DNA of 64,000 nucleotides from Paratrimastix pyriformis (lineage: Eukaryota; Preaxostyla; Paratrimastigidae). Made by a program: the position numbers and the translations under genes. This document shows positions 1 to 64,000 of this stretch, piece after piece. The DNA lies in the NCBI GenBank assembly GCA_027972325.1, contig JAPMOS010000060.1, positions 109,501 through 173,500 of the forward strand. Direction: 5' to 3'. The first letter of the stretch is position 1. Every line of letters begins with the position of its first letter. The notes under the pieces are model-generated. The model worked only from the letters and a program-made list of their open reading frames with translations, was not told the origin of the DNA and made no database searches.

Positions 1-133
1 GCGGCCGTTTTTGCGAGTGAAGAAAATGCGATAAGTCGCACTCGACAGGGAGAACGAGACAAAAGGAAAAATAGACTGCTCTGTAGATTTTTCGCGGTCC
101 AGGGGCACAGCGCCCCTCTGGTCGCCGTACAGA

Positions 134-1362
134 TCAATTCGGTCTTTTCTTCTTCTTTTTCTGGTATTCTAACGCTTCCCGATTTCGGTGAGCGCCCAGC
201 CAACCCCACATCTTCCGTTGGGCGATTCCGCCGGAGGAACGAAATCTGGAGTGGAATAGGTGCGGTGTGCGCATCAGCCTCGTATGTGAAAGGCTGTATG
301 TGAAAGGCGGGCCTTTTGACGGCTCCAATATCTTCGCAATTACAGATGTCTCTCAGACAAAACGGATGACAGGAGAAACCCTCGTGATGATCCCCGTGAT
401 GATGTTTCTTCCCAAGTTCTGGAGGTTGGATTCGGGACAACGGGGCGGCGGTTGTCGGAGAGCCCGAGCGATCGCTCTCCGGATCCCTTGTTGGAGGAGT
501 CCGGATCTCCTTTGAAACTTCCCTCCCGAACATGAAAACGCGTCCGAACGGGCTGAGTCGGACACGAGGTCTCAGTGAAAAGAACCCTTGTGTTCTGGAA
601 GCGCCGCCGAAATTCATCAGCAGCTCGCGCTTCGGAGATGCCCATTTCGGCCGAAGAAACCATGGCGGCAACGCCTCCCGGTGTCTCTTCCACTTGTGTT
701 TCTCTCAATAACTCATACACAGTGGCACCTCCATACCGGATCGAAGAGGTGACTTACTCCGAGGGACCCATCTCATATAAGATGGCCTTCCTGCTCAACG
801 ACAGAAATGGATGGTCTCTTTTTTCGTTTTCTCGTGCGAGCTTATCGCTTTGCAGTGTCTTTAACAATGATGCACCCAGGACCATCAAGTTTAAGTTGGC
901 TTTGCTTTTTCTAGCGCTCCCCTTTGTTATCGTCATAAAAGCAGTTTTAGGTCTGTTCTTCCCTGAGAGATCCAGAGCTCAACGCGTTACGCCCACAGGG
1001 TTGGATAAACTCGTCGACTCGATCCTCCTTTTCGCCCGGCGAGTGCTGCACCTCAAAACTGACCCCTCCCAGAAGTACCTTTTTTTCGAGTGGGCTCGTC
1101 CCTTTTGGTTTGGCCCTTGGATGGAGTACCACACGGCCATCGGCCTCCTTTTCGGTCTGTCTGTGCTCTCTCCGACAGCCCATTGTTGATTGCTTTTCTT
1201 CGACGTGCAGACCCGTTCGCAGCACGGGAAAGAATTGGCCAAATCGAGCTCTGTTGGAACCGCCACCAGGGCGTCTGGAAGGGGTACCGGTACGAGGGCA
1301 AGGCCAGTTTTATGAAGGCTTTCTACATCGCGCCTTGTTTTCAAGTCTGCCCGTGCTTCCAT
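134..1362 (-). CDS. Uncertain multi-exon gene, unknown product
   Basis: Several protein-like stretches lie on the minus strand here. One opens with an ATG at 1362 (MEARADLK...) and meets a GTCTGC donor-like site near 1215. Others are a stretch around 1060-950 containing VSFEVQHSPGEKEDRVDEF, a stretch around 745-560 containing YELLRETQVEETPGG and DEFRRRFQN, and a lysine-rich end near 210-134 (YQKKKKKRPN then stop). I could not join them with consistent splice phase, and I recognise no family. A plus-strand frame of about 200 codons at 575-1189 overlaps and has a hydrophobic stretch, so the coding strand is not settled. The boundaries are guesses; the span may hold one gene, two gene ends, or only untranslated sequence. 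Confidence 0.22.
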
Positions 1363-1666
1363 GCACTCGCCCTTTGGCAAGGCCCCCCTTCTTCTTTTAG
1401 CCGCTAGCTTGCAAACACAACACTACTGACCCCAACCTCCTCGAGCTGGCGCGCGACCAAATCCATTGGATGAAGACCAACCATCTGTTGGGTGGCGCGG
1501 AGGTGTGCGGGGGCCGGTGGTAACGCCCGACATCCACAGAAACCTCTTTCTTCTATCTCTTTTTCCCATCTCTTTCTCCATTTCCTCGCGGTTAGCGTTC
1601 GTTCGTTGGGTCCCATCCCGCTCGGAAATCTACGAGCTTGAGCAATCCCTGCCGATGAGCCTGTGG
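1363..1666. other. Intergenic stretch downstream of the aldo/keto reductase
   Basis: No gene is supported here. A minus-strand frame ending with TAG at 1404 reads QQMVGLHPMDLVARQLEEVG in its last part, which looks protein-like and could be a terminal exon, but no upstream exon was found. The plus strand carries a T/C-rich run near 1547-1580. Confidence 0.35.
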
Positions 1667-2558
1667 TTACAGACTTCGGTGGAGTCCATCCAGGGTTGCC
1701 ATGTCCTGGGGGCTGATCTGGAACGTGAAGACATCCAAGTTCTCACGGATGTGATCAGGGCTTTTCGACCGCGGCAGGGCAATGAACCCCTTTTGGAGGC
1801 ACCACCGGAGGCAGATCTGGGCAGGGGTTCGCTGATAGTGCTGAGCCACAGCGACCAGCGTGGGGTCGCCGAGGAGAAGCCCACGGGTTAGTGGCGAGTA
1901 GGCCTCCACGGCAATATGATTCTCGTTGCAGGCACGAACGACCTCACGGGTGTATGTGAAAGGGGAGAGTTCGATCTGGTTGATAGCTGGTTTCACGGCG
2001 CAGTGTTCGAGAAGTTCGGTGAGATGGCGCTCTTGATAGTTGGAGACACCGATCGACCGGGCCAAGCCCTCGTCCAGGACCCGTTCGAGGACTCTCCAGG
2101 CATCGGCCCGGGTTTCGGGGACAGGCCAATGCAGGAGCAGACAGTCAACGTACTCGGTTTGCAGTAGCTCGAGGCTATGACGGATCGAAGGGAGTGCCTT
2201 TTCGACGGGCTGATTGGAATTCCGCAGCTTGGTGGTGATAAATAGCTGCCTTCGATCGATTCCGGATTCCTTCACCCATTGCCCAAGCTCGGCCTCGTTT
2301 CCATAGGCTTGGGCGGTGTCGAAGTGGCGGGCGCCCAAGTCCCAGCAACACTGGGCGACGTTTTTGGCAACTGCGGGTGGGATTTCATAAAAACCAATCT
2401 GTAAGCAGGTGGCAGGTGTGAGGGGCAGAAGATTCAACGGGACTTCAAAGAAGACCGACCCCAATCATTGGAATCTGAACTTCGTTTCCCGTTTTGACGC
2501 CCTGGTGGAAGGGAACGAGAGTGTGGATGGAGATGTTCGACGATTCGGTTGACTCCAT
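1667..2558 (-). CDS. Aldo/keto reductase (AKR family)
   Basis: NAD(P)H-dependent oxidoreductase of the TIM-barrel aldo/keto reductase family, about 276 residues and full length; probably cytosolic. Exon 1 is 2558-2460 and exon 2 is 2398-1667, with a 61-nt intron (donor GTCGGT, acceptor TTACAG). Splicing gives IPMIGIGFYEIPP, the usual family start. The catalytic tetrad is visible: Asp and Tyr in HFDTAQAYGNEAELG, Lys in FITTKL, His in LLHWP. The cofactor-binding end contains LPRSKSPDHIRENL, matching the usual P-(K/R)-S/T-S loop. The ATG at 2558 (MESTESSNIS) is the first in frame that gives a normal N-terminus. The substrate cannot be read from sequence; a bacterial-type or plant-type reductase of small aldehydes is equally possible. 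Confidence 0.93.
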
Positions 2559-2775
2559 GTTGTTGTTCAGAGGACGTGGGACCAAAAACGACTTTCCAGA
2601 CGATTGAATCTTCCCGCAGTGCGACGATCGCCCCTGGTTGATCCGATCTGGGCCTGTGGGGACACGGATATTCCTCTCCGCATTTTCTCCCGTCAACTGC
2701 TATCTACACAAAGGACCACAAACCCACACAAACATAGATAGCGAAATCAGAAAGATTTATCACAATGTGCAACTC

Positions 2776-5700
2776 TTATCCCATGGTCAGGTCGGACTTC
2801 TCGTCTAGAGATGGGGGCATCACCATCATGTCGAGCGGGGCCGGGGCAAAACCGCGCGTTTGGCGGTAATGCATCCACCACCAGGTGACCCCGGCCGAGG
2901 CGGCGGCACAGACACCGCCCACCAGGACCAGCAGCAGAGCGCACAACCAGGGGGCCACCCCCACGAGCGGCATGACGGTGTGGCTGGGCGTCGGGATGGG
3001 CAGGACGCTGGGCGTGGGCACGGGCGTGGGCGTGGGCGTGGGCAGGGGCGGGGTGCCGCTGCAGTTGGAGCGCCCGTAGATCCCCCAGTAGTAGTTGCAG
3101 GTGGCGGTCGACCCGTGGCACAGCGTCGCCGCCTCCACGCAGGTGCTGCGGGCCAGTTCGGGGAACAACAGAGGCAGGAAGAAAGCAATTAATTGTATGC
3201 CGGATGCGGATGGGAGAGGGGGTGGGGAGGGGGTCGGGGCCCGAGAGGCCCGGGCGGACCTGCGGCATGCGTCATACATCTCGCGGGTCTCCGGGACGCA
3301 CTCGGGGTATGACAGGGCGCAGGCCCAATTGAGGAGCGCCTCCCGGCACTGCCCCGTTGCCAACTGCGACTATGCGGCGGGGGGGTGGAGGGGTGGGGTG
3401 GATGTGAGGTGGGTGGATGAGGCGGGTGGGGGAGTGGAGACAGGTTCGAGGTGGCCGGATTGGATTGCGGTAGTGGCTGGGTGCCGGGCCGAGGACCGAC
3501 CACAAGGGATGCAGCCAGGGCATCGGCCCCGAGGGGGTCGGGCACGCAGGCGTGGGCGTACGGGAGGCGGCCCCGGCACGTGGGCATGGCTGCCCCGATG
3601 GCGCTCAGCGGGGTGCACTGGCGCGGGCACATGTACTCGTAGGCGTCCCACCGGGTGGGCCCAGGCTGGTCGGCGGTGCCCCGCGGTGGTACCGACACCA
3701 AGAAGAAAGAGGGTCAGGCGAAGATGGGTGGGGTGGCTGGCTGGGGGACTGGGGCGGGGGTCTGGGTGTGGGGCCTGGGAGGGAGGGGGTGGGGGGGGGG
3801 GGGGGGGCCTGGGGGCGGACCTCGATGCAGTCGACGCCCGGGTTGGTGGGGAACCCGTCGCAGTACGTGCTGGTTGCCAGGCAGGCCTGGGCGAACTGGT
3901 GGCACAGGCTCCGGCAGGGCGGCAGGGCTGTCACAGGCCGCCCCCACCGGGGGTCAGAGAGGCCCAACATGGGACATGGGTCCCATAGGAGTGGGAGGCC
4001 CCAGGGGGCGGAAGGCGAACGGGGGGGCCGGGGCCGGGATGCGGACCGGGCCCGGTCAGGTTGTTGATCATGGGAAGGCCAGCCCGCAGTAGAAGGCGCT
4101 CGCGCGGTCGATGCAGTCCATGTCGCTGCCGTCCTCTGCCCCGCCCCGCCCCGCCCCGCCCCGCCCCGTCCCCAACACCAATCGCCAGCCAACCACCAGT
4201 CATCAGCCATCAGCCATCAGTCATCAGCCATCAGCCACCAACCACCCCACGAGATGCGCGACCATCACGCAAGGCTCGCTGCTTTGGGGGTGGTGCCGAC
4301 GGACGGTAGAGCCGGTTGAGGGCGCTCATGACCTGGGCCTCCTCAAGCGCCACCGAGCTCAGCACGCAGCTGTCCCACTCCACTGCATGCCCCCCCCCCC
4401 CCCCCCCCGGCACCAGCCGCAACAAAGGGCACGAGTGTCGTCACACGCATGTGAGCATCATCCAGAAACCGAGCCGGGAGAGCCCCCCGTCAAAGCGAAG
4501 CAGGCGAGAAAGAAGGATCGCTGGTGAGGGCACGCCACCGAAGAGAACGGAACTCACGTTCGCGGCGATCCCATGGGTGGGGCGGGGGCGGACCCATGTT
4601 GCAGACGGAGACGGTGTGGTTGGTGGCCGAGAGGCGTGTCACGTGGCCCGGCTGCTCGTTGAGCACACACGCCGCTACCCACCGGACGATGGGCCCCACC
4701 ACCAGCCACACACCCACCGGACCACCGGACGGGCCCGGAAACCGAATGTCCCCAGTCATCACGGCCTCTGCTCCGAGGGGAACGCCCGTGAGGCGACAGG
4801 CGGCATGTGGGCCTGCGGGCGGGGGTGCGGACGGCGGGCGGGGGCATCGGGGATGACGGCCGGCGCCCAGACGTCGGCCTCGATGCCCGCGTCGTCCTCG
4901 CCCCGCACCATCCGGAAGTAGCCTGTGGCCCCGCACCGCGCCACCAGCCCAGCGAGCACAACCGGCCCCGGGTGAAGCCCGCCCTCGAAGATGGTGGCCG
5001 AGGCACGCGAGGAAGAGCAGGGAGAGGAGGACGCGGCCGGGGGTGACGATGGGAGCGGCTGGTGGGGTGGATGGATGGCGGACCGTCCTCGCCCCATGCG
5101 GGGCCCCAGCTGTTTTGGACTGGCGGATGCAGGTTGGAGGTCCCCGGCCACGCGGCCCCCGCCAGCAGGCAACCAGGTTGGAGATGATGAAGGATGCAGA
5201 TCGTGAGCCGGGGGGTGCGGTGGGAGTCAGGGGGGGCGGATGATGGGCGGACCAATCCAGTACTTGATGCCCCGCTCCATCCCGTAGCCGACCAGTTTGA
5301 CCGCGTGGCCACCGAGGGCGCCGCCCGTCATGTGGCTACCCGGCGGGATGGTGGCCACGGGAACCGCAGTGGGGGCATTTTGTGAGGTCCGCGGGGGATG
5401 GAGAGAGGCATGGCGGGCGGGCGGACCGATAGATGCCCTTGGCGTAGTAGAGGAAGTCGATGTACACCGTGAACCGGGCTGCCGGGCCAGTCCCAGAGGC
5501 GGAGGCAGAGGCCGAGGCGTAATGCGCGGTGAGCGGAGCAGGAGCAGGAGAGGGGAGCCAAGCAAGAGGGATGGACGGGCGGACCGGCGACAGAACCGTG
5601 GGCGACGATCTCCTCCATGATGGCGGCCTCGCTGGGCAGGTAGCTGTACGAGTAGGTCGCCCCGGCGAGGAGGTTGTCCAGCGGGGCCCCGTCGTCGCAG

Positions 5701-6367
5701 GCGGTGTGGCACTTACGGTCCTCTGTGGCGCCCTGGTAGGGCCGGCACCGCTCGCTGACCACCCCATGCTGGGCGATCCCTGCGGATCCCCACCGCGGGT
5801 GAGCGACCGAAGAACGAGCCGAAATCTAGGCAGACAATCGAAGCTGCGGTCGATAAAGCCCCCGTGGCAGCCGCTGTTGCACACCTCGCCCCACCCGGTA
5901 TTGGGCGGGTAGCACTGCTTGTTGCAGTCCACCAGCTGCTGGGCGGAGACGAGTTCGTTGGCCAGGCCGGCTCGGTAGAGCCGATCGGCGATGGCCCCGG
6001 AACTGGCGAATGCTGTAGTGCCAGAGCGCAGAACAACGTGAGAAGTGCCGCGCAGACACCGCAGACCCCAACAGGAGCCGCATTCGGCCTGGTCTAAAAC
6101 AGTGTTCAGGGACTTGGAGGCCGGATAAATCGAACGAGGATCGTAAGACTCGGGTAGAATGACATTAGGGGCAGCATGCCGCCGGTCCCACATTTTGCTG
6201 CGGACAGAGGCCGGAGATGGCAAGGCGAGAAGTGGTGGGGGATTGAAGGGCACATCTGACGCAATCCAACTGGAACCAGAGAGGCGGTTGACAAATTCTG
6301 GAATGCCCTTCTGTGCCAAGCAGGGCACAAAATCGGCGAGAAGCGCCAAAAGAAGAAGCCAACGCAT
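2776..6367 (-). CDS. Cathepsin B-like protease fused to Frizzled-like Cys-rich modules and a transmembrane anchor
   Basis: Fourteen exons by eye: 6367-6067, 6012-5836, 5779-5585, 5478-5427, 5335-5253, 5119-5084, 4922-4833, 4674-4594, 4382-4305, 4135-4047, 3927-3821, 3665-3501, 3363-3260, 3145-2776; about 642 residues. A signal peptide (MRWLLLLALLADFVPCLA) is followed by a propeptide and a peptidase C1A domain with Gln/Cys in DQAECGSCW, His in GGHAVKLVGYG and Asn in QNSWGPAWGEDG. FDWIAQHGVVSERCRPY is typical of cathepsin B. After GIEADVWAP the frame continues into cysteine-rich modules resembling Frizzled CRDs (PPCRSLCHQFAQAC; NWACALSYPECVPETREMYD), then a Pro/Thr stalk, one membrane span near 2960-2880 (LCALLLVLVGGVCAAASAG) and a short cytosolic tail. 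Likely a membrane-bound lysosomal or surface protease. The exon 4135-4047 needs one extra base to stay in frame. All but one of the donors are GTCCG(C/T) or GTCTGC; the exception is GTCGGT. Confidence 0.82.
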
Positions 6368-6968
6368 TGCACCCCAGGTTCTGTCCAACTCCAACCGCCA
6401 AAAAGTTGGACAGGTGGAAAACGTGTGTTGGCCCGACGACGAGAACCTGCGAACGACGAACGAACCCATCCCTATAGGGAAGGGTACCGGTACTCCCGAC
6501 TGACCCCACCCATGCACCACTCACTCTCGGGGACCCGATTGCGCGATGGTTTGAGGTTGCCCCGGGTGTGGGCCAACTGGAATTCACGCGGTTTGCCGAT
6601 CGGATCAAGCCCGGTTGTGTGATGGTCAGACACGAAACCCCAGCGGAATATTTGACACCGCCGAGGTCAGAACGCTGGAATCCCCACTGCGAACTCGTGT
6701 GAGTGAAGGAAAAGATATATAATCCGAAAAACTCGGTGTGAAGACTCGTTGGAGCCTCGGACGGTCGCGTCATTGAAGCCATGCGGTCGCATCACAACAG
6801 GGGGCGGAGGGCTCGGTTGGTGCGGCGCCACGCTAGAAAATCTGTCTGCTGTGACCATGGGACGAAAAATGAAGGAATGGGAGGATTTTCAACAGGGCAA
6901 GAGACACATCATGCATCGATCAGGCGCCCGTTCAAACCGAGGGTTTAGCACCACGGTTGAAGAGCACA
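6368..6968. other. Divergent intergenic region between cathepsin fusion and lysozyme genes
   Basis: Both genes read away from this 601-bp region, so it should hold both promoters. It is less GC-rich than the surrounding exons. A palindromic GGTACCGGTAC sits near 6482, with TATATAAT near 6714-6721 upstream of the lysozyme. I see no other gene or RNA. The promoter assignment is inferred from position only. Confidence 0.4.
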
Positions 6969-7946
6969 ATGCAAAAGCTTCTTCTCGCCGCCCTCTTTGT
7001 GGGCGTCGCCTTTGCCACCTTGGGCGTTGACGTTTCGCAAAACTTCTACGTCCCTGTCTTCAAGTGCCTGCACGATAACGGCTATGAGTCTGACACTGAT
7101 AATGACATTCAACCATAAATAATGCGTCCGTTGTAGTTTTGCCATTATTCGCGCCTACTGCTCAACTGGCCGCCCTGATGAGTCTGTTTTCCATGTCCCT
7201 CGAGACTTTGTGCTGATTCTCCGTTCTCGATTCGTAGTTCGAGTGTGCACACCGTCTACAACGCTTGGTCCTTTTTTTTTTTTTTGTCTCTTTTTGATCT
7301 AACCCTTCCGCTCCTTTTTTCTTTGGTAATGCAGGGAGGGTGGCATGAAGGTCTGAATATTTTTTTCGCCTCTCATCGATCTCACGGGCTTTCTTCTGTT
7401 GCTTTGTGCACTCCATTATTGATGCTCTAGCACGTTGATATCTATATGTTCCCTGTCTGTTTCGGCTCTCTTTTCCTTTTCGAGCTCAATCATTTTTTCA
7501 TAGTGCCCCAAGTGCGGCAACCCCGCCGGTCAGGTTCGCGACGCCATCGCCCACCAGCGCGCCTACAACACCACCTATGGTCTGATTTTTCCCCAAGCGT
7601 TGCCTCAGCGTTTGTCGTGCCGACAGGCATGTTCTGGCTCGACATTGAGGAGCCTTCCTACTGGATGGACCAGGGCAGCAACCGGAACTTCATCCAGGGC
7701 CTGATCGACGAGGCTCGCGCCGAGGGCCAGGTGGTTGGCATCTACACCAACCTGTACCAGTGGAGCTCCATCGCCGGCGACTGGAGCGGCGCTGCCGGCT
7801 ACCCCCTGTGGTGGGCCTACTACGACGGGTCGCCCAGCTACGACCACTGGCAGAACTTCGGCGGCTGGAGCAAGCCCGCCATTAAGCAGTTCCAGGGCGA
7901 CGCCACCGTCTGCGGGGCCGATATTGACCGCAACTGGTATCCCTGA
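6969..7946 (+). CDS. GH25-type lysozyme, secreted
   Basis: Glycoside hydrolase family 25 muramidase, about 209 residues, probably digesting bacterial peptidoglycan in food vacuoles or outside the cell. Seven exons: 6969-7087, 7137-7181, 7238-7267, 7335-7350, 7431-7454, 7504-7579, 7627-7946; they total 630 nt in one frame. A signal peptide (MQKLLLAALFVGVAFA) is followed by GVDVSQNFYVPVFKCL, then FAIIRAYCSTG, HVDIYMFPCPKC and FWLDIEEPSYW, which carry the usual family acidic residues, and GIYTNLYQWSSI near the end. Similar CPKC-containing lysozymes are known from amoebae and other protists. Donors are GTCTGA, GTCTGT or GTCCTT. Exons of 16, 24 and 30 nt are unusually small. The gene is less GC-rich than its neighbours, which fits acquisition from bacteria in this family, but the introns show long residence. 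Confidence 0.93.
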
Positions 7947-8147
7947 AGCGGACCATCGTCGGGTGGGGGGCGTGGCGGCCTGAGCGGGGCCTCGCTCCCA
8001 GCTGGGCGGAAAGACCATCTCCCCTCCTGTCCTGCCTGTCCTGTCCTGTAACTTGGTTTCTTTTTCTCTTCGGATCTTTCCCTGCCCTTCCGGCTCAAAT
8101 AACAGACCGATTCCCAACCACAAACACCCCCTCCGTGGGTGGTCACT
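7947..8147. other. Convergent 3' intergenic region
   Basis: The lysozyme and the CWF19L1 gene end on either side of this 201-bp gap. It contains repeated CTGTCCTGCC-like words near 8025-8050 and a T-rich stretch near 8055-8075. Nothing coding is supported. Confidence 0.5.
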
Positions 8148-11100
8148 TTAAGCAGTGGGTGGGGCGCCCGTCGTCGGGGCGGCCTCGGGGGCGCTGAGCA
8201 TGATGTCGTAGGGCCGGAAGGCCTTCTTGAAGGCGCCCGCCTGGGCGACCTCGTCCTCCTTGGACGAGCAGGCGCACTGGTGCCAGTCGGCGTACTCGGG
8301 GTGGCCCAGCGCCCGGGCGAGCATGTCCCTGGTTGGAGACATCGCATCATGAGGCCCGGTGAGGGAGGGTGCTGCCCGCCCACAGGGAACCCAGACGAGG
8401 AGAGAGCACCCAGTCCACCCTGGCGTAGTGCCGTGGCGGCGTGGCGGCGTGGCGGCGTGGCGGCGTGGCGGCGTGGCGGCGGCGTGGATGCGGACCGGGC
8501 GAACTGGACCGGGAAGCGGTAGCCCTGGGGGATGACGTGCAGCAGGCGGGTCGTGGAAAACTCGAGTAGCAGGTACCCCGCGTCCGCCGGGGCCCCCGCG
8601 GCCGCCAGCAGCTGCATACACAGAACGGACACACACAGAACGGACACGGATGAAGACGATCCGGTGGTGGGTATGTCGCCCGGGGGTGTGCCGACCTGCT
8701 CGGGGGTCTTGTCCCTGGGCACCTCGGCCAGGTCCATCCGCATGCGGCGGCCCGTGTCCTGGAAGAGGGCGATGGCGGCGCCCTCCTGCATGAGGGTCAG
8801 GGGCAGCGCCTCGATGAGCATGTGCTGCTGGGGCGACCCCGCCGCCGGGGGCATCTTCCGCTCGACGATGCAGTACGACGGGGGCAGCCCCGCCCTGGCG
8901 GGGGGTGTCCCCGGGGCGGCTGCGGCCGTCGTTGTGGCCGTGGAAAGGACCGCGTGTGCCTCTTGGCCGTAGAATTTCTGCGAGACGGGGCGACAAAAAG
9001 ACGGCGGGGGCCGGGAGGAGGGTGAGCCGAGCGCCGAGCGCCGGGAAGAGGCAGGACCCCGCGTCCAACAGAGGGGAAGGGCAGTCAACAACAGAGGGGA
9101 AGGGAGGCGCGGGAGGTATTATGCTGCATCGCCTCGCCATGCTGTTGGCAAGCACGACCGCTGAGCTATTGCCGCCAGCTGAAAACTAGCATGTCGGTGT
9201 GGTGACAGATGAGGTGCTCGCCAGTCGCATGGTATAGGATGCAGGTGCCATGTTGGTGATGTTGATGACCACGTTGATGTTGATGTTGATGATGACCATG
9301 CTGGTGATGATGGCCATGTTGATGATGATAGAAACAAGTGGGATCCCTCGTGGCCCAGCAGAGGGCGAGGGCAGGCGCAGGAGGGTCAGAGGTGGGCAGG
9401 GCGGGGGACCTTAAGGGCAACCAGCTGCCGGTCAGCCTCGGCTCGGGTGGACTCGGGCAGGGGCTGGGTCAGGTGGCCAATGGGCAGCACCAGGATGTGG
9501 CCCGGCACGAGGGGCCCCTTGGGCAGGGCCAGGTAGGTCTCCTCGCAGACGCTGACCACCAGGTGCCGCTCGGCGCTCGGGTTGCCCAGGCAGAACCAGC
9601 AGGGCCCTGCACGCCGTGAGGGGGCGGTGAAGGGCCGGCCGGAGGTGGGTGGGGAAGGAGACAAGGGGGGAGGGGGGGTCGGCCGTGGGGGCCGTGGGCG
9701 TGTGCGGACCGGGGTCGGCCCTGGGGCGCTTCTCGCCGGTGGCCTCGTCACCGTCGTTTTGGCGTCGCTGGCGGGGCGGAGGGCAGAGAACAGAACAGGT
9801 AGAAACAGAGTCGCTCGTTATCACCACCACCTGCCTGCCGCCAACAAGGAGCGCCCGCCCCCATCCTCCGCATGGCCAAGGCCAGCCGCACAAACCATCC
9901 GCAACAAGGCAACAGCCCGGCCACACGAGGAACAAGCACCCGCCCAGCCACCCAAAGCAAGGGCACCCCACCCGCAACCGCGCAACAAGGAGCGCCACGG
10001 CTCTTGGCGCGGACCCTGGCGGGCAGAGCGCGATCCCCCTGGTCGCCGCCGGGGACGGGCACCGAGTTAGCCCCCGTGGCCGACATGCTACCCACGTCCC
10101 ACTCGCCCCGCCGCCCGCCCCGGCCGCGCCCGCGCCCACCACGACGGCCGCCCCGCCCATGGTCGGCAGGGGGGGCGCTGAAGGGCAGCTGGAAACTGGT
10201 GTCGATCAGCGGGGCGGCGCCCTCGGCGCCCCTCCCCACCCCGGCCATCGCGGGCACGCCAGCACCATTCGGGGCGGCTGCCGCGGCCCCGGCGGCGTCG
10301 GTCAAAAGTCGGGGCGAGGCCGCGGGGGAGGGGGAGGCGGACAGCAGCGGGTTGGCGGTGCTGTTGGGGGGGTGGCGGAGGAGCTGCTCCCGGGGCACCA
10401 GCCCCAGGGGCAGGATCGAGGCCGCGTACAGGCTGCGCTGCTTGGCGGGATCGTCTGCAAACCACAACCGCAGAAGGGAAGGGGGACCGCATGAAGGGAG
10501 GGCAGTATTAATGTGGTGATGGCAGGGGGGCGGGAGGTTGATGTCGGGGTATGGGTGGGGGGGGGGGTGGGCTGGAGCAGACTGAGGGCGGCCATGGAAA
10601 GGAAGCGGCACACGTGGCCGCCTTGGGTGATGTACGGGGGACGCTCGTAAAAGAGCTGCGGGCACCCCCTCGGCCCATCCGCAGGGCAGCAGAACGGGGT
10701 CAGCACGACTGGCAGGACAAGCTGCACGAGGCCCCAGGGTGTGCGGGAGGGGGGACCGGACCTCAGGCGAGGAAGTGAAGTGGTAGCGAGGGGCCGTCAC
10801 CAGCGAGAGCCGACGCATCGGTTCCGACATGGCCTGGACGGTGGATGGGCCCTGGGCTCTGCACATACCGATCGGATTGGTGGGAAGAGCACGCACAAGG
10901 TCGTGGTGTCAGAAGGAGCCGGAGCCGAGAGGAGGGACGTGGTTGCGGACGGAGGCAGCCCATTGAGGATCGAGGTCGGCCAGGTGTTCGTCAGCAGGAT
11001 ATCGATGCCTGACTGGTACTGGGTCGGGTCCGCCAGGAGGCACTCGACGTGGTACTGGCTACACCGGCGGACATACTGTCAAAGGGAAAGAGGGCGTGCG

Positions 11101-11618
11101 GGTGGCGGGTGCTTCTGGACAGACCCTCGAGGAGGTTTGCGCGGCAGTTGGGTCATACCGGCCCGACACGAAAGCCACAGAGAGGCCAGGTGAAGGGGGC
11201 TTGCCCATGAGATTGATGACCCCAGCCGGACCTGAAGAAAAGGAGAGGTCTCGGAAATCGTTCATAAAAACAACCGCTGACCCAGGTAGGTGAGATTGGG
11301 CGCAATGGTGGCCTCGTCTGCAGAGCGAGAAATATACTTCGCGCCGATATCATCGGCGCCGAGAAAATAGGTCGGGATGGGGACTGCGGAAGAATGAAAA
11401 CGGTCGTGCCGATTAAGTCACGGACCTTTCCTGGTTCCATTGAGGAAAGGGAGCATGCCCTTCTCAACCTCGGGATCGTCCTCGAGAGGAAAGAAGGCCC
11501 CCACGCAGAACAGGAGATCAAAGCGGCCCTTGCTTTGAATGATGGCCGACACTTTATCGAACAGTTGGCCCCATTGACCCCGCACCTCGCCGACCACCAG
11601 GACCTTGAGTCCGTCCAT
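8148..11618 (-). CDS. CWF19L1: CWF19L1/Drn1-like spliceosome-associated protein
   Basis: Nuclear protein of the Cwf19-like family, which works with lariat debranching and late spliceosomes. The ATG at 11618 opens MDGLKVLVVGEVRGQWGQLF, the metallophosphatase-like N-domain, then FDLLFCVGAFF, TYFLGADDIGAKYISR, GVDILL-like SGIDILLTNTWP and PRYHFTSSPE. A Gly/Arg-rich linker lies near 10170-10090 ([20 protein letters not shown]). The CwfJ C-terminal-1 (HIT-like) domain follows: GPCWFCLGNPSAERHLVVSV and KGPLVPGHILVLPIGH (9600-9480). CwfJ C-terminal-2 is FPVQFAR, GHPEYADWHQC and FRPYDIMLS near the stop. Donors include GTCCGTGAC, GTCAGC, GTCTGTCC, GTCCGCAACC, GTCGGC and GTCCGC. Introns near 8431-8485 and 9243-9330 hold short tandem repeats. 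Family call is strong; a few central exon edges are not fixed. Confidence 0.85.
8431..8485. repeat. 8-nt minisatellite (gtggcggc) in CWF19L1 intron
   Basis: About seven copies, starting directly after the minus-strand donor GTCCGCATCC of the intron. Confidence 0.9.
9243..9330. repeat. gatgttgatg-type repeat in CWF19L1 intron
   Basis: Imperfect gatgttgatgatgacc units, similar in sequence to the alpha-tubulin intron array. Confidence 0.8.
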
Positions 11619-11832
11619 CACGAGAATAGGGAGGAGGAACGACGGGTCGATGCGGCATGCCGGCGGCGCCAACTGGGACAGGGACGGACGGGTTTTTCGA
11701 GATCAAAGGGGGTCAAAAAAAAAACCAATGTAACAACAACGCAGAAAACAAGCGAAACAAGGGAGAAAAAGAGGGGAGGAGGAGGGGCAGTTGGAATCTA
11801 TACACATGCCGCCAGGCCAGATCCGACTGGGC

Positions 11833-13125
11833 TCAGTTGATGATGGCGGGTGCGTGGGACATGTGGAGGCCGGTGTCTGTGGAGACCCCGTGGCGCTGCT
11901 TGAGGACGTTCTCCTGGCGGGCGGTGGCCTGGTGGAGCTGCTCCAGCTCGGCGGCCCCCAGGGGCTGCTCGGGCAGCTGATCCCGGTTGAGCTCGCGCAG
12001 CATGAAGTAGTACTGGGCGTACCTGCGGGGCGGGCGGTGGCAACGCCATGGGGGGAATGGATACGGATGAGGAGTGGTGATATGGTGATGTTTGGTGGTG
12101 ATGTTTGGTGGTGATGTTTGGTGGCGATGTTTGGTGGGTGATGTTGATGGATGCTGCCGATGATGGCGCTGAAGATGATTGGATTGGTTGACAAAGACGA
12201 TTGATGATGACCCAGCACCCAACCAAAGCGATACCGCAAGAGGAAATGTGACGCGGCGGCGGGGGTGACGTGTGGGGGTGGGGCACGGAACTGTTGGGGG
12301 GTGAGTGACGTCGAAGGTCATCAGCTGGAGCATGAGCAGCTCCATCTTGTTGATCTCGGCCAGCGTGATCCAGGGGAAGCTGTCGCTCAGGTCCACGTTC
12401 CACGGGGCCTCATCGTGGAAGACCTGGGGTGAGGGATGGGCAGCATGACCCAGGGATGAGCGAAATGAGCCGGATCTCGTGGAAAAGCTGGCAACCTGTA
12501 GGTGTGGCACGAGGCAGACCTTGCCAGCGAGCATAATGGCCGACATGATGGTGCGGCGCCAGGTGGAGGGGTGCAGGGTGAGGCGGCGCCCACCCTGGTT
12601 GAGCCGTTCCAGGTAAGCCAAGCACATCACGTGGCAAATGGGGTTGAGTTCAAGCTTCTTCACAATCCCATTCATGAAAAGGTAAATCTCATCGGTTGCG
12701 GGAACCCCGCTGTGGCGGGGCAGATTTGGGATGTTGAGGGGATGATAGTCTTCCGAGAACATGATCGGAAGAACCGGATGGCCCATCTGGAGACCAACCT
12801 CGATCATCTCCCGGACTTTAATGCACACGCTCCGCAGGAGCTCCTCCGGTCGGGAGATGGAGTTTGTGGTGATGAGAGTGCTGGTGGAGGATGCCTTTCG
12901 GGCTGGGGTATTGTCGAAACGTCTCAAGCCCTTGTATTTGTCGCGAGGAGCTTGGGCAACAGGCATGCCACCACCCGGGTGAAGAGGTGCCGGGGGCATG
13001 GTCGGGACGACACCTGGTGCCGCCGCTGGTGGAGGAACAGTCGCAGCAGTCGCCAATTGAGGGTGAAGCAGAGACGCCGAAACGGGAGGGCGCATAGGAA
13101 CGGGTGCTCCTGGACGGGGCTGCAT
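11833..13125 (-). CDS. CCNY: Cyclin Y-like protein
   Basis: Cyclin of the cyclin Y/Pcl group, which activates PFTAIRE-type CDKs at membranes. Exons 13125-12520, 12423-12287 and 12022-11833 join in frame to about 310 residues. After a Pro-rich N-terminus the cyclin box shows DEIYLFMNGIVKKLELN, CLAYLERLNQGGRRLTLHPS and WRRTIMSAIMLAGKV, then FHDEAPWNVDLSDSFPWITL, INKMELLMLQLMTFDV and YAQYYFMLRELN. The order and spacing match cyclin Y closely, and the tail ends in PAIIN, close to the PAIIS end of animal cyclin Y. The myristoylation start MG of animal cyclin Y is absent. The first donor is GTCTGC; the second is poorly defined (probably GTGCCC). The second intron contains a tggtggtgatgtt repeat at about 12066-12146. 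Confidence 0.88.
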   Translation of the reverse strand: MQPRPGAPVPMRPPVSASLLHPQLATAATVPPPAAAPGVVPTMPPAPLHPGGGMPVAQAPRDKYKGLRRFDNTPARKASSTSTLITTNSISRPEELLRSVCIKVREMIEVGLQMGHPVLPIMFSEDYHPLNIPNLPRHSGVPATDEIYLFMNGIVKKLELNPICHVMCLAYLERLNQGGRRLTLHPSTWRRTIMSAIMLAGKVCLVPHLQVASFSTRSGSFRSSLGHAAHPSPQVFHDEAPWNVDLSDSFPWITLAEINKMELLMLQLMTFDVTHPPTVPCPTPTRHPRRRVTFPLAVSLWLGAGSSSIVFVNQSNHLQRHHRQHPSTSPTKHRHQTSPPNITTKHHHITTPHPYPFPPWRCHRPPRRYAQYYFMLRELNRDQLPEQPLGAAELEQLHQATARQENVLKQRHGVSTDTGLHMSHAPAIIN

Positions 13126-13358
13126 CTGAACTGAAGGGGAAAATAAGGTTGTCGTGCCCTGTCTCTGCTGGCTGTGCCCGGCTGGAATTCACTTTTCCGG
13201 CTTGAGCTTTTGCTTTTTGATGTTTTTTGGGGAGGTGTTTTGTTTTTTGTTCTCCACCATGATGGAGACACTTAAAAAATAGTACAATCGTCCGAATACA
13301 ACCAACAAAACAAAAACAATCATCCACACACAAAAAAAACTTCAAAAGGAAATTACAC
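13126..13358. other. Intergenic gap, AT-rich
   Basis: This 233-bp A/T-rich region lies between the cyclin Y start and the kinesin stop. It has T runs and A runs near 13205-13260 and 13300-13345. Nothing coding is supported. Confidence 0.5.
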
Positions 13359-15358
13359 TCATCGTCTACTGCTCAAGTACCCCTCCAGTGATGGCGGAGG
13401 TGGAGGTGGAGCCCGCACGGGAGCCTGCGGCACAGCAGATGGGGTCGACTTTTTGGCGGTGGCCAGCTCGCTGGCTTGGCGCTTCTGCTGCAGCTGCCGG
13501 AGCAGGTCGGCGAGGTGGGACGATGGGCCGGCCTGGACCCGTTCCAGAAGGGCTTCCACAGCCCCCCCGCCACCTGCCTGGGGTTGGGACGGGGACTGAG
13601 TCGGGGGCTGGGGCTGCAGCTGGGGCTGCAGGGATGGCTGATGGCGAGGCAGCGGGTCGGTTTGCCGCTCGTCGGGGGGCATCTCGTGCAGCTCGAGGTC
13701 GTCGTCTTCATGGGCCGCCTCAAAGGCCTCGGCCCGGTACCCCTCCGGGCCATCCTGGGCCTCCTCGGGGGCCAGGGCCAGGGGTGGCAGGTCGGCCTCG
13801 GGGGGGCGCCCGTCGTCGCTCTCCCCGGGGTTGGGCGGCAGGTACTCGCGCGGCGTGACGGGCGGGCTGATCGTCAACGGGTCCTGCTGCTCCTGCTGAC
13901 GGGCCGGGTCGAGGGCCGCCTCGTGGGCCGGCCGGGCAGACCAGCCCGTGGCCGAGGTGGGCGAGAGGGGCCCTGGCGGGGTGGCGTCCTCGGCCTCGGC
14001 AGGCCCGGCCCAGCCCTCACCCGCGGGGGACGGCGGAGGCTGCTCCTCCTGTGGCCGCAACGGGTTGTCATCCTCCCCAGGGGCCGGGCCGGCCGGACCT
14101 TCCTGTTGTTGCTGCTGCTGCTCGGCTGGTTGCGGCTGCAATTGGTGCTGTTGTTGGTGCTGGCGCAGGGACGTGGGCCGCCGGGCGCTCACGGGGCCGC
14201 GGCGGGCCGAGAGCGGCACCTGGCGACCGCCCGTCGCTGTGGTGCGGGGGGCTGCGGCCCGGCTTCCAAGGCGAGGCGTGCGCCCCAGGGTGGCGGTGGC
14301 GGCGGTGAGGGCGGGGGCCGGGGCGGCCGGGGCCAGGGGCCCGCCGGGTGCGACGCCCAGCTGGCGCTCGTAGCGGCCGATCACGGCCATGCTCTGCCGC
14401 AGCCGCGTCTGGGGCCGCCGCCGCGACGAGGGCCGGCAACGGATGGGAACGGAGAAGAGGGGAAGGGAGGGGAGGCCGAATGAGCGACCAGTCGGCCGCC
14501 AGCATGCCAACGGATGGCAGCGAGCGGAGGGAAGGGAAGGTGGTGGGGAAGAGAGAGTAGGTCGGAAGAGCGTGGGCCCGAGTCCGAGCGACCCGCCCTG
14601 ACAGGCCCGCCCTCCGCGGACCCCAAGGATGGGGAAGGGGCAGCGCGGGGGGCGTGGGGGAGACCTGGAGGTCGTCGTTCTCCTTGGTCAGCCGGCGGAC
14701 GGCCAGGGCGCGCTGCTTGAGGCGCTCCCGCAGCTGCTCACACTCCCCACGCGCCTGGGCGGCCGCCTCCTGCTCCCGCCGCAGGGCCGCCTCCATCGCC
14801 ACCTGTGCCCCCGCCCCGCAGGCAGCCACCACCCCCCAGGTGCCCCAAAGGGTGACTGGGCGCCCTCGGAGGAACGGATTCGGACAGGGCGGCGATCGGC
14901 CATCCACTGGCCGGTGTGTGCCTCTCTGTGTGGCAGGCGGCAGGCGCCCCTGAGTGCTGAGTGTGTGTCTCTGTGTGCTGCAGGTGCGCCCAGGTGGTGG
15001 GCGGAGGGCGGGACCTTCTCCACGTGGAAATCGCGTGCCTCCTGGGTGGCGCGGGCGAGGCGGCGCCTGAGGGTCCCCACCAATGCCGCCGCGTCCATGG
15101 TGGCCCCGCTGTCTGCGCTGGTCGCCCCGGGCGATTCGGGGCCTGGGGCCGCCTGCGGGTCGGCCGGCCACTCCTGCGCCCCCGGCCCCTGACGCCCGGG
15201 GGGTGGCCCGATGTAGGGCACCACAGCTGCCGCCTGGGCCGCCGCCGCGGCTGCGGCTGCGGCATCGGACGGCAGAGGGCGGCGGACGGTTGGCGGGCCG
15301 GGCCGCTTGGCGGGGGGCGATCCCGACCGGGCCGCGTAGCACCCGCTCCTGCGACCGC

Positions 15359-15399
<41 letters not shown>

Positions 15400-16673
15400 G
15401 GAGCCTCCCGGTCCTCCCGAGATGGGCGACGCGGGCCGGTTGGGGGAGGGGCGACAGCGGGGGCGGCCAGCCGGACGGGGCTTAGCCGAGTGTGGTGGGG
15501 CGGCGGGGGCGGCACGCGCTGCAGCAACAGGCCGGCCGCGTCCTCATCCTCCTCCTGGTCGTCAGACGGGGCCTGTGGGGCCGCCTCGTCGCCGCCCCAG
15601 TCCGGCAGGTCGACCGGCTGCTGTTGCTGGTCCCAGGCGTCGGGGGCGGCCCCGGACCCGGGGGGCAGGAGGGCGGTCTGTGCCATCGGCATCATCCGCG
15701 CGGGGGCGGGGGCGGTCGGGTGCGGGGCGGGCTGTGGCGGGGGCGGGGCGGCCGTCAGGTAAGCCTCGTCCTCGTCGTCCCCGTCCCGGTCGCGCCCGTC
15801 GAGAATCTCGGGCGGGGGCGCCCCCGCCTGCTGGGCCTGGGCCGCAAGGGTCAGCGCCGCCGCCCGCGAGGCCGCCACGATGGCCGCCGGGCGGGCGGGG
15901 TTGCTCTTAAGGGGCGAGGCCCACAGGGCGATCCGCACCGGGGGGGCAGCCGCCCCGGCCGGGTTGGGGTTGGGGGCCGGGTTGGGCACCAGGGCAGGCA
16001 TGACCACGGGGGCCGGCGGGCCTCCCTGCGGCGGCGGCTGGGCGGGCGGCGGCGCCTGGGGGAAGCCAGCAGGTGGGCCCGAGGGAGTGGCCCAGGCCTG
16101 CCCCAGCAAACCATACAAGGCACAGAGCCACAAAGGGCGAGTCAGGTCGGCTGCGCCGTCCTTAGCCCCAGCCCCAGCCCCAGCCCCCCCAGCCCCCCAG
16201 GTGGCGACCTGGGGCGGTATGTCGGCCGATGTGGGTGCCGATGCCGTGCCGGGGGCTGCTGGTTGGAGAGCAGGGGCCGCATCCTGGGGGACGGCAGCCC
16301 CCTCGGGCAGCAGCATGTCGAGCGGCTCGCCCGTCTCGTCGCCCCCTGACCCAGCCCCCGACCCAGCCCCCGACCCAGCCCCTGCACCGGCCGGCTCTGA
16401 TCGCAGGCCCGTTGGGGCCCCTTGCTCCTGGAGGATGGGGGGGGGGGGGGGGGGAGGAGGAGGGGGGGGAGGGATGCACATTGCGTTCAAGGGGCGGGGC
16501 GGCGGGCATGGGGGGGGGGGGGGGGGGGGCTGCGGACCTGCTGGCCGGGTCTCAGGGTGGCGCCCATGTCGAGGCTGCCGCTCCGGCTGCGGCTCTGGGC
16601 GGGGGCGGGGGCGGGGGCGGCGGCCATCATCCCCGCAGGCGTGGCGGTGGCCCCCCTGGCTGACCATCCCTCC

Positions 16674-16705
<32 letters not shown>

Positions 16706-19196
16706 ACGGCGCGTGGGGACAGCGGCCGTGCCGGGCAGGGGCACCGACAGGGGCGGCGGGCACTCGCCTGGGGCCGGGTAGGCGTGCTGGGCGGGTGCGG
16801 GCAGGCGTTGCATGCGGGCGGCGAGCTGCAGGACGGCCGCCGGGTCGGCGAACGTGGGGCTGGTCGGCCCCAGGGTCACCAGCAGCGCGCAGCGGGCCTG
16901 CCCGCACAGGCTGGCCGCATAGGCGACGGCAGGGCAGACGTGGAGAGCCGGAGGAACAGCCAACAACCCGGATGCCCATCCCATGCCCATCCCAGCCCAT
17001 CCCATGCCCAGATGAAAGTTGGGTCAGTCGGGTGAGCTCGCATCCCCATGGGGGCCCAAGCACCCAGATTAGTGGCATGATGGACGGCATGATGGGCGGG
17101 ATGATGGGCGGGATGATGGGCGGGATGATGGGCGGGATGATGGGCGGGATGATGGGCGGCATGATGGGCGGGATGATGGGCGGGATGATGGGCGGGATGA
17201 TGGGCGGCAGGATGGACGGCATAATGGGCGGCAGGATGGACGGCATGATGGGCGGCATGATGGGCGGCATGATGGGCGGGATGATGGGCGGGATGATGGG
17301 CGGCATGATGGGCGGGATGGGGGCGGCGGACCATGGGCGCAGGAGGGCGGTCAGCTTGGACTTGTGGAAGGGCACGTGAGGCTGCCGCCGCTCCAGCGCC
17401 CCAACCTGCAGATGCGTCCCCGGCCGCCCAGTGGGATGGACATCAGCAAATGGGCGAATGGGCACGTTCATGAGCATGCAGCGAAGCGGGCCAACAGGGG
17501 GGCGGGGCCCAGGCGGCCCCGGGAGCCAACCGTCCCAGGGCGCGCGTGAGGGTGGCAGAGGGCAGACCACAGCCGCCAGTGCGCAAAGGGAGGGCCCGTT
17601 GGGGGTGGCGGCTGCGGGGCCCGATCCGGACGGGCCGCCCGCACCGGCATCGGGTGTCCCGGAGCCCGCGGCCGCCAGAAGGCAGTCGGGGAGGCCCTCG
17701 CAGCCGGCCAGCAGCACCAGCCGCAGGCAGGACGACCGGGTGGCCACCCAGCCGGCCCCGGGCTCCGTCCAGGGCCCGCCCTCGCCCTCGGCGGCGATGG
17801 TGAAGACGGTCCGCGGCTCCTGGTGCTCCGCCAGGATGGGTGCCCCCGCCCCCGCCGGGGCCTCCTCGGGGGCCGCCGATGGGACGACCGCCAGGACCCC
17901 CGTGGCGGCCGTGCTGGGCGACAGGGCCGAGGGCGGCCGCCAGGGGTGCCGGGTGGGCGAGGCTGCGGCCCCCCACGCGTGGTCCCGAGCACCCATCCGA
18001 TGGAGACCCAGCAGTGAGGATTGCGGGCCCCATGGGGGGGAGGGTCCATCCGATGACGGAGCGCAGCGTGCGGTGGCGAGAGCCGGGGGGTGAGGTCGAC
18101 GGGGATGAGGGTGATGCTCCCAAGGGGTGGCGACGGCTGGCGGCTAGCGAGACGGACCGCTCCGGGCCGGGGGCTGCCTGGGGGCTGGGGGCGCGAGGCC
18201 CTGGCGGGCGTACTGGTGCAGAGTCAACCCCACCACCAGGTGGGACTTCCGGGGCCGGTGCTCCTCGAAGACCCTGGCAGGACCCACCGGCAGGCAGCCC
18301 TCCCGTGAGCCAGGCAGACAGGCAGCGCGGTTGCGTGGGCGTTTGCATGGGCATGGGCGCATGTGCGCCGGTTGCGGGTGGTGGCGCGGTAGGGCAGTAG
18401 CTGGGGACGAGGGCGGGGTGCGGACCGGAGGGTCTGCTCGAGGTCGGCCAGCGAGGCGATGGGCCGCCAGGAGAGGCCCTCCACCACCGGGCCCTGGCGC
18501 CGGTCCTCGCGCACCCGCAGGGCGGCCCCGCCGTACCGGAGCATGTCCGTGATGACTGCGTCACCCCAAATCCAGCAGGCCCGGCCCGGCCATGTCCGGG
18601 GGCACACGGAAAGGATGAGCGGTAGGTGAGGAAGGAGGAGGAGGAGGAGGAGGAGGAGGTGGGGGAGGGGGGCCGACCTTCGGCGTGGATCTGGTAGATG
18701 GATAAGCGGAGCTGGTGGCACAGGTGCGGCCGCATGATCCGGTCCTGCTCAATGGCTGAGGGGCGGGGAGGCCGTGCGTGAGGTGGCCCGAGCGGGGCGA
18801 TGAACAGACTCTTCAAGAGTGCGGCGACCGAGAAATAGATCATCCCTGGCTCGTGATAATTCCCAAAGCATGTATGTGTCCGTCCGGTACCCGTAAGGCC
18901 CATCAAAACGACCGTGGCATCCTCACCCTACAGGGCCGCGGTCCATCAAGTGAGGCGAAAGACAACCGGACCTTGTAGGCCGAATCAACGGCGGGCTGGA
19001 AAAAGGAATCAAAGATATGTTGCTGATCGACATTATCCGCCACACAGTCGGTGCTGGAAACCGTGACGGAGTACTGCCGACCGCGCCCTCCAATCTCGGC
19101 GACGGCGACCTCGGAGGACCCCAAAGAAATATCGGCGTTATGCTTTTTAAGACGCTCATCACTCAACGGCGGGCGTATACGAAAGAATACGCGCAT
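13359..19196 (-). CDS. Divergent kinesin-like protein with long low-complexity tail
   Basis: N-terminal kinesin motor fold, then a long disordered tail. The ATG at 19196 opens MRVFFRIRPPLSDERLKKHN, the usual motor start. Later blocks are VLMGLTGTGRTHTCFG (P-loop, near 18905), ITDMLRYGGAALRVREDRRQ, VVEGLSWRPIASLADLEQTL, RPRKSHLVVGLTLHQY, ITLIPVDLTPRLSP and HVPFHKSKLTALLRPWSA (near 17355). P-loop Lys is Arg; the switch I SSRSH and switch II DLAGSE equivalents are also changed, so ATPase activity is doubtful. The tail has a poly-Q run encoded at about 15360-15400, acidic and Pro/Ala-rich parts, a coiled coil (LRREQEAAAQARGECEQLRE, near 14770) and the end LEGYLSSRR. An intron near 17085-17325 is a 12-nt repeat array. 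Motor assignment is firm; exon edges around 18300-17950 are not. Confidence 0.78.
17083..17325. repeat. 12-nt minisatellite in kinesin intron
   Basis: About 20 copies of atgatgggcggg with variants. The array is reached within a few bases of a minus-strand GTCCGC donor. Confidence 0.95.
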
Positions 19197-19371
19197 TCCG
19201 GCTGGAAACCGAAAACGCACCGACTGAGATTAGTCTGAGATCCCCAAAGGTCACTCGACGATGACAGCTTTGACAGTTTCTTTTTCCCCAGCCCGGTGCG
19301 CCCATGAAGCAGGCGGTATCGTCCAAACGCGAACACATGATCTTGCGATCGTGGTGCGAAATTGTTGTCGG
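19197..19371. other. Short intergenic gap between alpha-tubulin and kinesin genes
   Basis: This 175-bp gap lies between the alpha-tubulin stop and the kinesin ATG. A short minus-strand frame here holds GLGKKKLSKLSSSS, but no exon signals support it. It probably holds the kinesin promoter. Confidence 0.4.
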
Positions 19372-21338
19372 TCAATCTTCCACCTCCGCCACTTGCACTT
19401 TACTTGCGTCGTCGGCCTTTTGGTTCTCGACGGTCAGCTCGAGGTAGTCTTTCTCCAATGTTGCCAAATCCTCTCGAGCTTCGGCAAATTCTCCCTCCTC
19501 CATGCCTTCGCCAACGTACCAGTGGACGAAAGCGCGCTTCGCAAACATCAGATCGAACTTGTGGTCAACACGCGAAAAAACTTCCGCTACGGCAGTGCTG
19601 TTGGCGATCATGCACACCGCTCGTTGCACCCGAGCAAGATCTCCATCTGGGATTGCTGTGGGCGGCTGAAAGTTCAATCCGCACTTGAACCCTGAAAAAG
19701 GAGACTCGTTTGGTGATGGTGACTCGATAGCGCACAGACCCGTCGGGCACCAATCCACGAACTGGACAGTTTTGTGACTTTTGATACTGGCCACGGCCAG
19801 GTTGACGTCTTTGGGGACAACGTCGCCTCGAAAGTTGAGGCAGCACTGGACAAAAGGAGTCGAAAGGTGGGAGACGCCTGCAGACCGCCATATACTGGCC
19901 ACGGCGTGGGTCGATGTTGGCCTGCGGGAGGGTGTATGATAATGATAATGATAATGATGATGATGATTGGATGATGATGATGCCTGACTGGCTGATGATG
20001 ATGATGACTGGATGATGATGATGATGATGATCGGATGATGTTGATGATGATGACCATGTTGATGATGGATGACCATGTTGATGATGGATGACCATGTTGA
20101 TGATGGATGACCATGTTGATGATGGATGACCATGTTGATGATGATGACCATGTTGATGATGATGATGATGACCATGTTGATGATGATGATGATGACCATG
20201 TTGATGATGATGATGATGACCATGTTGATGATGATGATGATGACCATGTTGATGATGATGACCAGGTTGATGATGATGATGATGACCATGTTGATGATGA
20301 TGACCAGGTTGATGATGATGACCAGGTTGATGATGATGACCAGGTTGATGAGCTGGGAGGCGGAACAAGGGACAGTTTTCCGACCATCATTGACGTTGGC
20401 TCGAAGGCTGCATTTGCAAGCTCAGAAACGGAGAGCGCCTCATGGCCAGCCCGCTCCGTGCTCATCATCGGGGCGTACGAGGCGAGCATAAAATGGACAC
20501 GTGGGAAGGGAACAAGGTTGGTCTGAAACTCGCTCACGTCCACATTAAGAGCACCTTGGAATCTCACCGAGGCCGTCAGCGACGAAACAACCTGGGCCAC
20601 AATCCGGTTGAGGTTGAGATACGTGGGGGCCTCGACGTCCAGCCGCTGACGGCAGATGGAATAGAGTGCCTCGTTTTCGAGAAGGACCGCCACATTCACC
20701 AACTCCAGCAATGAATGTGTAGAAAGGACCGCGTTGTACGGCTCCACCACCGCCGTGGAGATTTGCGGAGAGGGGTAAACAGTGAATGCTAACCTCGGCC
20801 GGCGCTCGTAGTCGACCATAAGTTTGTCGAGGATGAGTGAGGTGAGCCCAGATCCTGTCCCGCCACCCACCGAGCTGAACACCAGAAACCCCTGGAGGTT
20901 TTCGCACGCTTCCGTGAATCGCCGCACTCGATCGAGAACTCGCAGCAGGATTTCTTTGCCCACAGTGTAATGGCTGATCGGCGGTGGAGGTGAAGATCAT
21001 TGTTGCTGTGAATAGACAGACCCTCGAGCGAAATTATTCGCCGCGTCTTCGGTGCCTGTCATGAGTTGGTCTGGAGCGAATAGCTGGCGATAAGTCCCTC
21101 TTGACAATTCATCGACGACAGATGGCTCAAGGTCGAGAAAAAGGGCCCGAGGAACATAGCGACCCGAGTTGGTTTCAGAGAAAAATGTCCCCACGGACTC
21201 ATCGTCGGTTCCCAATTTGTCCGTTGCAAGAATTTCACCGTTCGGTGTAATGTGATGTTCCAGACAGAAAAGCTCCCAACAGGACGCTCCCATCTGAACC
21301 CCTGCTTGGCCAATATGAAGGGAAATCACTTCGCGCAT
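19372..21338 (-). CDS. Divergent alpha-tubulin
   Basis: Alpha-tubulin subunit of microtubules and the axoneme, about 455 residues. Exons 21338-21022, 20973-20385, 19921-19886, 19845-19740 and 19691-19372 sum to 456 codons in one frame. It opens [17 protein letters not shown], has the nucleotide loop GGGTGSG, the alpha-specific GTPase-activating Glu in [16 protein letters not shown], and FVDWCPTG and [18 protein letters not shown] near the end. Loop sequences differ from standard alpha-tubulin, and the tail ([15 protein letters not shown]) lacks the usual Glu-rich stretch and final Tyr. Donors are GTCTGT, GTCGGA, GTCTGC and GTCTGT. The third exon is only 36 nt. The second intron (about 460 nt) is mostly a gatgatgatgaccatgtt repeat. 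It could be a minor isotype for a special microtubule set. Confidence 0.95.
19932..20350. repeat. gatgatgacc repeat filling the second alpha-tubulin intron
   Basis: Trinucleotide GAT units broken by gaccatgtt and gaccaggtt. The exons on both sides are fixed by protein continuity, so the array is intronic. Confidence 0.95.
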
Positions 21339-22101
21339 TGGAAACGCCCTCTGGATGCTCTCCGGCACAATCAGGCATTGCTGTGCTTCCACCTGGCACT
21401 GCAGTCAGTCTCGAGACACACGGAAAACCAGGAAAGTTCCTCACTTTTTTTGAATTTTCAAACTTATTACAACTTTTTTGATTTTCACGAAATCTGCCAT
21501 TTTTTGGGGGCTCTTGATCTCGCGAACCATCCCTCCAAACCGAACAGAAACTGCACGGGGATCTACAGCAGGAGGTGGGGCAGCTAGGGTGGCTTTTTGA
21601 CGCGGGAGCGATGTGCGGTTGGTGCGGGGCCAGCAGGTGAAGATCGGCCGGGAAAGGGTCAAGTTGCGAAATGTTTGAAAAGTTGAAAAGATTCAAAAAA
21701 AAAAGTGCGGAAATTACTTGAGTTTCCGTGTGTCTTCGTTAACGAGGAGAATTGCGAGGAGAATTGCGAGGAGAATTGCGAGGAGAACTAGGCGAGGAGA
21801 ATTGCGTGCTGGTGGTCAGGCTGCCGAGATTGGTTCTTCCCTTGTCGGCAAAAATGCCGCGGATATTTCTCTGGCAATCGCAATGCCTGTCGCCTGAGGA
21901 GAAGGCTATTTTTTTTTTTTGGGAAGGACGCATACTCAAAAAAAACAAAGCGGCAGAAAGAGAACCACCAAGGAGGTGGAAGCGCGGAGGGAGAAGCGCC
22001 AAACCACAGAGAACACGGGGCGAAACGACCCGTGGACACACGGGAAGCCCAACACAAACACCCGACATGCACACCCGATACAGAGAGGACACAACCAGTC
22101 G
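21339..22101. other. AT-richer intergenic region
   Basis: This 763-bp gap, upstream of the alpha-tubulin, is much less GC-rich than the exons. A gaggagaattgc unit occurs four times or so near 21744-21800, and a T-run lies near 21910-21920. The adjacent minus-strand gene ends at 22102, so the region holds its 3' end and the tubulin promoter. No gene is supported. Confidence 0.5.
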
Positions 22102-22991
22102 CTAAGACTGGAGGAGCTCGTCCGTCGGGCCCTCGGCGACCGGGGGTGTGGGAGCGTCGTCATCCTTGGCAGGGGTCGCACTACTGCCCTCCCATTTGGG
22201 CGAGGGGCCCCGGATCGGGGTGCTCACGGCAACAGCGGGGGAGCATAACGATGATCCGGGGGTCTGGGGGAGAGCCGCCAAGGGGGACGGGGATCGGGCG
22301 GCGAGGAGGAGGGGCACACGGTAGCTCGGGCCCTCCTGGCCGGGGGGAAGCAGACCCCTCCGGGTGGCGTAGACGTCCGTCGCGTAGAGCAGCGATGACA
22401 TGCTCATGCAGCCCAGCCAGGCCGCCAGCACGTTGGCGAAGTAGGCCCCGCCCCGGGTGCGGCAGTCGTAGTTGCGGGTGGTGAACTCCTGCCGCTGGGC
22501 GAAGACGATCTCGTCAAAAGAGCACTCGAAAGTGCTGTCGACTTGAGCAATGAGGGTCATAATTTCCCGTGGAGAACGCCGGGCGCGTGCAACTTTGCAG
22601 GCATCGTAGGGCAGCTTGGTGCCGGTGCCATGCTGGACGCCCGCATATGGCGAGAAGAGGAAAAAGTGCAAACGATTCTGAAAAACAAGAATAAGATCCA
22701 AGGGCCGTAAAACAACCTCGCCCAGACCTGAAATACCAGGATGAGGAGTGGATGATGATGTTGTTCAGCGGGCAAAGAGGGGTCGAAATAGAGTGGAGCC
22801 AGTTTCTGAGAAACAACACGCTGACAAAGGAGAATGTCCCCATCTGAGAATTCAAGGTCATCGGCGCCAGGGAAAAATCCGGGCAGAGAAATGGCGCTCA
22901 GTGGGAAATCGTCAAGATGATTGAGAAGTTGTGCCACTTGAGAAAAATTCTCGGATGCACGAAGCGTGGGTGTGTATACGATGCCCGCCAT
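22102..22991 (-). CDS. Hypothetical protein, unknown family
   Basis: Two exons, 22991-22728 and 22677-22102, give about 279 residues; the intron is 50 nt (donor GTCTGG, acceptor TTTCAG). The protein starts MAGIVYTPTLRASENF. The first half is acidic with a hydrophobic HPLLILVF stretch continuing over the splice into NRLHFFLFSPYAG. The middle contains FDEIVFAQRQEFTTRNYD and GGAYFANVLAAWLGCMSMSS, and the last 90 residues are Pro/Ser-rich and probably disordered. I recognise no family. It is divergent from the FAM227-type gene with 185 bp between starts, so the two may share a promoter. The good splice phase and protein-like composition make it a real gene; its role is unknown. Confidence 0.65.
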
Positions 22992-23176
22992 CGATCCGCA
23001 AACGACTCGAGATTGCGCGACAGGAACGCGACGAGTTTAGAGAACCCTTTGGGTGGAGTAAGCTAATCGTTTTTAACGTCTTCAGCGGTTTTTGTGAATT
23101 TTAACGGGATTTTTGTGGTCTGTGGGATAACATTGGTTGCTGTGTGCTTATCCGTTTAGATTTATCGAGTTGCTCC
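22992..23176. promoter_or_regulatory. Probable bidirectional promoter
   Basis: This 185-bp, AT-richer gap separates two head-to-head ATG codons (22991 minus, 23177 plus). No TATA box is obvious. The promoter role is inferred from gene order only. Confidence 0.4.
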
Positions 23177-24120
23177 ATGCTTCAGAACACCATCAGCTCA
23201 GGTGGTCTGTGCGCTTCTTCGTGCCCCTCATTTTGAGCGCCCCTCGTAGACCCGAAGCCCAGTTCCAAAGTGCGAAAACTTCTCGAGGTCTGGCATAGTT
23301 AATTCACTTTTGTCCCAGCGTTGACTCGCCCCAGCTGGTCGAGCCGCGATCGGGCCTCGGCTTTGCCCTGGATGGTCCGGAACCGCTCCCCGATCGGATC
23401 GAGCCCCGGTATGCCGAGCTCCTCGAACTGATCGCCGATTCCCTGGCCCAGGTCTCGATTCCACCGCCACGTTCCCCCCTCATCACACCACGATGCCGTG
23501 CCCCCAGCGGAACCACGGCCGGGTCGGCCGGCAGGTGGAGGAGATCTTCCAGAGCATCCCGGGCCGCAACCTCGTCCGGGATAGCTTCTGGTGGTACTTT
23601 TGCCATTGGCAGGGGGTCTGTCCACCCCGCGCCATCCTCGCCCCGTGTCATGCTCACCTGCCCCAACCCCCACCCACCCCATCCCCTGCCCGGCCCCAGG
23701 AACGAAGGGCCCGGGCCCGGAACGCCCGCATGAAGGACCAACAGGATGCCCTGACGGGTATGCTGACAGCTCTGGCCACCCAGCGCCCGGTCCGCCATCC
23801 CCGCAGCGCCTCCCAGCCCGCCCCGGATGCATCTCCCTGCCCTGCCTGTCCTCGCCCATCCACCGCGCGCCCCTGGCACTACATGTGCCGCCTTGCGCCC
23901 CGCCACGCGCTCGCCGCCACGCGCCCCCCTGTGCCTGCGCCAGCACCACGTGCGCCCCTCGGAGCTTTCACAAGCCCCGCTCCCGCCCCCTCACTCATCC
24001 TCCTCCTGCCCCCATCCCCTATCCATCCCCGGGCAGAGCCCCCTGACCATCGGCGGCGCGGACTCGCTGGCGGATGCCCCCCAGGACACCTCCCTCGGCC
24101 CGGGGCTCGTGTCCCCCTCG

Positions 24121-24167
<47 letters not shown>

Positions 24168-27100
24168 CCCCCAGCAGCAGCCCGACCCCGCCAGCGCCCA
24201 GGCGCCCAGCCCGCTGCGGCCCTTCGGTGTCCGGCCCCCGCCCGCCCTGCCGCAGACGCCCATCGACCTGCAGACCCCAAGCGGCGGCGGGGCGCCCCCC
24301 GCGAGCAGCTTCGGGTCGGGCCTGCTGGCCGAGCCGCCTGCCAGCGCCGGGGGGCGCCAACCGCACCCGGCGGACGCCTTGGGCATGCGGCGGTCGGCCC
24401 TTCCTGCCGTCCTCTCGCCCGATGAGGGCGCCCGGCCCGAGGCGGCCCCCGAGGGCGGCCCGGTGGCCCTGCCCCCCGAGGCGGTGCTGCTGCTGCCCAC
24501 GCCACGGCTGGGCGGCGACCCGGACGAGGCCGAGGGGGCGGCCGGCACCCGGGGCGGCGGGGGCGAGCTCTGGCACCACAGGCTGGGCGCCATCGAGGTG
24601 GCCCCGCCCCCGCCCGCGCCGCCCTCGGGGCGGCCCTCGTCGTCCTCGGTCGACTCGGAGGCCACCGCCACGGGTCGCCCACCCGCCGGCCGCCAGGGGC
24701 CCGGAGGGGGCACGGGGGGCGCCAGGTCGCCCAGCCCCCGCCGCCCGGCGGCCGCACCCGCCAAGCCCACCGACCCCAGGGCACGCCCACAGGCCGGCGG
24801 CAAGGCCGCCATGGGACCCCCAAAGCCCGCTCGGCCCGTCCGTCCGCATGCCCCCCCCCCCCCCCCCCCCCCGCCCCGCCCCTCATCGCCTCCCTCCTGC
24901 CCGCCTCCGCCATGCTCCTCCTCCCTGTGGGCCCGTGTCCCTCACCACCGCCACCTCCGCTGTGGGTCCGTCGCCTTTGTGGCCCCCGGCCAGCGGCGGG
25001 CGGGCTGCACGGAGGGCATCTGCCGTGTGCCTGTGTGCCCCTACCCGGAGCTGGTCCCGGCGGGCCTGCTGGACCCCTCGGCCACCGAGACCCGCCCCGA
25101 CGCGCTCCTCCGCTCGCTGCTGCTGCCTCCGCCCCAGTCCCGCCAGCCCGCTGACGCCCTGCTGCGGGGCGTCAAGCGGCGCACCCTGCCGCCCCTCCCG
25201 GCCACCAGCCCGCCCCGGGGGGCGGCACCCGGGGCCGCCTCGCTCTCCCCGCCCGCGGTGGCCCTCCGCGAGCCGATGCTGGCCCAGCAGCAGCCCGCGC
25301 CCGCCGCCACCCTGGCCCTGGCCCAGACGACCCTGGGCGGCCTCATGTACACACCCTCCAGCCTCGAGGCCACCCAGTGGAACCGCGCCCTCGCCGCCTC
25401 CGCCTCCGCCTCCGCCTCCGTCCAGCACACCCAGCACACCCAGCAGCAGCAGCAGCAGCACCGGTCCCCGCCGCAGGGCCAGGGCCAGGGCCAGCGGCAG
25501 CAGACCGGGGGCCACCCACAGCCGCCCAGCCCCAGCAGCACGGCCGGCCCTGCGGGGGGCGGCGCGGGCGGCGGGGGGCTCTTCTCGCCGCCCATGGGGG
25601 CCCACCTGCCGCCCGCCCCGCCCTCGGGGGGCCGCTCGGTGGGCGGCTTCTCCCTGCAGCCGCTGCCGGGGCCCCGCACCAGCCGGTCCAACATGACCCT
25701 CTCCAGCTCGCGGGCGCCCCCCGCCGGGTCGGCCCTGCCCATGCCCCTGACCGCCTCCGGGGCCGGGGTAGGCTGGGGCAGCCTGGGGGGCGGCTCGCAG
25801 CCCCCGCCCAGCGAGGGGGGCAGCCCCGACCGCCCCCAGCTGGCCGGCGGGGGCGGGGGCCCGGCCTCGGGTGGCGGCTCGTCGGTCGTCTCGTCGTCGT
25901 CGTCCTCGGGCGAGGAGGACGAGGCCCCGCTGATGGAGGACGAGGCGCTGGGCCCCGAGGGCGTCCCGTACCCGCGTCCCCCGCACCGGCACCGGCGCCA
26001 CCGGCACCACCGCGAGGCCCCCGGCGGGAAGGCGGGCGCGGCCCTGGGGCAGCTGGTGGCCCAGGCCAAGCGGCTGGGGCTGGCGGGCAAGTACACCCAG
26101 TCGGCGCCCCGCCACCCGGCCCCGCCCGCCGGCCCCACCAGCAGCGAGCCCGAGAGTGGCGGGGGCGGCGCCCCCTCGCAGCACGAGAGTCCGGGGGGCG
26201 GCGGTGGGGCCCAGTGGCTGTCCTTCTCGCGGGCGACCACACTCACGGCCGCCGGCCGGCCGGCGGGTGCGCTGGGGGCCACGGGGCAGACCGCCCTGAC
26301 GGGGCCCGAGGAGGCGGCCGAGCGGCAGCTGGCCCTGGTGGCCCGGATGGCCACCGTCAACCCCGCCCTGGCCGAGGCGGCCTTCCGGCGGATGGCGCTG
26401 ACCTTCGTCGAGCTCTTCTTCGCCCTGCCCGACCGGGCCCGCGACCCGTTCTTCGAGGTCCGGTCCCCGACCGCCACCACCCTGCCTCATGCCCCTGTTT
26501 CGTGCCCCTCCTGTCTCGTGTCCCCCTTGCCTCATGCGTGGTGCCCCCATGGCCTGCCCATCATACACCATCCCAGCCCAACCGGTTCGAATCCGGATGG
26601 GCAGCGCTTCCCGGACCTGCTCGGGGAGCGACTCACCTGCTTTTATCCATATGCTCCACACACCACACACCACCACGGCCATGCCATGAATTCATTTTGC
26701 ACGCACCACCGCCCACCACCGCCCGCCACCCCGACCGTACCGCGGATGGACAGCGCTTCCCGGACCTGCTGGGGGAGCTGCTCTACCACATCTTCGCCAG
26801 CGTGCTGCCCGAGACACGCCGCGAGCGCGACCCGGCCTTCGCCCCCGCCCTCCTGGCCTGCATCCACGTCCTCTTCCGCGGTCCGCATGCCCCCGTGCCT
26901 CAATGCCCCCCCCCCCCCCCCCCCCCCCCCCCCAGTGCCTCCCTGCCTGCCTCGCCTGGCTGGGTCATGGCCACCCGTGCCCACACGAGGGGATGGTGCT
27001 GGGGCGGGCGACCGCCGTTCGGTGGTGCAGGCTACGAGGGCGTGGGCCTGGCCCAGCGGGCGGCCGGCTGGCCCACGCTGCTCCTCGAGTCGGCCGCCCA

Positions 27101-30100
27101 GCGAGCCCTCGGCGCGGGCCTCCTGGCGCCGCCCCCGGGCCACGGCGGGGGCCTGGGCGGGACGGGCACCCCGTCGGGGCTGCTGAGCGCCCGGGGGGCG
27201 GCGGGGGGCGACCGGTCGCTGGTCTACTCGGCCCGCTCGGGCCCCGGGACCCCGCTGCTGCTCAGCTCGCGCGGCCCCAGCGGCGCCACCCTCAACGCAT
27301 CCTCCGCCTCGGCGGCATCCTTCGGCTCCCAGGTCCGCCGCCCCCGCCCTGCCTGCCTGCCTGCCTGCCTGCCCCTGGTCCTGCATGGCGGTCCTGGGCA
27401 CGAGGGTCGGTCCTCGCGCCAACCCTGTCGTGTCATCCCGACCTGCCTCGCCCCCCCACCCCACCCCTGGCCTGCATCCCCCCGCCCTGCAGCGCCTGTC
27501 GCGACGCACCTCGAGCGGCCTCCTCCGGCGGGCCGCCTCGGGTCAGCAGCTGCCAGGGCACCTGGCGGCCCGGTACGGGATCGCAAGCCGCGACTCGGGG
27601 CGCCCCGGGGGCGAGAAGGCCCCCCAGCAGGTGACCCAGGCCCTCGACCGGACCCACGGGGCCGTGGTGGACTTCCTCCGGGCCCGGCTGCTCCTCCACC
27701 AGCAGCAGATGGCCGCCGAGGCCGCCGCAAAGGCCGCTGCCGAGGCCGCCGCCGCAAAGGCAGCCGCTGAGGCCGCCGCCGCAAAGGCTGCTGTCGAGGC
27801 TGCGGCGGCGGCGGCGGCGGCGGCGGCGGCTGGTGACGGTGAGGCCCCGCTGACGGCCCGCAGCCAGGCCAGCAGCAGCGGCGGGGCCGTGGTGCTCCCA
27901 TCAGCCCGCGGGTCGGGGCGCCGGCAGCGCTCGGGGCGGCCTGGCCAGGGCCAGGGCCAGGGGCAGGCCGGGTCCACGGCGAGCCCCCGGTCGGCGGGCC
28001 CGAGCTCGCGGTCGGCGGGCACCAGCGCACGGCTGCGGAGCGCCCCGGGCCAGCAGGCCACAGCCCCCGTGCCCCCCACCCCGTCGGCCCCTGGCGGAGG
28101 CGGCGTCACGGAGCGCAGCGGGGCTGCCAGCCTGCAGCTGAGCATCGCGCCCCCGATGGGCGCAGGGGCCACGCCCCCGGCCCCCAGCAGCCGGCGCCGG
28201 AGCATGGCCGGGACGGCGGGGCTGGTCGTGGGCCTGCAGACAGCCCGGGGGGCCGCCCGGGGGGGCGGGGCCGCCACGGCGCGCACCTGGACGAGCGAGA
28301 ACGACCCGCTCCACGTCATGTCGGGCCCGCCGCCCTCCCTGGACGCGGCCCTGATGTGCGCCGGCCTGGGGCTCGACGAGGAGGAGGAGGAGGAGCGCAG
28401 GCGGCGCAAGGCCCAGGAGGACGCCTCGCTCACCAAGAAGCCCACCGCCACCCTGCTGGCCCTCTTCCCGGCCTACTTCCAGACCAAGGCCCGCCCACGC
28501 CCCGGTCCCCATCCCGCCGCCTCTCCTGTCGCCCTCCGCCGCTCCGGTCTTCACCCACGCCGTCTGCGCCGCCTGTGCTGCCTGCCTGTGCCGCATGTCG
28601 CCTGCTTGTCGTCTGCCTGTGCCTGCCTGCCTGTGCCTGCCTGTGCCTGCCTGTGCCTCGCCCTGTCTGTGGCTGCCTGGGGGGCCTGCCTGGGTGTGCC
28701 TGCCCTCTGCAGGCGCGTGCCGAGCGGGCCATCGAGGCGCGCATCCGCCAGAAGGAGGCCGAGGCGGCCGGCGAGGACGAGAGCACCGCGGCCGGGGGGA
28801 CGGTCGGGGGCGCCACGGCCCGCTCGGCGGGGACCTCCGTCTTCGATGGCAGCACCGTCGCCACGGGCGGCCTGGCGGCGCCCCCGGCCGACCCGGTCCA
28901 GGGCACGGGCTCCCCGCAGGCCGCGGGCCCGACGGCCGAGGCCGAGGCCGACGAGGGCGGCCTGGTGGTCCTCTGCCCACACTGCAGCCTCAAGCACGCC
29001 GTCCGCAGCCCCGTACGCCCCCATGCCCCCATGCCCCCATGCCCCCATGCCCCCATGCCCATGATTGCCCCCCATGATTGCCCCCCATGATTGCCCCCCG
29101 ATTGCCCCCCATGCCCCTGCCCCATGCCCGATTGCCCCCATGATTCCATGATTGCCCCCATGATTTCCCATGATTGCCCCCCATGCCCATGATTGCCCCC
29201 CATGATTGCCCCCCCCCATGATTGCCCCCCATGATTGCCCCCATGATTGCCCATGAGCCATGCTCGATCCTGCCGGCCCCGGCCCCGGCCTGGCCCTCAC
29301 GATCGGGTTTTGTGGGGGGGTGTTGGCTCGGCTGCCGGGCCGTTTGCGATGATGGGCAGCGGGGGGCCCGGTTCCAGACCTTCGAGCGGTCGCCCATCAT
29401 GCTCAAGTCCGCGCGCCTCCCCGCCTCGCCCGGGTGCCGAGCCTGCCTCTATCGTGCCCCCGATGCCCCGATGCCCGCCCATATGCCCTCCTCGATCCCC
29501 GGCCCCCCCAAGCCCCGCGCCTCTTGCCCTCCGGACTGGCCTTCGATCCGTCCATGTCTTGACCCGGCCCCTTCCTGGCCCGTCCGCAGGTACTTTGCGC
29601 TGAAGCATCTGCACGGGCTGCCGCCCGCGATGGGGCTGGCGGGCAACATGCGCCTGACCAAGCCCCCCTCACGGTGCACATGCCGGTCCGCCCGGCACGG
29701 CACCCCACGCACCCCACCCCACCCCACGCCAGGCCCCGCCGCCGCCGGTGGACATGCCGTGCGCAGACCCACCCCTCTCACGCCCTCCCTTCCCTCACCC
29801 CTGGGGGCCTGGTGTTGGTGGCGGCGGCACGGGGGGGGGGGGGTCGTGGGTGGATGGGCCTGTGGGTGGGTGTTCAGGGGCCAGAAGCGGCTGGCGGAGG
29901 AGCTGGTCGACATCGCCATGGGCACCCAGCAGGCCCACGACGACTACGCCGGCCTGCGCCACTCCCTGGCCGAGGTCCCCGCACCCCCCCCCCCCCCCCC
30001 CCCATACACGCACACACATACACACCCACACACCGCTTCTGCCTCCCGTTCCAGTTCCTTCTTCCTCTTTGTCTGGCACCCGCACCCGCACCCACCGTCA

Positions 30101-30617
30101 GGCGCCCGCCCGCTGCCCATGGGCATCGTCCCCCGCTGCCCATGGGCATCGTCCCCCACTGCCCATGGGCATCGTCCCCCACTGCTTCCGGGATGCGTGG
30201 GCCAGACAGCCTCCTCACCTTCTCACTCTGGGACCTTCTCACGCTGTGGGGTTGTACCGGCGGGCACAGGGCCAGCGCGCGGTGCGAGTGCAGTTCGAGA
30301 GCCGCCGTGCGCAGATCGACCGGGAGGGGGCCGAGGTCCGGGCCACCCCCACCCGGGCGGCCTCCCTCTCGGACAACATCGCCAACTACCGCCGCTTCGG
30401 CCGGCCGCCCACCATGGGCCGCTCCGGGGAGGACTTCCTCCTGGCCGCCCCGCCCGCCGGGGGGGCCCCGCCCCCGCCCCCGCCCAGCCACGACATCCTC
30501 GAGCGCATCCGGGCGGCCAGCGCCACCCCAACCCCGGCCGGGGCGGCGGCCCTCTCGCCCTCGCCGGGCCCCTCCGACGGCAGGGCGCCCTCCAGGCTCA
30601 GCACCCTCACCGAGTAA
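23177..30617 (+). CDS. FAM227-type FWWh-domain protein, probably ciliary
   Basis: Large multi-exon gene. The first exons are 23177-23204, 23250-23287, 23335-23451, 23508-23615 and from 23700, all joining in phase: MLQNTISSGD..., ELLELIADSLAQRNHG, FQSIPGRNLVRDSFWWYFCHW. The FWW motif and the later ALTFVELFFALPDRARDPFF plus FPDLLGELLYHIFASVLPET (exons ending 26456 and starting about 26752) are the FWWh/FAM227 pattern, a family found in ciliated organisms. Between them lies a long disordered insert with a poly-Q run at 24121-24180. The distal part has an Ala/Lys helix near 27715-27830, ALFPAYFQTK before a GC donor at 28490, and YFALKHLHGLPPAMGLAGNM from about 29590. The stop follows STLTE at 30617. 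Early donors are GTCTG or GTCTC, later ones GTCCG, GCCCGC, GTACGC, GTGCAC and GTCCCC. Joining all of this into one gene is likely but not proven. Confidence 0.7.
29021..29260. repeat. ccccatgattgcc repeat in FAM227-type intron
   Basis: Imperfect units, starting directly after the plus-strand donor GTACGCCCCC. Confidence 0.9.
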
Positions 30618-30906
30618 TGGCCACCCCGCCCCGGGGGGGCAACGGCATCCTTGTGTGGGCTTCCCTCCCCTCCCTCCTCCCTGCTTTCCTGGCTCCCCTC
30701 CCATTGTTCTTTTCCGCGTTTCGTCTCGCTGTTCATTCGGCTTTTTTTCGGTTCGTCTCTTTGTGTTGGTCCGTGATCTCATGTGCACGAGTGAGAACCT
30801 CGCTCAATCCACTTGATCCCCATCTGGCGGCGGGGAGCTTACGGGGGCTGCAGCGGCGCGTCATTCCGAGTCGACAGAGCCAAGGCGTTTGAGGTGATAC
30901 GAGAGG
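30618..30906. other. Intergenic gap
   Basis: This 289-bp gap lies between two same-strand genes. It has a T-rich stretch near 30738-30765, which may be part of the upstream 3' end. Nothing coding is supported. Confidence 0.5.
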
Positions 30907-33195
30907 ATGGACAATAGGAAGCCAAGACATGAGGTTTGGCTCCCTTCTCTTTTTTACATCACCTTCTTTCGCATGGCACACCAGTGCACCCAGTTTGCCA
31001 AGAACCCACCTGCGGCCGATTTCGATCTATGGATGCGCCTCCCTCCCGAACTCTTGCGGACCATTGTGGAGGCATCTCCAAATACACTTTATGCATATAT
31101 TCAACTGCTGAGCCTTTCGCATGCCATTCGCGCGGGCATTCGGGGAACCCTCCGCGAAATGTCATTCATTGCATCAACATCGGCCCTCTCCGACCTTGCA
31201 CCCGATGCTGATGCCCTGGTAGCCCTTGTAGGGCCCTGCAAAACACTCGTCAAACTGGCTTTCCCGACCCCACAGAAATGGGGGGCCGTCGGCAAGTGCG
31301 GCGACGTGACCGAGGAAGCCGCCTCCGCCAATTGGGTGGATGAGGCCTTTGGGGGGCATACCCAGCTGGCAGTCCTCACGAACTTCCCATCGCCCTCTGA
31401 TGACGATGTCGTGCGCATGCTGGGCCACCTGCCCGGGTTGGTGGAGCTCACCGTCAGCCCCAGTCGCTGTGTGAGCGCACTCATGCTGGCCACCCTGGCC
31501 CGCTCCTGTCCCCGCCTCCAGGTGCTGCAGTGCACCGTCTCCCCAGACTTCGCCCAGACGGACCCAGCCGCACTGGCGCAGCTCGCAAGCTCCCTCGAGC
31601 GGCTCGCCCTTTGGGGGCCTCGACCGGAGCAAGTGGGACCCCTCGTGGGCCGTCTCTCGGCCGTGACCAGCCTGAAGCTCGTCCAGTGCCCGCCTGCAGC
31701 CCTCGAGCCCATCGCCTCCCATCTGACCGCCCTCAAGCTGCGCAGATGCCTGCGCGAGGGGGACCTGCCCGGTCCCTGGCTCAACCGGCTCGAGGCGCTC
31801 TCCTTGGACATGACGTCAGGTCCCTTCTCCCCTCGGCTGGCCAGCCTGCTGGCCGCAAACCAGCACACTCTGGGCCGCCTCAGCCTGAAACTCCTCCTCG
31901 AGCCCACCGCGGCGCCCCTCGTGGCGACATCGCTGGGGGCCCTGCCCCACCTGACGCGTCTGCGCCTGTCCGTCCAGGGCCCAGGCTCCCTCGCGGCCCT
32001 GGTGCCACCCGAGCTGGCCGACCGGCTGGTGCGCCTCCGCATCGAACTCGACACCGCCGCCGACCCGACGCCCATGCGCATCGCCAGTCGCAGCCTTCAG
32101 AGCCTTCGCCTGACGGTGGAACGCGACGACGGCCGAAGGCGGGCGGTCGGGAGCGGACGGGCAGGCGAGGAGACCTACAGAGGAAGGCTTTCCGTGGCCG
32201 CTGCGGCCAGGGATGTGGAGCGACTGCCGGGGCTGGCGCTGCACTGCCCCGCCCTGGTGGATCTCGAGATGGCCCACTGTCGCATCGCCTCCTTGCAGTG
32301 CCCTCGGCTTCGCACGATCACGGCACCTGCCCAGAGCCTCGAGGGGGCTGCCCCCTTGCCTGACCTGGAGGCGATCGGCTCCCGCTGGTGGTGGCGTATG
32401 GACGACACCTTTTGGGCGGACCCCGCCTGGCTTCTGGCCGGGTCCCCGCGGCTGCGAGTGCTTTCACGGGTGAGCCTGACTCAACCCGACCTGATGGCCC
32501 GACTGTGCGCCAGCCCGTCGCTGGTCCGGCTGGAGGAGCTGTACCTCGACGTGTCCCGGCTCCCCAACCCGCTTGTCATGCAGCTGCCCAGGCAGCTGGA
32601 GCACCTGGACCTGCGCCTCGAGGGGCCAGATCGCCGGCCGTCTCTCCTCGACCTGCACCTGGAGGCTCCGGGGCTCCGCGACCTGCAACTGGGCATCCCT
32701 GACAGCAGCTTCCTGCCCTCCGTTCGGGTGCTGCTGCGCAACTGCCCGTCCCTGGCCCACATCTGGTTCAAGAAGACCTTTGCCTCCCTCTCCCTGGAGG
32801 CCGACGAGACCTTCCAGCCCCGGTGCCTGTATATCGAGGAGGGTCTCGAGCCAGCCTGCCTGCTCGGCCTGCTGACCCGGCACGGGGCCCACCTGCACGC
32901 ACTCTCGTTGCAGAGGGGGGGACTCCGGGCGAGTGCGATATGGCCAGCCTTGATGGAGGCCCTGGCCGGGCTGCCCCGGTTGTCCAGCCTCGTTCTGGAG
33001 GCCTCCGGCGGATCTTCCCCTCTGTCGCTTGCCTGCCCCCACCTGCGGGAGCTCCTCTTGCGCGGGTTGCCGGGCGAGTTCAAGGTGGTGCTGGCCTGCC
33101 CACTGCTTGAGCGTCTCTTGGGCATCAGACACCCGAGCAGCCAGCTAGAGCTTGCTCTGCCGACTCCCAACCTGAACCTCTCGGCGATGGCATGA
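30907..33195 (+). CDS. F-box/leucine-rich-repeat-like protein, single exon
   Basis: One uninterrupted frame of 762 codons. LWMRLPPELLRTIVEASPNT followed by YAYIQLLSLSHAIRAGIR is an F-box-like start, which in other proteins binds Skp1 in SCF ubiquitin ligases. The rest is full of leucine-rich repeat-like units (LVELTVSPSRCVSALMLATL; LPRLSSLVLEASGG; CPHLRELLLRGLPGEF), which would form the substrate-binding surface. The first ATG is 30907, but the ATG at 30973 (MAHQCTQFAKNPP) lies closer to the F-box and may be the true start. The gene has no intron, unlike all its long neighbours; it may be a retrocopy or belong to a rapidly multiplying family. Substrate unknown. Confidence 0.82.
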   Translation: MDNRKPRHEVWLPSLFYITFFRMAHQCTQFAKNPPAADFDLWMRLPPELLRTIVEASPNTLYAYIQLLSLSHAIRAGIRGTLREMSFIASTSALSDLAPDADALVALVGPCKTLVKLAFPTPQKWGAVGKCGDVTEEAASANWVDEAFGGHTQLAVLTNFPSPSDDDVVRMLGHLPGLVELTVSPSRCVSALMLATLARSCPRLQVLQCTVSPDFAQTDPAALAQLASSLERLALWGPRPEQVGPLVGRLSAVTSLKLVQCPPAALEPIASHLTALKLRRCLREGDLPGPWLNRLEALSLDMTSGPFSPRLASLLAANQHTLGRLSLKLLLEPTAAPLVATSLGALPHLTRLRLSVQGPGSLAALVPPELADRLVRLRIELDTAADPTPMRIASRSLQSLRLTVERDDGRRRAVGSGRAGEETYRGRLSVAAAARDVERLPGLALHCPALVDLEMAHCRIASLQCPRLRTITAPAQSLEGAAPLPDLEAIGSRWWWRMDDTFWADPAWLLAGSPRLRVLSRVSLTQPDLMARLCASPSLVRLEELYLDVSRLPNPLVMQLPRQLEHLDLRLEGPDRRPSLLDLHLEAPGLRDLQLGIPDSSFLPSVRVLLRNCPSLAHIWFKKTFASLSLEADETFQPRCLYIEEGLEPACLLGLLTRHGAHLHALSLQRGGLRASAIWPALMEALAGLPRLSSLVLEASGGSSPLSLACPHLRELLLRGLPGEFKVVLACPLLERLLGIRHPSSQLELALPTPNLNLSAMA

Positions 33196-34558
33196 TGCGC
33201 CGTCAACATATTCCATCCTTCAACCCTTGAGAGTTGTCTTCTCTTTTTGTAAATCGGGAATGTTCCTACCCCCTTAATGTGCCTAAGGTTTTGAAAAATT
33301 CAAAATTTTGACAGGGTTGCGTCCGCCGTTCGCCGGTGTGAAGAGGTCGGGAAGGAAATTTCTCTTGGCATCCGGACGTCCTCGTGGTCTTCTCGAACGG
33401 ACATAAGGTGAAATTGATCTGCAGTGATCGAGTCCGACCCGCGACCACACAAGACATCGATGGCCGATATCAGGTTTTGACCTCGAAGCGGCTCGGGCGC
33501 TTTGCCAGGGAGCCCAAACACCATCAGAGCGTCGAGGGAGGACCCCCTTGCTACATTATTGCGAGACAATACCATTGACTTCCCGGCCCCCGCTGTAGGG
33601 CTCCTCAAGTTTCGTACCGGTGTCAGAGCGCCGGGTCGTTCGGAGGGTGTCGGTCATCCCCCGGCCCACCTCCTGGCCCGCTGCGCCCAGCGCCACGCCC
33701 CCAAGTCGTCGCAGTCACTAGAGACTATCCTCCCCTCGGCGCCCCGGGGAAGCCCGGCCTCCCTGCCCGCGCCCCCTGGCTGGCCCGGGCCTCGCTTCCC
33801 CCGTCAACTTTTCCGCACCCCCTGCCCCATCACCATGACCGCGTCTGGGTTAGTGAAGGATGCAATCTGCCACTGATCCTCCGGCAGGGTCTCGGGGCTG
33901 GGCTCACGAGAGCGACGGTTGAAAGAGGCGGCCCGCTCCGGATCCCACCCATCGAGAGGTTCGCATCAGGGGGAGGTGGCCGCCCGGGGGGTCACAGGGT
34001 GAATCGACTGGAAACGCAACACCCTGCCAAGTGGCAGACCCAACTCGCCTTGCGTTCGGCACACCACACCTCCTCCCCCCTGGCCCCCCGGCCCCCGTCG
34101 ACCCGACGGCTGCATCCCCCCATCTTGTGACGGACCTAACCCAAGTAGCACCCGTGCTACTTGACCCCTCGATGTTTCGGTGCAGTGTCACCATCCCCCC
34201 GACCCCCCCTTGAGGGAACCCAAGATACCAGTGTGTAGCCCCACTCAGCCTCTTCATACTGCGCAATTCAGGTCGGGCCTCCGGTGGACGGGTGGGAGGT
34301 GGTGGAGACCGGAAGGGCGTCAAAAACGGGTTTTCCAAATTCTTCAGTACATTAAGGGGTACTGACTCCAGCCATTTCGAAATGTGGTTGGATGGGCAAT
34401 TGGACGGGGTGGTGCGAGGGCTCTCATTTTCCTACAACACGTGTGTTTTTCATCATCCCTCCGAGCTCGAATAATAGTTTTTCATCATTTCCGGCAACAG
34501 CTCCGTACAGTGTGTAGGCCCCGGGCTCACACGCTGTCACTGCCCACCCTTTTTTTGG
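33196..34558. other. Long stretch without a supported gene
   Basis: This is the longest gene-poor stretch of the window (1,363 bp). On the minus strand, about 33592-33300, a frame contains a Walker A-like GAGKSMVLSR after an acceptor-like CTACAG, then LDALMVFGLPGKAPEPLRGQ; it could be an exon or remnant of a P-loop protein, but no partner exon was found. The plus strand at 33502-33876 is open as well. The part at 33900-34350 is C/G-patterned and 34350-34558 is AT-richer, likely promoter sequence for the gene at 34559. Confidence 0.35.
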
Positions 34559-35421
34559 ATGAGCGGCACTGGTTGCGCTTCATGCAGCAATTGTTGCAAT
34601 GGTGTCTGCTGCCCAGTGGCGACATCATTTTGTTCAGCGGGTGAGTGCACTTCCAAAAACGTCTTCTATGTCTTTCCATTTCTTTCGGGGGGTCTGTTGG
34701 TTCGTGCCTCCTTGCTGAACACGTGTCTTTTCTGTCCTCCAAGGATTTCTTGTCCTCGCAATTATCGTCTTTTTCGTGACGCTGTGTCTGATCACATGTC
34801 AGCGCCGCCGTGGCCCTCGGGGAATGCAGCGGCTCACCCTCGTCCCTGCTGTGGAGGGGGGCGTCACTGCGGCTGCGGCTCCCACTTTGATGTTTGCGGC
34901 TGTGCTCCTCTTCGCGGGGACCGCAATGGGCGCCCCCATCACCACCACCCCGGCCGGAGCTTCCCCACCGGCGGCCGATGACATGTGGGGGACGGCAGTC
35001 AATGGGCGGTGCGACGGCGACTGGAATTGTACAGGCAGCTCGAGGTCTCTCGGGGTTCCCTTACCGCCGCCATCACCGCCGCCGCCGCCACCACCATCAG
35101 CGCAGACCACTGCTCTGCCCCACTCACGCTCTCATCTCCCCGCCGTCCGCCAGGTGCTGCGGGGGCCTGATCTGCTGCCCGAACTGGGCCCACACGTGCA
35201 TGGTGTGCAACGAGCAGTGCTGCCCCTACGAGACGGACTACTGCTACGAGGGGGGCTGCTACCGGCACGGGTCGCTGGTCATGTGGGCCAGCCTCGAGGT
35301 GGCCGGGGTGGTGCTGGGCGGCCTGCTGGTGGTGGCCGCCCTGGCGATCGTCCTGACGGCCTGGCGGCGGGCCCGGCGTGCCTCGAGGCCGCCAGTCGGG
35401 GCGGGCGGGTCGCTCGAGTAA
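34559..35421 (+). CDS. Small cysteine-rich membrane protein with two hydrophobic spans
   Basis: Three exons, 34559-34691, 34744-35044 and 35154-35421, join in phase to 233 residues. The first part has a dense cysteine cluster (CASCSNCCNGVCCPVATSFC), followed by a membrane span built across the first splice (GGFLVLAIIVFFVTLCLITC) and basic QRRR. A second hydrophobic stretch (LMFAAVLLFAGTAMGAP) resembles a signal peptide. The last exon has a second cluster (CCGGLICCPNWAHTCMVC) and a final span (VVLGGLLVVAALAIVLTAW) before a basic tail. Donors are GTCTGT and GTCTCT. It recalls Shisa-like or granulin-like Cys spacing, but I do not assign a family. An alternative is that the gene starts at the internal Met before RLTLVPAVE, giving a type I protein. 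Confidence 0.6.
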
Positions 35422-35888
35422 GAAACGAAGGACCACCCCAGGCGGCCTGGGCCGACCCCCCCCCCCCCCCCGGTGACTTCGACAGGAAGAGTTGGATGAA
35501 GTTCTGCACAAAACAACAACAACAGCAATCCGGATCCAGGGCTGCTTTGCATTGGAAGCAGCAGCGGCGGCGGCGGCAAGGAGCGCCAATGATCCGCGGC
35601 GTGATGGCCACCAGAGGGCGCGGGGGGGCGGACAAGAGGCGCCCGGTGGGAGGAGGCACGGAGGCACCCCGTCAGATGGTGCAAGCAGGCGAAGAGGAGC
35701 GCCCGGGATGGGCCATGTCGGATGGTGCAAGCAGGCGAAGAGGAGCGCCCGGTATCGGTGCCCAGCCGGCCCGATCGAGGGGCATCATCGCCCCCCCCCC
35801 CCGGTTCCGCATGGTGGTGGTGGGCTGTGCTGCTGCTGGGTGCCGACGGTGATGAGGCGCCCCACGGGGGGGCCTTGGCTGGCTGTGG
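35422..35888. other. Convergent 3' intergenic region with two-copy repeat
   Basis: Two genes end on either side of this 467-bp gap. A unit containing gatggtgcaagcaggcgaag occurs twice, near 35677 and 35719. C-runs lie at about 35458-35471 and 35791-35801. No gene is supported. Confidence 0.45.
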
Positions 35889-38019
35889 CTACCTGTGCGC
35901 GTGGTGGGTCTGTGCGAGGGTGGGGGGCGGGGGCGGGGGCGTCTCGCAGGGGGCGGCTGCTCCCCCCCGGGGGGTCGCCTCCTCGGAGGACGCTGTCACT
36001 TGGCCCTGGCCCTGGCCCTGGCCCTGGCCCTGGCCCTGGCCCTGGCCCTGGGGGCACTCGGGGTCCTCCTCGGGCAGGGGCGAGGGTATCCCGTCCCAGC
36101 GGCGGCCCGGGGGCAGCCTGAGGGGCCGGGGCCGGGGCGAAGCGGCAGCTGCTGCTGCCAGGACGAAGGGCGACGAGCGGCGGCGGCAGCGGGCGGCCGA
36201 CTCCCCTGCTGGGGACCCACCCGAGGGGCTGCCGGGCAGGGCATCCCGCAGCGAGGGCGAGGCGCACATCCCGGCCGCCGGCTGGTGGGGCCTCGGAGTG
36301 GGGCCGGCCCTGGTGGAGGCGGAGGGGGGCGGGTCGGAGGGGGCTGCGGGGCCCATGGACATGGGCGATGAGGGGGCGGAGGGCGGCGCGGGCGAGGTGG
36401 AGGCGAGGCGCGTTGGGGGCCGCGACTGGGCCCGCGCCCGGGGCTGGCCGATGCCCTCGGGGGTGCCCGAGGATGGGGACGGGGCCGCCGGGCCGAGGGC
36501 GGGCGGGCGGTGGCCCAGCTTGGCCGTGGCCAGGTCCCCGTCCGACCAGCTCCGCCGCAGGGGCCGGCCCGGCTCGGGCCCGTCGGTCTTCCGGGGGCGC
36601 GGCCGCCGGCGCCGGGTGGTGGCGGCGCCGCCTGATGCCGAGGGCGGGCCCTGGCCGGGGGGGCCGGGGCGCCTGTGCTTGGGGTTGTAGATGGCCGCCA
36701 GCAGCTGTGCCTGGAAGGTGGGCCGCCGGGGCAGCCAGGCGCCCGTCCCCTCGGCCGCGGCTGCGGGCCCCGAGGGGGGCGACTGCTGTGCGGGCCCCAG
36801 CTGCAGGTGGGGCAGGCCCCCGGCCGAGAGGGGCATGGCCAGCAGCGAGACGGGGCTCTCGGCGGGGCCGCGGGGCGATGCGCCTTGGGGCGACCGGAGC
36901 GGGGCCGTGGCCGGGGTGAGGGCAGCCCCGAGGGGCCATGCGCCCCCCTCCAGCAGCGGCCAGCCGGGGGTCAGGGGGGCAGTCTGCGCGCGTCCCCCCC
37001 ACGGAGAAGCGCCCCAAGAGACGGCCCATCGGCCCACCGGAGGCCCCCAACAGGAACGATGCCCCAACCGGCAACCGCCCATCACCATCATGGAGAGGAA
37101 CCAAGGACAGGGAGCCACAAGGACAAATGACAAGGGCAATGACAAGGACAAATGACAAGGGCATTGACAAGGACAAATGACAAGGGCATTGACAAGGACA
37201 AATGACAAGGGCATTGACAAGGACAAATGACAAGGGCATTGACAAGGACAAATGAAAAGGCGATGGGGCGATGGGGCGATGGCCGATGGGGCCGATGGGC
37301 GATGGGGCGACGGGGCGATGGGCGATGGATGGGCGATGGATGGACGATGGATGGACGATGGATGGGCGATGGATGGCCGATGGATGGGCGATGGATGGCC
37401 GATGAATGGGCGATGGATGGGCGATGGATGGGCGATGATGGATGGGCGATGGATGGGCGATGGATGGGCGATGGATGGGCGATGGATGGGCGATGGATGG
37501 GCGATGGATGGGCGATGGATGGGCGATGGATGGGCGATGGATGGGCGATGGATGGGCGATGGATGGGCGATGGATGGGCGATGGCGACGGACGGCCGGGG
37601 TGCCGCCAGCCGATGGGGGCGGCAGCTCCTCGCCGAGGGTCGCGGCCGAGACGGAGCGGGGCGGCGCGGCGGCTACCAGGGGCAGCACCAGGGGCAGCAC
37701 TATGGGCAGCGGCAGCGGCAGGGCGGGGGGTGCCGTCCCGCGGGGCGACTGGGGTGTCCGCCCTCCCGCACTGGCCGCCCCGGGGGCCGCGGCGATGGTC
37801 GCCTGCAGGTACGACCGGAACAGGGCCGAGGCTGGCGAGGGGGCCGGGGGCGTGTGGCGCCCGCTGGGTGGGGTGGGTGGAGGCCCGGCCGACCCGGGGG
37901 GCGACGAGTGGACGCTGGCCCCGGGGCCCCCCGAGAAGGTCCCGCCCAGGCTGAGCGGGCTCAGCCTCTCCGGCGACGGCTGCCCGCTGCCGCTGCCGCC
38001 CAGCACCGCCAAACAAAAA

Positions 38020-38056
<37 letters not shown>

Positions 38057-38157
38057 AACACCAACAAACAACGACAACGACAACGACAACGACGACAACA
38101 ACAACACCAACAAACAACGACAACGACAACGACAACGACGACAACAACAACACCAAC

Positions 38158-38229
<72 letters not shown>

Positions 38230-41200
38230 CGACGACGACGCCAACAACAACAACAACGACAACAACAACAACAACAATGACGCCAGATGGAAGGTGAACC
38301 CCCTGACTATCATGACCAGCACCCTCGTCGCCCCATCCATTCCGCCATCCCCGGGCATCACCATCAGGGCTGCGGCGGAGGGCGCGTGGGGCGCGGGGCG
38401 GACCTGAGCTGGGGCGTCCGGCCGGGTGTGTGGGCGGGGGGTGTCCTTGTGCTGCTGTGGGGGCCGGGCGGGGTGGCGGGGGCGGTGGCCGCGGGCTGGT
38501 GGTGGTGGCGGCCTGCTGGCGGGCTGGGGCTGGTGGTGGTGGGCGCCTCGGTGGGCGATGGCGGCTGGCTGCTGCAGCTGGCCGTGCCCTCGGCGGCCGG
38601 CGCCCCCGACGGAGGTCGCGCCCAGGGAGCCGTCGGAAGGGGCGCCGCGTCCTCGGGGCCCCGGGGGGACTGCCCCTGGCCGTCAGGGGCCGAGGCGGGG
38701 GTCGGCATAGCCGCCAGCAGCCCGCTCCGAGGGGCCTCGCTTGGCCCGGGCGGGGCGGGGCCGGGCGGGCCGGCGAGGGCAGCGGGCGGGGTCCCGCAGC
38801 GAGAGGCCCCCAGGAAGAGGACGGCCGCCCGGGGGTCGGGCAGCCCGGCGGGGGGCGGGCTGGTGGCCCGCTGGCTGAGGAAGGCGCTGAGCCGCTGGGA
38901 GGAGGTGGGCTGGAGGCCGGAGTGGGTCAGGCAGTACTGCTGGGCCAGCTTGCGGAGCAGGGCCAGGGTCAGCGGGGCGCAGTAGAACTCCATGGCCTGC
39001 TTGTGCTGCGCCTCGCGGTACGTCAGGGGCGGCAGGCCCGACCGCACGCGCAGCTCAAGATCGGCGCTCTGGCGGCCCACCCCACAGGCACCCGGTCAGG
39101 GGTGGATGATCAGGGGCGTGTGGGTGTCGGGGCGTCAATGGGTGGGTGCGAGGGGGGGGGGGGGGCGTGGCGTGGCGTGGCGTGGCGTGGCGTGGCGTGG
39201 CGTGGCGTGGCGTGGCGTGGCGTGGCGTGGCGTGGCGTGGCGTGGCGTGGCGTGGCGTGGCGTGGCGTGGCGTGGCGTGGCGTGGCGTGGCGTGGCGTGG
39301 CGTGGCGTGGCGTGGCGTGGCGTTGTGGCTGTGTGTGTGGGGTCGGACGGACGGCCTTCTCCTGCTGCTTGTGGGCGCGCTGTGGGGAGCAGTCGCGCAG
39401 GATCCAGAGGCTCACGTGGACGGCCGTGGCCACGCAGAGCACCAGCAGGTGCACGTACAGCTGCGACCAGGCGTGGTCCGTCTGCACGGCCGCCAGCAGC
39501 CCCACGCCCGCCCCGCCCATGAATCATCACGGCATGGGCCCTTCGGCTGCTGCGGCCGTGGGTGCCCCACGGGACATCGAGTGGGTGCCCCACAGGACAT
39601 CGAGTGTGGGCAGGCGGGCGGGCGGGCGGGCGGGCGGGCGGGCGGGCGGGCGGGCGGGCATACGGACGCCTGGCCGGGGCCGTTGGGGATGCGGGTCCAG
39701 ACGACGAAGCTGCTGCAAGCCATGTGGGCCAGCAGCCCCACGGGCATGATCACCTGCACCACAACCCGGGCCAGGTGCCCGTTGAACGAGGCCGGCCGCT
39801 TCATCCGCCGCAGGACTGCGGGGAGGGGGGGAGGGAGGGCGATCATCAGCGAATCAGTGGTGGAAGGGAGAGTGGCGCAGGGGCAGGGGCAGGGGCAGTG
39901 GACGTGGAGGGCGGGGCGGGTATGAGGCAGGCGGAGGGAGCGGCGGGAGGGGAGCCGAGCCGAGCGGAGCGGAGCGGGACCGTTGAACTTGTCGATCCAG
40001 AAGTTCTCGATGACGGCCAGGCAGCCCACCAGGGGCAGCACCGGGAAGGCCAGCGCCGCCAGGAAGCTCATGATGGCGAACTTCAGGATGAGCTGGTAGC
40101 TGCGCCCCCCACGCACCCGCCCACGCCAAGAACATGGGTGGGATGGATGGATGGATGGATGGATGGATGGATGGGATGGATGGATGGCTGCCCAACCCGG
40201 GTGGTGGGGGGGCATCCGAGGGATGCGGACCGGAAGGCGAGCGAGACTTCGGGCAGCTCGTAGTGGGCCACCAGCTCCCTGCCCGCCACCCACGCCCAGC
40301 AGCCGGCACACAAGAGCACAAGAGCACAAGAGCACAAGAGCACAAGAGCACAAGAGCACACCACAGACAGGCAGCACACGGATCAGCAAGACATCAGCGC
40401 CGCCCATCGCAGGGGCGCCCCCTTCATGGTGGCGGGGTGGCGTGCGGAGATGGGGGTGGGGCGGACCGCTGGGCTGGGTGGGTGGGTGGGGGCGTGTGGG
40501 CTGGGCGAGCAGGGTGGATGGGTGGTGTACGGACCGCTGGGTGCGGGCGCCCCGTGCGAGGATGTACTTGTGGATGAGCACCTCGGGGTGGGCCAGCTCG
40601 AGGCCCAGCAGGATGACCGACATGTCCCCCGCAAGGGCAAACAGCTGCCCCAACAGCCCACACACGCCACCACGACCCGAAGCCACCAGGATGCCCGGCA
40701 CAACAGCCATCATCGGCATCATGTCACGCCACCGGTGGGCGTGGGTGTGGGCGTGGGTGTGGATGTGGAGGGGCAGGGGCAGAGGCAGAGGCAGAGGCAG
40801 GGGAACTTGGAATTGGATGTGGCGGCGGATGTGGCCATGCCTCGGGTGCGCTGGCGGACTATGTACGTGGTGGCGGTGGAGATGATGATGGCGGACCATG
40901 TCCGTGGTGGCGGTGGAGATGATGATGGCGGACCATGTACGTGGCGGTGGACTTGTACCAGGTGTCGTTGAAGCCGCCCGCGTAGAGGGCCAGCACCAGG
41001 ATGCCGCCCAGCTGGTTGGTGCACTGCCCGCCACCCACCCAGGAAAATCCCCAGTCAGAACGACCGGGCAGCGGGCCGACGGACGGAAGTCGAGGATCCC
41101 AGAGCTGCATGACGATGGGCGGGCACGGGGGGGCCAGCCCGGGGGGGGGGGCGGGCCTGGAAGAGCAGGAAGTGCACCATGGCCGCCGACTGCTCGGAGG

Positions 41201-43957
41201 TCTTCGTGTGGTGACGCTCCCACCGGGTCAGCTCTGCACACACACCACCCCCAGTGCATGCGACAGTGATGATGGCGATCCATGCAGCTCTGCACACACC
41301 CCACCCCAGTGCCACCCCAGTGCCACCCCAGTGCCACCCCAGTGCCACCCCAGTGCCACCCCAGTGCCACCCCAGTGCCACCCCAGTGCCACCCCAGTTG
41401 TTGTCACGTGGCATGCGACGGTGATGATGGCGATCCATGCAGCGCTCACACGGGGCGCGTGGCGAGGGCGCTCTGTGGGTATGGGGACGGGAAGCGGGGC
41501 GAGGACGGAAGCGGGACGAGGGACGGGAAGCGGGACGAGGGACGGGAAGCGGGGACGGGAAGCGGGGACGGGAAGCGGGGACGGGAAGCGGGACAGGGAC
41601 GGGAAGCGGGAAGGGGCGGGACAGACTGGGGACGAGGACGAAGAGGGTGACGTTGAAGAGGGTCACGATGACCGTGAAGGCCGCCTGGACGCCCAGCTTG
41701 GCGATGAACAGCGAGTCCTTCCCCGCCAGCACCTGCCCACCCCCACGACCGACCCACCCACCCACACACGACCCAACGAGGCCGATGGCCACAATCGGAT
41801 GGGATGGCCACGCGGGCGTAGAGGCAGACGGGCATCGGCATCGGGCATGTGGGGCCATGTGGGGGCATGTGAGGCATATGGGCCATGTGGGGCATGTGGG
41901 GGCATGTGGACGGACGGCGGGGTCGGAGACGAAGGCGATGAAGGCGCTGCAGACGATGTTGATCCCCAGGCAGGCGAGCGTGCTGCCCACCTGCGCCACC
42001 CACCGCCACATCAAACCATCAGCCCGGCTGGTTCCCGCGCGGGAGAAGGGGAGGGGGAGGGGGGGAAGAAGAAGAAGAAGAAGAAGAAGAAGAAGAAGAG
42101 GGGGGGCATGCATCTCATCGTCCCGCCCCCCCCCCCCCCCGCTCGCGGCCGCGGAGGTGGCTGCGTCTGCGGTCTGGGCAGGGCAAGGCAGGGCAGGGCA
42201 GGGCAGGGCAGGGCGCAGGGCAGGGCGGACCCTGCGGATGAGCCGCTGGCGGCGGGGGAAGCGGAGATGCTCCCAGATGACGTCCGACGGCTCGGCCGCC
42301 TGGTGGAAGGCGATCATGCTCCCCTGCGGCCCCCCCGAACCCCCGTCCCCCGTCCCCCGGTTAGCAAACGGCGGGGCATCCCAGTGCCGCGGCCGCCTCG
42401 TGGTGGGGCTGGGGGTGCGGGCGGCTGTGGCTGACCTCGAAGGGGAGCTGCTTGAGGCGATCCATCAGGAAGATGGCCTCGTGGCGGTGCTGGAAGGTCA
42501 CGAAGGCGTACCCCGTGCAGGGGGCCGCCTGCCTGTCCACCCCCCGCCACCATCGGGCCGCCCCGGGTGGGGGACCCGGACCCGCGTCAGTGCAGCCGCC
42601 CACGGCGGGGGGGATCCGGGGGGGCTCTGGATGGGCGCCCCAGGGGCAGGGGCAGGGCGGCAGGCAGGGCATGGCAAGTGCGGGGGCGGCAGGCGTGGCG
42701 GACGATCGCAGGGCGGCCGTCTGGACGTTGGCCACGTTGAGCTTGTGCTGCAGCTCGTGGATCTTGGCCGTGGCCACGTCTGCCCTCGCCCATACCCCGC
42801 CCACACCCGAAAACGCCATCCCCACCTGATGGGCGCGGGCAGGCGGGGCAGGCGGGGCAGGCGGGGCAGTCGGGGCAGGCGGGGCAGGCGGGGCAGGCGG
42901 GATGGCGCGAGGCGGGAGCGCGTGTCGGGGGGGCGGACCCCTGCTATTGTCGGTGGTGGCGGCGGCCTTCTGGATGGCCAGGTTCTCCATCTGCGGGCCC
43001 CGCACCGCCACGACACCACGACGCCCCCAGCCGCAGCCGCAGCACCGGAGATCCGAAAAGGTGGGCATGGTATGCGGAGATCCAAAGCAAAGGAGAGGTT
43101 GGGGTTCGGAAGGAGAGGAGGGCAAGGCGCAGAGGGTGGGGTGGTTCGTGATGGCGGGCGGCGGGGGTGGGGCGAAGGCCGATGGGGCAGGGATGGGGCA
43201 GGGATGGGGCAGGGATGGGGGATGGGGCAGGGATGGGGCAGGGATGGGGCAGGGATGGGGCAGGGGGCAGGGGGATGGGGACGCACCTCGTTGCGGAGGG
43301 TCTTGACGAGGTTGATGGACTCCACCAGGGGGGCGTCGTCCCTGGAGAGGGCCACGTGGACCACCTGACCGTACCCCCCGAGGGCCTTGCGCAGGCTGGC
43401 GGGGCTGGCGGTGGGCGGGAGGCCCGTCACCATCACCGAGAAGTCGCCGCACTGCGGGAACCGCCCCGACTCGTTCTCGATCGAATTCAACACCCGCCGG
43501 AACCCGGCCCACCCGACCCAGTAGATCAGCACGGCCACCAGGTCGCAGATGGTGTGGGTCCAACCCAGCTGATAGCCAAAGGTGAGCAGGGTGAGAGTGG
43601 AAAAGTCCGTCCAATCGGGCGACTCCTTTCCCCGCAGGACGTTGACCACCAAAACAGGAAAGTAGGCCAGCATCAGGAAGAAGTACAGGATGCTGAGATC
43701 CTTTGTCGTCCGGAGGAGGAGCTGAGTTCCTATCCAAACGTTGAGACGTGAAAGAGGAGTGCTCAGTGGAAACAAGCGGCCCGATGAGTCCAGGAGGCGT
43801 GTCCCAGCAGCTCGAGCCAGAGCCTAGAGATTCGATGATGTGAGTTCGTCATCAATCGGAACTGGTCTTCTCCAACCTCCTCTTTATTGGGGAGCTGCTG
43901 CTTATGGCTGAGAGTACCATGAACCGCAATCCGGACCGCTGCCCACAGATTTGACAT
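35889..43957 (-). CDS. OSCA/TMEM63 (CSC1, DUF221)-like membrane channel
   Basis: Polytopic membrane protein of the mechanosensitive OSCA/TMEM63 family, probably a stress- or stretch-gated cation channel. The N-terminal exon to about 43288 has FPLSTPLSRLNVWIG, a span in LYFFLMLAYFPVLVVNVL and a second in FGYQLGWTHTICDLVAVLIY, then the cytosolic CGDFSVMVTGLPPTASP. Later exons give AFVTFQHRHEAIF and AEPSDVIWEHLRFPRRQRL (family-typical P-x-D-I-x-W), then spans such as GVQAAFTVIVTLFNVTLFVL, LGGILVLALYAGGFNDTWY, IMSFLAALAFPVLPLVGCLA and YVHLLVLCVATAVHVSLWIL. A disordered tail ends at 35889 with a GQ repeat coded at about 36000-36050. Start choice (ATG 43957, MSNLWAA) is weak. Introns hold many minisatellites. 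The tail exons 38000-35889 could belong to a separate gene. Confidence 0.66.
37130..37260. repeat. About 25-nt repeat (gacaagggcattgacaagg core)
   Basis: About five copies in an inferred intron of the channel gene. Confidence 0.85.
37310..37586. repeat. 11-nt minisatellite gatggatgggc
   Basis: More than 20 copies, starting beside a minus-strand GTCCGTCGCC donor in the channel gene. Confidence 0.95.
38013..38278. repeat. CAA/CGACAA microsatellite
   Basis: CAA and CGACAA units with CACCAACAAA spacers in an inferred intron of the channel gene. On the plus strand it would read poly-Gln/Thr/Asn, but no gene supports that. Confidence 0.92.
39166..39326. repeat. 5-nt array (cgtgg) in channel intron
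   Basis: Over 30 nearly perfect copies. The same unit occurs in the TBC gene at 45896-45966. Confidence 0.97.
40311..40362. repeat. 10-nt repeat (cacaagagca)
   Basis: About five perfect copies in an inferred intron of the channel gene. Confidence 0.9.
41300..41400. repeat. 11-nt repeat (cagtgccaccc)
   Basis: About nine perfect copies in a channel-gene intron. Another array, of gacgggaagcgg units, follows at about 41490-41600. Confidence 0.93.
42838..42902. repeat. 9-nt repeat (ggcggggca)
   Basis: About seven copies in a channel-gene intron. An 11-nt ggggcagggat array lies at about 43185-43270 in a neighbouring intron. Confidence 0.9.
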
Positions 43958-44173
43958 CTGGGGAAGCGGAAACAGACGGAATGACCCCCGGCTTGCCGGC
44001 AGGAGCGGGATCAGCGCAACAGCGGCGGCAGCAAGAACTTCTTCTTATAATGCGAAAAAAAAACTCGAGAGAAACGAAAACAAGAAGAAACGCAACAACG
44101 CACAAGTCACAGTCACAGTCACAGGCACGCACACGGAACCGAACGGAACCGAGTTGGGCCCCTCAGGGGCGCC
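43958..44173. other. Short intergenic gap
   Basis: This 216-bp, AT-richer gap contains a run of A near 44054-44065 and cacagt repeats near 44105-44130. It lies between the stop of the TBC gene and the start of the channel gene, both minus strand. Nothing coding is supported. Confidence 0.45.
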
Positions 44174-47100
44174 TCAGCAGGGGGCCGAGGGGTCGGAGGG
44201 GGGGGAGGCCGCCGTGGGGGTGGCGGGGCTGAGGGCATCCGGGAGGCCCGTGGAAGGGGCGGGCGAGGGCTTGGGGGCGGGCGCAGTCGGCGGCCGTTTG
44301 GGCCTGGCCGACCTCGCCTGGGGGCTGCCGGCCGGGGCTGCGGCGGCTGCGGTGGCCGCTGCCTGGGCGGTTGCGATGACGGACCAGCCCTCCTCGTCGG
44401 TTTCGACCAGCTCGCGCTCCTCCGGGTTGGCGGGCCCCGTGCCCCCGCTGCACCGGCGCCGCAGGTCCTCCGCCGAGACGCTCCCACGGATGATCGGACG
44501 CAGCTCCACCTGCAGGGCGCGCCACCCAAACCAAGCAGCCAACCAAGGTTGGTCAGCGTGGTGCCGGGACGGAGGGGGATGGGTGGTGCGACATGCTGGC
44601 ATGCGGGTCCCCCAGGGGGCAGCCGGACCTTGGCGCCTGCAGGAAGACGGCTACTGGCCGGGGTGAGGATGGCCGCCGGGCCCTCGGCGGCCGGGCTGCC
44701 CGGGCTGCGCAGCATGGGCGGCGGGGCCACGGGCGGGCTGCCGGTGCCGGCAGCCGAGGGGCCGGGGGTGCCGGCCGGCATGGGCATGGGCGCGAGGGCC
44801 CCCAGGTCGAGGGCCGTGCCGGGCGAGGGGGCGCTCGCCTCAGCGGCGGCCACCGCGGCCGCGGCCAAGAGGCGCCCCGCGGGTGCCCCCAGGATGGCCC
44901 CCAGGCCGCCCTGGGTGGCCAGGGCCGCGGGAATGTGGCGCCCGGGGGGCGGCGGGGGCGGCTTGCGGGGTGGCGGCGGTGGCGGCGGTGGCGGCGGTGG
45001 AGGGGGTGGGGGTGGCTTGGGGGTGACCGAGGTGGTGTGTGGGGTGTCCCGGGGAGGGGCGGTGGTGGGGGCGGCTGGTGGGCGGCCGAGGCTGGCGGTG
45101 GGGGCGGTGGGGTGGGGCCATGGGGATGGGGAGGGCGCTCCCGAGGGCGTCGAGGAGGCTGCTCTGCGCCATGGGCGGCGAGCCCACCCGCAGCGGGACG
45201 GGGGCCGTCAGGACGGCCGCCTGCTGGGCGGGGGGCGGGACGGCCCCTCGGGGGGTGGTCGGCAGGGCCGCAGGCGGGGCGGCGGCGGCGGCGGCGGCCG
45301 ACTCACCGGCGGCGGCGAGGGGCGAGGGCAGCGGGGTCGAGGCGGCGCTGCCGGGGCAGGAATGAGAGGCCGTGAAGGGAGAGGCCTGGGCCAGGGCCTG
45401 GGCCGGGAGGCCCGCGGTGGTGGCGGGGGCCAGGGGCGAGAGCGGGAAGGCGAAGGAGGACGAGCGGTGGCGCAGCGGGCCCGGGACCCCCTCGCCCGAC
45501 GGGGCGGCGATCGACTGGGCGCGGTGGCGGCCCCCCGGCCCCGCCATGGCCGCGGCAGCCAGCAGGGGTGACCCGCTGCCGCTGACCACGCTGCCCGTCT
45601 CGGCGGCGGCGGCCGCAGCGGCGGACGAGTGTGCGGGCAGGGGGGCGGCCTCGAAGGGCACGTCCATGAGGGCGCACAGGAAGGGCTGCGCCCGGGTCAG
45701 CCGCACGAAGTCGTCGAAGCCCAGCCGCCGCTGGCCGGCAATGTCCAGCCGGTGGAAGGCCATTGTCAGCAGCCGCAGATCCTCCGCCTGCGCCGGGCGG
45801 GGCGGGACGAGGTGGCAAGGGGGGGGGGGGGGGGGGGGGGGGTGAGAAAGTGCAGACTGTCAGGGGGGCGAGATGAGGGGAGGACAGAGGCGGAGCGTGG
45901 CGTGGCGTGGCGTGGCGTGGCGTGGCGTGGCGTGGCGTGACGTGGCGTGGCGTGGCGTGGCGTGGCGGACCCTGGGGCTGAGGACGAGCCCCGAGCGGAT
46001 GCGGTAGAGCGACTTGACCAGCCCCACGAAGGCCTCCTCCTCGAGGACCCGCCCGCCCACCTCGGCCCACTCCTCGGCGGCCTCCTCGGGGTCGGCCGGA
46101 CAGCCCCAGCCCCCGGGCCCCTCGGGCAGCGGGCTGGGTCCCTTCTCGGTGGCCTCCCCCGAGGCGGGCGGCTGGGCGGCTGCCAGGGCGGCCACCTCGG
46201 CGTCATCCTCCTGCTCAGCCGGCGGCCCGCCGCCCTCGGCCTCCTCGGCCCCCGGGTTTGCCTCGGGCCTGCGCTGCTCCTCCCCGGCCCCGCTCCCGCC
46301 CGGCATGGTCGGCCCGGCTGTGGCCGTGGGGGCGGCCGATGGTGGCGGGGCGGCGGCTTCCTCGGGCGAGGCGGCCGGCTGGGGCGGGGCGGCTGGGGCG
46401 GGCGGCGTGACGCTACGCGAGCGGCCGCCTGTGAGCATCCGGGGCGGGGGCGGCTGCGGGGCGGCCTGGTGGAGGCCCTCCTTGTCCTTGTCCTTGTCCT
46501 TGTCCTTTGCCCCGGGGCCGGGGGCCGCCGGGTCGGGGACGGCCAGCGCCTGGAAGAAGAGGCGCACCTTCTGCCGTGTCGTGCCCCGGCGCAGCCTGGC
46601 CAGGCCCCAGAGCAGCTCCCGGAAGCTCATCCGCCCGCCCTCGGCGGCCCCCCGGGCGGCGGCCTGCGGCTGCTGCTGCAGGTTTGGCGGCCCCAGGGCG
46701 AACAGCTCGAAGAGGCGCCCCACGAGCGGCTCCTGGGCCAGTTTCCCCAGCAGCCCCGGGTCGGCCGCGGGCGGGGGCCCCGGCGCGGGGGCGGCCTTGG
46801 CGGCAGTGGAGGTGCCGCGGAGGGTGGCCGGGGCGGGGGTGGGTGCGAGGGGCACCACCAGGTGCAGCAGCAGCAGCCGGGCGAACTGGGGCTGGCTCAG
46901 GCTCAGCGCCCAGCCGCAGGTGGGCCGGGGGGCGGGCCCGCAGAGGTCCTCGCCCCGCTCCGAGTCCGTGGGTGAGAGGGGCCCCGAGGGCACGCACAGC
47001 GGAGGGGCCCGCGGGTGCCGGGCGAAGATGTCGCTCGCCCTGCAAAAAGCAGCAGTCGCATGATGGGATGGGGATGGGGATGGGATGGGGATGGGGACGG

Positions 47101-50088
47101 AGCGGAGGGATGGTCCGTCATGATGATGGCGCGCTCGCCACGGAGGTCAAGAGAAGCTCGCCGCGATGCGGAAGATTGCAGGCGGGGGGCATGACAACGG
47201 CGCGGAGGGGCATGGCTTGGGAGGGGCGCGGAGGGGGCGGAGGGCTGCGGACCTGTGCTGCAGGGGTGGCGGCCTGCGCGAGGGCGCCGCCTGGGCCTGG
47301 CCCGACCACGAGCGGGCCCGCATGGGCGCTACGGGCGACGGCGCGGCGGAGGTGGAAACCTCGGACGGGGGCGGGGCATCCCCCTCGGCCTCGGGGGGCG
47401 CGGCCGCCTCCTGGGGGGCCCCCGGGCAGGGCGGGCTGCCCCCAGGGCCGGCCGTGGTCGCCGTCAGGCTGGTGGCCGTGCTGGCCGGGGTGACCGTGCT
47501 GGCCGGGGTGACCGTGCTGGCCGGGGTGACCGTGCTGGCCGGGGTGACCGTGCTGGCCGGGGTGACCGTGCTGGCCGGGGTGACCGTGCTGGCCGGGGTG
47601 ACCGTGCTGGCCGGGGTGTTGGTTGTGGCGGCCGGGGTGTTGGCCATGCTGGTCATGGCGGCCGGGGCGCTGGTCGTGATTGCCGTTGCAGGCGTGCCCA
47701 AGGTCCCTGTGGGCTGGGGGGCGGCCGGGGGTGGGGCCAACGGGGAGGATGACTCGGCGGCGGCGGGCGCGGGGGCCGTGGCCGAGGCTGTGGCGGCCGG
47801 CTGTTGCTGCTGCTGCTGCTGCTGCTGGAGGAGCTGCTGCAGGGGCGGGGTGAAGGGGGTCAGGGGCCGCGAGGGCGGCGGCACGGGCGGGGATCCCTGC
47901 TGGGGAGGCGGCACTTCCACCACGTGAGGCGCCTCAGGCGAGGGCGCCGTGGGGACGCTGGTCGCCATGCAGACACCAGCCCATCACCAGCCCCGCCACC
48001 AGCCCCGCCACCAGCAGGCGCATGGGCCAGAGGAAGCGATCGTGAGAAGCGCAGCCCGAAATCGTTCGTCAGTGATCGGCGATCAGCGCTTGTTGTTGGT
48101 GGAGGGTGCTGCGCATGTTGGGGTGATGGCCAGGGCGGGGGCGCGGACAGGACAGGACAGGACAGGGGCAGGGGCAGGGGGGCAGGGGCAGGGGCAGGGG
48201 CAGGGGCAGGGGGCAGGGGCAGGGGCAGGGGCAGGGGCAGGGGCAGGGGCAGGGGCAGGGGCAGGGCAGGGGCAGGGGCAGGGGCAGGGGCAGGGGCAGG
48301 GGCAGGGGCAGGGGCAGGGGCAGGGGCAGGGGCAGGGGCAGGGGCAGGGGCGGAGGTGGGAGGGGGCGCGGACAGGACGGGGGTGGTGATCTGCTCGACC
48401 CCGGCGGCTGGGGGGGTGATGGAGACTCCGCTGCTGGCCGTCTCGGCCTCGGCCTCGGGCCGCCCGGTGGAGGTGCCGTCCCCCGCGGCGGGCGGCTCGG
48501 CGGCCTCGGGAGCCGTGCCGGGCGGGGCGGGAGCGGCCGGGCCGCGGGGCCAGCGGGGCAGCGTGCGGCTGATGAAGTCCAGCACCCCGCCCACCGTCGC
48601 CGTGGCGCTGGCAAGGTAGCCCCCCGGGGGCACGCTGCTGCTCCCAGGCGGGGCACACGGGATGGTGGGCGTCGATGCAGGGAGGAGGCCTTGCCTGTGT
48701 TGGCTGTGTTGGCTGTGTTGCCCGTGTTGCGCGTGTTGCCTGTGTTGGCTGTTTTGCCCGTGTTGGGCGTGTTGGGCGTCTCTGGGAGGACATGACCAGC
48801 CGGCCACGGACCTTGGGGCACCCGCGGCGCCGGGTGGTGGCAGGTCTGGGGCGCCCGGCTCGGAAGGCGGGCCCTCAGGGGGGCGGGCCGTCAGATTGCT
48901 GCTGCTGCCCGATGAAGCGCTTCCGGCCGAGGCGGGGGCCTGCTGGGGGGCGGTCGGTCCGGTTTGGGCACCGGGCGCCAGCAGGGGGGCCGCACCACTG
49001 GGTCCGGGTGCGGGTGCGGCCAGGACGGGGGCGGGGACGGGGGCGGGGGCGGGGGCGGGGGCGGGAGGAGTGTGGCTGCGGGGGCGGGGGTGCCGGCCGA
49101 TGTGGGGGCGGGCGTGGCCGATGGGGGGGCGGGCCGCTCGTCGGGCTTGAGCAGCAGGGCGGGCGGGTTGGCCGGGCTGTAGGCGGGCAGCGAGTCCGTG
49201 GCTGCGGGCGCCCAGAGCCACACCCCCACGGCCGGCCAGCAAAGAGCCCCCACAGCAGACCACGGTGCACATGGCAGAGGGTCAGGGAGGCTGGACCGAC
49301 GAGACCAGGCGAGGGTCGCATCATCGCAGAGGGATTGAGGCCAACAGTGGACCGCGAGCCAGGGGGGGCATGTGGCGGGAGGGAGGTGCGGCCGAGGGAC
49401 CTGCCTGAGCGAACGCCCGCTGGAGGTGCTCCAGCTCGCGGGGCGTGAAGGGCGTCGGCGCCTCGAGCAGGGCCCGCAGCTCAGCCCGCTGCTCGTCCTC
49501 CTTCAGCACCGCCTGCAGCCCGTGCAGCCCAAGCCCCCAGGCCCAATCGTTCCGTCCCCGGTGAGAGTGGGGTCAGGTGCCAACGGAGGGTCACGGGTGG
49601 GGCTGGGGCTGGGAGTCTGGGGGGGCTGGGAGTCTGGGGGGGCTGGGAGTCTGGGGGGGCTGGGAGTCTGGGGGCTGGGAGTCTGGGGGCTGGGAGTCTG
49701 GGGGCTGGGAGTCTGGGGGCTGGGAGTCTGGGGGGCTGGGAGTCTGGGGGCTGGGAGTCTGGGGGCTGGGAGTCTGGGGGCTGGGAGTCTGGGGGCTGGG
49801 AGTCTGGGGGGGGGCTGGGAGTCTGGGGGGCTGGGAGTCTGGGGGGCTGGGAGTCTGGGGGGCTGGGAGTCTGGGGGGGCTGGGAGTCAGGGGGCTGGGG
49901 AGGGAGCTGGGGAGGGGCCTGGGACTCGAGGGCGGAGGAGGGAGGAGGAGGAGTGGGGAAGGAGGGGAGGAGGAGGAGGGAGGAGGAGAAGGGAGGAGGA
50001 CAGGTCCGGGGGAGGGCGTGGCATGGCATGGCGTTGCCGGGGGTGGTGTGGGTGTGGAACGGGACTGATCAATCGGGGTGGCGGGTGT

Positions 50089-50119
<31 letters not shown>

Positions 50120-52657
50120 GGGGGAGGGAGGGGGTGGCGGGCCTGCTGGTGGAGGGTGCGCATGAGGGCGTCGGGCTCGGCCCAGGCGGCGAAGGCGCGG
50201 ATGACGCCGATCATGTCCACCACGCTGCTCGCCGCCAGCGAGGCCCGGAAGGCGTCCCGCCCGAAGGAGGCCAGCGCCACCCTGCACCACACACACGGCC
50301 ACCAGCCGGAGGAAGGCGAGCCAACAAGACAGAAAGGGAGAGGAGCCCCTGATGAAGCGGGGGTCCAAGAACCGGCTGGGTCCCCGGTCGGGTCGCGGCG
50401 AGGGCATTTGAGTGGAGCGGTGGGGCAGATGGAACTGGGGGGCAGATGGAACTGGGGGCAGATGGAACTGGGGGGCAGATGGAACTGGGGGGCAGATGGA
50501 ACTGGGGGCAGATGGAACTGGGGCAGATGGAACTGGGGGCAGATGGAACTGGGGGGCAGATGGAACTGGGGGGCAGATGGAACTGGGGGGCAGATGGAAC
50601 TGGGGGGCAGATGGAACTGGGGGGCAGATGGAACTGGGGGGCAGATGGAACTGGGGGGCAGATGGAACTGGGGGCAGATGGAACTGGGGGGCAGATGGAA
50701 CTGGGGGGCAGATGGAACTGGGGGCAGATGGAACTGGGGGGCAGATGGAACTGGGGGGCAGATGGAACTGGGGGGCAGATGGAACTGGGGGCAGATGGGG
50801 GGCGGCGGGGGCGGGCCTGTGGATGAGGTTGTGGCCCTCGACCCAGAGCGCGTCCCACAGGCGGAGGGTCGTGTGGAAGGGCGTGCTGCCGGCAGGGGGC
50901 CGCCCAACAGCAGGCACCGAACGGATCCCAGAGGGGCATCCCGGTGAGGGGCGTGGCGAATGATGGGCATGGCCGCAGGGATGTGGCGTGTGGCGTGTGG
51001 TGTGTGGCGTGTGGCGTGTGGCGTGTGGCGTGTGGTGTGGCGTGTGGCGTGTGGCGTGTGGCGTGTGGTGTGTGGCGTGTGGCGTGTGGTGTGTGGCGTG
51101 TGGCGTGTGGTGTGTGGCGTGTGGCGTGTGGTGTGTGGCGTGTGGCGTGTGGCGTGTGGTGTGGCGTGTGGTGTGTGGCGTGTGGCGTGTGGTGTGTGGC
51201 GTGGCGTGTGGCGTGTGGCGTGTGGCGTGGCGTGTGGCGTGTGGCGTGTGGCGTGTGGTGTGGCGTGTGGCGTGTGGCGTGTGGCGTGTGGCATGTGGCG
51301 TGGCGGGTGCGTGAGCGGACCTGTCGAAGCACACCTTGATGAAGAGCGGGGTCGCCAGGATGGACAGCTCCAGGCCGCACTCGGCCAGCTTGGCCAGCAG
51401 GTCGGGCCGGTGATCCTCCATAATCCGCTCCATCACGGCCGTCTGCCCGACGCCAGGCCCCGTGCGGATCCCTCGTCAGGGGCCAGGGCAGAAGGGCTGT
51501 GCGGTGCAGTGTGGCCGAGGATGGGCAGCGGGGCTGTGCGGTGCAGTGTGGCCGAGGATGGGCAGCGGGGCTGTGCGGAGAATTGGCGGGGCGTGGGGGC
51601 GGACCTCGGCCCTGAGGCCGACCATGGAGTGGGAGTAGTACTCGGGCAGGTAGTGCTCCACCAGCCGCACCAGCATCCCGAAGGCCCGCTCCTCCATCTC
51701 TCGCCAGGTCTCCAGCGGCAGCGGGCACCAGCCCGCCGGGCTTGGGCTTGGGATTGGGCTGGGCGGCGGGGCGGCGGGCGTGGGGCAGACGGGAGTGGGG
51801 CAGGATGGGGTGGGACAGGAGGGGGTGGGGCTGCCGATGGGTGTACCCGTCGACGTCGCATTGGGGGGTGGTGGCGAGATGCCGGGTGGGGATGTGGAAG
51901 GTTGCTGCAGTTCCTGCTGGGCTTCCTGCTGGGCTTCCTGCTGGGGGGGCTGAGGAGGCTCGTCCAAGGGGGACGAGGGCTGGGCGCGGGCATCGGGTGG
52001 CGCTTCGAGGGTGGCCGAAAGGGATGTGGACGGTACCGGGGAGGGGTGGGATGAGAGCGGAGGAAGAGGCACGTCCGGGGACTGGCTCAGCACGGGCGAC
52101 GGGGCTGCGGGCTGCGGCTGGCGGATGGGCCGACAGAGCCGATGGGTGGCCTCCCACTCGTGCAGCAGCACCAGCATCAGGACCCCGGCCACGAAGTTCA
52201 TACCCTGGCAATAGCCAACATTGGAATTGTACAAGGCATATGCCTGCAGGACGCGCTCGAGGGCGTCGAGGCCCCCCAGCTGAGCGAACTTCAAATTGTC
52301 GGGGAAAGTTCTGGGGATATCGAGCTTAATCGCTTCAAAGGCGGGGTTCTCGTGAGAGATAGTATGGATGGCCTTTTCGGAGAGGTCTCGGAACAGGGAG
52401 GGATGGTTGAGATTGAACGCTGCGGCCCCACTGATGATGTACCAGATGGAGCCACGCATGACTTCGGGGAATCCGCTGTACGCAAGAGATCGAAACTCCC
52501 GACGGACGGACAACGGGAACCCACTCACGGAGATCATGCGATCGAAAAAGCGGTAGTACCGCATCAGGGCATCAACGTTTCCCTCCTTGACGTCCGACGA
52601 GAGGTGAATCCGGGAACCACCTTTTGTGAATCCGTAAGAATCCACCTTATGATCCAT
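44174..52657 (-). CDS. TBC-domain RabGAP with EF-hand-like region (TBC1D8/9-like)
   Basis: GTPase-activating protein for Rab GTPases. The ATG at 52657 ([14 protein letters not shown]) leads to the TBC domain: [19 protein letters not shown], then the Arg-finger motif [12 protein letters not shown] and the Gln-finger motif [18 protein letters not shown] Pro/Ser-rich insert (about 52130-51740) interrupts the domain, which resumes with [57 protein letters not shown] and [21 protein letters not shown] very long disordered part follows, including six-residue TPASTV-type repeats coded at 47476-47625. EF-hand-like segments are [17 protein letters not shown] (near 46620) and [20 protein letters not shown] (near 45740), as in TBC1D8/9. 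The end is DLRRRC...SDPSAPC at 44174. Two donors near 50812 and 50138 are GCCCGC. Unity of the distal half is inferred. Confidence 0.78.
45896..45966. repeat. 5-nt array (cgtgg) in TBC-gene intron
   Basis: About 14 copies. On the minus strand the donor GTCCGC runs straight into CACGCCACGCC with no spacer. Confidence 0.97.
47476..47625 (-). repeat. 18-nt coding repeat
   Basis: About eight copies; in the TBC-gene frame they code for Thr-Pro-Ala-Ser-Thr-Val repeats. Confidence 0.9.
48150..48352. repeat. 6-nt array (ggggca)
   Basis: About 33 copies, flanked on both sides by minus-strand GTCCGCGCCC words. Probably intronic, although the frame is open. Confidence 0.93.
49605..49905. repeat. About 15-nt array (gctgggagtctgggg)
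   Basis: About 20 copies with variable G number, in a TBC-gene intron. Confidence 0.95.
50432..50800. repeat. About 17-nt array (ggggggcagatggaact)
   Basis: Over 20 copies differing in G-run length. It follows a minus-strand GC donor (GCCCGC). Confidence 0.96.
50982..51305. repeat. 7-nt array (gtgtggc)
   Basis: Over 40 copies with tgtgt variants, after the minus-strand donor GTCCGCTCAC in the TBC gene. Confidence 0.96.
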
Positions 52658-53065
52658 GGGAGCCGGTGGCCGGCTGACGCGAATAAATGATGATGCTGCG
52701 AGAGAAACTAGGGAACAGCCGATTAGCCCTGGGGGCGGTTCAACGTGCCGCAAATGAAGCGTTTGAATTGGCGCGATCTTCCGAGGCGGGAAGGATTGGA
52801 AGATCTCCCCAGGCACACGGAACCAAAAGAGTTAACGAGAAAGGTAGCGTTTGACAGAATGATACATGGAAAGAGAAATCCAAAAAACCGATAAATCGGG
52901 GCTTAGTATACTCCTGATCGAAACCGGGGCCCACTGAGTGGCTGTCGCGGTATTCTGTGGCGAAAAAGGGGGGAAAAGATGAGGGGGATCACACGAAGGA
53001 GCTGTGTCACAGACGGGGGCTGAGAGGTCCTGCCGCCCATGGGGGGATAGCCGCCGAGCCCTAGG
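52658..53065. other. Intergenic gap, AT-richer
   Basis: This 408-bp gap lies between the LRRC9 stop and the TBC gene start (both minus strand). It is less GC-rich than the exons on both sides. I see no gene, RNA or clear promoter motif. Confidence 0.5.
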
Positions 53066-56000
53066 TCATAAGCAAGCCGATGAGGCCCAACCACCGAAAG
53101 ATCGCCCAAGGGACAGACCACCCGTGGCGGAGGCCCCACCCCCACTTCCCGTCCGAGGGGGCGGGACGCCATGCGAGGGGGCGTAGCCGCCCGTCTGGGA
53201 GCCGCCGCCCAGGGCCATGGACATGCCCAGACTCGCGCCGCCCTGGGCGGGGGGCGCCCCCGCGGGCTGACCGCCATAGTCGCTGCTGCTGCTTCGGTGG
53301 AGCCCCAGCCCGCCCGGGTGCGGCCCCCCGTGTGCCGAGCGGGGCAGGTGTCCCACGGCCCCCGCGCCGCCCCCTCCGAAGTACTCCCCTGCGAGGCGCC
53401 CCACAAAAGTCCCAAAGGGCCGCAGCACAGCCAGAGGATGAGCGGAGGTGACGGCACTCACCCCGAGTGATGACAGCACCGCATTCAGGCCGGCGCCGAT
53501 GGGGACGTGGATGGGGACGTGGATGGGGACGTGGATGGGGACGTGGATGGGGACGTGGATGGGGACGTGGATGGGGACGTGGATGGGGACGTGGGGGGGG
53601 GGGGGGGGGGGGGGGGGGGGGGCTCCTCGAGGCTGCCAGGGGCGGACCGGGACCTCGGGACGTGGACGGGGCCGACCCTCGGCCGGGGCCCTGCTGCTGG
53701 GTGTACATTTCCTCGGTCGAGACCAGGTGCCAGTCCCCGTCCCGCCTGCTCCCCCCCCCCCCCCCCCCCCCGGCACAGCCACACCAACGCGGGACGATCG
53801 GAATGGGCGGCCCGAGGCGAATGAACGGCGGGAGGTGGACCCAAAAGGGGAGAGGGAGACGGGCCCAAGTTGACGCTGGGACATGCCCTGGGGAGGGGAG
53901 GGCAAGAGGGGGGGCGGACCCGAGCTGGAGCTGAGACATGCCCTGGGTGGCCCCGACCACCGCGGGGCCCATCATCACCATGGGCGGGGGCGTCGGGTCC
54001 TGGCCGCCCATCCCGGGGCCCAGCCCGCAGAGGTTGTCGAAATTCACCGAGGTCAGCTGCCCCCACGCGCCGCCAACCCGATGCAGACGCCCCGAGCGAT
54101 GATGTGATGACGATGATGACGCCGATGCCGGAATGACGGAATGATGCCGGTGATTGGATAGTCGTGGTGACGGCAGAGAATGCCACCCACAAAGCGGCAC
54201 CGGGTCATTGTGGCTCGTGGGTCCTCATCTTCATCCTTCTCCTCTTTCTTCCTCCTCCTCCTCTTTCTTATTCCTCCTCAGGCGGTCCCAGGCGGCCAAA
54301 GGGGGGCGGTGGGCGGGGCGGGGCGGGGAGGGGCGAGGCGGGGCGGGGCGAGGGTGCGTGGCGACCTTGATGGGGACCCTGGTGGCCATCTTGTCGAGGA
54401 CCACCGAGGCGGGCTGGGCCTGGGCCAGGGCCATGTCGATCCGCTCGCGCTCCTCGGCCGTGATGGGCCGCTCGTCGAGCATGCTCACCTGCCCCAGCCG
54501 GCGCACCACCGTCGCACGGTACATCTGCGCCCCCCCACCCCCACACGGCATGACGCCCGCACCACCAGAACCCATCATCATGGCGAGATGCGCATGTCGC
54601 TGTGCCAAATGGGGGAAGTGGGGGGTGGCTCAGGGGCGGAGTTGGAGACCGCGACATGAGCGAGGTGTGGATGGGGGATGGGGGATGGGGAGAGGGTGGG
54701 TGGGAGGGGGTAGGTTGGAGCGGCATGGGGACTGCCGACGGACGGGCTTCCGGGCGAGGGGATTGTTGTGGAGGGTCACCTCGGCCAGCGAAGGCAGCAG
54801 GGCCAGCTTCTGCGGCCCCCCAGAGAAGCAAAAGGAGAGGGAGAAGATGAAGATGAAGAGGGCCCCCTCAGGCAGCAGAGGCAACCATCAGATCATGGGG
54901 CATGGAGGGCATGGGGGGGCATGGAGGGCATGGGGGGGCATGGAGGGCATGGGGGCATGGAGGGCATGGGGGCATGGAGGGCATGGGGGGGCATGGAGGG
55001 CATGGGGGGGCATGGAGGGCATGGGGGGGCATGGAGGGCATGGATGGGCATGGGCAAGAATGACGGGGGCACGGGGGGTGCGGGGGTACGGGCCTCGGCC
55101 TCCGTGAACTCTGCGAGTCTGTTGAAGGCCAGCTGGAGGACCCGCAGGCGGGGCAGGGGCCCCAGGTGGTCCAGCGAGCGGAGGCCGTTCTCGCAGAGGC
55201 GCAGCTCGACCAGCCCGCTGAGGCCTGCCAGGCAGCCGGCCGTCAGGAACTTGATCTTGTTCTTGTCCAGCACAAGCTCCCGCAGCCCGCTCAGGCCCTC
55301 CAGGCCTCCACCTGCACCGCCAGTCCCACCGCCCCCCCAAATGCAGCCCGTGAGCGTGACGATGCGGGGGGCAGGCATCGGACGGGGGGTGACTGCGCTG
55401 GGGGTAACTGCTGTGTGTCTGTGTGTGTGGAGTAAAGAGGGAAAGAAGTAACGGGAAAACAAAAACCAGAGAGGTAGAAGAGACAGCACGAATGTCACTG
55501 CACCCGTGGGCGAAGGAATCCCCTGTGGAGGGCGTTTGATGTGTCTGTGTGTGTGTGTGGGGGGGCGCCGGACCCTTGTGATGTCGTTGCCCTGGAGGTT
55601 GAGGACGCGCAGGTTGCGGAGGAACTCGAGGTGCAGCTCGCCCATCGAGGCGATCCCGTTGAATGCCAGCTGCAGCACCTCCAGCGACCGGAAGCAGGGC
55701 AGCCCGCCCTGGGCAACCCCGGCCGCCTGTCGGGCGCACCCCCGCCCCCGGTCCGATCCCCCGCCCACCCCGTGGAAGACCGGTGTGTGTGTGTGTGCGG
55801 GGTGGTGAGGCCCCGGCGCCTGGCTGATGGAATGGGGGTGGAGGGAGGCAGGGCAGCCACGGCCTGGTGGTTGGTGGTGGCGGGGCGCTGATGACGGGGC
55901 GGGGCAGGGCGGACGGACGTCGACGGATGCGAAGGAGCGGGTCTTGTTGTGGCACAGCCGGAGGGAGGTCAGCTGGGGCAGCCCACGAAGCGACTGCATC

Positions 56001-59000
56001 GCCGAGGGAGGCCGAGGTAACGGAACGGCGTGTGAGAGGGGCCAGGCGGGCGACCCCACAAACGGGCGGGCTGGGAGGGCAGGAGAGGCAGGGCTTGGGG
56101 CCCGTGCGGACTGAGATGTCGGTGATGGCGTTGTTGTCGAGGTCGAGCTCGGCCAGGGCGGCGAACTCCTCGCCCCCGAGCATGTTCACCTCCCGCAGGG
56201 CGGCCCCGGCCAGGGACAGGGTCCGCAGGTGGGCGAAGAGGCCGTGGCCCACCCGCTCGGTGAGGATCTCCACCGTCAGCCGGCCCGCGTAGCGGTCCCG
56301 GGCCCCGCCCTGCTCGGCCTGGCTCACCCCCACCCCGTCCAGAACCTGCCCCCGCCCCGGCCACCAGCGCCCCCCGGCGGCCCATCGCCCCCCAGATGCC
56401 CATCACCCCCCAGATGCCCATCACCCCCCAGATGCCCATCACCCCCCAGATGCCCATCACCCCCCAGATGCCCGGTCAGGGAGCGGACGCCTGGGTGTGC
56501 GCGGCCGTGGCGGCAAAGGGCGCGTGCAAATGGAAGCAGGAGGAGGTGTGGCCGGGCGGGGACCTTGAGCTTGCGGAGGCAGTAGACGGCGTAGAGGCGG
56601 TACTCGGGGTCGGCGGCCAGGGGGTTGCCAGAGAGGTCGACGATGATCAGCCTGTGCAGCTCGCGCAGGTGGTGCAGCCCCTTGATGCTCCCAACTCGGT
56701 TGTTCCCCAGGTCTGCACGTCCAGGGGGGATTACCACAGTCCACGCCGGCGGCCGGGAGAGATGATGCATGGACGATGGATCGATGCGTGCGATGGATGA
56801 GACGATGGCATGGATGGGCGTTGGGCGGTGGTGGAATGGCGGGATGGGGAGCGGGCGCGGACAGAGCTCCATGAGGGACTTGAGGGCGGCGAGGGGCTGC
56901 AGCTGGCTGATCTGGTTGTCCTCGAGGGAGAGCTGCCCCAGGTGGGCCAGCTGGTCGAGGCCCTCCACCTTGCCGATCCGGTTCTTGGCCAGGTCCAGCA
57001 CCCGCAGGTTGGGGCACCCCTCCAGCCTGCCACACCCCGAGGGGGAGCACCCCCATGGCCGATGGGAACACGACCTCGGTCAGCACAGGGTGCCAGGGCG
57101 GGGGGGCGGGGCGGGGCAGCAAGATGGGGGCGGGGCAGCAAGATGGGGGGCGGGGCAGCAAGATGGGGGCGGGGCAGCAAGATGGGGGCGGGGCAGCAAG
57201 ATGGGGGCGGGGCAGCAAGATGGGGGCGGGGCAGCAAGATGGGGGGCGGGGCAGCAAGATGGGGGGTGCGGACCCCTCGATGGTGGAGATGCGGTTGTCC
57301 TCGAGGGAGAGCTCCTCGAGCCGCTTGCACTTGGTCAGGCCCTCCATCCGGCTGATCTCGTTGTCCGCCAGCAGCAGCCGCCGCAGGTTGGTGAACCTGG
57401 GGCCGCACCGCAGAAGAATCAGGGGTGAGGATGACGAGGATGAGGACGAGGATGAGGAGGACGAGGATGAGGTTATTGAACCGGGCCGCTTCGCCACATA
57501 CCACCATATGCCGTGTTGCGGTGCCAGCGGGGGCGGTCGGCCGGAATGAGGAGGGGCAGCCGATGATGCGGGTGGGGCAGCCGATGATGCGGGTGGGGCA
57601 GCCGGTGATGCGGGTGGGGCAGCCGGTGATGCGGGTGGGGCAGCCGATGATGCGGGTGAGGCGGCAGGAGGCGGGGGCGTGGGCATGGGGCCGGGGTGCG
57701 GACCGCTCGAGGGCCTCGATCTTGCGGAGCTTGAGGTGGCTCATCGAGATCTCCACCACGTCCTCCCACCAGGGCTCCCCGCCCACAGGCGCGGCCGGGA
57801 TGGGCCCCAGCCCCCGCTCCCCGCCCCCGCCCCCGCCCCAACCTCAGCCCCCGGCCCCCCGGTGGTGACGATGGCCTGGTTGCTCGTGGTGGGCGACGGC
57901 GGGGCGGCCTGCTGGGGGCTGGACCTGCCCAGGGCCGGCGGCAGGCACAAAGGGGACAAGAATACCAGACGGTCATCAGCCCAATGCGGGCCAGTGCAGG
58001 CGCAAAGGGGGGAACACGAAAGCCAGACGGCCCTGCTCGATGTGGGCCAGACAGGCGGGGCGGTGTGGCGGGGAAGGGAGGGGACGTCACCGCGTGGTGC
58101 ACGTCGCGGGCCGGGGTCGGGGCGCGGCTGACAGACGGGGGCTGCGTCGTGGCGGCCGGGCTGGCTGGGGGCTGGGGCTGGGGGGCGGCCCCTGCCAGGG
58201 CCGGGACGACGGGGCACCCGGTGAGGGTCGCGTAGCCGCGGATCAGCTCGGGCGTCATCACCACCGCGTTCCGGGCGGCCAGGCTCTGCGCCCGCCCCCA
58301 CACGCGGCACACGCGGCGCACCGGCCGGCAGCACAGAATGCGAGGCGTCATTGCGTGCGAAGCCATCGTGTCGATGCGAAGCCGTTGTGTCTCGCAAACT
58401 GCGTGGGGGCCATGGCGACGCGAGGACAAGGGGAGCGGGCGCGGACCCGCTCGTGGTCTGTGACCTGGACCCCGTCCAAAACGGCCACCTTTGCCAGCCG
58501 CCGCAGGACGGCGCCCCGGTAGCCCTTGCCCTCGGTGAGGCTGTTGCCCCGCAGGTTGAGCACGGCCAGGTTGGGGTTGTACCTGCCCCGCCCCACACGC
58601 ACGCACCACCGAAGCACGAGCACAACGACCATGCGATGCGTGCCGATGGGCGGTCCCTGTCCTTGATGGCGCATGCGGGTGATGGGACGGGCAGGTGGTG
58701 GGCAGCCCGTGCAGGTGGAGTGGCAGCCCGTGCAGGGGGCAGGCGGCGGGGCGGCCCGGCAAGCGCCCGTCCGGGCGGAGGAGGGCGGGCAGGCAGGCGA
58801 GTGGGCGGGCAGGCGAGTGGGCGGGCAGGCGAGTGGGCGGGCAGGCGAGTGGGCGGGCAGGCGAGTGGGCGGGCAGGCGAGTGGGCGGACAGGCGAGTGG
58901 GCGGGCAGGCGAGTGGGCTGGCAGGCGGGCAGGCGGGCAGGCGGGCAGGCGGGCAGGCGGGCAGGCGGGCAGGCGGGCAGGCGGGCAGGCGGGCAGGCGG

Positions 59001-62000
59001 GCAGGCGGGCAGGCGGGCAGGCGGGCAGGCGGGCAGGCGGGCAGGCGGGCAGGCGGGCAGGCGGGCAGGCGGGCAGGCGGGCGGGGCGGACTTCTTGAGG
59101 GCGTTGATGTCGTCCATGCGGGAGACCAGGTTGCTGGGCATCTCGAGCGTGTGCAGGGCGGCCAGCCCCTTGAGGCACTCGATCCGCCGGATCTGGTTGA
59201 AGCCCAGGTCCAGGTACTGCGCCCCCGCAACGCCCCCACCCGAACATCGTGAGCGCCGATACACCAATGTCTGGCGCCCAATACGCCAATGTCTGTCTGA
59301 TGCCCGATATGCCGATAGCCGATAATGCCGATATGCCGATATGCCGATATGCCGATATGCCGATATGCCGATATGCCGATATGCCGATATGCCGATATGC
59401 CGATATGCCGATATGCCGATATGCCGATATGCCGATATGCCGATAATGCCGATATGTCCATGTCCAGGGCGCGTCCATCGGGCCGAGGGCGGGGCCGAGG
59501 GCGGGGCTGGGGCGGGGCCGAGGGCGGGAGGCTGGGGATCTGAGGGCTGGGCCGAGGGCGGGCTGGGGGCGGGGCCGAGGGCGGGGCCGAGGGGAGGGCT
59601 GGGGACCTCGAGGGCGGCCATGTCCTGGAGGCCGTCCATCTTCTGGATGTCGTTGAAGGCCAGCACCAGCACCCGCAGGGCCGGCAGGGCCCCCAGGCCC
59701 TCCATCCGCCGCAGGCCGCGCCCGTGCAGGTTGAGGTACGTCAGCTGGCTCAGCGGGGCGCCCAGGCTCCGGCTCTACCGGCGCCCCGCCACAGGGTGGG
59801 CCAGGACGTGGGAGTGATGATAACGGTGATGACGATGACGACGATGATGACGATGCCGATTGGATGATGATTGGGTGATGATGAGGCGATGGGGCGAGAG
59901 TGAGAGGGATTTGAATTTTGCCGGGGGGGGGGGGGGGGGTCAACGACGAATGGAGGGCCGGGTGGGGGGCGGGACGGACCATGACCAGGTCGGGGGAGGG
60001 AGCATCGGCCGGCTCGGGCTCCGGCCAGCAGGGGCGGCGTCATCAAGGCCGCATCCACCTGGGCCTCCAGGCTGCTGCCCTCGCCCCCGCTCGGGGCCGC
60101 CTGCGCAGCGAAGCGCAGCGCAGCACAACGCAGCACAGCACAACGCAGCACAGCACAGCACAGCACAGCACAGCACAGCACAGCACAGCACAGCACAGCA
60201 CAGCACAGCACAGCACAGCACAGCACAGCACAGCACAGCACAGCACAGCACAGCACAGCACAGCACAGCACAGCACAACGCAGCACAGCACAGCACAGCA
60301 CAGCACAGCACAGCCGCATGCCGGAGGAGCGGCAGACAAGCCGGAACGGGTCAGGGCGATCAGGGTGGGTGACCACGGTGGCCCAGTGCATGCACATCGA
60401 CCGGGGCCTGTGCAGCCGGCCGCCGAGCAGCTGAGCAGCGGGGGACGGAGCAGCCGGGGCGGGGCAGATGCGGGTGCGGACCACCAGGGCGCACTGCTGT
60501 CTGAAGCGTGCCAGGGGCCGCAGCAGGGCGCACGTGTCGGCGAGCTCCGTGTCGCACTGGGGCGCCCCCAGGCCGGCCCCCTCCCAGTCGGGCGGCTGCC
60601 CCGGCTGCGGCCCCGCCTGCTGCGCTCCCCAAGGGCCAACACACACAAGGAGACGTATAGGCGTCCGTACAGGGGTGGCCTGCCGATGGTGGTGGCGGTG
60701 TGTGTGTGCGCGCGGGGGGGGAGATGAGGCGATGCCGTGTGGGCGGCGGACCCTGTCGGCGGTGTAGTCGAACTCGACGAGGTACTCGGGCAGCACCAGA
60801 GCCGGGTCCGCCAGCCGGTACGTGCGCTGCTTGGGGTCCCCGCCCGCCTGCCCCGCCCCACCAGCCCCCAGCCCAGCCCCCAGCCCAGCCAAGGCGGCGG
60901 TGGGCGGGATGCCGATGCCGGTTGGCGGGGGCGGAGAGCCAAGGCCGGTGCGGCGCGCGTGGGTGGCGTGGGTGAGTGCGGACCAGCTCGCTGCCCCTGC
61001 GCGCCTCCCTGTCGAGAAAGGCCTTGCACACCACCAGGCGGCCCCCCGGGATGGGCTGGCTGTTGTGGAAGCCAAGCACCATCGTCGGGTCGGCAAGGCT
61101 CTCTGCCCACCGGCAACATCAGGGCAGGCAGCCCCAATGGATTGGCGGGGCTCAGCCAGGGGGCCGTGGATGGTCGCGGGATGGGGCGCGGGGCAGGGGC
61201 GACCGCAGACCCTGCGGGAGGCCATCGAGGCGCGCCTGCTGGTCAGCCTGCTGGGCCCGCTGGGCCTCGACGTGGCCCCGGACCCGGGCCCCGTCCGCCA
61301 GGTGCACCGAGTTGCACAGCGGCACACCACGCGTTCCCGCGGGCTGCCCGCCACGCCACACCCGGCCGGCCATGGCGACGGTGACGATCCGCCCAGCAGA
61401 ACTCGCGGGCGCGCCCCGAGGGTCAGGGATCGAGGGAGGGAGAGATCGAGGGAGGGAGGGATCGAGGGAGGGGGGGGGGGGGGGGGGGTGGATGGCGGTC
61501 GGGGGCGGCGGGACGGACGGCGCCCTCGTTGGGCCTGAAGCCGTCCTCGACCACCCGCAGCAGCTCGCTGGGGCCCTGGAAGGCGTCCCCGAAGAAGAGG
61601 TACTACCCAGCCCCGCCCGCCCCGGCAGCGGCCCGGAAGTGCGTCGCCGTGAGGGCAATCCGCAGCAAGGCGGGGCATGGGCGCGGAAATGGGGTCTGAG
61701 CGGCAGGGAGCGGGGCAGGGGCGGGGGCAGGGGCAGGGGCAGGGGCTGACCTCGAGGTTCTTCTTGTGGGCGCCCGGGTCGGCCGGGTCGATGTGTGTCC
61801 GCAGGGCCAGCTGCGCCCCCATCGAAAAGCCCGCCCCGGACAACCCGGCCGGCACAGCCCGCCATGCACAACCCGACCGGCACGCCGCCATGCGCAACCA
61901 AACGAACGCAGGCAACATGCGGGACCCCGTGAGGAAGGGGCAGGACGATCGTGGCGACGGCGGCGGGCCTGGAGCTGCGCCGGGTGTGCCTGGTGGGGGC

Positions 62001-64000
62001 GTGGGAGCTGTGCAGGCTGTGCCTGGTGGGGGCGTGGGGCGGGCGGGCGTGTGCGGACGTCGAAGCGGTTCCTGAGGAAGCGGTTGTGGACGCGGGTCAC
62101 CCGGTGCACGGCGATGCCCTCCAGGGGCAGCCCCTCGAAGTCCCCACGGTAGAAGCGCGAGTGCACTGCCCCCAGCCCAGGATGGCACGCCCCGCACGCA
62201 CCCCCATGAGCACAACACGGCCATCGGGGTTCCCCAGCACAACCACCAGGGGGGCGGCGGGGCGGACCGAGGTCGATGCACGAGCCGAACCAGACGTCGG
62301 CCGGCTTGCCGTCCTCCAAGCGGATGTTGCCGCCCGTGTCCAGCTCCACCAGCAGCCGGCTGCGCCCCCCCGGGCACCAGCCACGGCAGGGCCGGCGGAT
62401 GGGAGGCTGGTGAGCGAGGGGAGGAGCCCCATGGCGCGGACTGGCTGTGCCCATTCCCTCCCTCCCCAATCTGGGAAGCTGCTGTGCAAGCGCGTGGGCG
62501 GGGGCGGCGGGCGGACTTGACGTTGCTCTCGGCGATGGCGAGGACGTCGGCCTTGAAGGCGTCGAAGGTGGCCTCGAGGTGGGCCAGCCACTTGCCGCAC
62601 TGCAGCACCAGCGACTGCAGCAGCCGCTGCTTCACCTGCAGGCTGCTCGTCGGCGGCTGCTCCTGCGGGGCAGTCCCGGCACCAGCCCCGGCACCAGCCC
62701 CCAGACGAGAAGGGGTGTGGGGGACACACCGGAGGGGGATGTCGACCAGAGAGGGCGCACAGGATGGGGGGATGACGGACGGGTTGGGGAACGGCGCCAG
62801 GGGGCGCATGCTCGCGCTCGCTGAGGATCTGCTCGACCCCCTTCCGGCACAGCAGCACCTGCCGCAGCGAGGCCTGGATCTCCCCAGCCTTGCGTGCCCC
62901 AACAGGGGAAAAAGGTAAAAAGTGAGCCTTCCGAGGGGATCGAACCCTCGACCTTGTGCTTACGAAGCACACGCTCCGCCACTGAGCTAGGAAGGCCATA
63001 AAAAAAGATATGGTCCCCACCGCACTCTGGCCGGGTCCCATTGCGCACCATCACGGGACGGGGGCGGACCTTTGCGGCCTTGACCTCAGCCCCGCGGCGG
63101 ATGAGGGCGGTCGTGTTGCGCTTGAGGGTCTTGATGCGCATGTTGTAATACCTGCTCCCCCCCCACCGCCACCGCCACCGCCAGCAGCAGGAAAGGGCGA
63201 CCGTCATCCATCCATGATGCTGGGGTCGGGAGCAAGGACTCCGGATGGGCAGGGTCGGGCCGCGTGGGAGGGGTGCAGTGGGTCTGGCGGGGGCCGGTGG
63301 GGTGGGCGGACATCTTCTTCTTGAGGTAGGTCGCCTCGGCCACCTGGCGCACCTCGGTGGTGAGCGGGATGTAGTCCAGGGTGGCCAGCTGGCGCAGGTG
63401 GTACAGCACGTACGTCTGCGGCCCCGCCCGCACCCGCACGCGCCCGCCAAAACCGGAGGGCGGAAGAGGCAGCGTTTGAGCTGGCGCAGGGCGGTCGGTG
63501 GGGAGCGGGTGACCTGGTAGTTGCAGAGGCTGCACACGGGGTTGGAGCCGAAGTGGGGGTCGTAGAGGGCCAGCACCCGCAGGGCCGGCAGCCGCTCGAG
63601 CTTGGGCAGCTCCTTGAAGCAGCCCACCAGGTTGTCCGCCAGGTTGAGATTCTGCGGGGCCCCAGTGAGGTCCCCACCAGGGGAGGGGAGAAGGGCGAGG
63701 GAGGGAGCGAGGGAAGGGCCGGGGGCCCGGGGGCCGAGGCAGCCGCAGGTGGGTGAGCAAAGACAGCCGCCCCGCCCTGCCCCCACCGCGCATCCGGCCC
63801 GAGCTCGCTCTTTGCCGACTCCCCTCCAGGCCCGGGACCGAACGCCGATAGGATGAGGGTTGGCGAGGGGAGGGGCGGGACCTCGAGGTTGCGGAGGGGC
63901 TCGAGCGCGTCGCCCAGGGACTCGATCTTGTTGGCGCAGGCCCAGAGGGTGCGCAGGTTGACGTTGGCCTGGAGCCCTTCCAGCGAGGTCAAACCTGGGG
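53066..64000 (-). CDS. LRRC9: LRRC9-like leucine-rich repeat protein (5' end beyond window)
   Basis: Long ciliary-type leucine-rich repeat protein. The order matches the LRRC9 family: repeats (LTSLEGLQANVNLRTLW, 63990), LYDPHFGSNPVCSLCNYQ (63560), YVLYHLRQLATLDYIPLTT, YYNMRIKTLKRN (63145), a coiled part (EIQASLRQVLLCRKGVEQIL), then the middle domain with FYRGDFEGLPLEGIAVHRVT, VPLCNSVHLADG, GRLVVCKAFLDREA and DPALVLPEYLVEFDYTADR (60800), which looks like a PARP/ART fold. A second repeat block runs from 59750 to about 54400 (LTYLNLHGRGLRRMEGL; LRRLLLADNEISRMEGL; RDRYAGRLTVEILTERVG; YRATVVRRLGQVSMLDERPI). The tail has LTSVNFDNLCGLGPGM (54050) and stops at 53066. Donors are almost all GTCCGC. Many introns are minisatellite arrays. 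The gene start is outside the window. Confidence 0.85.
53505..53595. repeat. 12-nt array (gggacgtggatg)
   Basis: About eight copies ending in a long G run, in an LRRC9 intron. Confidence 0.95.
54895..55055. repeat. gggcatggagggcatgg repeat
   Basis: About nine copies with variable G number, in an LRRC9 intron. Confidence 0.93.
56393..56472. repeat. 18-nt repeat (cccccagatgcccatcac)
   Basis: About four to five perfect copies in an LRRC9 intron. Confidence 0.92.
57112..57268. repeat. 18-nt repeat (gcagcaagatgggggcgg)
   Basis: About eight copies, directly following the minus-strand donor GTCCGCACCC in LRRC9. A related 19-nt gatgcgggtggggcagccg array lies at 57555-57665 in the next intron. Confidence 0.95.
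58793..59082. repeat. Two nested arrays: 16-nt then 8-nt (gcaggcgg)
   Basis: Units of gcaggcgagtgggcgg (about eight) pass into a pure gcaggcgg array (about 20). The minus-strand donor GTCCGCCCCGCCC opens straight into it in LRRC9. Confidence 0.96.
59318..59452. repeat. 8-nt array (gatatgcc)
   Basis: About 16 copies in an LRRC9 intron. It is much less GC-rich than its surroundings. Confidence 0.96.
60115..60313. repeat. 5-nt array (agcac)
   Basis: Over 35 copies with rare aacgc variants, in an LRRC9 intron. Confidence 0.97.
62926..62996 (-). tRNA. tRNA-Thr (anticodon CGU)
   Basis: The minus strand folds into a complete 71-nt cloverleaf: a perfect 7-bp acceptor stem (GCCTTCC with GGAAGGC), D arm GCTC/GAGC, anticodon stem TGTGC/GCACA with loop TTCGTAA (anticodon CGT, reads ACG), 5-nt variable loop and T arm GAGGG-TTCGATC-CCCTC. 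The next base is T (U73), usual for eukaryotic tRNA-Thr. No intron and no encoded CCA. A TTTTT run a few bases downstream would stop RNA polymerase III. The gene sits inside an intron of the LRRC9 gene, on the same strand. Confidence 0.96.

Follow-up and report, generated by a model that had tools for sequence, protein, structure and literature searches.

The window, a 64,000-nucleotide stretch of Paratrimastix pyriformis contig JAPMOS010000060.1, contains several genes whose introns were placed by spliced alignment to human proteins or by gene models (Table 1). The alpha-tubulin gene is identical to human alpha-tubulin at 285 of 443 aligned residues, and the cathepsin B-like gene to human cathepsin B at 97 of 231. 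The gene model of the latter omits the exon between the third and fourth of its introns listed. The lysozyme-like gene scores 24 bits with Pfam GH25, under the cut-off of 27. The 25-intron model fuses several genes, in our reading alpha-tubulin together with kinesin-like, cyclin Y-like and CWF19L1-like exons, and has the tubulin introns wrong, so that the aligned ones override it. The 44-intron model, in whose span two open frames match Pfam LRR families, is read as IPMK-like plus LRRC9-like, and the 13-intron model as TMEM63/CSC1-like. The donors of cyclin Y, CWF19L1 and LRRC9 are as predicted by gene models.

Table 1. Introns and gene models in the window; "counted" marks aligned introns that passed the counting rule given in the text.
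Feature	Position	Strand	Donor	Acceptor	Length (nt)	Basis
Alpha-tubulin intron 1	20974..21021	-	GTCTGT	CAG	48	human alpha-tubulin spliced alignment, counted
Alpha-tubulin intron 2	19922..20384	-	GTCGGA	CAG	463	human alpha-tubulin spliced alignment, counted
Alpha-tubulin intron 3	19846..19885	-	GTCTGC	CAG	40	human alpha-tubulin spliced alignment, counted
Alpha-tubulin intron 4	19692..19739	-	GTCTGT	CAG	48	human alpha-tubulin spliced alignment, counted
Cathepsin B-like intron	6013..6066	-	GTCTGC	CAG		human cathepsin B spliced alignment, counted
Cathepsin B-like intron	5336..5426	-	GTCCGC	TAG		alignment, counted; gene model agrees
Cathepsin B-like intron	5120..5252	-	GTCCGC	CAG		alignment, counted
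Cathepsin B-like intron	4923..5083	-	GTCCGC	CAG		alignment, counted
Lysozyme-like (GH25-type) intron	7088..7334	+	GTCTGA			gene model
Lysozyme-like (GH25-type) intron	7351..7512	+	GTCTGA			gene model
Lysozyme-like (GH25-type) intron	7580..7626	+	GTCTGA			gene model
Merged model, 25 predicted introns	8148..20819	-	24/25 start GTC			gene model
Model, 13 predicted introns	36984..43286	-	9/13 start GTC			gene model
Model, 44 predicted introns	44510..63677	-	mainly GTCCGC and GTCCGT			gene model

Most introns open with GTC(C/T)G and not with a GTAAGT-like signal. Six reference proteins gave nine spliced alignments, which placed 43 introns; the alignment mode carried a small GT/AG bonus and no preference at +3 to +6, and an intron was counted if it had GT...AG ends and both flanks scored at least 20, as 27 of the 43 did. 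At the counted junctions +3 was C in 25 cases and T in two (binomial p 5e-11 against a background frequency of C after GT of 0.316), and in none was it a purine, the usual U2-type choice. Position +4 was T in 14, C in 12 and G in one, while +5 and -1 were each G in 25/27, and the acceptors were CAG (21), TAG (5) and AAG (1). GT...AG ends with +5G and -1G are those of U2-type (major) introns; the consensus of U12-type (minor) donors is (A/G)TATCC, and no such donor was present among the 43 placed. Since eight of the 27 introns belong to three actin paralogues and occupy four shared positions, about 23 are independent. The actin alignment covers 375/375 residues (290 identical) and fixes the donors GTTTGT, GTCTGC and GTCTGT. 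Removing the GT/AG bonus altogether displaces the 27 junctions by 2 to 18 bases, counting the shifts at donor and acceptor together. The 16 introns that were not counted comprise eight at GTC that fail the flank or AG rule and eight placed off GT; alignment gave no firm placement for intron 1 of GAPDH or for several of the junctions in cathepsin, CDK and Bms1. The query used for Bms1 has a second match, to a lipase (residues 9-103).

The same signal was reached by a gene finder given GT...AG alone, in which flat and canonical starts both converged on AG/GTCYGY; it was also reached separately on the window's contig (set A) and on 32 loci taken from other contigs (set B; introns in 29). Among the predicted introns, C stands at +3 in 178/195 (set A) and 186/210 (set B) and a purine in 10/195 and 13/210, respectively; +3C already stood at 118/151 and 118/159 in the initial round, when there were no donor weights yet. 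The commonest donor 5-mer was GTCCG (167/373), which is foremost in GC-rich genes; in conserved genes GTCTG is no rarer than GTCCG. Across local GC content +3C and +5G are constant and +4 and +6 vary: at both, A and G are depleted and C and T are kept near their local proportion. At +4 a pyrimidine is selected; U has no advantage over C when measured against the same introns, and C climbs with local GC. As the models merge neighbouring genes and take in repeat translations, the logo is more secure than any one predicted intron.

The original prediction for this DNA, a GTC[C/T]G donor with a nearly constant +3C, is borne out by the 27 aligned junctions and the self-trained motif, and in the window's gene models 98 of 107 introns start with GTC, 65 with GTCYG and one with GTRAG. 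The four donors it had assigned to alpha-tubulin were all recovered by spliced alignment; for the lysozyme, the three GTCTGA donors reappear in the gene model and the other three do not. Its proposal that the U1 5' end had changed along with the donor also holds, the U1 being altered in all eight genes described below. The combination that it named as refuting, a canonical U1 as the sole U1 gene together with a canonical logo, was not found: the logo is non-canonical, and the searches, bar four pattern matches, gave no canonical U1. The predicted U1 core, CGGAC, did not appear in any U1 gene read, the core being ACAGAC in all eight, and no compensating change was found in U6, of which four strong copies keep ACAGAGA.

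Covariance and DNA similarity searches of the 56-Mb assembly yielded eight full-length U1 genes. All eight read AUACAGACCUUG at the 5' end, in place of AUACUUACCUGG, and differ from the RF00003 5' end AUACUUACCUG; positions 5-6 are AG, where the Rfam consensus has UU (5 U to A, 6 U to G). The loci match positions 1-166 of the RF00003 model with E-values of 3.7e-13 to 2.0e-10, at 50.8-60.2 bits; these scores are under the Rfam gathering score of 69.5, a point against the reading preferred below. One folded copy forms a cloverleaf with four stem-loops (z -3.38), and in the four alignments shown the GAUCA of loop I is aligned to the U1 model. A CCCATAA box lies 59-60 bases 5' of the first base in 8/8 U1 loci and in 3/3 U2 loci cut out of the nine over the cut-off, and it is also present upstream of U5 (7/7) and U6 (4/4 loci read), constituting an snRNA promoter common to U1, U2, U5 and U6. 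The U1 genes would be expressed, with a putative 5' end at the first A; the box-to-start distance, which is the same as in U2, is indirect support for this. Neither the covariance model nor DNA similarity nor a promoter-plus-5'-end pattern turned up a canonical U1 among the places read. Five further CCCATAA...ATACNNACC places exist beyond the eight genes, four of them outside what was read, and these are a point against the reading preferred below.

The U1 start AUACAGACC pairs with AG/GUCUGUAU: +3C with G6, +4U with A5 and +5G with C4, while -1G, +1G and +2U pair as usual, and the T found at +3 in 2/27 junctions is a wobble partner of G6. The core ACAGAC is a perfect match for GTCTG and leaves one A.C mismatch with GTCCG. 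For the 27 counted donors, which are independent of the gene finder, the duplex energy with the real U1 is -9.08, against -4.40 at random GT sites; with a canonical U1 the values are -4.32 and -3.83. Two observations count against this pairing: +4C, which mispairs with A5, is commoner than +4U (263 and 86 of 405 predicted donors), and a hypothetical CGGAC U1 would suit the donors better (-11.19, n=27; -10.16, n=405). The U1-donor pairing would be expected to operate in the cell.

The other spliceosomal RNAs look ordinary: the U5 loop is GCCUUUUAC in the three copies shown and U2 has GUAGUA in the one copy read. Because U6 keeps ACAGAGA, U1 and U6 share the heptamer AUACAGA, with GUCUGU complementary to each of them. 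Loss of METTL16 or SNRNP27K was rejected as the cause of the +4 change, for the families containing them both match here; these matches are also a point against the recoding, since a +4 other than A accompanies their loss in yeasts. The METTL16 family, Methyltransf_10, also matches in bacterial controls; the exon matching it is read by us as METTL16.

Other readings of these data must be weighed. A CGGAC U1 as the main reader was rejected. The pattern ATACNNACCTNG occurs at 165 places in the genome, of which 100 were listed and 30 cut out; among those 30, four CGGACC loci (L029, L034, L035 and L052, with L034 and L035 overlapping) lack the snRNA box and are read as antisense donors, and ATACTTACCT was absent among the matches listed, 100 of the 165. 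A division of labour between two U1 RNAs, the ACAGACC form serving GTCTG donors and an undetected CGGACC form serving GTCCG, appears unlikely. It would account for the commonest 5-mer being one that mispairs with A5 and for the better energies of a CGGAC U1, and there is one CCCATAA...ATACGGACC place (C234:202204-202262); there, however, the spacing from the box is 50 bases for the ATAC and 32 for the second element, where U1 and U2 have 59-60 and 29. Moreover, the covariance and DNA searches yield eight genes, all with ACAGACC, the boxless CGGACC loci resemble antisense donors, and the C/T choice at +4 tracks local GC, as does that at +6, which faces A3 in every U1 found. The scarcity of A and G at +4 and +6, with C and T near local proportion, might instead reflect a modification of U1 A5 and A3 (e.g. 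to inosine) that takes C as well as U. This is less likely still, as the counts are explained as well by a tolerance of A.C mismatches where GC pressure is strong.

The abundance of the introns, with runs of one donor in some genes such as the three GTCTGA of the lysozyme-like gene, might suggest that GTC marks an intron family that has spread, or that the introns are not ordinarily spliceosomal. We consider this highly improbable: the ends are GT...AG with a CAG acceptor in 21/27, the U2, U5 and U6 motifs are ordinary in the copies read, the same donor recurs across unrelated conserved genes and on many contigs, and U1 carries the matching change. That the signal is an artefact of the gene finder or alignment in a GC-rich genome is hardly credible. 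The gene finder did mis-model the tubulin introns relative to the alignment, and GT does not stand out in its total score (4449), since the decoy donors CC and CG, such sites being commoner, total slightly higher (4501 and 4504); yet the decoys produce no sharp 5-mer (top at most 55/196), whereas GT gives GTCCG in 108/193, the actin alignment (290/375 identical) fixes the donors given above, and the U1 finding is independent of gene models.

The reading that we prefer, with a probability of about 0.87, is that the 5' splice site read by the major spliceosome has been recoded: every U1 found starts with the altered sequence and the donors follow genome-wide. As far as sequence can establish them, the donors, the U1 change, the U1 promoter and fold and the unchanged U6, U5 and U2 motifs are in place, and we rate the compensatory change in the U1/5' splice site code as real and genome-wide. 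In this process U1 positions 5-6 would have passed from UU to AG and the donors shifted to match; +3C and +5G are held, and +4 and +6 are pyrimidines, with the choice of C or T drifting with local GC. The intron might then be handed from U1 to an unchanged U6 bearing the identical AUACAGA heptamer, and a shift to better U6 pairing may have driven or eased the change. It also seems probable, with somewhat less assurance, that this is the first natural case, within the literature searched, in which all detected U1 are changed, the donor code being rewritten with a compensatory U1 that, with the unchanged U6, makes two identical AUACAGA readers. None of the papers listed from the open-licence PMC literature was recognised, from its title or the beginning of its abstract, as dealing with a GTCYG donor or such a U1. 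The U1 5' end serves nearly every intron simultaneously and is expected to be frozen for that reason; a genome in which reader and signal have both moved would allow tests of how a code of this kind changes, whether U6 pairing draws the donor off the old U1 and which reader decides. In practice, standard splice models will fail in annotating genes of this organism, and a natural orthogonal U1/donor pair is on offer for splicing assays.

The system shares with the canonical RF00003 one a full-length cloverleaf U1, GT...AG ends, +5G, -1G, the U6 ACAGAGA and the U5 and U2 motifs in the copies given above, and departs from it, and from GTRAGT or GTATGT donors, in having AG and not UU at U1 positions 5-6, C and not a purine at +3 and a pyrimidine at +4. 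The non-conventional introns of euglenids and diplonemids have no U1-complementary donor, and RNA pairing joins their ends; unlike them, the donors here are GT and would pair with the organism's own U1. The passages cited here report a conserved U1 5' end for yeasts, Giardia, nucleomorphs and Fritillaria, whereas it is changed in P. pyriformis. In Saccharomycotina, the sections cited give ACUUACC as invariant wherever a U1 candidate was found (227/230, plus 9/10 outgroups), and switches from +4A to +4U accompany METTL16 and SNRNP27K loss (Parker et al. 2023, PMC10581693); here too +4 is not A, but U1 is changed and both families have matches. Giardia and Guillardia theta are described as retaining ACUUAC, and the recognition motif of Bigelowiella natans is said to be fully conserved (PMC3510501, PMC6461891); these are likewise divergent eukaryotes with unusual U1, but with the recognition end kept. 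Fritillaria borealis, which also departs genome-wide from the usual splice signals, is reported in the cited part of the work to have two U1 versions with the same 5' end, its flexibility being put down to U2AF duplication and m6A (PMC13326754); in P. pyriformis GT...AG is retained and U1 itself altered. An altered U1 5' end is also known from the diplonemid Sulcionema specki, where, in the portion cited, an alternative U1 with a C-stretch occurs beside a conserved one and the donor logo stays canonical (PMC12621601), whereas in P. pyriformis the change is in each of the eight U1 genes found, with the donors following it.

The donors were examined by two independent routes, protein-anchored junctions and de novo gene finding, followed by a search for snRNA genes in the assembly (56.06 Mb, 495 contigs), in which the window is C453:109501-173500. 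GC content across the window varies from 0.51 to 0.80 in 2-kb steps. The spliced aligner scored codons with BLOSUM62 and allowed an intron at any place, without preference at +3 to +6 and with an optional small GT and AG bonus; junctions were counted where they had GT...AG and both flanks of at least 20. The six reference proteins, in nine alignments, produced a total of 43 introns; of these, 27 were counted and 16 left out of the donor counts. Alpha-tubulin of the window (285/443 residues identical to human) yielded GTCTGT, GTCGGA, GTCTGC and GTCTGT, the same set that had been read from the sequence by the original prediction, here recovered by an alignment blind to +3 to +6. Actin on contig C212 (375/375 residues aligned, 290 identical) yielded GTTTGT, GTCTGC and GTCTGT. 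The counted donors comprise GTCCGC (8), GTCTGC (6), GTCTGT (5), GTTTGT (2) and six single kinds, with C25 T2 at +3, as expected from the near-constant C claimed for this position, T14 C12 G1 at +4, and G in 25 both at +5 and at -1, the last exon base. Since three actin paralogues have intron positions 86, 256 and 304 in common, the 27 junctions represent about 23 independent positions, and both GTTTGT donors are located at actin position 86. A Bms1 model using such donors, trimmed by hand, matched human BMS1 with an E value of 6.6e-197.

A two-strand gene finder, given only GT, AG and a heuristic codon table, converged on AG/GTCCG(C/T) with 373 introns in 276 kb of training DNA, and a canonical GTRAGT matrix as the start led to the same final total score and the same donor with 374 introns. 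This set took in 30 three-kilobase loci picked by a pattern, with +3/+4 free, that is also readable as an antisense donor, and gene finding was therefore redone without them. The window's contig alone then gave 195 introns, 178 with C at +3, and 32 loci on other contigs gave 210, 186 with C at +3; in the first pass, with no donor weights yet, the values were 118/151 and 118/159, respectively. Introns were contributed by 29 of the 32 loci; in one of these, L012, C stands at +3 in just 2/6. GTRAG donors numbered one in the first set and two in the second. The decoy dinucleotides CC and CG reached total scores slightly above GT, without a comparable 5-mer. Compared with the protein-aligned introns, the models fuse genes and mis-model some introns, including those of tubulin.

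Several other features were seen among the gene models of the window's contig. Long stretches that the gene finder translated as poly-Val or poly-Ile probably represent simple repeats lying in introns or spacer DNA. One model (window 3146-6465, minus strand) carries two Pfam domains, one papain-family (cathepsin B-like) and one Frizzled-type cysteine-rich, and the protein kinase within it is probably a neighbouring gene. A lysozyme-like GH25-type model (6969-7946, plus strand) has GTCTGA at the start of 3/3 introns, and a tRNA-Thr (CGT) at 62924-62996 (minus strand) lies within the span of a predicted IPMK/LRRC9-like model on the same strand.

The U1 family search found eight places in the assembly, each full length, with scores below Rfam's cut-off. 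The same eight, 98-100% identical, came up when 131 bases of U1 served as a DNA query, and one copy folds as the U1 cloverleaf. All eight start with AUACAGACCUUG in place of the Rfam consensus AUACUUACCUGG. Thus, a changed U1 5' end is present as predicted, but the proposed CGGAC core occurs in none of these eight. The zf-U1 (U1-C) family has one matching place. A CCCATAA box upstream of U1 is common to the U2, U5 and U6 loci read, and a T run is often found just upstream in this promoter. The box stands 59-60 from the first base in all eight U1 genes and in the three U2 loci that were read; a second element lies at offset 29-30 in U1, U2 and 6/7 U5. In U6 the box is at 66-67 and an element at 35-36. 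The layout common to U1 and U2 indirectly supports the first A as the putative U1 transcript start.

From this start, U1 A1 to C9 would pair with donor G(-1) to U(+8), the proposed pairs being C9-G(-1), C8-G(+1), A7-U(+2), G6-C(+3), A5-U(+4), C4-G(+5) and A3-U(+6); the two altered U1 bases face +3 and +4, the two altered donor positions. Mean duplex energy of the 27 anchored donors was -9.08 with the real U1 (random GT sites, -4.40) and -4.32 with a canonical U1 (-3.83). The 405 predicted donors, a set selected using learnt weights, averaged -6.72 (-4.46) and -3.97 (-3.95), so that a canonical U1 would hardly be able to discriminate these donors from any GT.

The original prediction also looked for a compensating change in U6; instead, its four strong copies keep GAUACAGAGA, and four weaker matches scored 19-20.5 bits against a cut-off of 44. 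The U5 loop is conserved in the three copies shown, and the single U2 copy displayed keeps GUAGUA. Unaltered in sequence, the U6 box AUACAGA is also complementary to UCUGUAU, the donor stretch that faces U1. U1 and U6 thereby carry one heptamer in common, as read directly from the sequences of the two RNAs, which may have played a role in the change. AUAC was already common to ordinary U1 and U6, therefore agreement was needed at two bases only, with a chance of once in 16 by plain arithmetic. Among other RNA genes, two dissimilar 5.8S copies were seen (L075:2038-2864 and L076:1612-1767; 144.9 and 150.2 bits), and L075 has a large-subunit rRNA piece shortly before the apparent small-subunit gene end, resembling a fragmented or misjoined rDNA copy.

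C stands at +4 in 263/405 predicted donors, where it mispairs with U1 A5; GC-rich algae can have a C at this position. An alternative but less likely explanation is a second U1 carrying G5, and on paper the CGGAC form of U1 would pair better with both the 27 anchored and the 405 predicted donors. The pattern CCCATAA N40-65 ATACNNACC occurs at 13 places in the assembly (control, 0), eight being the U1 genes, but the extra place on contig C234 has a box spacing of 50, not the 59-60 of U1. When the GC-poor third of introns is compared with the GC-rich third, the frequency of T declines at +4 (0.34 to 0.13) and at +6 (0.35 to 0.17), with little movement of C at +3 (0.87 to 0.91) and G at +5 (0.80 to 0.77). 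Measured against the bodies of the same introns, +4 and +6 are poor in A and G, and T is not favoured over C. Among pyrimidines at +4, T makes up 0.25 in the full set (expected 0.31, p 0.017), 0.27 in GTCNG donors (expected 0.30) and 0.54 in anchored donors (expected 0.44), the last two not significant, and the two gene-finder sets disagree (T at +4 is 0.76-fold in the window's contig, 1.48-fold in the other loci). We take this to reflect selection for G-C pairing with U1 G6 and C4, where either A.U or A.C is tolerated at the pyrimidine positions.

Features located in the assembly (C, contigs; L, loci cut out of it)
Feature	Location	Remarks
Extra CCCATAA...ATACNNACC place	C234:202204-202262	reads ATACGGACC; the only one of the five extra places that was read
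Extra CCCATAA...ATACNNACC place	C459:3534-3603	pattern match; spacing 61 by coordinates
Extra CCCATAA...ATACNNACC place	C484:19845-19907	pattern match
Extra CCCATAA...ATACNNACC place	C491:24718-24775	pattern match
Extra CCCATAA...ATACNNACC place	C491:135017-135073	pattern match
SNRNP27-family exon	C9:25886-25972	single matching place in family search
Methyltransf_10-family exon (family holding METTL16)	C332:38824-39153 (L068)	single matching place; NPPFF motif
Shared snRNA promoter	L001-L012, L017-L023, L065-L067, 5' of gene	CCCATAA box, second element

In the excerpted texts of the corresponding studies, U1 of Giardia and of the Guillardia nucleomorph retains ACUUAC and that of the Bigelowiella nucleomorph has a conserved motif (PMC3510501, PMC6461891), the two U1 versions of Fritillaria borealis do not differ at their 5' ends (PMC13326754), and a diplonemid has one variant U1 alongside a normal one (PMC12621601). 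The excerpted yeast study (PMC10581693) gives ACUUACC as the U1 reader wherever a U1 was detected, 236 genomes of yeasts and outgroups, and names pseudouridine-to-adenosine at U1 position 5 as a possible compensation that was not found there, whereas the P. pyriformis genome has A at this position plus a pyrimidine at +4. In the same excerpts, yeast +4 switches accompany the loss of METTL16 and SNRNP27K. Both families match in P. pyriformis despite the pyrimidine at +4, the Methyltransf_10-family exon being read here as METTL16-like, which counts against a simple extension of the yeast loss rule.
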